Positions 1 to 43,185 of a stretch of 43,185 nucleotides of DNA are shown in pieces (positions within the stretch are counted from its first letter, which is position 1; every line of letters begins with the position of its first letter). The notes beneath the pieces are model-generated. The model searched no databases and was not told where the DNA came from. It saw only the letters and a program-made list of their open reading frames with translations. The position numbers and the translations under genes are program-made. Source of the DNA: an uncultured Ruminococcus sp. (lineage in GTDB: Bacteria; Bacillota; Clostridia; Oscillospirales; Acutalibacteraceae); assembly GCA_902765625.1 (NCBI GenBank), contig CACXAO010000012.1, positions 1 through 43,185 of the forward strand, given 5' to 3'.

Positions 1-119
1 ATGACAAATTTATACTTTTTTCATTCGTAAGCCCGCTATTCGATACTTCAAAATTTCTTTTGTGCAGGTATACAAATTTTTATCGTTCTGAATAGTTACC
101 ACAAACTTATTATACCACA

Positions 120-180
120 ACAGGCACATAACCGTCTATGCTTTCGGTTATGTGCCTGTCTGTTTTTTGGGGTGTTTTTT
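120..180 (+). terminator. Perfect 15-bp hairpin with T-rich tail
   Basis: A perfect 15-bp stem (120-134 with 145-159, 10-base loop) is followed on the + strand by two T runs up to 180. By its tail it terminates rightward transcription entering from outside the window. It also lies just beyond the stop of the minus-strand gene at 203 and might serve it weakly, because the minus-strand tail is not T-rich. Nothing else recognisable was found in 1-202. Confidence 0.6.
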
Positions 181-202
181 CACAGCCCCTTAAAGTCAGG
201 AA

Positions 203-1909
203 TTATTCTCCTATCATTTCCTTTGCGGAATTGCCGTAAACCAGGATTGCCTTTTCAACGTCTATCAACTGCGATATTTCTTCGCTGGGGTTCGCGGTAT
301 GCATACGATAAGCAACCTCGGACTCAACGCTGAACCTTGTTGTGTTGCTGATCGGGTTATTGTTGCTGTCAAGAACGGTGAAATAAACCAAATCATTCAT
401 CTGATGAGCGTTCATTGCAGAATAAGAAACGTAATACTTGTTGTTCTTGGTAAGAAAATGATCTGAGGTAATTATCTCCTCATTTATTAATTTGTCTTTT
501 ACACCTTCATTATGGCTGTACTGCGATACCTTTACCTTAATTCCATCGAGATTATCAGTATTATTAGTATTGAAGTAATAATTCATAGAAATAACAGTGC
601 CAAATTCAAGGTTAACTCCTTCGTATGTAACCAGAGGTTTTTCAAACACCTGGAAATCACGATCACCTTCTACGATACCATTATAATAGTCGGTCGCGGT
701 AAGATTTTCGATCTTTGCGTTCTCATCGGCTACTACACCGCTGATATCGGGCACATTGACCAAGCCTGCATTAATAGGCGAATCCGCATGATAACCCTTG
801 TAAATCTGCGCGGCTGAACCGTAATTCAAAAGGTCAACATAAATCGGATACCAGCTGACAGCGTCATGTCCAAATCCGCCGTAGATGTATGAGGAAACTC
901 CTTTTTGCGCGGTATTGTAGTGAATGATGCCGTTTTTGTTTGCATAAACCGTAACCGTATACGTGTCCTGCATTCTCTGCGGGTTTACGCCCTTGTATAC
1001 AAACGCGTAATAATCCGTTTCGCCTTTTGTAACTTCTTCGCCGTAAATGGTCTTATTCACATCCAGCTCGGGATCTTCGCTGTCGGTATATACAACAGTA
1101 ATATAAGGGTCGGTCATTCCCGTAAGAGAATCCTTTTTCACATAGAATGTCATGGTGAGATTTAACGACAGGGTTAACGATGAGAGTATTCTGATATTTT
1201 CGTCGGGAACAGCCGGAATATATTTCTCGTTAAACGTACCTGCATATGCCGCGGTATAGCTGTCGTCTGTAACAAAGGGGACAGCGGGATTGTTATTGCT
1301 GTCTTTAATAAGATTGCTGCCCTTAACGAGGAATACGGGTTCGCTCGACTTAGGAGAATCCTTATGACGGAAGCCCATAACCACAAGGTCGAGATGTACG
1401 GTTGTTTCTCCTGCCTTCAAAGCGTTGAAGGTTACCGAAATAAACGCTTTTCTCTCGTTTTCTTTGGTATTATAACCGTACTGAGCGTTGGTGCAGTTGC
1501 CCTTGATAGCGCCTGTTACAGTATTGTCTTTATAAGAATCGGGATTTGTATTAACGGTTACACCGTCGGTTACGCCGCTTTCAGCTAAGGCGCTCCTGAT
1601 AATAAGGCTTTTCCTGCCGAATTTGTTGACTCCGTTCTCGTCGTTGTATTTAAGAAATTCTCTTTCATATATCAAAACAAACTGCGCGTCAAGCATATCG
1701 TAATCCGGAGTGTTGAACCAATAAGTAACCGTAACCGTACCTTCGCTCAAGCTGACTTCTGAGCTGGAATCATGAAACAGCTCGGGTACATTTGAAGTAA
1801 CGTTAACCGTCAACTTATCATCCTCGACCGCCGAAGCGCTGACTGCGAACAGCGATACTGACGAAAACGCCAGAATCACGCATAATAATACGGATATTAT
1901 TTTTTTCAT
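203..1909 (-). CDS. Secreted protein: cohesin-like N-domain plus two tandem C-modules
   Basis: Predicted 568-residue exported protein of unknown exact role. The start is set at the ATG read as MKKIISVLLC because GAGGTGA precedes it at good spacing. Residues 1-27 form a Sec signal peptide (Lys-Lys, hydrophobic core, A-S-A end). Residues ~30-225 are a beta-rich domain of cohesin/Ig character (YWFNTPDYDMLDAQF..., VTFNALKAGETTVHLDL). The rest holds two copies of a ~150-residue module. Each has an S-L-N/N-Y-Y strand, a tyrosine-rich Y-Y-x-x-Y/S segment, a conserved Q/H-x-M-x-D stretch, and ends in an L-L-N-Y-G-S-A-A or I-L-V-Y-G-N-S-A helix. I know this layout from surface proteins of Ruminococcus-like bacteria. 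No dockerin, sortase motif or catalytic motif was seen. It is monocistronic, and the convergent hairpin at 120 lies downstream. Confidence 0.75.
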   Translation of the reverse strand: MKKIISVLLCVILAFSSVSLFAVSASAVEDDKLTVNVTSNVPELFHDSSSEVSLSEGTVTVTYWFNTPDYDMLDAQFVLIYEREFLKYNDENGVNKFGRKSLIIRSALAESGVTDGVTVNTNPDSYKDNTVTGAIKGNCTNAQYGYNTKENERKAFISVTFNALKAGETTVHLDLVVMGFRHKDSPKSSEPVFLVKGSNLIKDSNNNPAVPFVTDDSYTAAYAGTFNEKYIPAVPDENIRILSSLTLSLNLTMTFYVKKDSLTGMTDPYITVVYTDSEDPELDVNKTIYGEEVTKGETDYYAFVYKGVNPQRMQDTYTVTVYANKNGIIHYNTAQKGVSSYIYGGFGHDAVSWYPIYVDLLNYGSAAQIYKGYHADSPINAGLVNVPDISGVVADENAKIENLTATDYYNGIVEGDRDFQVFEKPLVTYEGVNLEFGTVISMNYYFNTNNTDNLDGIKVKVSQYSHNEGVKDKLINEEIITSDHFLTKNNKYYVSYSAMNAHQMNDLVYFTVLDSNNNPISNTTRFSVESEVAYRMHTANPSEEISQLIDVEKAILVYGNSAKEMIGE

Positions 1910-2040
1910 AAGCGTGTCACCTCTCATAATAGATAATATTATTATACATTGTTTTCGGCGCAGAAGTCAAGTAAATATAAATAATATTTTTAATAACTTT
2001 TTCTCAAATTTGTTTTTGTTTATACATATTGCTGTTCCGA

Positions 2041-2075
2041 ACAAAAAACAGAGCGGCAATCGCTTACCGCTCTGT
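2041..2075 (-). terminator. cysK terminator
   Basis: A 9-bp stem (2048-2056 with 2067-2075) is followed on the minus strand by a run of T (2041-2047). It lies 17 bases after the cysK stop codon. Confidence 0.85.
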
Positions 2076-2091
2076 AACAACCAGTTTTATT

Positions 2092-3021
2092 TTATTCGGA
2101 AAACATTGCGGTCGAAAGGTATCTCTCGCCGGTATCGGGAAGAAGCGCAACTATCACCTTTCCCTTGTTTTCGGGACGCTTTGCAAGCTGAGTCGCCGCC
2201 CAGACAGCTGCGCCTGACGAAATACCTACGAGCAGACCCTCGCCCTTTGCAAGAGTTCTGCCTGCCGCGAACGCGTCCTCGTTCTCCACGGCGATGATCT
2301 CGTCGTAAATTTCTGTATTGAGAGTGTCGGGAACAAAGCCTGCGCCGATGCCCTGAATCTTATGAGGACCTGCGGTGCCCTTTGAAAGCACGGGTGAGCC
2401 TGCCGGTTCAACGGCTACAACCTTAACGTCGGGATTCTTTGACTTGAGATATGTTCCGACGCCGGTGAGCGTGCCGCCTGTGCCTACGCCCGCAACAAAA
2501 ATATCGACCTTGCCGTCCGTATCCTCCCAAATCTCGGGACCCGTTGTACGGATGTGCGCCTGCGGGTTAGCGGGATTGACGAACTGTCCCGGAATAAAGC
2601 TTCCCTCGGTTTCGGCAGCGAGCTGATTTGCCTTTTCAATCGCGCCCTTCATGCCCTTTGCGCCCTCGGTAAGAACAATCTCTGCGCCGTAAGCCTTGAG
2701 CAGATTGCGGCGTTCCACGCTCATGGTCTCGGGCATTGTGAGGATGACGCGGTATCCCCTCGCCGCAGCTACAGCCGCAAGTCCGATACCTGTGTTGCCG
2801 CTGGTAGGCTCGATGATGACCGCACCCTTCTTCAGCGCGCCGGTCGCCTCCGCCTCGTCAATCATCGCGCGTGCGATTCTGTCCTTTACGCTGCCTGCGG
2901 GATTGAAATACTCAAGCTTCGCGTAAACCTCCGCCTCAATGCCGTTATTCTCAATATAATTGGAAAGTCTGAGAAGCGGTGTGCCGCCGATCAAGTCTGT
3001 GATATGCTGATATACTTTCAT
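2092..3021 (-). CDS. cysK: Cysteine synthase A (O-acetylserine sulfhydrylase)
   Basis: 309 residues, the usual CysK length. It makes L-cysteine from O-acetyl-L-serine and sulfide in the cytoplasm using pyridoxal phosphate. The PLP lysine is K46 in the signature [14 protein letters not shown] (73-78) is the substrate-binding loop, GTGGT (180-184) holds the PLP phosphate, and GISSGA (266-271) is present. The start is fixed by AAGGAG upstream of the ATG. It is transcribed alone from a near-consensus promoter, divergently from maf, and closed by its own terminator. No T-box or S-box fits in the short leader. Confidence 0.96.
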
Positions 3022-3075
3022 ATTAATTCGCTCCTTGTTGGAATTATTATAAAACCTACGTGTTTTATAGGCTTT

Positions 3076-3104
3076 ATTATATCACTAATTTAACTGTTTG
3101 TCAA
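3076..3104 (-). promoter_or_regulatory. cysK promoter, sigma-A type
   Basis: On the minus strand TTGACA and TATAAT are both perfect and 17 bases apart, about 55 bases upstream of the cysK start codon. Confidence 0.85.
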
Positions 3105-3113
3105 TGGTTTTTA

Positions 3114-3142
3114 TTTACTTTTTTAACAAACTGTTGTAAAAT
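3114..3142 (+). promoter_or_regulatory. maf promoter, sigma-A type
   Basis: TTTACT, 17 bases, TAAAAT, ending about 30 bases before the maf ATG. It is weaker than the divergent cysK promoter next to it. Confidence 0.5.
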
Positions 3143-3171
3143 AGTATCAGAACTGAAAAAGGACTGATTTT

Positions 3172-3732
3172 ATGATTATTCTCGCCTCAGCCTCTCCGCG
3201 CAGGCAGGAGCTTCTCAAGCTCATTTCGGAGGACTTCAAAATTATTCCGGCAGATATCGACGAAAGCGTTGACAAGAATCTGCCTCTCGACGGCGTACCC
3301 GAATACCTCGCCGACAAAAAGGCGGCTCACATTAGCGCGCTGTATCCCGACGACATTGTAATCGGCTGCGACACGGGCGTTTTCATCGACAACCGAATGC
3401 TCGGAAAGCCTCACAGCGGCATGGCGGCGTACGAAATGCTGCGTCTGCTCTCGGGCAGGACGCACCGCGTTATTACGGGCTGCGCAATTTACAAGAACGG
3501 CAAAAAGACAAGCTTCTCCTCCGTTACCGAGGTTGAATTCTATCCGCTTTCAAACGACGAAATAACGGCTTACGTCGCCACGGGAGAGCCTGCCGACAAA
3601 GCAGGAGCCTACGGTATACAGGGAAAAGGCTCGCTGCTTATCAAAAGCATTCGCGGCGACTACTTTAACGTTGTCGGACTTCCCGTAGCAAGGCTGAGCA
3701 GAGCTTTAAAGGATATTCAAAACGAAAAATAA
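3172..3732 (+). CDS. maf: Maf-family nucleoside triphosphate pyrophosphatase
   Basis: 186 residues, typical Maf length. Maf proteins hydrolyse dTTP/UTP or modified nucleotides to the monophosphate plus pyrophosphate as house-cleaning enzymes, and they have been linked to septum formation. The signature SASPRR stands at residues 6-11 near the N-terminus, followed by the expected DESV (bases 3259-3270), the D-T-G of IGCDTG and the GAYGIQGKGS segment near the C-terminus. AAAGGAC precedes the ATG. The gene stands alone, divergent from cysK and convergent with the ars-like operon. The exact substrate class (YhdE or YceF type) is not decidable by eye. Confidence 0.93.
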   Translation: MIILASASPRRQELLKLISEDFKIIPADIDESVDKNLPLDGVPEYLADKKAAHISALYPDDIVIGCDTGVFIDNRMLGKPHSGMAAYEMLRLLSGRTHRVITGCAIYKNGKKTSFSSVTEVEFYPLSNDEITAYVATGEPADKAGAYGIQGKGSLLIKSIRGDYFNVVGLPVARLSRALKDIQNEK

Positions 3733-3743
3733 ATATTCGCTGC

Positions 3744-3776
3744 AAAAAGGGCTGACGCGCGTAAACACGTCAGCCC
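3744..3776 (-). terminator. Terminator of the arsR-permease-thioredoxin operon
   Basis: A 9-bp GC-rich stem (3749-3757 with 3768-3776) is followed on the minus strand by five T (3744-3748). It lies 7 bases past the stop of the thioredoxin gene and separates it from the convergent maf. Confidence 0.8.
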
Positions 3777-3782
3777 TGAGCT

Positions 3783-4109
3783 TTATCTCAACATTTTTGC
3801 AGCCTCCTGCGGCTTTAACACCTTGCCTGCCGAAACGACCTTTTCGTTGACGACGAGCACCGGCATCGACATTGCGCCGTACTGCATGACCTTTTCCATA
3901 TTGGTGATGTACTCAACCTCTATCCCGAGTCCGAGGTCGGCGACCGCTTTCTTGGTATTCTCGTACATCTGATGGCAGGATTTGCAGCCTGCGCCGAGAA
4001 CCTTTACGCTCGTTACCTCGCCGAGCACAACATCGTACTTGCTTCCGGCGGAGCCTGACGAACAGCAGCACGGCTTCTCTTCTTCCTTTTTGCGATTAAA
4101 AAATGACAT
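3783..4109 (-). CDS. Small thioredoxin-like (redox-active disulfide) protein
   Basis: 108 residues. An N-terminal cysteine-rich tail (CCC at 14-16) is followed by a compact thioredoxin fold with the active-site C42-K-S-C45 and the cis-proline segment M-S-M-P-V-L-V. It fits the 'redox-active disulfide protein 2' family often coded next to YraQ/ArsP permeases. The start is fixed by GGAGG before the ATG at 4109; the longer reading frame upstream would run inside the permease gene. It is the last gene of arsR-permease-trx, 23 bases after the permease stop. Its likely role is to supply thiol reduction or metal handling for the transporter; that role is inferred. Confidence 0.85.
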   Translation of the reverse strand: MSFFNRKKEEEKPCCCSSGSAGSKYDVVLGEVTSVKVLGAGCKSCHQMYENTKKAVADLGLGIEVEYITNMEKVMQYGAMSMPVLVVNEKVVSAGKVLKPQEAAKMLR

Positions 4110-4132
4110 GGTTTTACCTCCGTTACAAAGAT

Positions 4133-5128
4133 TTATACAAGCAAAAATTGCAGGGCGTTGAACGCGTAGCCCACGATTATGATACCCAGCGTACATATTG
4201 CGATAAAAATGCCGAGCAGCTTTGTCTTTACAGCCTTTTTCAGCATAATCATCGACGGCAGCGAAAGAGTGGTGACCGCCATCATGAACGACAAGACGAC
4301 TCCGAGCAGCGCACCTTTGCCGAGAATCGCCTCGGCAATCGGTATTGTGCCGAAGATATCGGCGTACATCGGAACGCCGCACACCGTCGCGATCATCACA
4401 CCGAACGGGTTACTGCCGCCGAGCGCCGTGATTACCCATTCCTCGGGAATCCAGTTGTGAATGACCGCACCGATTCCAACGCCTATGAGCACATACGGAA
4501 AGACCTTCTTTGCGGTTGAGAGCACCTCTCCCCAAGCGTATTTGAGCCTGTCTGAAAAATGCAGCTCCTCCTGCGGAATATCGATCGCCTTCGCGCTGCG
4601 GATGTACTCCTGAACCTGATTTTCAAGGTGAAGCTTTTCAATCAGCGTACCGCCTGCAACGGCGATCACCAAGCCGAGAATCACATAGACGACGGCGACC
4701 TTCCACCCGAAAATGCTCATAAGCAGAACCAAGCTGCCGAGGTCGACCATAGGCGAAGAGATCAGAAACGAAAACGTTACTCCGAGCGGCAGACCGGCGC
4801 TTGTGAACCCGATAAACAGCGGTATCGACGAGCATGAGCAAAACGGGGTTACCGTACCCAGAAGCGCGGCGATTATCCTCGCACCCAAGCCGTTGAACCT
4901 GCCCAGCAGCCTTTTGCTTCTCTCGGGCGGAAAATAGCTCTGAATATACGAGATTATCAAAATCAGCACGCCGAGCAGCAGCATAATTTTGATGGTGTCG
5001 TAAAGAAAAAACAGCACGCTTCCGCCGATTTTGCTCTCAATATCAAGTCCGCAAAGCGAGAGCAGGCTGCCGATAAGCCGCTCAAGCCACGCCATACCCA
5101 ATATTTCATTTTGAATAAAGCTTCCCAT
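4133..5128 (-). CDS. ArsP/YraQ-family permease (DUF318)
   Basis: 331-residue polytopic membrane protein with about 8-9 hydrophobic segments. The family signature T-P-F-C-S-C-S-S-I-P-L-F (94-105) contains the paired cysteines that ArsP-type exporters use to bind trivalent organoarsenicals. A second half-site G-G-S-N-P-F-G...P-M-Y-A-D-I-F lies near residue 245. It has a GGAGG ribosome site. It lies between an ArsR regulator and a thioredoxin-like gene, so metalloid or organometalloid efflux is the best guess. Other YraQ relatives are uncharacterised, so the substrate is inferred. Confidence 0.82.
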   Translation of the reverse strand: MGSFIQNEILGMAWLERLIGSLLSLCGLDIESKIGGSVLFFLYDTIKIMLLLGVLILIISYIQSYFPPERSKRLLGRFNGLGARIIAALLGTVTPFCSCSSIPLFIGFTSAGLPLGVTFSFLISSPMVDLGSLVLLMSIFGWKVAVVYVILGLVIAVAGGTLIEKLHLENQVQEYIRSAKAIDIPQEELHFSDRLKYAWGEVLSTAKKVFPYVLIGVGIGAVIHNWIPEEWVITALGGSNPFGVMIATVCGVPMYADIFGTIPIAEAILGKGALLGVVLSFMMAVTTLSLPSMIMLKKAVKTKLLGIFIAICTLGIIIVGYAFNALQFLLV

Positions 5129-5141
5129 AATACCTCCAAAT

Positions 5142-5165
5142 ATAGATAAATCGAAATTTGTCTAT
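5142..5165 (-). promoter_or_regulatory. ArsR-type operator palindrome before the permease
   Basis: Two 10-base arms, ATAGATAAAT and ATTTGTCTAT, spaced by 4 bases with one mismatch, sit directly upstream of the permease ribosome binding site. A related half-site (ATGTCTATAT) occurs just downstream of the arsR promoter at ~5529-5538, so ArsR probably binds both places. Confidence 0.6.
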
Positions 5166-5202
5166 TTATCGTTCTTAAATAAAGCCGCGTCAGCGCACGG
5201 CT

Positions 5203-5508
5203 TCAACAGCACGAATCATTGCTGTCGATCTTAACCTTTGTTAATTCCGAAAGCAGCTCCAGCGCGGTTTTGGCACCCTCGCGTGAAATCGAATAATGCA
5301 TCCACTTGCCCTCCTTGCGTCCGACAACCAAGCCGGAATCGCAGAGAACCTTCATATGGTGCGACATGGTTGGCTGAGTGACATCGATTTCCTCGTTGAG
5401 GCGGCATGCGCATTTCTCGCCGTTCTGAAGCAGCTTAATAATCTTTATGCGGTTTTCATCACAAAGAGCTTTGAACATCTCGGCTGTTTTTTTCTCGCTC
5501 AATTCCAT
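5203..5508 (-). CDS. arsR: ArsR/SmtB-family metalloregulator
   Basis: 101 residues counted from the ATG read as MELSEKK; a GTG four codons earlier is possible, but GGTGAG favours the ATG. It has a winged-helix DNA-binding core (TQPTMSHHMKVLCDSGLV) and the As(III)-site style E-K-C33-A-C35-R-L in helix alpha-3, matching the classic ELCVCDL motif. The tail DSNDSCC adds two more thiols. These proteins repress their own operon and release DNA when thiophilic metalloid binds. It is first in the arsR-permease-thioredoxin operon, 74 bases before the permease. Confidence 0.93.
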   Translation of the reverse strand: MELSEKKTAEMFKALCDENRIKIIKLLQNGEKCACRLNEEIDVTQPTMSHHMKVLCDSGLVVGRKEGKWMHYSISREGAKTALELLSELTKVKIDSNDSCC

Positions 5509-5542
5509 TATACTCACCACATTGAAAAATGTCTATATATTT

Positions 5543-5570
5543 ATTATATCAATATTTATCGGCTTGTCAA
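5543..5570 (-). promoter_or_regulatory. arsR promoter
   Basis: On the minus strand TTGACA and TATAAT are separated by 16 bases. The following AT-rich stretch (5521-5542) carries an operator-like half-site that recurs in the palindrome before the permease. Confidence 0.75.
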
Positions 5571-5590
5571 GACAAAATTTTTACCGGAAC

Positions 5591-5631
5591 AAAGAAAAGC
5601 CGCCAAACAAGATATCATTATGCTTGGCGGC
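5591..5631 (-). terminator. Terminator, probably the original guaA terminator
   Basis: An 8-bp stem GCCGCCAA/TTGGCGGC (5599-5606 with 5624-5631) is followed on the minus strand by TTTTCTTT. It stands about 40 bases after a stray guaA-like 3' end (5673-5684), which suggests it terminated guaA before the insertion. Confidence 0.7.
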
Positions 5632-5672
5632 GTGTTTCCGGTTATCGGTTCAGAACAGATTTGCTTTGAGAG

Positions 5673-5684
5673 TTACTCCCACTC
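5673..5684 (-). other. Orphan guaA 3' end (E-W-E-stop) / attachment-core remnant
   Basis: The minus strand reads GAGTGGGAGTAA, the conserved last codons of guaA. Its first 8 bases, GAGTGGGA, are the short direct repeat I recall for elements integrated at the guaA 3' end. The intact frame upstream is only a few codons, so this is a remnant. It lies 1.2 kb from the present guaA end and is followed by a terminator. Confidence 0.6.
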
Positions 5685-5783
5685 GCTTAATTCATTTTAA
5701 CGCTAAACATATTAGTTTAGTCTTTCTTCTTTTGATACCATTATTACCGCTATTCTGACTAATATTTTTGACTTCAAATAATA

Positions 5784-5804
5784 ACAGTATCAAAACAGTA
5801 TCAA
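5784..5804 (+). repeat. Left arm-type repeats, two copies of ACAGTATCAA
   Basis: Exact copies at 5784-5793 and 5795-5804, an 11-base period. Related GTATCAA/GTGTCAC copies at 5890-5896 and 5901-5907 show the same 11-base spacing, and an inverted copy (TTGATAC) lies at 5732-5738. Confidence 0.5.
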
Positions 5805-5986
5805 CGGTAACGCTGTCATTATAGTACAAATAATCTTTTAAATCAACACTTTAAAGCGATAAATTGCAGTTAAATATATCTACTAATTCGTATCAAAAAA
5901 GTGTCACGCTTTTAGGCTTAATAAGGTACTGTTTATGCGCCCTTTGGAAAGCAAAATCTGTTAGGAAAAATTTTTGATAAACAGAA

Positions 5987-6660
5987 ATGGTTCATTGTGG
6001 CTTTTCATTTATTACAGGTAGCCCTATATCTAATAGTGCATTAGTTAATACATTTATAAAAATCAGTTCGCCATTAACAGAAACCATTGTATATCTAGCA
6101 CTGTTTCCAAATTCACTCTGTACTATTATTAGTTTCATAGCATTAATAGCATCAATTATTGCAGTAGTATTGACATACAAAAATTTGTCTGAAATGAGGA
6201 AACAACTGAACGAACAGCAAAAACAATACTTTGAACAAAATAGAGGGAATCTTGTTTTTTATATTAAAAAAGCTCAGTTGGTATTACCCACGATTTGATA
6301 ATAAAGAATTTTGGTAATTCTCCTGCAAAACTCTTATCGCTCAGTATTAATCCAGATTTAGATTGGACGAAAGCAGGACAGTCAGATATTGAAGAATTTA
6401 ATATTACAAAACTCAATAATATTTTTCTTGCGCCTAACCAACATATAGGTACAATATTTGATTTTTCAGACTTCGAAGAAAAAGAATTAGAAGTTCAAAT
6501 TTGCTACACTACTTGCGATAAGGAGTATATTGAGAAATACAGAATCGACATTAACTATTTAGATAAAGTGTTAACTCTTGAACCTAAAATCGAAAATGAA
6601 CTATCTGCATTAAAGAATATCAATAAATCAATAGTTTCTCTTTCTGAACAATTTATATAA
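5987..6660 (+). pseudogene. Frameshifted small membrane protein gene
   Basis: The first frame (5987-6298) gives a hydrophobic segment (IISFIALIASIIAVVLTYKNL) and a coiled/linker part ending N-R-G-N-L-V-F-Y-I. The second frame (open from 6268, stop 6660) continues I-I-K-N-F-G-N-S-P-A-K-L-L, a beta-domain ending about residue 215 of the joined product. I recognise the joined layout as one protein common in phages and mobile elements of Firmicutes (NRGNLVFYI ... IKNFGNSPAKLL), function unknown. A shift at the A6 run 6266-6271 restores a single reading frame. It sits in the guaA insert, with a hairpin terminator 10 bases after the stop. It is probably inactive. Confidence 0.65.
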
Positions 6661-6669
6661 AAAGGAAAA

Positions 6670-6707
6670 AGCCCTTAGCTGCATTTGCACACAGCTAAGG
6701 GCTTTTA
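6670..6707 (+). terminator. Terminator after the frameshifted gene
   Basis: A 12-bp stem (6670-6681 with 6692-6703) is followed by TTTT. A-rich sequence on the left side makes it bidirectional, so it may also stop guaA transcription now that guaA has lost its own terminator. Confidence 0.8.
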
Positions 6708-6798
6708 TTATATAGATTTTTACAGTCGCATACCAAAGAACAATTACTCCTTTACTCCACAACCACCTGAGATACAGAATAATTGCGGTAATAGCGAC

Positions 6799-6818
6799 TG
6801 TTATCAAATTGTTATCAA
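6799..6818 (+). repeat. Right arm-type repeats, two copies of TGTTATCAA
   Basis: Exact copies at 6799-6807 and 6810-6818 with an 11-base period, resembling the left-end ACAGTATCAA pair. They overlap the last codon and stop of the present guaA frame. Confidence 0.5.
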
Positions 6819-7798
6819 AAGCAACGCAAAAGGCTCGTAACCCCGCATAAATACTGGGTTTTCGGCGTTTTATTCACGTTCTCAACCTCGGATGTAATAC
6901 GCGCGGTGATGTGCTGCAGTAGCTCGAAGGGTACGTTTTCTACGGTTGCGGTCATCGCGTCCTTTGTGTTGACGGCGCGGATGATCACGGGATACGCAAA
7001 TGTGCGCTTGCCGTCCTTAACGCCTACCGACTTGAAATCGGGCACTGCGGTGAAATACTGCCAAACCTTTCCCTCAAGGCCGTTCTTTGCAAATTCCTCG
7101 CGGAGAATCGCGTCGGACTCCCTTACCGCCTCAAGTCTGTCGCGGGTGATCGCGCCGAGACAGCGAACGCCAAGTCCGGGACCCGGGAACGGCTGACGGT
7201 AAACCATGTTGTCCGGCAGTCCAAGCGCCTTGCCGACTACTCTTACCTCGTCCTTGAACAAAAGCTTTAACGGCTCTACCAGCTCAAACTGCAGATCCTC
7301 GGGAAGGCCGCCTACGTTGTGATGCGCCTTTACTCCGTCGCTCTCGAGAATGTCGGGATAAATCGTGCCCTGCGCCAAAAACTCGATACCGTCGAGCTTA
7401 CGCGCTTCTTCCTCGAACACGCGGATGAACTCAGCGCCTATGATTTTTCTCTTCTTCTCAGGCTCGGCTACTCCGGCGAGCTTGTCGAGGAAGCGGTCGA
7501 CAGCGTCGACATAGACGAGGTTTGCGTTCATCTGGTTGCGGAACACCTCGACAACCTGCTCGGGTTCTCCCTTTCTGAGCAGACCGTGGTTTACGTGGAC
7601 GCAGACGAGCTGCTGTCCGACTGCCTTGATCAAAAGCGCCGCTACTACTGAGCTGTCTACGCCGCCCGAGAGCGCGAGAAGCACCCTTTTGTCGCCGATC
7701 TGCGCGCGAAGCTCGGCAAGCTGCTCGTCAATAAAAGCCTGAGCAAGCTCGGGTGTGGTTATTCTTTCCATTGTTTCGGGTCTTACGTTTCCTTGCAT
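6815..7798 (-). CDS. guaA: GMP synthase ATP-pyrophosphatase subunit with altered C-terminus
   Basis: 327 residues. GMP synthase converts XMP to GMP with ATP and ammonia. The PP-loop S-G-G-V-D-S-S (44-50) and the dimerisation domain (RQPFPGPGLGVRCLG, ~201-215) are present. There is no N-terminal glutamine amidotransferase, and AGGAGG just before the ATG shows the protein really starts here. It is thus the synthase half only, like archaeal two-subunit enzymes, using free ammonia or a separate glutaminase not seen in this window. Homology stops after residue 310 (EVENVNK). The normal ending, V-Y-D-I-S/T-S-K-P-P-x-T-I-E-W-E, known to contact XMP, is replaced by 17 unrelated residues (TPKTQYLC...). 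Activity is therefore doubtful. See the insert at 5685-6868. Confidence 0.85.
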   Translation of the reverse strand: MQGNVRPETMERITTPELAQAFIDEQLAELRAQIGDKRVLLALSGGVDSSVVAALLIKAVGQQLVCVHVNHGLLRKGEPEQVVEVFRNQMNANLVYVDAVDRFLDKLAGVAEPEKKRKIIGAEFIRVFEEEARKLDGIEFLAQGTIYPDILESDGVKAHHNVGGLPEDLQFELVEPLKLLFKDEVRVVGKALGLPDNMVYRQPFPGPGLGVRCLGAITRDRLEAVRESDAILREEFAKNGLEGKVWQYFTAVPDFKSVGVKDGKRTFAYPVIIRAVNTKDAMTATVENVPFELLQHITARITSEVENVNKTPKTQYLCGVTSLLRCF

Positions 7799-7826
7799 AT
7801 CTTACCTCCTGAATATCTTTTATTCG

Positions 7827-7855
7827 ATTATATCACATTCGCGGCGGCTTGAAAA
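7827..7855 (-). promoter_or_regulatory. guaA promoter
   Basis: On the minus strand TTTTCA, 17 bases, then a perfect TATAAT, about 30 bases upstream of the guaA ATG. No purine riboswitch fits in this short leader. Confidence 0.6.
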
Positions 7856-7911
7856 GACCTTTTCGGCATTTCACTTGGCAATTATTCATCAAATAACCCT
7901 AACAATTTATG

Positions 7912-7940
7912 TTGAAATTTGGGTAATTTTCGTGTAGAAT
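7912..7940 (+). promoter_or_regulatory. Promoter of the EAL-domain gene
   Basis: TTGAAA, 17 bases, TAGAAT, followed 38 bases later by the ATG with its AAGGAGGTGA ribosome site. Confidence 0.65.
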
Positions 7941-7978
7941 ATGTTTACAGATTAGTATGCCCGCAAGGAGGTGAGGAA

Positions 7979-9901
7979 ATGTTTCATTGGCTCAGCGATT
8001 ACAACTACGATTTTGCGCTGGCGGCAATTCCGGTTCAGCTTCTTCTGATCCTGTTTTACAGCTTCCGCCGCAACCTGCCTATCCGTCAAAGTCACTGCTT
8101 TTTGCTGGTCATGATTTCGAACATCGTTATGACGCTGGCGGATATTGTGTCCTGCGAGATGAACGAGGTCTGGACGAGCTTTCCGCTGTGGTTTATGTAC
8201 GTGATTAACATCCTCTATTTCCTCCCGTTCATAATAAGAGGCTGGGCTTTGTTCGCCTATGCCTCCGAGGTCAGCCGGGCGTTTCACCGGCTCGGACGGT
8301 GGTACCAGATCGTCACGAGCATTCCGGCGCTGGCTGCGGTTCTCTTTACGCTCTCTACCCCTTGGACGGCGGCGATTTTTACGATCGACCCCGCAACAGG
8401 CTACCACAACTGTCAGCTTTATCAGTCGATTTATGTCAGCACATATTTCTACATCGGCGCGTCGTATCTGTCGATTTTCGTTGGCTGGCAGCGGCTCAGC
8501 AAGCGTTACCGCGTAGGTCTGCTCAGCTGCAACACGGTGCTGCTGCTCGGCATTATTTTCCGCAAGCTGTTCATCAACACGCTGGTTACAAGCTACTTCA
8601 GCATTATTGTAATTTTGATTATTTACCTTTCGGCGGAGAATCCCGACCTGTATTACGACCGCCGGATCGGACTGTTCAACAAATACGCCTTCGCGCTGAT
8701 TTGCGACGACTATCTGGAAAAGGACCTTCCCGTAAACGCTATTCTTGTAAACGCGCACGACTTTGATACCGCAAAGCACCTCTACAGCGCGACGCAGATC
8801 CGCGCACAGCTTACCGCTGTCGGCAAACGCATTGCGAGCGTTGCGCCGCGGTCGTGTATTTTCTACTTGGGCGGAGGCAGCTACATTGTGCTCAGCCGGG
8901 AAAACACCGATACTCCCGAGCTTACCGCGCGAAAATGGAAACGGCAGTTTGAACGGCAGCTCAAGCTCAGCGACGAATCGATTCCGATGACGTTCACCGT
9001 AATGCTGATTCCTTACTGCATTTTGAAAAAAGAGATCGTCCATATTGAGGATCTGCTGCACTTTGCGGCAGGCAGAAGCCACCACGAAAACCAGCGCGGC
9101 AATTACGCCATTACCGACGAGATCCTTATGAAGCTGCAGCACGAAAAGGATATTGAGGCAGCGCTCAAAAAAGCCCTCGAATCTCACAAAGTCGAGGTTT
9201 TCTTCCAGCCGATCTACTCCACAGGCGCAGACCGCGTTGTCGGAGCCGAGGCTCTTGCGCGTTTGCAGGATGAAACTCTCGGATAGATTTCTCCGAATGA
9301 ATTTATCCGCGTTGCCGAACGCAACGGAGATATCACGGAGCTCGGCAGGCAGATTTTTGACCGCGTTTGCCAGTTTATTTGCAGCGAACGGGTGGAAAAG
9401 CAGGGAATTGAGTTTATCAATGTGAACCTCTCTCCTGCCCAGTGCCTTGACCACGACCTCGCTTCGGATTTATCGGGGATCGCGTTCAGGTACGACGTAC
9501 CGATGAGTATGTTTGACTTTGAAATAACCGAAAGCTTTATCGACGACCATCAGGCGATCGTCAATCAGATGACCCGCCTGCAGGCAAGCGGCGCGGAGCT
9601 TTCGCTTGACGACTTCGGCACGGGCACCTCAAACATCGCGCAGCTTCTCAAGCTTCCTATCCACGTTGTAAAGCTCGATATGTCGGTTGTCCACTCGTAC
9701 TTCAGGGGAGAATCAAAGCTGCTTCCCGATCTTATTCATATGTTCAGGAACTCCGATATGAAGATAGTTGTCGAGGGCGTTGAGACCGCTGAGATGAAAA
9801 CGCGGCTCGCCGAAATGGGCTGCGACTACGAACAGGGCTTCTTCTTCTCAAAGCCCGTTCCGCCAAAAGCCTTTCTCGCGTATCTTAAAGCAACACAGTA
9901 A
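7979..9901 (+). pseudogene. Membrane EAL-domain c-di-GMP phosphodiesterase, split by an in-frame amber codon
   Basis: The start is the ATG at 7979 behind AAGGAGGTGA. Codons 1-225 code for about seven membrane helices, then a degenerate GGDEF domain (GGGSY at 298-302 instead of GGDEF), then an EAL domain. A TAG at 9284-9286 (codon 436) interrupts the EAL domain just after E424-A-L. The same frame then runs open for another 204 codons, with all remaining EAL catalytic landmarks: N-V-N-L-S-P, F-E-I-T-E-S, L-D-D-F-G-T-G, V-K-L-D, V-V-E-G-V-E-T and the E-Q-G motif. A single base change (TGG or TAC/TAT to TAG) explains the stop, since homologues usually have an aromatic residue there. The break is recent or is read through at low level. 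Intact, it would hydrolyse c-di-GMP to pGpG. It is monocistronic. Confidence 0.88.
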
Positions 9902-9905
9902 ACAG

Positions 9906-9934
9906 CGCAGGCTCAGAAATGAGTCTGCGTTTTC
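9906..9934 (+). terminator. Terminator of the EAL gene
   Basis: A 9-bp stem with one G-U pair (9906-9914 with 9921-9929) is followed by TTTT. It begins 5 bases after the second stop codon. Confidence 0.75.
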
Positions 9935-9940
9935 TATTTA

Positions 9941-9970
9941 AAAGGAAAAGGCGGCCGATAAACGACCGTC
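9941..9970 (-). terminator. Terminator of the ammonium transporter gene
   Basis: An imperfect 8-bp stem (9950-9957 with 9963-9970; one mismatch, one G-U) has a minus-strand T-rich tail (TTTTCCTTT). It lies about 45 bases after the transporter stop. Confidence 0.6.
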
Positions 9971-10013
9971 TTTTCTAATAAGTATATCAGTCAAGAAGAA
10001 GATGATGGCAGTT

Positions 10014-11771
10014 TTAATCGAAGTTCTTCATCGCGTCGATACCGGTTTCGCCGGTTCTTACCTTGACAACGTCCTCGACATCGTAAACGAAAATCTTACC
10101 GTCGCCGATGTGTCCGGTGTAAAGAGTCTTTTTAGCGGTTTCGATAACGACGGAAACAGGTATGGTGCATACCACGATATCAACCTGAACCTTGGGCAGG
10201 AGGTTAGCCTCGATCTGTACGCCGCGGTAGTATTCGGGCTTACCCTTCTGTACGCCGCAGCCGAGTACGTGAGAAACGGTCATGCCGGTGATGCCGATGC
10301 TCATCATAGCGTTCTTGAGAGGCTCAAGACGGGCTTCCTTGCAGACGATTTCAACCTTTGTGATCTTGGGTGTGCCGTCGTCGAAGGTGGGCATCTTCTT
10401 AACCGCAACAGCCTCTGCAACGGGAACGTCGCCGCTGACAACAACGGGAGCCGAACCCTCGTCGATATAATCGGGAAGCATTGAGAAGCCTGCGTAAGCT
10501 GAAGGCATACCGTGCTCGGTAGCGTCCAGACCGGTGATTTCTTCCTCGCGGGTGACGCGGAGACCGAAGATCTTTTTGATGACGAAGAATACGATGGTGA
10601 TGGTCACTGCAGTCCATGCCGCAACGGAAGCGAAGCCGATAAACTGCAAGCCCAAAAGCTCGAAGCCGCCGCCGTAGAACAGACCGACAAGCTTCTGACC
10701 GGAAGCGTTTGCAATAGCGTATCCGGGAGCCGAATCGGTCGCGAAAAGACCAACAGAGAGAGTACCCCAGATACCGTTCATCATGTGAACCGCAACAGCG
10801 CCGACAGGGTCGTCGATGTGGAGCTTGTAGTCGAGGAGCCATACGCCGAATACAACGAGCAGACCGGCTACAAGACCGATTACGATAGCGCCGAAGGCGT
10901 CGGTAACGTCGCAGGGAGCGGTGATCGCGACCAGACCCGCGAGAGAAGCGTTAAGACACATGCTGACGTCGGGCTTGCCGTACTTGATCCATGTGAAGAT
11001 CATGCAGGTTACGGTTGCGATAGCGGGCGCGATGGTTGTTGTGAGGAATACGGAGCCGAGCTGCTCAACAGATGTTGCGGCAGCGCCGTTGAAGCCGTAC
11101 CAGCCGAGCCAGAGGATGAATACGCCGAGCGCGCCGAGAGCGATGTTGTGACCCGGGAAAGCGCCGACCTTGACAACCTTGCCGTTTTTGTCTCTCTTGA
11201 ATTTACCGATACGCGCGCCGAGGATCTTTGCGCCGATAAGAGCGGAGATACCGCCGACCATGTGGATTGCGCAGGAGCCTGCGAAATCGTGGAATCCAAT
11301 CTGGCTGAGCCAGCCGCCGCCCCAGATCCAGTGAGCCTCGATCGGGTAGATGACCGCTGAGATAACGCCCGAATATACGCAGTAGGAAAGGAACTTGGTG
11401 CGTTCCGCCATTGCGCCGGAAACGATCGTCGCGGTGGTGGCGCAGAATACGAGGTTGAATACAAAGCTTGAGAAATTGAAGTTTGCGTAGGATGTAAAGA
11501 GGTCAAATCCGGGCTTGCCGATGATTCCGACCAGATCCTCGCCCATCAGCAGACCGAAGCCGATAAGAATGAAGGTTACGGTGCCGATACAGAAGTCCAT
11601 GAGGTTCTTCATAATAATGTTGCCGGTGTTTTTGGCTCTGGTGAAGCCTGCCTCGACCATTGCGAAGCCTGCCTGCATCCAGAATACCAGCGCGGCTCCG
11701 ATCAGGAACCACACGGCAAAAAGCTGTTCATTTGTCAGTTGGGTGACGAATTCTCTGATTGATTCATCCAC
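10014..11771 (-). CDS. amt: Ammonium transporter fused to a P-II signalling domain
   Basis: About 585 residues. Residues ~1-425 are an Amt/MEP/Rh channel with the pore histidines (G-F-H-D-F-A-G and A-V-H-M-M-N-G) and the N-terminal F-M-Q-A-G-F-A-M-V-E segment. The last 117 residues are a complete P-II protein with its B-loop T-G-H-I-G-D-G-K-I-F. In the T-loop the usual R-G-A-E-Y is R-G-V-Q-I, so the uridylylated tyrosine is missing. The P-II domain normally plugs the channel when ammonium is plentiful, and here it is tethered. Start: a GTG at 11771, eight bases after AAGGAG; the GTG three codons earlier overlaps that site. A TATAAT lies at 11829-11834, but no good -35 was seen, which suggests activated transcription. 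Confidence 0.93.
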   Translation of the reverse strand: MDESIREFVTQLTNEQLFAVWFLIGAALVFWMQAGFAMVEAGFTRAKNTGNIIMKNLMDFCIGTVTFILIGFGLLMGEDLVGIIGKPGFDLFTSYANFNFSSFVFNLVFCATTATIVSGAMAERTKFLSYCVYSGVISAVIYPIEAHWIWGGGWLSQIGFHDFAGSCAIHMVGGISALIGAKILGARIGKFKRDKNGKVVKVGAFPGHNIALGALGVFILWLGWYGFNGAAATSVEQLGSVFLTTTIAPAIATVTCMIFTWIKYGKPDVSMCLNASLAGLVAITAPCDVTDAFGAIVIGLVAGLLVVFGVWLLDYKLHIDDPVGAVAVHMMNGIWGTLSVGLFATDSAPGYAIANASGQKLVGLFYGGGFELLGLQFIGFASVAAWTAVTITIVFFVIKKIFGLRVTREEEITGLDATEHGMPSAYAGFSMLPDYIDEGSAPVVVSGDVPVAEAVAVKKMPTFDDGTPKITKVEIVCKEARLEPLKNAMMSIGITGMTVSHVLGCGVQKGKPEYYRGVQIEANLLPKVQVDIVVCTIPVSVVIETAKKTLYTGHIGDGKIFVYDVEDVVKVRTGETGIDAMKNFD

Positions 11772-11872
11772 CTTGATCACTCCTTAAAATAAAAATTACA
11801 TATATACAAACCTGCCGGTGTTGGCGGGATTATAGTAATCAGCATATTTATTCATTTTAGCTTTTTACGACA

Positions 11873-11908
11873 AACGGCGCGTTTCCCCTGGAGGAAAAAC
11901 GCGCCGTT
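11873..11908 (-). terminator. Strong hairpin after glmS
   Basis: A perfect 12-bp stem AACGGCGCGTTT (11873-11884 with 11897-11908) stands 33 bases after the glmS stop. The minus-strand tail (TGTCGTAAAAAG) is poor in T, so termination may be incomplete. The spot is upstream of the amt promoter region. Confidence 0.6.
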
Positions 11909-11940
11909 GCGTAAGATATGAAAGAATATGGGATAAGCAT

Positions 11941-13767
11941 TTATTCTACGGTGACTGATTTAGCCAGATTTCTCGGCTTGTCAACGTCGTTGCCCTTATT
12001 GACCGAGGTATAATACGCGAGCAGCTGCATGGGAACCGTCGCGATCATCGGCATGAGCATTTCGCTGATGCGCGGCACACGGATAAGATAATCCGCAGCC
12101 TCGCGGTCGATATCGGCTTGTTTGTCACAAATGACTATGGTCATAGCGCCGCGCGCCTTGACCTCTTTAATATTGGAAACCGTCTTTTCGAGCAGAGTGT
12201 TCTGCGTTGCGACGGCTATAACGGGCATTCCGTCGGTGATCAGCGAAATGGTTCCGTGCTTCAGCTCGCCTGCAGCGTAGCTCTCGGAGTGGATATACGA
12301 GATCTCCTTGAGCTTGAGCGAGCCTTCCATCGAGAGCGCGTAGTCAAGTCCGCGTCCGATGTACAAAAGACTGTCCGCCGTAATCAGCTTTGTCGAGATA
12401 TACTGGCAAACGTCCAGAGTCTTTTGAATGGTCTGCTCGATCAGATCGGGCATTTCGACAAGCTGAGCGGTTAGGCTTCTGCACTTTTCCACGGTGATTC
12501 TGCCTCTTGCGAACGCCATTTCAAACGCCAGCAGATACATAACGGCAAGCTGAACCATGTACGCCTTTGTGGACGCAACGGCGATCTCGGGACCGGCGTG
12601 GGTATAAATTACCATGTCCGCCTCTCTGGCTATTGAGCTGCCCTTGACGTTGACGACGGCGAGCGTCTTTGCTCCCATCTCCTTTGCAAGGCTCAGCACC
12701 GCCTTTGAATCCGCCGTTTCGCCCGACTGACTGATAATGATTACCAGATCGTCCTTGCCGAGCAGAGGGTCGCGGTAACGGAACTCGCTGGCAATGTCTA
12801 CCGTAACGGAAACGCGCGCCAGCTTTTCGATCACGTACTTACCGACCATTCCGGCGTGCATCGCCGTTCCGCAGGCGACAATGAAGATATTGTTGACGTC
12901 TCTGAGGGTTTCGGGCGTGATGCCGCATTCCGAAAGATCAGGCAAGCCGTTATCGATTCGGGGAGTAACGGTTGTTTTAACCGCGGTGGGCTGTTCATGT
13001 ATCTCCTTGATCATGAAGTGAGGGTAGCCGCCCTTCTCGGCGCTGTCCTCGTCCCAGTCGGCGGTGTGCAGTTCTTTTTCGATCATTCTGCCGTGCAGAC
13101 TGCAAAAATGAACCGAACCGTTCTTGAGCACCGCGATCTCACCGTACTCCAAAAGGTAGTAATCCTTAGTATACTTAATAATAGCGGGAACGTCGGAGGC
13201 TACAAATACCTCGCCTGTGCCCTGACCGACAATCAGAGGGCTTTCGCAGCGAACCGCGTATACGGTGTCGGGACGGTCGGCGAATACGATGCCGAGCGCG
13301 AACGAACCGCGAAGCTCATGGAGCACCTTGCGGATGCAGCGAATGGGATTGCCGTCGTAATAGAAGTCGAGCAGCTGAGCTACGACCTCGGTGTCTGTGT
13401 CAGAGAGAAACTCCGTGCGCTCGTTGTCGATCAAAAACTGCTTGAGCTGCTTATAGTTCTCGATAATGCCGTTGTGCACGATGGTCACGCGTCTGCCCGA
13501 ATGAGGGTGAGAGTTTACGTCCGACGGCTCTCCGTGAGTCGCCCAGCGCGTGTGACCGATACCGGCGTGTCCCTTTGGCTTGCCTTCCTTCTCCATTTTG
13601 TCTACAAGATCGGAAAGCCTTCCCTTTGTTTTGGCTACGGAAATTTTTCCGTTCTCAAAAACGGCGATACCGGCTGAGTCATAGCCTCTGTATTCGAGCT
13701 TTGTAAGCGCCGATACCAAAACATCCGTACAGTCGCGGGGACCGACATATCCAACAATTCCGCACAT
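11941..13767 (-). CDS. glmS: Glucosamine-6-phosphate synthase (glutamine-fructose-6-phosphate aminotransferase)
   Basis: 608 residues, the normal GlmS length. It makes glucosamine-6-phosphate from fructose-6-phosphate and glutamine, the entry to peptidoglycan and UDP-GlcNAc. The N-terminal class II glutaminase has its nucleophile as Cys after Met1 (MCGIVGYVG). Two SIS sugar-isomerase domains follow (S-Q-S-G-E-T-A-D-S near 350 and the second near 490), and the C-terminal P-R-N-L-A-K-S-V-T-V-E is the family signature. It has a GGAGG ribosome site. It has its own promoter only ~65 bases upstream, so the glmS ribozyme of Bacilli cannot be present. UDP-GlcNAc from this route could feed the Pel-like polymer coded in the same window, by inference. 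Confidence 0.97.
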   Translation of the reverse strand: MCGIVGYVGPRDCTDVLVSALTKLEYRGYDSAGIAVFENGKISVAKTKGRLSDLVDKMEKEGKPKGHAGIGHTRWATHGEPSDVNSHPHSGRRVTIVHNGIIENYKQLKQFLIDNERTEFLSDTDTEVVAQLLDFYYDGNPIRCIRKVLHELRGSFALGIVFADRPDTVYAVRCESPLIVGQGTGEVFVASDVPAIIKYTKDYYLLEYGEIAVLKNGSVHFCSLHGRMIEKELHTADWDEDSAEKGGYPHFMIKEIHEQPTAVKTTVTPRIDNGLPDLSECGITPETLRDVNNIFIVACGTAMHAGMVGKYVIEKLARVSVTVDIASEFRYRDPLLGKDDLVIIISQSGETADSKAVLSLAKEMGAKTLAVVNVKGSSIAREADMVIYTHAGPEIAVASTKAYMVQLAVMYLLAFEMAFARGRITVEKCRSLTAQLVEMPDLIEQTIQKTLDVCQYISTKLITADSLLYIGRGLDYALSMEGSLKLKEISYIHSESYAAGELKHGTISLITDGMPVIAVATQNTLLEKTVSNIKEVKARGAMTIVICDKQADIDREAADYLIRVPRISEMLMPMIATVPMQLLAYYTSVNKGNDVDKPRNLAKSVTVE

Positions 13768-13807
13768 AAATAAGTTACCTCCGTATAATTATAAATTAGT
13801 ATAGTAT

Positions 13808-13836
13808 ATTATATACTAATTTTTTATCATAGTCAA
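13808..13836 (-). promoter_or_regulatory. glmS promoter
   Basis: On the minus strand TTGACT, 17 bases, TATAAT. The -35 box overlaps the glnN stop codon. A 9-bp AT inverted repeat (ATTAGTATA/TATACTAAT) overlaps the -10 region, and no terminator separates glnN from glmS. Confidence 0.75.
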
Positions 13837-15923
13837 ACGCCGAAAAGCATTTCGCCGTATGAAGGATACGGCCAGATTTTTGCGGAGGTCTCTGTTTCCA
13901 TTGAATCGCCTACCGCGCGAAGCTCTTCCATCTTTGTAAATACCTTCTCGCGGAAGTAGGTTGCTGCGGCAAGCACGTCGCCGCTGTTCTTATCGGCTTC
14001 GGCTACCGCGCTTTCAAGCTCTGCGGTCTTGCCGGCGAACGCCTCGAGCTGCTCTGAAAGACTTTCGAGCAGGCTTTCCTCGGCTGCGGTCGAGATGCTT
14101 GAGGAAACGCTCTTCTTGAGCGAAACGGTTTCGGCAAGCTCCTTTACGAAGGTGATAACCGCGGGCGTGATGCTCTTCTTTGCCATTTCGAGCATTGTGA
14201 GAGCCTCGATGTTGAGCTGCTTTGCGTAGTGCTCAAGCTCGATCTCGTAACGGGCGCGGATCTCGGCTTCGGATACAATTCCGTTTCTGACAAAGAGGTC
14301 GATGTTCTTCTGATCTATATAGTGAGCCATCGCCTCGGGAAGCGACTTGTAGTTGCACAAACCGCGCTTTGCGGCTTCCTCGACCCACTCGTCGGTGTAG
14401 TTGTCACCGTTGAAAATAATTCTCCGGTGAGCGGTGAAGGTGTCCTTAACGAGCGCCCTTACAGCCGCCTCAACATCCTCGGCGTCCTTGAGAACGTCGT
14501 AGAACTGACTCAGCTCCTCGGCAACCATTGTGTTGAGCATGTAGTTCGGGCAGGCGATGTTCAGCGATGAACCGAGCGCTCTGAACTCAAACTTATTGCC
14601 GGTGAACGCGAACGGCGAGGTGCGGTTGCGGTCGGAGGTATCCTTGCGGAAGTCGGGAAGCACGTCTACGCCGGTTTCCATCTTAGCCTTTGCGTGGCTG
14701 CGGTACTCCTTGCCCTCGATAACGCTTTCAACGAGAGCGCCGAGGTCGTCGCCGAGATACATCGAAATGATAGCCGGCGGAGCCTCGTTAGCGCCGAGTC
14801 TGTGGTCGTTGCCTGCGGAAGCTACGGTGATACGGAGCAGATCCTGATACTCGTCAACCGCCTTTACGATAGCTGCGAGGAAGAGCTGGAACTGCAGGTT
14901 ATCCTCGGGATTCTTGCCGGGATCGAGAAGATTCTCGCCGGTGTTGGTTGAAATCGACCAGTTGTTGTGCTTGCCAGAGCCGTTAACGCCCGCGAAGGGC
15001 TTCTCGTGGAGCAGACATACAAGGCCGTGTCGCTCGGCAACCTTCTTCATGATCTCCATGCAAAGCTCGTTGTGGTCGGTGGCGATGTTGGAGGTCGAGA
15101 AAATCGGAGCAAGCTCATGCTGTGAGGGAGCAACCTCGTTGTGCTTTGTCTTTGCGAGAACGCCGAGCTTCCACAGCTCCTCGTCAAGCTCCTTCATATA
15201 AGCCGCCACTCTGGTCTTGATCGAACCGAAGTAGTGGTCTGCAAGCTCCTGACCCTTGGGCGCCTTTGCGCCGAACAGCGTTCTGCCGGTGTAGATGAGG
15301 TCGGGGCGCTGATCGTACATCTTCTTGTCGATCAGGAAGTACTCCTGCTCGGGACCGACGGTTGTGGTAACGCGCGTTACGTTCTCCTTGCCGAGAAGCT
15401 GCAGCACCTTGACCGCCTCGCTGCTCAGGCGCTCCATCGAACGGAGCAGAGGAGTTTTCTTATCGAGAACCTCGCCTGTGTAGGAACAGAACGCGGTGGG
15501 AATGTAAAGAGTTGTGTCGCGGATAAACGCGGGAGAGGTGGGGTCCCATGTTGTGTAGCCTCTCGCCTCAAAGGTCGCGCGGATACCGCCGCTCGGGAAC
15601 GAGGACGCGTCAGGCTCGCCCTTGATAAGCTCCTTGCCGGAGAATTCCATAATGACCTGGTCGCCGTCGGGACAAATAAAGCTGTCGTGCTTTTCCGCGG
15701 TAACGCCGGTCATCGGCTGGAACCAGTGGGTGTAGTGGGTGCAGCCCATTTCAACCGCCCAGTCCTTCATGGCGTTGGCAACTACGTTTGCTACGCTCAG
15801 GTCGAGCGGCTCGCCGTTCTGGACTGTTCTCTTGAGCGCTTTATAGGTCGACTTCGGCAGGCGCTCCTGCATTTTTTTGTCGTTGAAAACCATACTTCCG
15901 AACATTTCGGGTACTTTTGACAT
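13833..15923 (-). CDS. glnN: Type III glutamine synthetase
   Basis: 696 residues from the ATG read as MSKVPEMFG, which follows AAGGAG by nine bases; longer upstream reading is rejected. It condenses glutamate and ammonia with ATP to glutamine as a large dodecamer. The type III signatures are [44 protein letters not shown] and the late [11 protein letters not shown]. The size, about 700 residues, separates it from type I. It sits back to back with gltB-gltD, giving the GS-GOGAT pair, and next to the ammonium transporter. Its leader carries a terminator, so attenuation control is likely. Confidence 0.96.
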
Positions 15924-15956
15924 TAAAATCGTCTCCTTGCGTTTCGTTAACAAAGC

Positions 15957-15991
15957 AAAAAGGGTGCCGAGAGCATCTGCCCTCAGCACCC
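15957..15991 (-). terminator. Leader terminator (attenuator) before glnN
   Basis: On the minus strand a 10-bp or longer GC-rich stem (GGGTGC..., 15982-15991 pairing with 15962-15971) is followed by five T. It lies between the glnN promoter and its ribosome site, 33 bases before the start codon. A terminator in this place implies readthrough control of glnN, for example by an ANTAR antiterminator as described for nitrogen genes of Clostridia. The controlling factor is inferred. Confidence 0.75.
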
Positions 15992-16010
15992 TTGCCGTGT
16001 CATTGCTGCC

Positions 16011-16039
16011 AGTATACACCCATTTTGAGGGTTTGTCAA
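16011..16039 (-). promoter_or_regulatory. glnN promoter
   Basis: On the minus strand TTGACA, 17 bases, TATACT. It gives a leader of about 80 bases containing the attenuator. Confidence 0.8.
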
Positions 16040-16152
16040 GGGGTATTGCAATAATTTTTTCAAAACTTGCAGATTTCTTCAAAAACTCCTCGTTTTCTCC
16101 CTATTATCGCCGTTAATTTTGCATAAACAGTTATTTTTCTTGCAATTTTCTA

Positions 16153-16182
16153 TTGACAACTCAAGAATAACGGTTATATAAT
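16153..16182 (+). promoter_or_regulatory. gltB-gltD-pyrG promoter
   Basis: TTGACA, 18 bases, TATAAT, ending 37 bases before the gltB ATG. It is divergent from the glnN promoter, with about 113 bases between the two -35 boxes. Confidence 0.75.
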
Positions 16183-16219
16183 AGTGCACGTAAAGATTCC
16201 GACGAAAGGAAGAAGGCAA

Positions 16220-19200
16220 ATGAGTCAGAAAGTAAACCGACCATTGGAAAACACCCTCTATTCCCCGCGTTTTGAGCACGACAACTGCGGTATCGGCGCG
16301 GTGGTAAACATCAACGGCATCAAGTCGCACGCGACTGTAGCGAACGCGCTCACCATTGTTGAAACACTTGAGCACCGTGCCGGCAAGGACGCCGACGGCA
16401 AAACAGGCGACGGCGTAGGCATTCTGGTGCAGATTTCGCATAAATTCTTTAAAAAGGCTGCAAAGGCAATCGGCGTTGAGCTTAAAGGCGAACGCGATTA
16501 CGCTGTGGGAATGTTCTTCTTTCCGCAGAACGAGCTTATGCGCAGTCAGTCCAAAAAGCTCTTCGAAATTATCGCGCGCAAGGAAGGTCTTACCGTCCTC
16601 GGCTGGCGCCGCGTTCCCGCAGACACCAAGGTCATCGGTCAGCGCGCGCTCGACTGCATGCCCTATATTGAGCAGTGCTTTATTCAGCGTCCCTCGGGCG
16701 TAAAGAAGGGTCTCGACTTTGACCGCAGACTCTACGTTGCGCGCAGAGTGTTTGAACAGAGCAACGAGGATACATACGTTGTGTCGCTCTCAAGCCGCAC
16801 CATTGTTTATAAGGGAATGTTCCTTGTCGGCGATCTGCGCCGCTTCTTCCTCGACTTGCAGGACGAGGACTTTGAATCAGCCATCGCTATGGTTCATTCG
16901 CGCTTCTCGACCAACACCAATCCAAGCTGGCAGAGAGCGCATCCCAACCGCATGATCGTCCACAACGGCGAGATCAATACCATCCGCGGCAACGCCGACA
17001 AGATGCTCGCGCGTGAGGAAACCATGCAGAGCGAGCACCTCAAGGGCGATCTCGACAAGGTCATGCCCGTTGTAAACACCGAGGGCAGCGACTCCGCTAT
17101 GCTCGACAACACGCTTGAGTTCCTCGTGATGAGCGGCATGGACTTACCCCTCGCCGTTATGACCACAATTCCCGAACCGTGGGACAACAACCGCGCAATG
17201 AATCAGAAAAAGCGCGATTTCTATCAGTATTACGCGACGATGATGGAGCCGTGGGACGGTCCCGCCGCGATTCTGTTTACCGACGGCGACGTTATGGGCG
17301 CGGTGCTTGACCGCAACGGTTTAAGACCCTCGCGCTACTACATCACCGACGAGGGCAACCTGATTCTTTCGTCCGAGGTCGGCGCGCTTCCCGTTCCCGC
17401 AGAAAACGTTATCACAAAGGAACGTCTGCGCCCCGGCAAAATGCTTCTCGTCGACACCGTAAAGGGCAGACTGATCGACGACGACGAGATCAAGCAGACC
17501 TACGCCTCAAAGCAGCCCTACGGCGAATGGCTCGATTCAAACCTCGTTGAGCTTCGCGACCTGAAAATCCCGAACGAGAAGGTAGAGAGGCACCACCGCG
17601 AGGAGCGCAGAAAGCTCCAAAAGGCGTTCGGCTACACCTACGAGGACGTGATGAACTCTATCCTGCCGATGGCTAAGAACGGCAGTGAGCCTATCTCCGC
17701 GATGGGTACCGACAAGCCGATCGCGGCGCTCTCTAACGAGCCGCAGCCGCTGTTCAACTACTTCAAGCAGCTCTTCGCGCAGGTAACAAATCCGCCGATC
17801 GACGCAATCCGCGAGGAGATCGTCACCTCAACCACCGTTTACATCGGTTCGGCAGGCAATATTCTGGAGGAAAAGCCCTCTAACTGCAAGGTGCTCAAGG
17901 TTCACAACCCGATTTTATCCTCCACCGATATCCTCAAGCTCAAAAATATGAAGATCAGCGGCTTCAAGGTAGCCGTTATCCCGATTCTCTACTACAAAAA
18001 CACCCGTCTTGACAAGGCGATAAAGAGGCTGTTCCTCGCGGCTGACAGAGCGTACAACGAGGGTGCGAACATCCTTATCCTCTCAGACAGAGGCGTTGAC
18101 GAGAACCACCTCGCTATACCCTCTCTGCTCGCTGTTTCGGCGCTTCACCAGCACCTTGTAGACACAAAACGCAGAACCTCGCTCTCACTCGTTCTCGAGA
18201 GCGGCGAACCGCGTGAGGTGCATCATTTCGCTACCCTCCTCGGCTACGGCGTTACCGCCATCAACCCCTATATGGCTGAGGAAACGATCCACGAGCTGAT
18301 TCACGACGATCTGCTCGACAAGGACTTCTATGCGGCGGTAAGCGACTACAACAACGCGATCCTCCACGGCATCGTAAAAATCGCGTCCAAAATGGGTATC
18401 TCGACGATCCAGTCCTACCTCGGCTCGCGCATTTTTGAGGCTGTCGGCATCAGCAGCGACGTTATCGAAAAGTACTTCGCAGGCACCGTCAGCAGAGTCG
18501 GCGGCATAACCATCAAGGACATCGAAAGAAACACAGACAGACTGCACACCGCAGCCTTTGACCCGCTCGACCTCGGAGTTTCAAACGAGCTTGAGTCGCG
18601 CGGCAGCCATAAATTCCGCAGCGGACGCGAGGAACACCTCTACAATCCGCGCACCATCCACACCCTCCAGCAGGCGACAAGAAACGGCGATTACGCGCTC
18701 TACAAGCTCTATTCGCAGCTTATCAACGAGGAGATGGATCCCATTTGCCTGAGAGGTCTGCTCGACTTCAACTACCCCGAAAACCCCGTTCCGATCGACG
18801 AGGTAGAGAGCGTTGAATCGATCGTCAGACGCTTCAAGACGGGCGCTATGTCATACGGCTCAATCTCGCAGGAGGCTCACGAGGCGCTTGCACTCGCCAT
18901 GAACTCGCTGCACGGCAAGTCGAACTCCGGCGAGGGCGGCGAAAGTCCCGAAAGACTGCTCACAAAGGGCACAAAGGAGAACCGCTGCTCGGCGATCAAG
19001 CAGGTAGCCTCCGGCCGCTTCGGCGTAACGAGCGAATACCTGACCTCTGCCGACGAAATCCAGATCAAGATGGCTCAGGGCGCAAAGCCCGGCGAGGGCG
19101 GTCACCTGCCCGGCAAGAAGGTTTATCCGTGGATCGCAAAGACAAGACACTCCACTCCCGGCGTATCGCTTATTTCTCCGCCGCCTCACCACGATATTTA

Positions 19201-20761
19201 CTCGATCGAGGACTTGGCGCAGCTCATCTATGACCTCAAAAACGCCAACAAGGCAGCACGAATCTCCGTCAAGCTCGTTTCGGAATGCGGCGTAGGCACG
19301 GTTGCGGCAGGCGTTGCAAAGGCAGGCGCAGGCGTAATTCTTATTTCGGGTCACGACGGCGGTACGGGCGCTGCTCCCGGAAGCTCCATTTACAACGCGG
19401 GTCTGCCGTGGGAGCTTGGTCTTGCGGAAGCGCACCAGACCCTCGTTATGAACAACCTGCGCAACAAGGTCGTGATTGAAACCGACGGCAAGCTGATGAC
19501 CGGCCGCGACGTTGCGGTTGCCGCCATGCTCGGCGCAGAGGAATTCGGCTTTGCCACAGCTCCGCTCGTTACCCTCGGCTGCGCCATGATGCGCGTCTGC
19601 AACCTCGACACCTGCCCATTCGGCGTAGCTACCCAGAATCCCGAGCTTCGCAAGAGATTTACGGGCAAGCCGGAATACGTTATCAACTTCATGCGCTTTG
19701 TCGCCGAGGAGCTGAGAGAATACATGGCGCGTCTCGGCGTTCGCACCCTCGACGAGCTTGTCGGCAGAACCGACCTGCTCCGCCGCAAGGATAACCTCTC
19801 TGACAGAGAAAAGCAGATCGACCTCAGCAGACTGCTCAGCCGTGATTTCAGCGAGCCTGTCAGGTACAACGCAAAGAACCTCTACAACTTTGAATTTGAA
19901 AAGACCGTGGACGAGAACGTCCTGCTCAAGAAGTTCAAAAAGCCGCTTCAAAGCGGTAACGGCGGACAGCTTGAGATGGATATCAAGAACACCGACCGTT
20001 CTCTCGGCACCGCGTTCGGCTCCGAGATCACAAAGAAATTCGGTTCCTCCCTTCCCGACGACAGCTTCACCGTAAACTGTCACGGCTCGGGCGGTCAGAG
20101 CTTCGGCGCGTTCATCCCCAAGGGTCTTACCCTCAAAATCGAGGGCGACAGCAACGACTACTTCGGCAAGGGTCTCTCGGGCGGCAAGCTGATTGTCTTT
20201 CCTCCCAAAGGCTCCAAGTTTGAGGCGAGCGAGAACATCATCATCGGCAACGTAGCTCTTTACGGCGCGACAAGCGGCTCTGCGTTCATCAACGGCGTGG
20301 CAGGCGAACGCTTCTGCGTGCGCAACTCAGGCGCGACCGCCGTTGTCGAGGGCGTAGGCGACCATGGCTGCGAATACATGACCGGCGGCACCGTTGTCGT
20401 TCTCGGCAGAACCGGAAATAACTTCGCCGCAGGTATGTCGGGCGGCGTGGCGTATGTCCTCGACGAGCACCACCACCTCTACAAGCGTCTCAACAAGGAG
20501 CTTGTTGAGTGCACCGAGGTAAGCGAGCACGAGGCATACTCGGTAGTGAAAGCCCTTATCGAGGAACACGTAGCCGCTACGGGTTCAGCCAAGGGTCAGA
20601 AGATCCTCGGAGACTTCAAGCACTACCTGCCGCTTTTCAAAAAGATCATACCGCACGATTACAAGAAAATCACCACCGAGATCGCGGCGCTTGAGCAGAA
20701 CGGCGCAACACCCGACCAGGCGCGCATCGAGGCGTTTTACAACATCATCAACGACAGATAA
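16220..20761 (+). CDS. gltB: Glutamate synthase, large subunit
   Basis: 1513 residues, standard GltB length. With GltD it makes two glutamates from glutamine and 2-oxoglutarate using NAD(P)H. The start at 16220 (MSQKVNRP) follows GGAAGAAGG. Residues 1-22 are the propeptide, and Cys23 (C-G-I-G) becomes the N-terminal nucleophile of the glutaminase domain. The central and FMN/synthase domains follow. The 3Fe-4S cluster cysteines are C1121, C1127 and C1132 in G-C-A-M-M-R-V-C-N-L-D-T-C. The C-terminal G-x-x-G-x-x-G-rich GXGXG beta-helix (~1260-1450) is complete. First gene of gltB-gltD-pyrG; gltD begins 12 bases after the stop. Confidence 0.97.
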   Translation: MSQKVNRPLENTLYSPRFEHDNCGIGAVVNINGIKSHATVANALTIVETLEHRAGKDADGKTGDGVGILVQISHKFFKKAAKAIGVELKGERDYAVGMFFFPQNELMRSQSKKLFEIIARKEGLTVLGWRRVPADTKVIGQRALDCMPYIEQCFIQRPSGVKKGLDFDRRLYVARRVFEQSNEDTYVVSLSSRTIVYKGMFLVGDLRRFFLDLQDEDFESAIAMVHSRFSTNTNPSWQRAHPNRMIVHNGEINTIRGNADKMLAREETMQSEHLKGDLDKVMPVVNTEGSDSAMLDNTLEFLVMSGMDLPLAVMTTIPEPWDNNRAMNQKKRDFYQYYATMMEPWDGPAAILFTDGDVMGAVLDRNGLRPSRYYITDEGNLILSSEVGALPVPAENVITKERLRPGKMLLVDTVKGRLIDDDEIKQTYASKQPYGEWLDSNLVELRDLKIPNEKVERHHREERRKLQKAFGYTYEDVMNSILPMAKNGSEPISAMGTDKPIAALSNEPQPLFNYFKQLFAQVTNPPIDAIREEIVTSTTVYIGSAGNILEEKPSNCKVLKVHNPILSSTDILKLKNMKISGFKVAVIPILYYKNTRLDKAIKRLFLAADRAYNEGANILILSDRGVDENHLAIPSLLAVSALHQHLVDTKRRTSLSLVLESGEPREVHHFATLLGYGVTAINPYMAEETIHELIHDDLLDKDFYAAVSDYNNAILHGIVKIASKMGISTIQSYLGSRIFEAVGISSDVIEKYFAGTVSRVGGITIKDIERNTDRLHTAAFDPLDLGVSNELESRGSHKFRSGREEHLYNPRTIHTLQQATRNGDYALYKLYSQLINEEMDPICLRGLLDFNYPENPVPIDEVESVESIVRRFKTGAMSYGSISQEAHEALALAMNSLHGKSNSGEGGESPERLLTKGTKENRCSAIKQVASGRFGVTSEYLTSADEIQIKMAQGAKPGEGGHLPGKKVYPWIAKTRHSTPGVSLISPPPHHDIYSIEDLAQLIYDLKNANKAARISVKLVSECGVGTVAAGVAKAGAGVILISGHDGGTGAAPGSSIYNAGLPWELGLAEAHQTLVMNNLRNKVVIETDGKLMTGRDVAVAAMLGAEEFGFATAPLVTLGCAMMRVCNLDTCPFGVATQNPELRKRFTGKPEYVINFMRFVAEELREYMARLGVRTLDELVGRTDLLRRKDNLSDREKQIDLSRLLSRDFSEPVRYNAKNLYNFEFEKTVDENVLLKKFKKPLQSGNGGQLEMDIKNTDRSLGTAFGSEITKKFGSSLPDDSFTVNCHGSGGQSFGAFIPKGLTLKIEGDSNDYFGKGLSGGKLIVFPPKGSKFEASENIIIGNVALYGATSGSAFINGVAGERFCVRNSGATAVVEGVGDHGCEYMTGGTVVVLGRTGNNFAAGMSGGVAYVLDEHHHLYKRLNKELVECTEVSEHEAYSVVKALIEEHVAATGSAKGQKILGDFKHYLPLFKKIIPHDYKKITTEIAALEQNGATPDQARIEAFYNIINDR

Positions 20762-20772
20762 GGAGGAGCGAG

Positions 20773-22254
20773 ATGGGAAAGCCAACAGGATTTATGGAAT
20801 ATCAGCGTGAGGAAGCCCCAGCCTTCTCCGTTTACGAACGAATCAAGAACTTTAACGAATTTCACGAGCCGCTCAGCCGTGAGGAACAGCAAAAGCAGGG
20901 CGCGCGCTGCATGGAGTGCGGCGTACCGTTCTGTCAGTCGGGCATGACGCTCGGCGGCATGATCTCGGGCTGTCCGCTCAACAACCTGATTCCCGAATGG
21001 AACGATCTTGTGTTCCGCGGCGCGTGGGCGCAGGCGTACCACCGCCTGAAAATCACCAACAACTTCCCCGAATTCACCTCACGCGTTTGTCCTGCGCTGT
21101 GCGAAAAGGCGTGCACCTGCGGAGCAAACGGAGATGCGGTGACCGTCCGCAACAACGAATTCGCGATTGTCGAGACCGCTTACTCAAACGGCTGGGCTAA
21201 GGCGGATCCGCCCAAAACGCGCACAGGCAAAAAAATCGCCGTTGTCGGTTCGGGTCCCTCGGGTCTCGCGGCTGCCGACCAGCTCAACAAGCGCGGCCAC
21301 AGCGTTACCGTGTTTGAGAGAAGCGACCGTATCGGCGGTCTGCTGATGTACGGAATCCCCAACATGAAGCTCGAGAAAACTATCATCGAGCGCCGCGTTG
21401 ATATCATGCGCGAGGAGGGCATCGATTTCCGCACAGGCGTAAACGTCGGCAAGGATATTTCTTATGAAGAACTAAAAAACGATTTCGACCGCGTTATTCT
21501 CGCCTGCGGAGCCTCAAATCCGCGCGATATAAAGGCTGAGGGCAGAGATGCAAACGGAATCTACTTCGCGGTTGATTTCCTCAAATCGACCACAAAGGCG
21601 CTGCTCGACAACGGTCTGACCGAGGGCTACATCAGTGCAAAGGACAAGAACGTCCTCGTCATCGGCGGCGGCGACACGGGCAACGACTGCGTGGGCACCT
21701 GCGTACGTCACGGCGCAAAGAGCATTCTGCAGCTCGAAATGATGCCTAAGCTGCCCGATGAGCGCGCAGAAAACAATCCGTGGCCTGAGTGGCCGCGCGT
21801 GTGCAAGACCGACTACGGTCAGGAGGAAGCCGCCGCGGTATTCGGCAAGGATCCGAGAGAATATCAGACGACCGTTAAGGAGTTCATCAAGGACAACAAC
21901 GGCGACCTCAAGGCGGTTGTCCTCGTCAGGCTCGAGGCGGTAAAAGACAGCAAAACCGGCAGACTGAACATGAAACCGATTGAAGGCAGCGATTACGTCG
22001 TAGACTGCGAGCTTGCGCTGATCGCGGCAGGCTTCCTCGGCAGCGAGAGCTATGTTACCGACAGCTTCAGCGTTGCGCTTGACGGCAGAACTAACGTTGC
22101 CGGTCAGAACGGAACCCACCGCACCAGCGTTGAGAACGTGTTCACCGCAGGCGATATGCACAGCGGTCAGTCGCTCGTCGTACGCGCCATCCGCGACGGC
22201 AGAGACTGCGCTAAGGAAGTTGACGAGAGCCTGATGGGCTACACGAATCTTTAA
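20773..22254 (+). CDS. gltD: Glutamate synthase, small subunit
   Basis: 493 residues. It passes electrons from NAD(P)H through FAD and two 4Fe-4S clusters to GltB. N-terminal cluster cysteines lie in C46-M-E-C49-G-V-P-F-C54 with C67, and in C-P-A-L-C-E-K-A-C-T-C. The FAD Rossmann motif is G-S-G-P-S-G-L-A-A-A, and the NAD(P)H motif is G-G-G-D-T-G-N-D-C. AGGAGG precedes the ATG. Second gene of the operon, 12 bases from both neighbours. Confidence 0.97.
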   Translation: MGKPTGFMEYQREEAPAFSVYERIKNFNEFHEPLSREEQQKQGARCMECGVPFCQSGMTLGGMISGCPLNNLIPEWNDLVFRGAWAQAYHRLKITNNFPEFTSRVCPALCEKACTCGANGDAVTVRNNEFAIVETAYSNGWAKADPPKTRTGKKIAVVGSGPSGLAAADQLNKRGHSVTVFERSDRIGGLLMYGIPNMKLEKTIIERRVDIMREEGIDFRTGVNVGKDISYEELKNDFDRVILACGASNPRDIKAEGRDANGIYFAVDFLKSTTKALLDNGLTEGYISAKDKNVLVIGGGDTGNDCVGTCVRHGAKSILQLEMMPKLPDERAENNPWPEWPRVCKTDYGQEEAAAVFGKDPREYQTTVKEFIKDNNGDLKAVVLVRLEAVKDSKTGRLNMKPIEGSDYVVDCELALIAAGFLGSESYVTDSFSVALDGRTNVAGQNGTHRTSVENVFTAGDMHSGQSLVVRAIRDGRDCAKEVDESLMGYTNL

Positions 22255-22266
22255 GGAGGCAGCGGC

Positions 22267-23874
22267 ATGACAAAATATATCTTTGTAACGGGCGGCGTAG
22301 TATCCGGTCTCGGCAAAGGCATTACCGCCGCGTCACTCGGCAGACTCCTCAAAGCGCGCGGTCTCAAGGTCGCGGCGCAGAAGCTCGACCCTTACATCAA
22401 CGTTGACCCCGGAACCATGAGTCCTTACCAGCACGGCGAGGTCTACGTTACCGAGGACGGCGCAGAAACCGACCTCGACCTCGGTCACTATGAGCGCTTT
22501 ATCGACGAGGATCTAAACAAATACTCCAACCTTACCACCGGCAAGGTTTATTCAAACGTTATTTCAAAGGAACGCCGCGGCGAATACCTCGGAAAGACCG
22601 TTCAGGTCATTCCGCATATCACCGACGAAATCAAGCGTTTTATCTACTCCGTCGGCAAAAAGACCGACGCGGACGTTGTTATCACCGAAATCGGCGGCAC
22701 CATCGGCGACATCGAGAGCCAGCCGTTTCTGGAGGCTATCCGTCAGGTCGGTCACGAGATCGGCAAGGAAAACCGCCTGTATATCCACGTCACCCTCGTT
22801 CCCTACCTCAAGGCTTCTGGCGAGCATAAGTCGAAGCCCACTCAGCACAGCGTCAAGGAGCTTCAGGGCTTGGGTATCGCTCCCGACGTGATCATTCTGC
22901 GCGCCGACGAACCGATCACCGACGCAGGTATTTTTGAAAAAATCGCGGGCTTCTGCAACGTGCGCCGCGACTGCGTAATCGAAAACCTCACTCTCCCCGT
23001 TCTATACGAGGCTCCGCTCATGCTCGAAAAGGCGAATCTTTCGGACATCGTCTGCCGCGAGCTGAATATCAAATGCGGCAAGCCCGACCTCTCTGACTGG
23101 GAGCACATGATCGAACGCATCAAAAACCGCGAACGCGTTGTTAAAATCGGACTTGTCGGAAAGTACGTTGAGCTGCACGACGCTTACCTCAGCGTTGCCG
23201 AGGCTCTTCACCACGCAGGATATTATCAGAACGCGAAGGTCGACATTGAGTGGCTCGATTCCGAGAATATTACAGAGGAGAACGCCGGCGAAAAGCTGAG
23301 CGGTCTCGACGGAATCATCATTCCCGGCGGCTTTGGCAAGCGCGGCATCGAGGGAATGGTTCTCAGCGCAAAATACGCGCGCGAAAACGAAGTTCCGTAC
23401 TTCGGAATCTGTCTCGGAATGCAGATCGCGGTTATTGAATTTGCGAGGAACGTCGCAGGTATCGCCAATGCGAACTCAGGCGAATTTGACCGCTCGGTTC
23501 CCGACGTTATCGACTTTATGCCCGGTCAGAACGACGAGATCGACAAGGGCGGCACGCTGAGACTCGGCGCGTACCCCTGCGTAATCAGCGAAAACACGAC
23601 CATGCTCCGCGCATACGGCAAGACCGAAATCAGCGAACGCCACCGCCACCGCTATGAGTTCAACAACGAATACCGCGAGCAGCTTGCGCAGGCTGGACTT
23701 ACGCTTTCGGGACTCTCGCCCGACGGCAGGCTCGTCGAGACAGTTGAGCTGAGCGACCGCGATTTTTACGTAGGAGTTCAGTATCATCCGGAGTTCAAGT
23801 CGCGCCCGAATAATCCTCATCCGCTGTTTTCGGCGTTCATCGGGGCGGCAATCAAGCAAAAATACAATCAATAA
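22267..23874 (+). CDS. pyrG: CTP synthase
   Basis: 535 residues. It aminates UTP to CTP using glutamine and ATP. The synthetase domain has the P-loop G-V-V-S-G-L-G-K-G at 10-18, and the class I glutamine amidotransferase domain has Cys382 (F-G-I-C-L-G-M-Q) and the H-x-E pair in Q-Y-H-P-E-F near the end. AAGGAGG precedes the ATG. Its place after gltBD is not its usual neighbourhood (often rpoE or fba in Firmicutes) and ties a glutamine-consuming enzyme to glutamate synthase. The operon ends here with a terminator. Confidence 0.97.
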
Positions 23875-23882
23875 AATGCAAA

Positions 23883-23917
23883 CGGACGGAGAATACCTCT
23901 TCGTCCGAAATTTTTTT
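23883..23917 (+). terminator. Terminator of gltB-gltD-pyrG
   Basis: A 9-bp stem with one G-U pair (23883-23891 with 23899-23907) is followed by seven T. Confidence 0.85.
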
Positions 23918-24031
23918 AAAATATTTTAAAAACCTGCCGATATTGTCATACTCTTGTTATACTCGGTCTGCTATACTTATGTCACAGTCAGAGAACAAAC
24001 ACGGAAATCAAAAACAAAAGGAGTGTACAAT

Positions 24032-24235
24032 ATGTTAAAACTTTTACTTATCGCAGTAACAGCAGCAACCGCGGCAACCGCTGCCGCAGCAGCAAAGGCG
24101 GCAATATTCAGCAGAAAAACCCCTCAGCAAAGCAACTATATTAACGTATCGGCTTCGGATAGAATATATGAGCCGTCAGGAAACCCGGCTCTTCCCGATA
24201 TCGACCAAGACGACATGGAATGCTTATACATTTAA
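24032..24235 (+). CDS. Small Ala-rich membrane-anchored protein, unknown
   Basis: 67 residues; AAAAGGAG eight bases before the ATG makes translation likely. Residues ~2-27 are hydrophobic and alanine/threonine-rich, from a GCA/ACC-rich repeat-like stretch, and could be a signal anchor. The rest is polar with an acidic end (D-I-D-Q-D-D-M-E-C). I recognise no family. It is the first of three small ORFs lying between pyrG and the DASS transporter gene, all on the + strand, each with its own good ribosome site. Confidence 0.55.
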   Translation: MLKLLLIAVTAATAATAAAAAKAAIFSRKTPQQSNYINVSASDRIYEPSGNPALPDIDQDDMECLYI

Positions 24236-24272
24236 CTTAAACCGCAGAAAATTAATTTAAGGAGTGATCGGT

Positions 24273-24428
24273 ATGTTGAAAAAATACAGTGCAAAGGGCA
24301 AAAGTATCCCGGCTGTTATTGAAAGAATCAAGAACTGCGGCAAGGCTTCCGAAAGGAACAGACGCGTTGCCGACGCAATCCGCAGACTTACATCCGCAGG
24401 AAGATGCGTTAAGGCAGCTCCGATTTAG
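24273..24428 (+). CDS. Small basic protein, unknown
   Basis: 51 residues, too short for many gene finders. AAGGAGTGATC precedes the ATG. It is rich in Lys/Arg (about 15 of 51) with two cysteines, and probably two helices: S-I-P-A-V-I-E-R-I-K and N-R-R-V-A-D-A-I-R-R-L. The charge suggests nucleic acid or ribosome contact, but that is only a guess. It starts 37 bases after the preceding small gene. Confidence 0.5.
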   Translation: MLKKYSAKGKSIPAVIERIKNCGKASERNRRVADAIRRLTSAGRCVKAAPI

Positions 24429-24465
24429 CGCGATTTAAAAAATACACTGAACAGAAGGTGATGAT

Positions 24466-24669
24466 ATGACAACAATCAGGAAGCAGGCAATAGATTTGAT
24501 CATGAATCTGAGCGACTCGGAAATTCAGCAGATACTCGAAAAGTACGCACTTATCCAGCCGGATTCAACGGCAATAATCGAGCCTTCCGTAAATTTGGAT
24601 GAACCCGTTTTCGTATCAGCATACAACCGCGACCGCGACGTTGAGTTTTTGGAGGCTCTGGAGGAATAA
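24466..24669 (+). CDS. Small acidic protein with antitoxin-like N-terminus, unknown
   Basis: 67 residues; AAGGTGATGAT precedes the ATG. The N-terminus (T-I-R-K-Q-A-I-D-L-I-M-N-L-S-D-S-E-I-Q-Q-I) resembles the first helices of small antitoxin-like or DUF2281-type proteins. The C-terminal part (V-F-V-S-A-Y-N-R-D-R-D-V-E-F-L-E-A-L-E-E) is acidic. No toxin gene follows: only a 10-codon frame and then a terminator. Similarity is by eye and weak. Confidence 0.5.
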   Translation: MTTIRKQAIDLIMNLSDSEIQQILEKYALIQPDSTAIIEPSVNLDEPVFVSAYNRDRDVEFLEALEE

Positions 24670-24703
24670 TATGAGTCAATCCGGTTCTGACAAAACGAAC
24701 TGA

Positions 24704-24735
24704 CCCCGTCCGAAATAATCGGGCGGGGTATTTTT
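24704..24735 (+). terminator. Terminator after the three small ORFs
   Basis: A 10-bp GC-rich stem with one G-U (24704-24713 with 24719-24728) is followed by TATTTTT. It lies between convergent units and may also act on the long minus-strand operon, although the minus-strand tail is poor. Confidence 0.8.
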
Positions 24736-24754
24736 GCGCGTAAAGATGACCTCA

Positions 24755-26125
24755 TCACGCCTGCAAGCCTGTCATAAGCGTAAGATAATATATTCCTGCC
24801 GTAGCCGCTGCCGACAGCACAAGCGACGGGACAACCCCTACCCTGAGCAAATCAGCCTCGCGGAAATAACCCTCTTTATACGAAATCAGATATATCGGCT
24901 CGGTGTGTATCAGCAGCAGCGCAGTCGCCGCCCAGAAGGACGCCGTCATAAGCAGCGCGCTGACGCTCAATCCTGTTGTCTCCGAGATCGAAATCAGCAT
25001 CGGCGCAAAAAGCGCTATAACTGCCGTTGTGGTCGGGATAAAAGCCCTGAGAACGCTGATAACCAAAGAGATTATCATCATGACCAGAAGCGGCGAAAGC
25101 GTTGTGATATTGGAAAACAGCGCGCCGGAAATATCCGACAGCAAGCCGGTGTTTGAAACAGCCGTCATAAGAATGCTCACGGAACCCATAGCCAGAACAA
25201 GATCCCAGTTGACTCCGCGGCTGAACTTTGGCATATCCAGCAGTCTGAACGGCGGAAGGAACATAACGCCAAGACCGATTACCGCGACCATTGTAGTATT
25301 GATGACCGTGCAAAAGCTTGTCAAAACCCATCCGGCGATCACGGCGATAACAATTACAAGCGTCGCGACGTCCTTTGACGAAAACCGAACCTCCGAATAT
25401 GTGATCGGCTCTGTGTTTTTTTCCGGACGAAAAACGAGAATTACGGTCAGCGCAAACAAAAGCACCGTGGGGACGCCGACGGTAAACCCTACGGCGCACC
25501 ACTTGAGGAAGGTGACCTCTATTCCCTGCTGAGCGAGAATATCGATAACGAGAATATTCGCGGGCGTTCCGGCAGGCGACATAAATCCGCCGATCCCGGC
25601 ACATGCCGGAACGGTAAGCATAAGCGCTTTTCCGAGGTTTGTCTGACCGGGCTTGATTCCGGACGATTTCAACGCCGAAACAATAAGCGCGGTAAACAGG
25701 GCGCAGGTCGCAAGGCTCGACACAAAAGCCGAAAACAGCGCGACTGTAACCGAAACGCCGATAACCAGCATTATCGGATGACCGCCGCATTTTTTCATCA
25801 GAAAATTTGTAAGGCACTTAGGGACAGCGCCGGTTGACAGCGCAATGGTTATTCCCGAGGAAGCCATAATGAACAGTGCGGTATTTACCCCGAAGTTCGA
25901 AATCACATCTACGAAATCCATTAATTCCAAAAACGGCAGCAACGAGATTATCAGCAGGGAGGATATGGAAATCGGCAAAGCTTCGGATATCCACAAAATC
26001 AGACATGCGGCAAGCACGCCAACCGCGCGCAGCTGCAGCGTGCAGTCCGCGTAAAACTGCGACACAACGACCGACGATATCAAGGCAGCGGCTGCGATAA
26101 TGACCGCTGCTGTTTTTTTCTCCAT
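24755..26125 (-). CDS. DASS/SLC13-family anion transporter
   Basis: 456 residues with about 11 membrane helices. It is of the divalent anion:sodium symporter type (dicarboxylate, citrate or sulfate uptake). The two inverted-repeat substrate motifs appear as S-P-A-G-T-P-A-N (near 180) and I-P-T-T-T-A-V (near 370), corresponding to the S-N-T/S-T-T signatures. GGAGG precedes the ATG, 31 bases after the hydrolase stop, so it is the last gene of the long Pel-type operon. Substrate and any link to polysaccharide export are unknown. Confidence 0.85.
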   Translation of the reverse strand: MEKKTAAVIIAAAALISSVVVSQFYADCTLQLRAVGVLAACLILWISEALPISISSLLIISLLPFLELMDFVDVISNFGVNTALFIMASSGITIALSTGAVPKCLTNFLMKKCGGHPIMLVIGVSVTVALFSAFVSSLATCALFTALIVSALKSSGIKPGQTNLGKALMLTVPACAGIGGFMSPAGTPANILVIDILAQQGIEVTFLKWCAVGFTVGVPTVLLFALTVILVFRPEKNTEPITYSEVRFSSKDVATLVIVIAVIAGWVLTSFCTVINTTMVAVIGLGVMFLPPFRLLDMPKFSRGVNWDLVLAMGSVSILMTAVSNTGLLSDISGALFSNITTLSPLLVMMIISLVISVLRAFIPTTTAVIALFAPMLISISETTGLSVSALLMTASFWAATALLLIHTEPIYLISYKEGYFREADLLRVGVVPSLVLSAAATAGIYYLTLMTGLQA

Positions 26126-26156
26126 CCTCTCCCCTCCTTTCAGACGTTTCGGGGCG

Positions 26157-27125
26157 TTACATGTACTGCCTGATAAACGGCAGCACCTTGCTCACAAACT
26201 CGGTCGTAACGTTATGTCCGGCGTTATCGAAATAGTAAAAGCGGATTTTTGTATTGCCGCCCTTTTTTAGGATTTTTTCCAGCGATTCGCTGCCCTTATA
26301 GGACACAACGTCATCGTTTATGCTGTTGCCCGACATAATCGGCATTTGCATAAGCTTGTCGGCATGCTGAATCGGGTTATACTGCGTGACAAACGCCTTT
26401 GTCTCCTCCTCGCTCCAAACAGGGTCGGCGACCTCGCCGTTGCATATGCACTTGTCGTCGTAGGAATACGAATAATCAGGCGACGTGCTGCCGACAACAA
26501 GCGCGCCGGGCACACGGTCGCCGTAGACCGAATACCAATACGCCACGCTTCCTCCCTGAGAAAACCCAACCAGCGCGAATTTATCCGCGTCTGCCAGACC
26601 TGCGGCTTCATAGTAATCGAGCAGCAAATCAAGATCGTCCGCAGTGTTCTTTGTGATTTCAAGAGCCATCAAAGGTTCTGACGAGATTCGCTCGCCGTGA
26701 CCCTGCAAATCAAGCGCGACGCAGAAATAACCTGCGTCTGCGTATTCCGTCATCTCGTCGAGATTCTCTTCCTTTTCGGAAAACTGACCGTGCAGGAATA
26801 TCACTATCGGCGCGTTTTTCGCGTCCCTGCGGTACATCTCGTAAACCGGAACCTCATCGACAAACTTATGGCTGACCTCAAATTCATCCGAAAGGTCGTT
26901 TTTCACCCTTTCCGCCGTATTGCCGAGAGAGTATTCTCCGACTGTATGCTGCGTGTTATCGCGCGTGCGGTTCCATGAGGAGGAATTCGTAAGAATCGAT
27001 TTTCCTTCATCGGGCAAATCGTTTGTTTTATTCTCTTCACTTCGGGTAAAAACGAATACTCCGACCGCAGCCGATGCTGTAACCGCGACGCACACGGCGG
27101 ATATCAATATTGCTTTCTTCTTCAT
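26157..27125 (-). CDS. Membrane-anchored alpha/beta hydrolase
   Basis: 322 residues from the ATG at 27125. A GTG three codons earlier overlaps the previous stop and lacks ribosome-site spacing. Residues 1-25 form a hydrophobic anchor facing outward. The catalytic serine lies in G-F-S-Q-G-G, the oxyanion loop is F-L-H-G-Q-F-S, and the histidine is in N-A-G-H-N-V. This resembles dienelactone-hydrolase or esterase folds. As part of the exopolysaccharide operon it may act as an extracellular esterase, for instance on O-acyl groups added by the two acyltransferases coded with it. That substrate is an inference. Confidence 0.75.
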   Translation of the reverse strand: MKKKAILISAVCVAVTASAAVGVFVFTRSEENKTNDLPDEGKSILTNSSSWNRTRDNTQHTVGEYSLGNTAERVKNDLSDEFEVSHKFVDEVPVYEMYRRDAKNAPIVIFLHGQFSEKEENLDEMTEYADAGYFCVALDLQGHGERISSEPLMALEITKNTADDLDLLLDYYEAAGLADADKFALVGFSQGGSVAYWYSVYGDRVPGALVVGSTSPDYSYSYDDKCICNGEVADPVWSEEETKAFVTQYNPIQHADKLMQMPIMSGNSINDDVVSYKGSESLEKILKKGGNTKIRFYYFDNAGHNVTTEFVSKVLPFIRQYM

Positions 27126-27130
27126 CTTAT

Positions 27131-29329
27131 TCACTGTTCCTGAACGGTCTTGGTCGTCGCAGCGAAAATATCGGTCAGAGTCGCCTTTGAAGCGATTCCG
27201 TCGGCGTTGATATCGTGCGCTTTTTGGTATGCGACAACCGCGTCCATCGTGTTTTTGTCATAAATCATAGTTATATTTTCAGCCTGCATATATCCCAGCT
27301 TCACGAGCTGCCTTTGAAGCCGCTTGACCGCCTGTCTGTCGGTGTGATTGACCGCGAACTGCTTTGTAAGCCATTTGCGGATGATTTTAAGCTGTCTGTC
27401 CGAAATCACCTGTCCCTTGGTGGCGGAGAGTGAGTCGCTGACAGACGCAGGCGACTGCCCGTCTGGACATGAAGCCGCGTCCTCTGCAAACAGCGACGCA
27501 AGAGTTTCTTTATCTGCGCTGCCTGTCGGCGAAATACCGTTCAGCTGCTGATAAAGCGTGACCGCCGTCTGCGTTTTGGAGTCGTAGCACGGATTGACCG
27601 AACCCGTGAGATAACGCAGCTCTTTGAGCCTTTGGTTCAGCTTGGTAACGGCTGGACAGATATCGCCCTTTTCCGTTTCGATAAAGCCGCTGTACCCGGC
27701 AGTATCGGCGCTGAATAAAAGCTCCGTAAGGCTTGAAGAAATGATTCCGCCGTCGTAATCAAGGCCGCTGTTCTGAGAGAACAGAGTCAGCGCCTGTTCG
27801 GTTGACGCGTCGATTTCTCCCGACCCGGCTTGCTTGTAATAACCGAGAGTTTTCAGCCGCGCCTGCAGATCTCTTACTCGGATCCCCTTTTCGGTTGACG
27901 AGAGAGTTGCGTTTGAGCTGTACTCGCTTAGTTTTTCGGAATTGACGCGGTACTGGAGCTCAGGCGTTGCGATTCCTGTTTCTTCCATGCCGAGCGCGGC
28001 TTGCAGATACTGCACCGCAACGGTTGTCTGTACGTCAAAAAAGCCGTTAGGCGCAGAGCTGAGATATCCAAGCTCGTAGAGCTTCTGTTGAAGCGCGCTC
28101 ACGTTCTCGCCGGCAGACGCCATCATCAGCGTTGTGTAACCGGAGTAATCGGCGCTTTCGTCCGTTGTGGCAGCCTTTGCCTGAACGGGCTTTTCCGCGT
28201 CGGCTTCATCCGGCAGAACCGTCGCGTCAAGCGCATAACAAAATGTTGCGTCGGCTTCCTTTGAGATATCGTAGACCATCAGGCGGTAATCGAATACCGA
28301 AATCAAGGGATTCTTTACACTTGAATCGATGCTGCAAAACGCCGAAAGCTCGTTGTTGTCGAGCAGCAGCCGGTAGACGTTGAAATTATCGTCCATCACA
28401 AAGGCATAGTCTGCGCTTACCGTAAGCTGAGGCAGAATGTTGTCGGCAAGCTTTGAAAGCTCCTTGTTCTGCTCCTCCGAAACAAAATACGCGCAGAGAG
28501 ATACGCCTTCGTCGGTCTTTTGAATATACAGAATTTCGTTATCCTGATAGCCGCACGGCACCAGAACATTTTCGGCGACCTGGACAGCCTCGTTTGAACC
28601 CATCCAGCGGTAGCTGAGAACGCCCTCCGGCGAGAGAATCAGGTCGTACTGCTCGCAGACGATTATTCTGCTTCCCTGACAATCGCAGTAAGGCTCTACC
28701 AGCTGCTTTGACAGCGGAATATAGAGCATTTCCTTTCCCGACGCGGCAGTCGCCAAAAGACCGTCGCTCGATATGCGCAAGCCGGTGATTTCCTCCTCAA
28801 ACTCCGCCGCGACCTCGGTGGTGGAGGTCAGAGGCTCAAAGGTGCAGAGCTGCTTTTTATTCTCGTCCTTAACAAAATATATGACCTCATCGTTCGACGA
28901 CCAGCACGGGTCAATCGACACGGTCGCAATAGTGTAGAGCGTGTTCTCGTTTTCGCCGATCTGAAGCTCCTGTATCATCGATTCTCTGCCGTAGTGCGAA
29001 AGGCTTGTTTCAACGGGCGCGGTGTAGAGAACGGTGTCGTCAGACGCGTAAAGCAGCTCGTCGACAGGCTGCTCTATTAGCGGCCTGCTCTCGTCGTCAA
29101 GGTTGTAAAGATAGTTGTTTTTGCCGACGTACGCAAACATCAGCTCGCCGCAGCTGCAATAATTCTTCGGTGTGACAAGAACGGCGTTTTGCGACGGAGC
29201 GGTAATTTCCTCGGGTTCTTCCTCAACGTCCCTCTGCGCATACATTATCAGAAAAACAGAGCCGACAACGGCAGCCGCTACAGCCGACAGCGCAATTATC
29301 ATCCGTTTAAGCGTAATTTGTTTTTTCAT
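27131..29329 (-). CDS. Membrane-anchored protein with four peptidoglycan-binding repeats
   Basis: 732 residues from the ATG (MKKQITLKRM) behind GAGGA; the frame could start six codons earlier at a TTG. A single TM anchor (~10-30) is followed by a ~370-residue extracellular region of short beta strands that looks like a beta-propeller (D-D-T-V-L-Y, N-D-E-V-I-Y-F-V, D-N-E-I-L-Y-I). Four PG_binding_1-type modules come next (~406-470, 480-545, 556-620, 661-725), each with L-Q-x-x-L-x-x-L-G-Y and a D-x-x-T-x-x-A-V-x-x-Y/F-Q core. Its stop overlaps the hydrolase gene. It is a good candidate for fixing the polymer or synthase to the cell wall in a bacterium without an outer membrane. Confidence 0.8.
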   Translation of the reverse strand: MKKQITLKRMIIALSAVAAAVVGSVFLIMYAQRDVEEEPEEITAPSQNAVLVTPKNYCSCGELMFAYVGKNNYLYNLDDESRPLIEQPVDELLYASDDTVLYTAPVETSLSHYGRESMIQELQIGENENTLYTIATVSIDPCWSSNDEVIYFVKDENKKQLCTFEPLTSTTEVAAEFEEEITGLRISSDGLLATAASGKEMLYIPLSKQLVEPYCDCQGSRIIVCEQYDLILSPEGVLSYRWMGSNEAVQVAENVLVPCGYQDNEILYIQKTDEGVSLCAYFVSEEQNKELSKLADNILPQLTVSADYAFVMDDNFNVYRLLLDNNELSAFCSIDSSVKNPLISVFDYRLMVYDISKEADATFCYALDATVLPDEADAEKPVQAKAATTDESADYSGYTTLMMASAGENVSALQQKLYELGYLSSAPNGFFDVQTTVAVQYLQAALGMEETGIATPELQYRVNSEKLSEYSSNATLSSTEKGIRVRDLQARLKTLGYYKQAGSGEIDASTEQALTLFSQNSGLDYDGGIISSSLTELLFSADTAGYSGFIETEKGDICPAVTKLNQRLKELRYLTGSVNPCYDSKTQTAVTLYQQLNGISPTGSADKETLASLFAEDAASCPDGQSPASVSDSLSATKGQVISDRQLKIIRKWLTKQFAVNHTDRQAVKRLQRQLVKLGYMQAENITMIYDKNTMDAVVAYQKAHDINADGIASKATLTDIFAATTKTVQEQ

Positions 29330-29347
29330 AATCATTTCCTCGTCCAA

Positions 29348-30388
29348 CTAAACTGAAAAATATGACAGTATCGGCAAGCGTCTGAAAACCGCGCTGAGCG
29401 TCAAGGCGACAATCAGCGATATTGCCGCATTTACCGGAATCGATATTGCCGGAGAAAGCGCGTCCGTAGAGAGCGTGCGGTTTGTTATGCCGACGACGAT
29501 CGCGCACAGCGGAATATAAACGTACGAGCAGCGCGCGACTGCGTTCCATATCGGCGCTGCGCCCTTATTTTTGCTTTTTTCGCAGAGCGTCATAATCAGC
29601 ACAATTACCGCCGAAACCTGGACGGCGACAAACGGCGACGCCTCGCTGACAAAGGTGTTGTCCATGCCGTTTTCCTGAGTGTATGTCCAGACGGCGGTTG
29701 AATACATCGCGACCGTAGACAGAACGCCTGCGCAGTAAATAACAACGCGGTAATGCCACTCAAAGCTCCTACGCGAGAGGAAAACGCCCAGAAACAGATA
29801 CAGCCCGAACTCGGTAAAGAAGCCCCAGTTTATCTGAGAAGCAAAGAGGTTAATATATCTGAGATACGGGATATACCGCAGAACAGGTACGATAACCGAC
29901 ATTACCGCAAAGACGGTCACCGCATACGCCGTCAGCTTTTCGTTATCGGCTATTCGTTTGAGCAGCGGATAAAAGGCAAAGAGCATAACGACAAGCATTA
30001 AAAGCTTGACTTGGTACGGGGTCTCGAGCACCTTCGCCATTGTCTCGAAAAATGTGTCGGTATCTATCTCGTCAGGCCGGGTGTTTTTCATCAGAAACAG
30101 CGTTGAAACAAGCCACCACACCGCAAGCCCGGCAAAAGCGCGCGGCAAACGTTTTTTGAGGATAAAGCCCACGGAATAAACCGGATCGCCCGTCAGATAC
30201 CGGCAGCCCATTCCGGCTATCAGCAGAGGGACTCCCCATGCGGAAGCTGCGGCGCAGCAGCCCGAAATATCCCACAGCGAATCGCTGAGCGAAGCTCCGT
30301 TCCAGACAGGCAGCGCAACATTCCAAAGCGCGATCGCCGCGAGCGATACCGACAGCATCACCAAGGCGCTGTTCTTTTTTTCGTGCAC
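29348..30388 (-). CDS. Acyltransferase_3-like membrane protein, catalytic motif not seen
   Basis: 346 residues with about ten membrane helices in the layout of the acyltransferase-3 family (OatA/WecH/Oac type): paired aromatic helices, a central N-W-G-F-F-T-E-F-G-L-Y-L-F-L-G-V-F segment, and L-M-K-N-T-R-P. GTG start behind GGAGGTG. The family's N-terminal R-x10-H catalytic pair, present in the other acyltransferase of this operon (38546-39586), is absent here: the first helix reads V-M-L-S-V-S-L-A-A-I-A-L-W-N. It may be a non-catalytic partner. It lies 42 bases after the pelG fusion gene. Confidence 0.7.
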   Translation of the reverse strand: MHEKKNSALVMLSVSLAAIALWNVALPVWNGASLSDSLWDISGCCAAASAWGVPLLIAGMGCRYLTGDPVYSVGFILKKRLPRAFAGLAVWWLVSTLFLMKNTRPDEIDTDTFFETMAKVLETPYQVKLLMLVVMLFAFYPLLKRIADNEKLTAYAVTVFAVMSVIVPVLRYIPYLRYINLFASQINWGFFTEFGLYLFLGVFLSRRSFEWHYRVVIYCAGVLSTVAMYSTAVWTYTQENGMDNTFVSEASPFVAVQVSAVIVLIMTLCEKSKNKGAAPIWNAVARCSYVYIPLCAIVVGITNRTLSTDALSPAISIPVNAAISLIVALTLSAVFRRLPILSYFSV

Positions 30389-30430
30389 GGGAACACCTCC
30401 TTTCGTTCTTCCGTAAATAATTGCAAAGTA

Positions 30431-33250
30431 CTACTCAACATGGAACTTTGCCGCAGTATAGACGTTTGTTTTGTACTCGTCCTTCATTGCCATAGGCAGC
30501 AGTTTTCCGTTCGCGGTTTCGGCGCTTACGGTCAGCGTATACTCCGTGTCGTCGTCGAAATCCTCTTTGTCGACCGAAACAGAGAAGCTGCCGCCTTCTC
30601 CCGGAATCACATTTGTCAGCTCAACATCCGCGTCGGTAATTGAACGGACAAGCGTGCCCTCGGGGTCATAAATATCAAGCCTTACCTTGTAGCCGCTGTC
30701 GTAAATCGGAGCTATGCCGTCGTTGACGATATTACAGCTGATATTGAAAGATTCTTTTTCCGCGAAATTCATGCTCACCTTATCGACGCGGTAGCGGTAA
30801 CCGAGAGTTTTGAGTATCTCGTCCATCTGGTACGAGAAGTTTGAATCGTCCTCATCGATAATTATCTTTGGTCCGATAAACGACTGGTGGCTCATTCGGA
30901 TGGCTTCTAGCGTCATGTCAAATTCGGTGCGCATAAAATACGAGTTCTCGTGAGTCTGCGCGAACTCGCCGCCTATCGGCTGAGACTTCCAGTTGTCGCT
31001 GCAGTCAGCCTGCTCAATCGCGCCGGTCTGCTCCCATTCGCTGTCCGTCATCTGGTTTATCCAGTAGAGCGTTTCGTCGTAATCGCCCGTAAGGTCGTTG
31101 TAAAGACCCGTTGAATTCTGCTTTGCGTCAACAAGCGGATAACGCAGCAGAAAACGAGCGTTCGGAAAAGCGTTAAGGTACGGCATAACGTACTGCTCTC
31201 TGACCTCGTACAAGGGCATAGGCTTCAGTCCCGCCTCGTAATCGACGTGCCATTCGCCCCAGTGACCGAGGCTGCCCAGCTCGACATATACGAAGAAATC
31301 GTCCTGTCCGAAGGCTTCTCCCAAGGCGGCGATCGCTTCGGCGTGCTCGGAGACAAATATCTCGTTTTCGTAGTTCGGAGAATAACCGCGGCCGTAGTTG
31401 ATATCATACATCTCTCCGTCTCCGGTCAGCTGATACAGCCATTCGGGAATATCCATGTGGGGTTCTTCCCTCGGCTCGTCACAAACAAATCTGAATACGA
31501 CCTGACGGTCTTCCTCGCGGTACAGCTCAAGATTGAAATGCTCGTTTACGTAGTCAACATCAAAAACGTCGTCCTCGGGTTCCCAGTCAGACCATTTCAG
31601 CTCGACATAGACGAGCGAAGTATTCATGGACGGGGTCTCGTCGCTGTCCGCCCACGGCGCAAGTCCCATTCCCGGAGAGAGAATGACGTCGTTTGACGAT
31701 TCGGGCGAGAATGTGATGATTTTTGACTTGTATACCGCGTCGCCGATAAGAAAAGCGACCGAGCCTAAAACCGTGACGGCAGCCATAGCCGCGGCTGCGC
31801 TGAGGTGAGTGAGCCTCTTTTTGCTGACGTTTTTTGAGCGTGCAGTCCGCGGAATGTTAACGGGTTCGTCGTACTGACCGCGGCACAGCAGATAAAACTC
31901 AAGCTTTTTGAGCCGCCTGATAAGTCCTGCGGCGGCGAACAGGGTCATAACTATGCTGACAGCCGTGAACGCGGCTCCGGAAAACCTCGGAAAGAACAGA
32001 ATGCCGAGATACGTTCCTGCCAAAACGCCTGCCGCAAAAAACGCCGCAGTGAATACCGCTCTGCGTTCGTCGGAAAACCACAGCCTTATCAGAATCAGCG
32101 TGCTGCCGATATAGTAAAGCGAATAACCGACGCAGAACATTCTGAACGCGGAGAGCATACTCTCCGTCATGCCGATATTCATAATGCCGAGCAGCTTTGA
32201 GCCGACCGTTACAAACAGCAGGCACGACACGAGCTGAATAAGGAACATCGTTTTTAATTTTTTGCGCAGCGTCAGAACCATATCGTCCTTTGCCGCTTCC
32301 ACACAGCGTGCTGTCGCGCTTTGCAGAGCCGAAAAATAATTACTGTATTTTTTGCTGAAACCCGTCTCGAAAGAAGTTATGAAATACACGGCGGCGGGAA
32401 TAGTCGAGAAATACGCCGCTATCGCCGGAAAATCATACTTTGCGTTGAACCGGAACAAAAGCGATATCTGCGTGGATGAGTCGCTGAGAAACCACGTCAG
32501 CCAGAAATGCCCCAGCATTCCCGCCGCCATCAAAAATCCGATGAGCAAGAGCGACGGGTTTGTTTTAATTGTACTGCGAAAGGCAAAAACCGAGTTGTCG
32601 TGCTTGGCAAAGGTCAGGTAGACCGCTCTGAACAAAAGGACGTCCACCGTCGCGAAGGCGAGCAGCAGCACAAGAATCATCGCGGGAACCGACAGCGCGG
32701 TAAACGCGAACAACAGCGCAAGAGCCGCCGCGGACACTCCAAACGCCGCCAGATATGCGATAACGATCTTTTTATAGTCGCGGATAAGCGTGATGTACGT
32801 CATCAATATCCAGCAGACGCACAGCGCCAAAAACAGGATAAACAGAGGTATAACGACCATAATCTCAGTTCCCGACAGCAATAGCTGAACCGAAAACAGA
32901 ATGCCGCCCGTTACCGCGACCGAAGCCGAGCCGCCGACCATCGACGGCATTACCCTCTCGGTTTTGCCAAGATAAACCGCGTCCGAAACATAGCGCGACA
33001 GCACCGGGGAAAGCAGAGAGCTGAGCAGAATCGACAGAAACATCGCGTTTGTGATGTAACACATAAAGCTGTCGTTTACCGCCTGAGAAGCCTGCTGCGC
33101 CTTTGCCGCTGCCTGCACAAGGGCGAAAATCACGATAGCGACGATCATCGAGCCGCTGCTGCTGAACGACGCGCCGAAGTAGCCCGTGATCTTTTCGCCT
33201 TTATTTTCGCCCGTTACGGCTTTTCGTAATTCAAATCCTACACCTGCCAT
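30431..33250 (-). CDS. pelG: PelG-like polysaccharide transporter fused to extracellular DUF4832-like domain
   Basis: 939 residues, about twice PelG length. Residues 1-455 are PelG: the family start M-A-G-V-G-F-E-L-R-K and about 12 membrane helices (MOP/Wzx-like, the presumed Pel polymer channel partner of PelF). After a basic linker, a further TM helix (~487-505) places the C-terminal half outside. Residues ~520-820 match DUF4832/DUF4874-type TIM barrels (S-P-G-M-G-L-A-P-W, E-L-K-W-S-D-W-E-P, V-E-L-G-S-L-G-H-W-G-E-W-H, P-I-G-G-E-F), with the acid residues expected of glycoside hydrolases. Residues ~825-939 are an Ig-like beta domain. It starts 2 bases after pelF. The barrel may replace the hydrolase domain of Gram-negative PelA (inference). 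Confidence 0.85.
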   Translation of the reverse strand: MAGVGFELRKAVTGENKGEKITGYFGASFSSSGSMIVAIVIFALVQAAAKAQQASQAVNDSFMCYITNAMFLSILLSSLLSPVLSRYVSDAVYLGKTERVMPSMVGGSASVAVTGGILFSVQLLLSGTEIMVVIPLFILFLALCVCWILMTYITLIRDYKKIVIAYLAAFGVSAAALALLFAFTALSVPAMILVLLLAFATVDVLLFRAVYLTFAKHDNSVFAFRSTIKTNPSLLLIGFLMAAGMLGHFWLTWFLSDSSTQISLLFRFNAKYDFPAIAAYFSTIPAAVYFITSFETGFSKKYSNYFSALQSATARCVEAAKDDMVLTLRKKLKTMFLIQLVSCLLFVTVGSKLLGIMNIGMTESMLSAFRMFCVGYSLYYIGSTLILIRLWFSDERRAVFTAAFFAAGVLAGTYLGILFFPRFSGAAFTAVSIVMTLFAAAGLIRRLKKLEFYLLCRGQYDEPVNIPRTARSKNVSKKRLTHLSAAAAMAAVTVLGSVAFLIGDAVYKSKIITFSPESSNDVILSPGMGLAPWADSDETPSMNTSLVYVELKWSDWEPEDDVFDVDYVNEHFNLELYREEDRQVVFRFVCDEPREEPHMDIPEWLYQLTGDGEMYDINYGRGYSPNYENEIFVSEHAEAIAALGEAFGQDDFFVYVELGSLGHWGEWHVDYEAGLKPMPLYEVREQYVMPYLNAFPNARFLLRYPLVDAKQNSTGLYNDLTGDYDETLYWINQMTDSEWEQTGAIEQADCSDNWKSQPIGGEFAQTHENSYFMRTEFDMTLEAIRMSHQSFIGPKIIIDEDDSNFSYQMDEILKTLGYRYRVDKVSMNFAEKESFNISCNIVNDGIAPIYDSGYKVRLDIYDPEGTLVRSITDADVELTNVIPGEGGSFSVSVDKEDFDDDTEYTLTVSAETANGKLLPMAMKDEYKTNVYTAAKFHVE

Positions 33251-33252
33251 AG

Positions 33253-34638
33253 CTACAGTACATCCTTGTATATTTTGAGATATCCGCTGTTCATTTTCTC
33301 ATATGTATAATTCATCCGCACGCGTTCGCGGCCGTTTCTGCCCAGTTCAAGGCGCAGCTCACGGTTATTGCACAGCTTCTCCATCGCTGCCGCTATGCCG
33401 CTTATGTCCATGGGAGTGCAGCAGATTCCGGCTTCTCCAAAGCCGTCGGCGGACTTGCCGAGCAGCTCAGGGCAGTTGCCTACCTTTGTTGACACGCACG
33501 GTCTTGACGCCGCGAGCGACTCCAGTATCGCCAGCGGCTGACCCTCGGAAATGCTTGTCATCACGGTGAAATCCATTTTTGACATATAAAGCGCCGTGTC
33601 AACATAACCCTCGACGCGGATATTGCTCAGGTTCAGTCTTTCGAGCAGTTCAAGACACTCGTCGCGGTAGGTTTCGTCATCTGTGCCTCCCATTAGGTAC
33701 AGCTCGGCGTTCGGAACACGTTTTCTGAGGTGATAAAACGCGTAGATCAGTGTTTTCACGTCCTTGATCGGCGCAAATCTGACGAACGCCCCTATATTGA
33801 TACCGTCAGACTCCTCTCTGACGGGGATGCTTTCGAAATTTTCGATATGTATTCCGTTTGAAACAACGGAGCATTTTTCTTTATCGCAGCCGATCTCGGT
33901 CTGCTTTGCGGACGCGTCGGAAAACAGCGCGGTCACTCTGTCGGCGTAGCTGTAGGCGCATTTTGAGAGCTGATAGAACGACCGTATCCATATCTCTCTC
34001 ATTGAAGGCGCTACCCAGTCAGCCTGAATAAGCTCCTCCTCGCGCTCGCGCGGATATATTCCGTGCTCGGTCAGAACAAAGGGTTTTCCGGTTTTGTATT
34101 TTGCAAGCGCGCCCAGTACGCCGCCGTATCCGGCTACGGCGCTGTGATAAATATCCGCCCCGGGGATCTCTTGTCCCAACAAAAACAGCAGCGGTGTGAA
34201 AAGCGACTTCAAGCCGTAATAAGCGTCCGCAAGTCCGATTCCGTCGGTATCGGAAAGCTCCTTTACAAATCCGTAAAAGGCCTCGGACTCAACCAGCTCT
34301 TTTGCGGAAGCCGACCCCGTACAAGTCTGAAACAGGCTTTGCCAATTCACCTCGCCGCGTTCCAAAAACATTCTCAGACTGTCAATGCAAGACTCAAGGC
34401 TCTCCTTTGTCAGCTTGCCGCCGTTCGGCTTTACCGCGTCCTCAAGGTAGATCTCACGGCAGCACGCCACATTGCCGGGCAGCTGATACAGCGCATTGCC
34501 CGTATATTTTCGCGCGGCATAGATCGTCCACAGAACAAACTCAATCTGCGGATTCGAAAGAATATAATCGTGCGCCCACGCTGAAACGCCGCCTCTGATA
34601 TACGGATAGCAGCCCTCAAGAATCAAACAAACTCTCAT
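33253..34638 (-). CDS. pelF: PelF-like glycosyltransferase
   Basis: 461 residues. It is a GT4 (GT-B fold) cytosolic enzyme that in Pel systems polymerises a GalNAc/GlcNAc-type chain from UDP-sugar. The PelF N-terminal block E-G-C-Y-P-Y-I-R-G-G-V-S-A-W-A-H-D is at residues 8-24. The GT4 acceptor/donor motif E-G-Q-P-L-A-I-L-E (E-x7-E) and G-N-C-P-E-L-L stand near residue 370. GGTGGA precedes the ATG. The gene overlaps the end of the deacetylase gene by 23 bases and abuts pelG, so the three are translationally coupled. Confidence 0.93.
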   Translation of the reverse strand: MRVCLILEGCYPYIRGGVSAWAHDYILSNPQIEFVLWTIYAARKYTGNALYQLPGNVACCREIYLEDAVKPNGGKLTKESLESCIDSLRMFLERGEVNWQSLFQTCTGSASAKELVESEAFYGFVKELSDTDGIGLADAYYGLKSLFTPLLFLLGQEIPGADIYHSAVAGYGGVLGALAKYKTGKPFVLTEHGIYPREREEELIQADWVAPSMREIWIRSFYQLSKCAYSYADRVTALFSDASAKQTEIGCDKEKCSVVSNGIHIENFESIPVREESDGINIGAFVRFAPIKDVKTLIYAFYHLRKRVPNAELYLMGGTDDETYRDECLELLERLNLSNIRVEGYVDTALYMSKMDFTVMTSISEGQPLAILESLAASRPCVSTKVGNCPELLGKSADGFGEAGICCTPMDISGIAAAMEKLCNNRELRLELGRNGRERVRMNYTYEKMNSGYLKIYKDVL

Positions 34639-36703
34639 TTTTTTCCACCGTTTTTATCGTGATTTCGGGAGATTTGGCTTCGAGGATATATACGTTGTCC
34701 GAGCATTCGCTGACTTCTCCTCCGTCAACGGAAACGATCTTCTTTCCGTTGGTGCGTACCATCATATACGCCGTATCTATCAGACCGTCAAGCTTCAGGG
34801 TCATGGTATCTCCGTCGATATTCTGCGTGTAGTTTAGGTTGCAGTACCTCTGCACCGCAGCGCCGCATTCCGAAATCGTGGTATCGCGCAGACCCATGCT
34901 GCGGTTCCACTCTATCATCTGCCTGTAGCCCGAAAGCATCTGGTCAAAATCTCCGCCGTCGCTTCTCTGTTCGTCGAGAATATCGTCGGGATGAATAAAG
35001 TTGGACTCAATATAGTGATAGTTCAGCTCGTTGAGCTGAGTCCACCACTCGCTGTCCTCCATCTGCATATCGGCAGTCAGTCTCGGACAGTACACAACGC
35101 CGTTTGAAAGCACCTTGTACTCCTGAACAAGCTGGTCTGCGGTGCCTGTATATACGCCGGCGTAAATTCTGAGGTTTTCGATCTGACTTATCATTTCGGT
35201 AAGAGCCTCATTGCTGAGCACATTGCTCGGCGCAACGTAGGCTTCAACATACAAGTCGTCAGTAAGGCCTTCGGTATATTTGATGACCGATTTTACCGAT
35301 TCGAGCATAGACATTACGTTAGGCCACGCTGTGTAGCCCTCGTTTTCCTTGTCGAACTTATACCCCTCGAGAACAAGAGGCTGATGGTTGTAGCCGTGGA
35401 TCCCCACTTCGCCGCCCATGTTCAGGATAAGGCTTGCGTAGTACGCGGCAGACTCACGGTTGTCGGTGTTACCGAACTCTCCGCTCGTATTGTTATCGTA
35501 GGTCTGAACGGCAAAGGTCGAGTATTTTATGCCATATTCATCGGCGATTCTTTGCATTGAAGGCATCCAGACGTTCGCGTAAAAATCGCCGACGGTATAT
35601 CCGTACTGCGCGACTACATTTTTCTCGTATCCAGCCGGAATCGGAGAAGGACAGTCGTCGATACAATACACTGAGGCGTTGATAACCGGATACGCGTACA
35701 CCGGGTAAAAACGGCAGTGCACAGCCGCTATGATTCCTCTGTCGTTCTTGGCTTCCATCAAATCAGCGTTGCAGACAAATACCTGTCCTTTTTCTGACTT
35801 GCGTTCCCACAACAGCGGAACCGGGGTTTCTTCGGCGGTTGAGATATGAACCGTGCAGTCCTTGCGCACAGCCACTTCGAGAACCTCTCCGGATATTACG
35901 TCGTCGGAAAACTCCCTGTCGTTGGTTCCCGCAAGCAAATCGGTATTGAAGCGCAGCGAATCAGCAAGAACCGGCGCAGCCTCCTGTTCAGGCTCCGTGC
36001 CGAGGATATCCGACCATTTTGCCAAATCGGTTTTTTCATCAAGTCCGCCTGCGAAAATCAGGTGACCGCCGCCGTTGAGCCACGCGCCGAGCTTCTCTAT
36101 ATCCTGCTCCATTACGGAAATATCCGAAAAGCAAACTGCGATTTCATCATAGCTTTGGTAGTCTATCTCGGGAATCACGGTCTTTTCGGGCACGGTTGGC
36201 TGTTCAGCTGCGTCCGCAGAGTCCTTTGTCGCCGCGTCGTTTACGTCAGCAGCGCTTTCGTCGGCAGTCTTTTCCGCTTCGGTGTTCTCAACCGTCGGGT
36301 CGTCGGTTCCGCGAATACTGAATTGTCTGTTTTTTTGTACAGGGTCGTCCGGGTCAGGCTCCGCCGCGATGTAAAAATCCTTGACTGATACGTTCACGTT
36401 CAGAGAATTCAGAGTATAGACGATGTTCTCTGACAGACGGCGGCTGTACCTCTCGCCTGCGCTTCTGAGCACAAGACACTCAGGCGCATTCGCAGCGACC
36501 GCGCCGGCGTTCTCGTTTTTGACCTCGTACCACCTGTCCTCGTCTATCAGAGTGCTCTCCGACGTATTTGTGACCGCGCGGTAGCCCTTTTGCTCAAACA
36601 GCAGCAGCGTGCCGAGCAGTCCGAACAGCAGGACAAACACAACCGTTTCAACGCCAAGCGCTTTGAGATTATTCGGTTTTTTTATCTTATGTATCATCTT
36701 CAT
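34616..36703 (-). CDS. PelA-like extracellular polysaccharide deacetylase (DUF2194 type)
   Basis: 695 residues. An N-terminal TM helix (~15-35) is followed by a Rossmann/GATase-like domain (~50-340) that includes a low-complexity Ala/Asp/Glu-rich insert (~135-175). A polysaccharide deacetylase barrel follows, with metal residues suggested by D349-D350 (C-I-D-D-C-P-S), H436-G-Y-N-H440, Y-V-A-P-S-N and F-I-H-P-D-D, and a C-terminal beta domain. It matches the deacetylase part of PelA, which removes N-acetyl groups to make the polymer cationic. The PelA hydrolase (GH166) domain is not seen. The start overlaps pelE by 17 bases. Confidence 0.82.
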   Translation of the reverse strand: MKMIHKIKKPNNLKALGVETVVFVLLFGLLGTLLLFEQKGYRAVTNTSESTLIDEDRWYEVKNENAGAVAANAPECLVLRSAGERYSRRLSENIVYTLNSLNVNVSVKDFYIAAEPDPDDPVQKNRQFSIRGTDDPTVENTEAEKTADESAADVNDAATKDSADAAEQPTVPEKTVIPEIDYQSYDEIAVCFSDISVMEQDIEKLGAWLNGGGHLIFAGGLDEKTDLAKWSDILGTEPEQEAAPVLADSLRFNTDLLAGTNDREFSDDVISGEVLEVAVRKDCTVHISTAEETPVPLLWERKSEKGQVFVCNADLMEAKNDRGIIAAVHCRFYPVYAYPVINASVYCIDDCPSPIPAGYEKNVVAQYGYTVGDFYANVWMPSMQRIADEYGIKYSTFAVQTYDNNTSGEFGNTDNRESAAYYASLILNMGGEVGIHGYNHQPLVLEGYKFDKENEGYTAWPNVMSMLESVKSVIKYTEGLTDDLYVEAYVAPSNVLSNEALTEMISQIENLRIYAGVYTGTADQLVQEYKVLSNGVVYCPRLTADMQMEDSEWWTQLNELNYHYIESNFIHPDDILDEQRSDGGDFDQMLSGYRQMIEWNRSMGLRDTTISECGAAVQRYCNLNYTQNIDGDTMTLKLDGLIDTAYMMVRTNGKKIVSVDGGEVSECSDNVYILEAKSPEITIKTVEKNESLFDS

Positions 36704-37349
36704 TCAGCGCAGTCTCTTTTCTTTGATTTTCCCGATTATACTCAAGCATTTGTTCCGCTTCCTCATCCTTCGGCAGCACGCGCAGCAGGCTTATCAGCAG
36801 GCTCTCCTGCAAAAGCAAAAGCTCTGCCGCCGCCTCGCCCTCAAGCAGTCCCGACGCATAGTATTCGCCGACAACGACTATATATTTTTTCAGCAGCTCC
36901 ATATTGTCCGGCAGCTGCAGATATTCATCTCTCAGTGAAGAAATGCGCTTTTCGTATTCGCGCTGCAGCTTCATGATGGTTGCCGCGGAAATGTGCGCCA
37001 CCTCGATATCGTCGGATTCCACTCCGCACTTCAGAATGGCGACGAGATTGTCCGGCTGAGTTTCTATAACGTCGAGCAGTGTTTCTCTTGTGACCGGCAG
37101 CTCGAAGCTCACCTCGCCGCAATATCTTGTTCTGCCTGATGAGATTTCACGGTGAAACAGCTTTTCTGACGGGAACACCGTGTCCGCTCTGCCGAATTCG
37201 GACGCGAAAAGGCACAGCTCGCCAACCAGCGGCACCAGCGCGGCGAACAGCAGATGAATATATGAATGGCGCGACAGCTTTTTTTCTATGGCTATAGCGT
37301 ACAGCAGCACCAGCAGCACATGCAGGCTTAATATCATTACAATCAGCAT
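36687..37349 (-). CDS. pelE: PelE-like membrane protein
   Basis: About 220 residues from the ATG read as MLIVMILSLH, which follows GGGAG by six bases; a TTG nine codons earlier is less likely. Two N-terminal membrane helices (~1-22 and 32-55) precede a cytoplasmic helical domain (~90-205) of HEAT/TPR character, as in PelE, which scaffolds PelD and PelF at the membrane. Position between the PelD-like and PelA-like genes agrees. The sequence is too divergent for certainty without a profile search. Confidence 0.75.
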   Translation of the reverse strand: MLIVMILSLHVLLVLLYAIAIEKKLSRHSYIHLLFAALVPLVGELCLFASEFGRADTVFPSEKLFHREISSGRTRYCGEVSFELPVTRETLLDVIETQPDNLVAILKCGVESDDIEVAHISAATIMKLQREYEKRISSLRDEYLQLPDNMELLKKYIVVVGEYYASGLLEGEAAAELLLLQESLLISLLRVLPKDEEAEQMLEYNRENQRKETALNEDDT

Positions 37350-37384
37350 ATAATTCTCCCGGAGCCGGCGGTTCAAATCAACGC

Positions 37385-38533
37385 TTACTCAGCGTCACGG
37401 CGGCTTCTTTTTTCTCTTGTCTCCTGATAGATTCCAAGCAGAACGGCAATCACGAAATAAACCGCGATCGGTATCCAGTTATCGACGTGATAAAACAGGA
37501 CATACCAGCGATAACCGGCAATCAGGCTTTGCGCGACGCTCGAAACGCTGCACATTGCCGCGGCGGCTATACCGTATCTCTTTCCGAAAAACAGCGATGA
37601 CGCAACCACAAACAGCAGCCGCAGATCGACAAACTGCAGGTCTGATGAGACTGTGACGAATTGCGTGTACATCTCTACCAGCGCAAAAAGAACCGCAAAT
37701 ACGCCGATCGTGAACGCGGTACTTATTCCTTTTTTCCGCTTCACCGTCTGCAATTCTCTGCGTCGGGTTTCTTCCGAGTCCAAAATCGCGGAAAGGTCTT
37801 TGATAAAGCTGTGCTCACACGACCAGCCGTCCGACTGATAAGGCTGATAATTCCGCTCTGTCAGCCGTGTTTCATACGGCAGCGTGCTGACGGAGGTGTA
37901 TCTCTCTGTAAGGCTGCCGACAAGCTCGGAGAGTCTGAACGGATACGCGCTTTGCAGCTGAACTCTCCAAAAATCCTCCGTCTGATCGCTGCAGAGGATA
38001 TCGCTTACCGCAGCGCAAAAGTCGTCGGCATGCAAAGAGTCGCAGATTTCTTCCGCAGCTCCGTCAGGACAAAACTCGCGGCGGCGAATGATCGACTCCA
38101 GCCGCTCTTGAAGATACGACGGGATTTTCTCCTCAGAATACAGACATGATACCGACAGATAAACGGTTTTTACCCCGTATCTGCCTGCAAGCTCTCCGCA
38201 CATCCAGTCGGCAGCGTCTGTCTTTGTTTCTCTGCGGCGAAAGAACGGCTGCTCCTTTATGTAAATAAGACGGCAATCCGGGTTCTCCGCAACGCCCGAA
38301 AAAATTCTCTCAACAGCGCTGACTGCGGCAGACGCTTCCTCTATGCAAATAACGGTATCGATATTTCTATCGCGAACAGCCGACCCGATATCGGCGGATG
38401 AATCGATTATACTGCAGTCGGTTTCATAGACGGGCTTATCCAAAAAAGCAGCGGTAACGGAATGCTCCGGCGATATGGCGTTAACAAGCTTTGCGCCGAC
38501 GTACCGCGACTCGCCGATATATAAAATATTCAT
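37385..38533 (-). CDS. SDR-PelD(TM) fusion lacking the GAF-GGDEF receptor
   Basis: 382 residues. Residues 1-235 resemble an NAD-dependent epimerase/SDR fold (N-I-L-Y-I-G-E-S-R-Y-V-G-A-K-L-V), but the catalytic Y-x3-K was not found, so it may be structural only. Residues ~268-372 hold about four membrane helices of PelD type (F-A-V-L-F-A-L-V-E, R-L-L-F-V-V-A-S-S-L-F-F-G-K-R-Y-G, N-W-I-P-I-A-V-Y-F). The protein ends ten residues later (E-K-R-S-R-R-D-A-E) where PelD would continue into GAF and degenerate GGDEF domains that bind c-di-GMP. PelE begins 35 bases on, so no receptor is hidden in another frame. GGAGG precedes the ATG. Confidence 0.75.
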   Translation of the reverse strand: MNILYIGESRYVGAKLVNAISPEHSVTAAFLDKPVYETDCSIIDSSADIGSAVRDRNIDTVICIEEASAAVSAVERIFSGVAENPDCRLIYIKEQPFFRRRETKTDAADWMCGELAGRYGVKTVYLSVSCLYSEEKIPSYLQERLESIIRRREFCPDGAAEEICDSLHADDFCAAVSDILCSDQTEDFWRVQLQSAYPFRLSELVGSLTERYTSVSTLPYETRLTERNYQPYQSDGWSCEHSFIKDLSAILDSEETRRRELQTVKRKKGISTAFTIGVFAVLFALVEMYTQFVTVSSDLQFVDLRLLFVVASSLFFGKRYGIAAAAMCSVSSVAQSLIAGYRWYVLFYHVDNWIPIAVYFVIAVLLGIYQETREKRSRRDAE

Positions 38534-38545
38534 AGGGATCCTCCA

Positions 38546-39586
38546 TCAAACGATATATCTGCCCAGCAGAGGGATTTTGCCGACCAGAAAGCTCAGGAAA
38601 AAGCTCATCGGCAGCACAAAAAGTATCAGCATCGGTATCATATAAACCGCCGGATACGTCAGCGGAGAAAAACCGAATTTATCAAGCAGAGCAAGCAGCA
38701 CGACATGGATCATGTAAACCCCGAAGGTCAGCTTTGAAATGTCCAGAATCAGCTTTTGGTGCTCCGCCTTGAACTCTGTGCGGCTGAGCCTGTATTTTGC
38801 AAAAACAAAAATCGCAATACCCTGCAGCGCGGTGAACAGATTGTTGTCCGCCTGCATATCCTCGTTGTGCGCGCCGTCCCTGACCGTCAGCAGATAAGTA
38901 CCGACAAATACTATTACGGTCGAGAGGATTCCGACGGCGTAAATAACCTTTCTCACGCCGGGAGTGATTTCGATGTTGTGAAGAAGATATCCGATGAAGA
39001 AAAAGCATACGTATGAGGAAAAGAATCCAAAATGATGCGTGCCGGTGATCAGGGTATTATCAAGGAACCATCCCATGTCCTGCAAAAAAGGCACAATCAC
39101 GCCCGTAACGGCAGTAACCGCGGTTATCATATACGTTGCCCTGCGGTTACTTGTCACCGTTCTGAGCAAGGGAGTAAGAATATACATACCGATTATCATC
39201 GGCAAAAACCAGAGGTGGAAATGCCCCTGAAAAACCATCTCCGCAAAGCTGTCGGTAAGATCCTGTCCCGAAAACGTATTGTAAAAAGCATAGAATACCG
39301 CCCAGAAAAAGAACGCGCACAGCATTCGGAAGATATTCCTTTTATAAAGTCTGTCTATTGTAATATTCCGCCCGGGATCCAAAAAGCTTGCTCCGCTTAT
39401 CATCATAAACACAGGCACCATCCATGCGGAAAGAGAGCCGTATACATTGCAAACCCACCAGTCGGCGCCCAGTGTCGGAACAAATTCAAAGGTCGCCGTC
39501 GCGCTGTGGCGTATCACAAGAAACACCATCGCGGCTATCCTGAGAATATCCCAGTACCATATTCGTTTTTTTGACGCAGTTGCCAT
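38546..39586 (-). CDS. Membrane O-acyltransferase (acyltransferase_3 family)
   Basis: 346 residues with about ten membrane helices. The catalytic R16-x10-H27 of the family is intact (L-R-I-A-A-M-V-F-L-V-I-R-H-S). N-W/H-F-G-F-F-S-S-Y-V-C-F-F-F-I-G-Y-L-L and H-L-W-F-L-P-M segments are typical of OatA/WecH/NolL-type proteins, which move acetyl or succinyl groups onto extracytoplasmic sugars. GGGAG precedes the ATG. It is 4 bases after the CapK-like gene and 12 bases before the SDR-PelD gene, which suggests O-acylation of the Pel-like polymer (inference). Confidence 0.85.
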   Translation of the reverse strand: MATASKKRIWYWDILRIAAMVFLVIRHSATATFEFVPTLGADWWVCNVYGSLSAWMVPVFMMISGASFLDPGRNITIDRLYKRNIFRMLCAFFFWAVFYAFYNTFSGQDLTDSFAEMVFQGHFHLWFLPMIIGMYILTPLLRTVTSNRRATYMITAVTAVTGVIVPFLQDMGWFLDNTLITGTHHFGFFSSYVCFFFIGYLLHNIEITPGVRKVIYAVGILSTVIVFVGTYLLTVRDGAHNEDMQADNNLFTALQGIAIFVFAKYRLSRTEFKAEHQKLILDISKLTFGVYMIHVVLLALLDKFGFSPLTYPAVYMIPMLILFVLPMSFFLSFLVGKIPLLGRYIV

Positions 39587-39590
39587 CCGA

Positions 39591-40901
39591 TTATTCTCCC
39601 GAATATCTTAAATCCTCTACTCTTTTCGCCTTTCCCGTAAAGCGCTGCAGCGTTTCCGGATTAACAAGTCTGGTGTTGACTCTGACAATCACCATTTCTC
39701 TCAGCTTATTCTGCAGGCAGTCCTCGATCTCCTGCAGCTTCCTGTCAGACAACAGCTCTTTTGGCTGCTTCAGCTCCACAAACAGTGTGGCGGTATCGAC
39801 AAAGCCTTCTCTCTCGAGCCTGATGTGATAATACGGGCTGAGTCCGTCTGTCTCATCGATCGCGCATTCGATCTGCGAAGGAAATACGTTTACTCCCTTA
39901 AACACAAACATATCGTCCGTCCGCGCAAACGGCGCCGACATTCTGACGCTTGTTCTTCCGCAGCGGCATTTGACGTGGTTCAGGGTGGTGATATCTCTTG
40001 TTCTGTACCGCAGAAGCGGCATTCCTTCTCTGAGCAGTGAGGTAAAAACCAGCTCGCCCTGTTCGCCGTCGGGAAGCGCCTCTCCCGTTGCTGGATCAAT
40101 GATCTCGGGATAGAAAATATCCTCTGAGATGTGCATACCTGCATGATACTCACATTCGCCTGCAACTCCGGGTCCGAAGCACTCGGTCAATCCGTAGTTA
40201 TCGGCGGTTACAACGCCGAGATTGTTCTCGATCGTTTCGCGCATGCTTTTTGTGCACCGCTCGGCTCCGAGAAGCACCTTGCCGATCCGGAATTCCCCGC
40301 GCGGAATGCCCGACTTCGAAATCACCTCAGACAGATATGTCGCGTACGACGGAGTTGCCATCAGAGCGGTAACGCCTACATCATGAAGCATGACCAGCTG
40401 CTTTTTTGTGTTTCCGGTCGACGCAGGAACGATGGTGCAGCCGATTTTCTCTGCGCCCTGATGAAATCCCAGCGCACCGGTAAACAGACCGTACCCGACG
40501 GAAATCTGCATTATATCGCTCTTTGTGATTCCGTTGAGAACGAGAACGCGCGCGGCTGCCTCTGCCCAGATTTCCATATCCCTGCGCGTATAGTAGCCTA
40601 TCGTAGGCTTGCCGGTGGTTCCCGACGAAGCGTGTATCCGCGCGACCTTATCCATGCCTACCGCCAGCAGCCCGTCCGGATAATTCTCTTTTAAGTCGTC
40701 TTTTGTGGTAAAAGGCAGTTTGCGGATATCTTCAAGCGATTCTATATCACACGACGACGTGATTCCTGCCTTGTTCAGCTTGTCTTTGTAAAACGGAACG
40801 TTATCAATACAATAGTCAACCATCTTACGCAGCCGATTGAACTGCAGCTCTCTGAGCTGTTCTCCCGGCATTGTTTCTATCTCCTTATTAAAGTAACACA
40901 T
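39591..40901 (-). CDS. PaaK/CapK-family AMP-dependent ligase
   Basis: 436 residues from the ATG read as MCYFNKEIETMPGEQ, preceded by GGTGA. It has an ANL-fold adenylating enzyme with the P-loop-like S-S-G-T-T-G-K-P-T, the Y-G-L-T-E-C-F-G-P-G-V-A core motif, and the C-terminal R-F-T-G-K-A-K-R-V lysine. It is closest to phenylacetate-CoA ligases, but relatives called CapK occur in capsule loci. As first gene of the operon, directly before an acyltransferase, it might supply an activated acyl group. Alternatively it is an ordinary aryl-CoA ligase co-transcribed by chance. Confidence 0.85.
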   Translation of the reverse strand: MCYFNKEIETMPGEQLRELQFNRLRKMVDYCIDNVPFYKDKLNKAGITSSCDIESLEDIRKLPFTTKDDLKENYPDGLLAVGMDKVARIHASSGTTGKPTIGYYTRRDMEIWAEAAARVLVLNGITKSDIMQISVGYGLFTGALGFHQGAEKIGCTIVPASTGNTKKQLVMLHDVGVTALMATPSYATYLSEVISKSGIPRGEFRIGKVLLGAERCTKSMRETIENNLGVVTADNYGLTECFGPGVAGECEYHAGMHISEDIFYPEIIDPATGEALPDGEQGELVFTSLLREGMPLLRYRTRDITTLNHVKCRCGRTSVRMSAPFARTDDMFVFKGVNVFPSQIECAIDETDGLSPYYHIRLEREGFVDTATLFVELKQPKELLSDRKLQEIEDCLQNKLREMVIVRVNTRLVNPETLQRFTGKAKRVEDLRYSGE

Positions 40902-40938
40902 GTTTTTCACCGTAATGCTCCAAAATTCGCGCAAAAGC

Positions 40939-40970
40939 GACAATAGCCAGTATTATCTTACCATATTGTC
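40939..40970 (-). promoter_or_regulatory. Candidate operator/promoter of the Pel-type operon
   Basis: A perfect 7-base inverted repeat GACAATA...TATTGTC (18-base spacer) is centred on a weak promoter for the first operon gene: TTGCCA at 40979-40984, 18 bases, TAAGAT at 40955-40960 on the minus strand. This is the only operon promoter candidate. The gene-free stretch 40902-41338 otherwise contains one hairpin (41098-41135) and the HipA promoter. Confidence 0.35.
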
Positions 40971-41097
40971 ACAAGCATTGGCAATAGATTTTTTATATTT
41001 TTTCTGTAATTTCATGAAAAATTATGTGTATTTCGACGCATAGCTCTTTATATTTTTATTTAACAACAACCATATACTATGTTACCCTTCCAAAAAC

Positions 41098-41135
41098 ACA
41101 GACCGTATATCCAAACACAGGATTATACGGTCTGT
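41098..41135. repeat. 11-bp perfect hairpin
   Basis: ACAGACCGTAT (41098-41108) pairs with ATACGGTCTGT (41125-41135) across a 16-base loop. Neither side has a convincing T tail, so it is listed as an inverted repeat. It may be a terminator remnant bounding the mobile-element debris to the right. Confidence 0.5.
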
Positions 41136-41277
41136 TCTATTTGAATGAATATTTGATTTTTCAGCCTTTGCTCCGCTTTCCGAAACAAGCGTTTTCCGTC
41201 AATTATCAGATTTATCTGTGCTGAGTAACGGTTGCGGCTCTCAACATAATAAATACATCCGTCGCCGCAGGGTAATA

Positions 41278-41321
41278 ATGATAGTTTACAATCATGATAA
41301 TCTGTGTTAAGATACTATCAT
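41278..41321 (+). promoter_or_regulatory. Promoter of the HipA-like gene inside an inverted repeat
   Basis: TTTACA (41285-41290), 17 bases, TAAGAT (41308-41313) form the promoter. It is framed by an exact 8-base inverted repeat, ATGATAGT (41278-41285) and ACTATCAT (41314-41321), a likely repressor operator. Confidence 0.6.
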
Positions 41322-41338
41322 AGAAGGGAGCTGATTTC

Positions 41339-42382
41339 ATGGCAGAGCATCGTTTTTTGATTCTTTCGGGAGATATCGTTGTCGCGAAATGGGAGAATCA
41401 AACGTTGGAAGTGCTCGACGAGCGTTTGTTGCCGTTATATCTCAAACGTGTTGCCAATGCCGAGTACTGGCTTGAAACCCGTGCCATTGATTCTCACCGC
41501 CCCAATTCCCGTTTGCTGAAAAAAGCGCTCCGGTTAAAAGAGAAGGATGATATCAGCACTGTTCTTCATGTCAACGCGGCTACCATCACCGATAACTATT
41601 GGATTAAGCCTCTCGGCAGCAGCTTGACTTATGCTGACGTGCGCTTTACTGACGACTACTTTTCCGGTCTTGCACTCAAAGGAAGCTATCAGAGCTTCAA
41701 CCGCGCCGCCAATTCAAAGCACAGCAAAACGCCGGAGCTGACGAATATCGGAAGCTACGAAAAGTGTTGGAAACTAATTGAAGGCAAGTGGTGGATGTAT
41801 AAAGCCGCCAACCACGACGAGATGTTCTCGGAGCTTTTTATCTATCATCTCGGCAAAGAACTCGGCATGGATATAGCTGTCTATGAACGCGGCGACAAGT
41901 GTGTAAAGTCGCTTGATTTCACCGACGGTGCCAATGTGAATTTTGAGCCCGCCTTCACTTTTATGGGTGATAACGAGGACTACGAGGACGTTTTTGATAA
42001 ACTGACGGAACTGTGTCTGCAGGCTGCAATGGATTATATCAAGATGATTTTTCTCGACACCATCACCGCCAATCCTGACAGACACACGGCGAACTTTGGT
42101 TTGCTCCGCGACACGCAAAGCGGAGAGCTTCTCGGTTTAGCGCCGCTGTTTGACCACAACATGGCTCTGATCGCGAGAGGATACCCGAAAGCGCCGACGA
42201 AAAACGATATTCTGATTCGTTTGTTCAACGACTTCATCAACAGCCATTCCGAGTATAAAAAACATCTGCCGACTGTTACCGAAACGCTCCTGCAATCCGT
42301 CCTCAAAACCGTCAACATGAAGGTGCGCGGCAAAGAAATTACTGCGCTGATAATGAAACGATATTCCCTGATTGAAAAATGA
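41339..42382 (+). CDS. HipA-like protein kinase
   Basis: 347 residues. HipA kinases phosphorylate targets such as glutamyl-tRNA synthetase and slow growth. Visible are an ATP-lysine strand (K-W-W-M-Y-K-A-A), the catalytic loop N245-P-D-R-H-T-A-N-F-G, and the metal-binding L-F271-D-H-N (DFG-like). The N-terminal ~130 residues are unlike the usual HipA N-domain (Couple_hipA) and could carry the recognition function. AAGGGAG precedes the ATG. No HipB/XRE antitoxin gene lies next to it on either side. This class of lone HipA-like proteins is frequent near mobile elements of gut Firmicutes. Confidence 0.75.
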   Translation: MAEHRFLILSGDIVVAKWENQTLEVLDERLLPLYLKRVANAEYWLETRAIDSHRPNSRLLKKALRLKEKDDISTVLHVNAATITDNYWIKPLGSSLTYADVRFTDDYFSGLALKGSYQSFNRAANSKHSKTPELTNIGSYEKCWKLIEGKWWMYKAANHDEMFSELFIYHLGKELGMDIAVYERGDKCVKSLDFTDGANVNFEPAFTFMGDNEDYEDVFDKLTELCLQAAMDYIKMIFLDTITANPDRHTANFGLLRDTQSGELLGLAPLFDHNMALIARGYPKAPTKNDILIRLFNDFINSHSEYKKHLPTVTETLLQSVLKTVNMKVRGKEITALIMKRYSLIEK

Positions 42383-42397
42383 TATTTACTTCACCTG

Positions 42398-42424
42398 ATC
42401 CGCAAGGCTTCCTTGCGGATTTTT
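42398..42424 (+). terminator. Terminator after the HipA-like gene
   Basis: A perfect 10-bp stem ATCCGCAAGG/CCTTGCGGAT with a 3-base loop is followed by TTTT, 15 bases past the stop codon. Confidence 0.8.
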
Positions 42425-42527
42425 CACTGTATAGGAAATTGCTTCGTTTTGCCCCCGCCGTTTCACAGGTGTTTCCGTAAAAACGGTGCTTCCCAAAGGC
42501 GGGATTGGGTGCAGCGTCACGCAGCTT

Positions 42528-42704
42528 TTATACCCTCCGCTTACTGCTCCATTCCAAGAAAGCCTGCTCTTTGACCTTGAAATTTTTTCCTACACGGATT
42601 AACGGGAAATCTGCACGAAGCATAATCTGCCGAGCGGTAAGCAGAGAGCATTTCAACACTCTCGCAATGTCTTTTGTTGTCAGAAATACAATTTCGTCTT
42701 TCAT
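42528..42704 (-). CDS. Excisionase-like small helix-turn-helix protein
   Basis: 58 residues from the internal ATG read as MKDEIVFLT; a GTG four codons earlier is also possible. The fold is a MerR/Xis-like winged helix: F-L-T-T-K-D-I-A-R-V-L-K-C-S...A-R-Q-I-M, then P-L-I-R-V-G-K-N-F-K-V, ending A-F-L-E-W. Such proteins direct excision of integrative elements or act as small regulators. The gene overlaps the truncated frame at 42541-42822, and the phased repeats at 42946-43014 lie upstream. No integrase is within the window. Confidence 0.75.
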   Translation of the reverse strand: MKDEIVFLTTKDIARVLKCSLLTARQIMLRADFPLIRVGKNFKVKEQAFLEWSSKRRV

Positions 42705-42822
42705 TATTAGCTTCACTTTCCGAAAGAACAGCCATTTGCTTTTTCAGAAAACTTCCGTTCTTGAAACCGCGCGCTTGCGGGTCAATGTTGCCGTAGTAGA
42801 GTTCCGAGATTACATTTTTCAT
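42541..42822 (-). pseudogene. Truncated small element-borne protein gene
   Basis: The ATG (MKNVISELYYGN) follows GGAG. The first ~43 residues (E-L-Y-Y-G-N-I-D-P-Q-A-R, K-N-G-S, M-A-V-L-S-E-S-E) match the start of a ~85-residue protein family common beside recombinase genes in Clostridia, which I recall as DUF6809 (name unsure). After S-E-S-E the frame merely runs through the HTH gene in another phase, so the original C-terminal half (G-F-R-L-G type helix) is lost. This was probably a deletion that fused the two genes. Confidence 0.5.
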
Positions 42823-42945
42823 TTTAATGATCTCCGAAAATAGATTTGTCAAACAAACGATTCAGTGAATTAAGGTCATTTTTCTAAAATTGACAGCACT
42901 TTTAAGCTGTCCGGTCTATATGTTTTCACGAAAAATCTATATTTT

Positions 42946-43014
42946 TGACTGCATTCGTGACTGCAGTTGACTGTATTTTTGACTGCACTTTAACTTGTTT
43001 TAACCGATTTTAAC
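42946..43014 (+). repeat. Helically phased short repeats, likely recombinase arm sites
   Basis: TGACTGCA occurs at 42946, 42958 and 42980, and TGACTGTA at 42968 (steps of 12, 10 and 12 bases). They are followed by TTTAAC at 42989, 42999 and 43009 (exact 10-base steps). All face one way, so they lie on one DNA face. Together with the nearby excisionase-like gene they resemble an attachment-site arm. The remaining bases to 43185 are AT-rich with two similar GGTCATTTT copies (42872 and 43079) and no gene I can support. Confidence 0.55.
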
Positions 43015-43185
43015 TTTTCTCAACTTAACTATGTAAGTGCTCAGAACCCCAGTGTTTAAGCCATTTTCGGGCATTTTAGGTCATTTTGGAAAAATGTTGA
43101 AAAAACCGCACACTTCCCCTTACCCCAAAGGAACAGCTCTTTGAATATCACGCAGCCTTTTGGAGTCTGTTTTGCTTGTTATAGA

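Follow-up and report, generated by a model that had tools for sequence, protein, structure and literature searches.

A rare form of Pel operon in a gut-type anaerobe, with an exporter-hydrolase fusion and extra genes that suggest a decorated sugar

The window analysed here (the whole 43,185-nucleotide stretch) carries eleven open reading frames of 229-939 aa on the minus strand, running from 40901 (or a TTG at 40943) to 24755. As the first-pass annotation had stated, the genes lie on one strand and overlap or are tightly spaced; the distance from one to the next ranges from -23 to +42 bp. The features, in the direction of transcription, are as follows:

40955..40984, minus strand: promoter-like site TTGCCA-18-TAAGAT, a consensus match only, ~50 bp upstream of g1
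39591..40901, minus strand: g1, PaaK-type acyl/aryl-CoA ligase, 436 aa (PF00501, PF14535; alternative start TTG 40943)
38546..39586, minus strand: g2, AT3 membrane acyltransferase, 346 aa, with Arg16 and His27 (PF01757, 6.7e-33)
37385..38533, minus strand: g3, PelD, degenerate SDR and membrane domain only (hhalign)
36687..37376, minus strand: g4, PelE-like protein, 229 aa, two hydrophobic helices and a soluble region (hhalign)
34616..36703, minus strand: g5, PelADA, DUF2194 / CE26 deacetylase (PF09960, 2.9e-107)
33253..34638, minus strand: g6, PelF glycosyltransferase, GT4 (NF038011)
30431..33250, minus strand: g7, PelG translocase (1-455), extra membrane helix (about 485-503) and predicted extracellular DUF4832-type hydrolase (about 510-939)
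29348..30388, minus strand: g8, AT3-related membrane protein (BLAST kinship to the g2-type protein, 3e-13 to 8e-19)
27131..29347, minus strand: g9, membrane-anchored protein with ~350 aa that are beta-propeller-like by eye, then four PG_binding_1 repeats (PF01471, four stretches)
26157..27134, minus strand: g10, membrane-anchored alpha/beta hydrolase (PF00326, 1.1e-11)
24755..26125, minus strand: g11, DASS-type anion transporter (PF03600, PF00939)
24703..24729, strand not assigned: 11-bp hairpin directly 3' of g11, a possible terminator

At the level of sequence, the eleven-gene minus-strand operon was confirmed as real. A second species of the genus, the rumen MAG 'uncultured Clostridiales bacterium RUG074', carries the same eleven genes in the same order at 53-87% protein identity; its g1 homologue begins at the residue equivalent to ATG 40901, in favour of that start, with TTGACA-18-TATAAT upstream (consensus match only). 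In the window a better consensus match (11/12) lies farther upstream of g1, at 41574-41547, and the U-run immediately after the hairpin is on the plus strand. A promoter and terminator that split the cluster are disfavoured, as intergenic stretches no longer than 42 bp could hardly hold a terminator. Promoter- and terminator-like sites do occur inside genes (e.g., 33602-33575, 10/12 matches, within pelF), so internal transcription starts are possible. Promoter-like sites numbered 29 over both strands, compared with 17.7 in shuffles. No known RNA regulator, such as a c-di-GMP riboswitch, was matched in the window at the Rfam gathering score.

Membership of the accessory genes (g1, g2, g8-g11) in the unit, previously argued from spacing, is now well supported by sequence comparison, since the order is conserved in RUG074 next to a different upstream neighbour. 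That these genes are unrelated passengers within one transcription unit is quite unlikely: g1 and g2 (81% and 87% identical to RUG074) are more conserved than the core (53-70%), which hints at a history of their own, but order and tight gaps were kept in both species while the core diverged. With both species in one genus, however, the shared order counts for less than it would between families, and it comes from two draft assemblies of ~88-89% completeness. None of the accessory genes was found in the other 39 stretches compared. Contamination of the contig was considered and rejected; the adjoining CTP synthase shares 72-93% identity with its counterparts in the six members of the genus that were searched (the top value covers a fragment of 208 residues), so the contig fits the genus.

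Five Gram-positive Pel core proteins were recognised by profile or sequence tests, in support of the earlier call of a variant Pel operon. The parts listed in that call were recognisable, but the list omitted the fusion of PelG to a hydrolase, the missing GAF-GGDEF of PelD, the intact CE26 residues, and the genome's second Pel locus. The PelD, PelE, and PelA assignments all withstood profile searches. By hhalign, g3 matched PelD at 99.7% in an alignment of 373 columns that stops at residue 408 of the first-row PelD (704 residues), and g3 consists of the SDR and membrane parts only; g4 matched nine PelE at 99.5% (E 3e-22). The combination of GAF and RxxD-bearing degenerate GGDEF expected of a c-di-GMP-gated Pel system is absent from g3. 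The missing half was not found by tblastn in the window or the RUG074 locus (best E 0.80), and its encoding elsewhere in the window was rejected on this ground. The genome has nine GGDEF matches, so a lack of GGDEF proteins does not account for the loss of the sensor; in RUG074 only one short match occurs, and c-di-GMP may matter little there. PelD and PelE both evolve fast (53% and 57% to RUG074), and the window PelE is without the C-terminal part that its RUG074 counterpart has.

The deacetylase g5 matched the solved PelADA structure 9ZAU at 5e-53, with the CE26 residues aligned (D349 D350, H436xxxH440, P492-S-N494, R541, and H571-P-D573-D574); catalytic and metal-binding roles for such residues are described in the account of the B. 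cereus enzyme (PMC13254593). The glycosyltransferase g6 scored 271 bits against NF038011 (cut-off 100) and retains 65 of the 67 columns that are conserved across 30 further PelF. Taken together, these two proteins suggest that the substrate chemistry is Pel-like.

The product of g7 (939 aa) was previously read as PelG, which holds for its first half only. Pfam placed PF16933 at 1-453 (287 bits, cut-off 29) and PF16116 at 714-892 (44.6 bits), and the gene is an in-frame fusion of PelG, a membrane helix, and a DUF4832-type glycoside hydrolase of the kind found in CotH-type clostridial Pel cassettes. RUG074 has the same fusion at 70% identity over 937 aa; its recurrence in this independent MAG led us to reject an assembly chimera or frameshift. 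Between the two species dN is about 0.21 in each half and 0.57 in the linker (dS ~1 or more, near saturation), thus both halves appear constrained. Among the genomes scored, which came from overlapping samples with at most two candidates (in one round, four) scored in each, the fusion was seen in no other; a scan of genome contigs for related loci used six peptide patterns, which reach close relatives only. The PelG part shows 11 helices by crude hydropathy where 12 are expected, a provisional topology. The stretch ahead of the extra helix is net +5 and the one behind it net 0, as would fit a hydrolase outside the cell. The hydrolase keeps 49 of 54 positions (polar, Gly, and Pro letters only) conserved in 17 stand-alone relatives, including D591, D600, GSLGHWGEWH, and E762, and the fused enzyme probably cuts the sugar. 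A solved-structure search with the hydrolase alignment yielded weak matches only (best E 8e-4), of its C-terminal beta-rich part to one stretch of bacterial protective antigen structures, a likeness that we set aside as a generic beta-sandwich.

In grouping, the PelG half falls with those of 22 CotH-bearing loci, yet it is very divergent, with a median identity of 27% to these PelG (47% among themselves), 24 of 33 conserved positions kept, and a stem branch of 2.98; it may not move Pel itself. The cassette of CotH, VTC, and DUF4956 adjoining PelG was not found: no Pfam match to any of the three occurred among the eleven products, and tblastn in the window and the RUG074 locus gave a best E of 0.44. 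In 13 of the 14 CotH-bearing loci retrieved with a DUF4832 gene, that gene follows CotH-VTC-DUF4956 downstream of PelG, so that one deletion of the three genes would yield the fusion. It is therefore conceivable, if rather unlikely, that the fusion is a mere tether for a surface dispersal enzyme uncoupled from export. Several stand-alone DUF4832-type enzymes bear an N-terminal hydrophobic helix, and the S. intermedius SIR_1591 protein (TM, TIM barrel, and DUF4832), an active hydrolase proposed to act in dispersal, gave no aggregation phenotype when deleted, according to the account in PMC12345266. On the other hand, the fused form has lasted in both species, with constraint on each half, and one hydrolase per exporter would be an odd ratio for a dispersal enzyme.

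Some of the accessory genes suggest acyl chemistry. The first-pass annotation called g1 a CapK-like ligase; instead, it is a PaaK-type CoA ligase whose best solved relative is the phenylacetate-CoA ligase 4r1l (3.7e-114). A housekeeping PaaK role was rejected, since two further PaaK-type genes occur in the genome (47% and 33% identical to g1), both of which adjoin likely 2-oxoacid oxidoreductase genes (by eye); g1 is then a third, operon-bound paralogue. AT3 acyltransferases conserve an Arg/His pattern, R-x10-H. One of the two acyltransferases proposed at the locus stands, g2 having the PF01757 match and the helix 1 Arg and His, the latter catalytic in the AT3 description of PMC9833829. The other does not: g8 has no Pfam family match and, in the alignment, Leu and Asn in place of Arg/His, so that only g2 looks competent. 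An acylated polymer, as first suggested, thus remains plausible through g1 and g2, with the proposed second acyltransferase apparently degenerate. As for adaptation to a thick wall, the four peptidoglycan-binding repeats of g9 are real (hydrophobic helix at 16-34; 70% to RUG074), and their link to the polymer is presumed; sequence comparison did not identify the N-terminal domain or propeller, alignment giving weak matches in the repeats only. A likely triad in g10 (S192-D274-H307) is conserved in RUG074. The transporter g11 scored 130 bits against TIGR00785, below its cut-off of 198.6, and is 75% identical to the RUG074 homologue, which is cut by the contig end.

The truncated PelD, the shortened PelE, the loss of AT3 residues from g8, and a patchy presence (one of 160 other genus genomes) might be read as a Pel locus decaying toward loss. 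We consider this very improbable; all eleven genes are open, catalytic residues are kept, and dN is 0.08-0.42 against dS of ~1 or more where computable (g10 was not). A different proposal, also rather unlikely, is that the machinery was redirected to another Pel-derived polymer, such as an amino-sugar glycan that is wall-linked or acylated, in place of a secreted biofilm matrix. The divergent PelG, the absence of both GAF-GGDEF and CotH-VTC-DUF4956, and the new set of ligase, AT3, peptidoglycan-binding, and esterase genes are consistent with redirection; conservation in PelF and of the named CE26 residues in PelADA argues against it.

Overall, we somewhat favour a c-di-GMP-blind Pel synthase, related to the CotH-bearing clostridial loci, whose chain would lose acetyl groups and be cleaved at the exporter, and may also be acylated. 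The predicted order of events is as follows: PelF would polymerise an amino sugar (by analogy, GalNAc), and PelG, in a membrane complex with PelD and PelE, would export the chain. Emerging at the outer face, the chain would meet the fused hydrolase, one per exporter, and the tethered PelADA, so that it could be cut or limited in length, and partly deacetylated, at exit; the modelled docking of B. cereus PelADA on PelG through its TM helix (PMC13254593) offers a modelled precedent for such exit-coupled processing. With a PelD that lacks the c-di-GMP-binding half, synthesis would not be c-di-GMP-gated and would probably be set by transcription. The g1 ligase would make an acyl- or aryl-CoA, g2 would move the acyl group to the polymer outside, g10 may trim it, and g9 may hold machinery or product in the wall; we infer roles for g8 and g11 as well. 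A bolder version, which we hold to be doubtful, makes the coupling obligatory: g7 would cut or transglycosylate each exiting chain, yielding short or wall-attached, deacetylated, acylated amino-sugar chains free of c-di-GMP control, a surface glycan and not a biofilm matrix. As a natural exporter-hydrolase fusion with a fixed one-to-one ratio, g7 allows a direct test of whether the hydrolase serves export or dispersal only.

Clostridial Pel loci with accessory genes have already been published (PMC7112168). The closest known system is the clostridial and streptococcal pelDEA(DA)FG with CotH, polyphosphate polymerase (VTC), DUF4956, and DUF4832 (PMC7112168; S. intermedius SIR_1591-1594, PMC12345266). 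With these loci, as described there, the window shares the order PelD-PelE-PelADA-PelF-PelG, an SDR-bearing PelD, and a DUF4832 hydrolase, encoded on its own in related Pel loci and fused to PelG here. It differs from the described loci in the absence of CotH, VTC, and DUF4956, in a PelD without GAF as well as GGDEF, and in the added ligase, AT3, peptidoglycan-binding, esterase, and transporter genes. The class IV PelD of S. intermedius (degenerate SDR, no GGDEF) likewise misses the c-di-GMP-binding domain but has a GAF in that account (PMC12345266); the window PelD has none, though the genome encodes GGDEF proteins. B. cereus pelDEA(DA)FG (CE26, 9ZAU) has the PelADA catalytic and metal-binding residues found here, according to PMC13254593, whereas, in the description of PMC7112168, its PelD binds c-di-GMP and a gene of its own, transcribed divergently, encodes the glycoside hydrolase. 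The second Pel locus of the same genome encodes PelD, PelE, DUF2194, DUF4832, PelF, and PelG, as the window operon does, with a separate hydrolase and a 799-aa membrane protein. Its PelD has the C-terminal half with an RQDD (RxxD) site that the window PelD lacks, and its DUF2194 protein, unlike the window PelADA, matches none of three CE26 motif patterns. One genome thus holds a locus with the RxxD site but a DUF2194 protein lacking CE26 motifs, and another with deacetylase residues but no c-di-GMP site; the pair provides a built-in contrast of two control schemes.

With its exporter-hydrolase fusion, its c-di-GMP-blind PelD, and its replaced accessory set, the Pel-type operon of the window is a distinct, rare subtype; what we say of its mechanism, past the domain content itself, we infer. 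The eleven genes (g1 to g11) run from 40901 to 24755 on the minus strand, spaced −23 to +42 bp apart, bearing out the close same-strand packing described in the first-pass annotation. Judged by sequence, membership of the operon in the Pel family is firm, and the earlier Pel assignments held up in profile comparison. PelF (g6) scored 271 bits against an NCBIfam cut-off of 100 and retained 65 of 67 columns conserved across 30 further PelF; g4 was recovered as PelE (99.5%); and in g3 the match to nine clostridial PelD (99.7%, 373 columns) was confined to the SDR-like and membrane parts, the alignment stopping at residue 408 of the 704-residue PelD in the first row. The g5 product is a DUF2194 protein whose sole solved-sequence match at E ≤ 1 was 9ZAU (5e-53), described in excerpts of PMC13254593 as PelADA of B. 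cereus, the founder of CE26. Counterparts of catalytic, metal-binding or substrate-binding residues given in those excerpts occur in g5 at D349/D350, H436/H440, P492/N494, R541, and H571-P-D573-D574.

In the g7 product PelG occupies residues 1–453; after it come a basic segment, one extra hydrophobic helix (about 485–503), and some 430 residues akin to the DUF4832 hydrolases found in Pel loci. Crude hydropathy placed 11 helices ahead of the extra helix, where excerpts of PMC13254593 lead one to expect 12 for PelG, so an outside location for the hydrolase would rest on the charge pattern and the stand-alone relatives. The hydrolase part retained 49 of 54 polar, Gly or Pro positions conserved in 17 stand-alone relatives, the five altered being 525, 577, 704, 737, and 738. 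The PelG half has diverged: it retained 24 of 33 positions conserved across 33 further PelG, median identity to 22 PelG from CotH-bearing loci was 27%, and the stem branch in the tree was 2.98. Compared with L006, the matching locus in rumen MAG RUG074, a second species of the genus, dN was about 0.21 in both the PelG and hydrolase halves and 0.57 in the linker, with dN/dS ratios only rough because dS was about 1 or more.

Among 34 other PelG-bearing loci, the PelG frame was 471–556 aa in 33 and fused only in L006 (937 aa). With the window's genome set aside, the fusion was found in 0/58 relatives and in 0/393, 0/390, 0/397, and 0/397 genomes of the order, class, family, and phylum, respectively, and in 1/160 of the genus; these samples overlap. 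The genus match (G1207:C76:5337-8147) has the coordinates of the L006 match, with the contig reversed, and is thus taken as RUG074 itself. In the full text of literature pairing DUF4832 with PelG, no PelG fusion appeared at fus, fused or fusion; the 2021 Pel review (PMC7890745) lay outside that search and may hold an earlier mention. Broader searches, judged from listings, gave nothing further on a PelG-hydrolase fusion, and the fusions in EPS loci given in excerpts of PMC7112194 concern bcs and pga.

In the PelG tree the fusion fell inside a 24-row group (support 100/100) whose remaining 22 rows all come from CotH-bearing loci, its position within the group being supported at only 80/74; the CotH-bearing loci L073, L074, L075, and L117 fell outside. 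The hydrolase half grouped with five rows of CotH-bearing loci (L007–L010, L113; 88/85). The order PelG-CotH-VTC-DUF4956-DUF4832 was present in 13 of 14 CotH-bearing loci with a DUF4832 gene; in the other, L064, that gene is divergent and upstream. No DUF4832 gene was seen within the stretches compared, some incomplete, of 12 other CotH-bearing loci. CotH, VTC, and DUF4956 were not found in the window or L006 (tblastn, best E 0.44). The simplest origin would be loss of CotH-VTC-DUF4956 by deletion, with in-frame joining. Separately, L113 carries a tandem pair of DUF2194 (PelADA) genes (3287-7009, + strand), and L066, on a 6.7-kb contig with no Pel match, has an open frame of 1236 aa, the middle of which contains a DUF4832-type hydrolase region (2563-6273, − strand).

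Membership of the flanking genes, earlier drawn from spacing alone, gained support from L006, where g1 to g11 all recur in the same order (g11 cut by the contig end). That both species belong to one genus makes the common gene order weaker evidence, yet their core proteins are down to 53–70% as against 85% for CTP synthase. Upstream of g1 the two loci differ. The gene upstream in the window is:
41339-42382, + strand, divergent HipA_C-like gene (HipA_C 29.4 bits against a Pfam cut-off of 30.5)
It was not seen at that place in L006, which has instead a gene resembling, by eye, glucosamine-6-phosphate deaminase. On its downstream side the operon is followed by pyrG, which is convergent with it, and by about 0.9 kb that holds no large ORF. 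By consensus match, promoter-like sites precede g1 by about 50 bp in the window and, as an aligned TTGACA-18-TATAAT, by about 87 bp in L006; a better match lies farther upstream (41574-41547), and others lie within genes.

The accessory genes g1, g2, and g8–g11 had no tblastn match at E 1e-3 in 39 other stretches; AT3-like genes near L075 and L079, recognized by eye, are too distant for that test. The nearest solved relatives of g1 are phenylacetate-CoA ligases (3.7e-114), although it scored under the NCBIfam PaaK cut-offs. AT3 proteins reportedly give acyl-CoA access to an extracytoplasmic acceptor (excerpts of PMC9833829; PMC12423673). In both species g8 lacks the AT3 Arg/His and g10 retains S192, D274, and H307. 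The accessory products may act on the polymer.

Elsewhere in the window, all on the minus strand, are a 588-aa protein with a P-II regulatory domain fused to an ammonium transporter (10014-11780), a 327-aa GMP synthase-type ORF with GMP_synt_C and PP-loop-type matches and no glutaminase domain match (6815-7798), and a 500-aa ORF with no Pfam match at E 0.01 (7952-9454).

A second Pel lineage, with one copy in the window's genome (L003, G000:C5, 39-11055), also includes L069, L070, L078, L118, and L119. Three CE26 motif patterns had no match in the DUF2194 proteins of these loci or of L117. Each of the six encodes a multi-membrane protein of 729–802 aa that looks like a membrane glycosyltransferase, that of L003 having no Pfam match; by eye, more glycosyltransferases and a flippase-like protein lie nearby in some. 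This suggests a Pel-like system without deacetylation.

The GAF-GGDEF half of PelD was not found in the window or L006 (tblastn, best E 0.80). The window's genome has nine GGDEF matches, and its second Pel locus (C5) encodes a PelD with an RQDD site. With the window, L006, and C5 set aside, 26 of 27 loci with PelD gave alignments that covered the GGDEF part, reaching residue 417 or beyond in the C5 PelD (436 residues); the alignment of L065 ended at 319, and L073 aligned through the GGDEF part over two reading frames (4432-6655, + strand), a frameshift or sequencing error. A strict RxxD pattern matched 15 of 29 PelD sequences, the misses being L006 by truncation and others that include cut sequences and variant spacing; R656 and D659 were invariant in the nine-PelD alignment. 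According to excerpts of PMC12345266, the class IV PelD of S. intermedius has GAF and is missing GGDEF. Given these observations, it is unusual for both domains to be lost where the organism does encode GGDEF proteins: the S. intermedius protein keeps its GAF domain, whereas g3 has neither GAF nor GGDEF.
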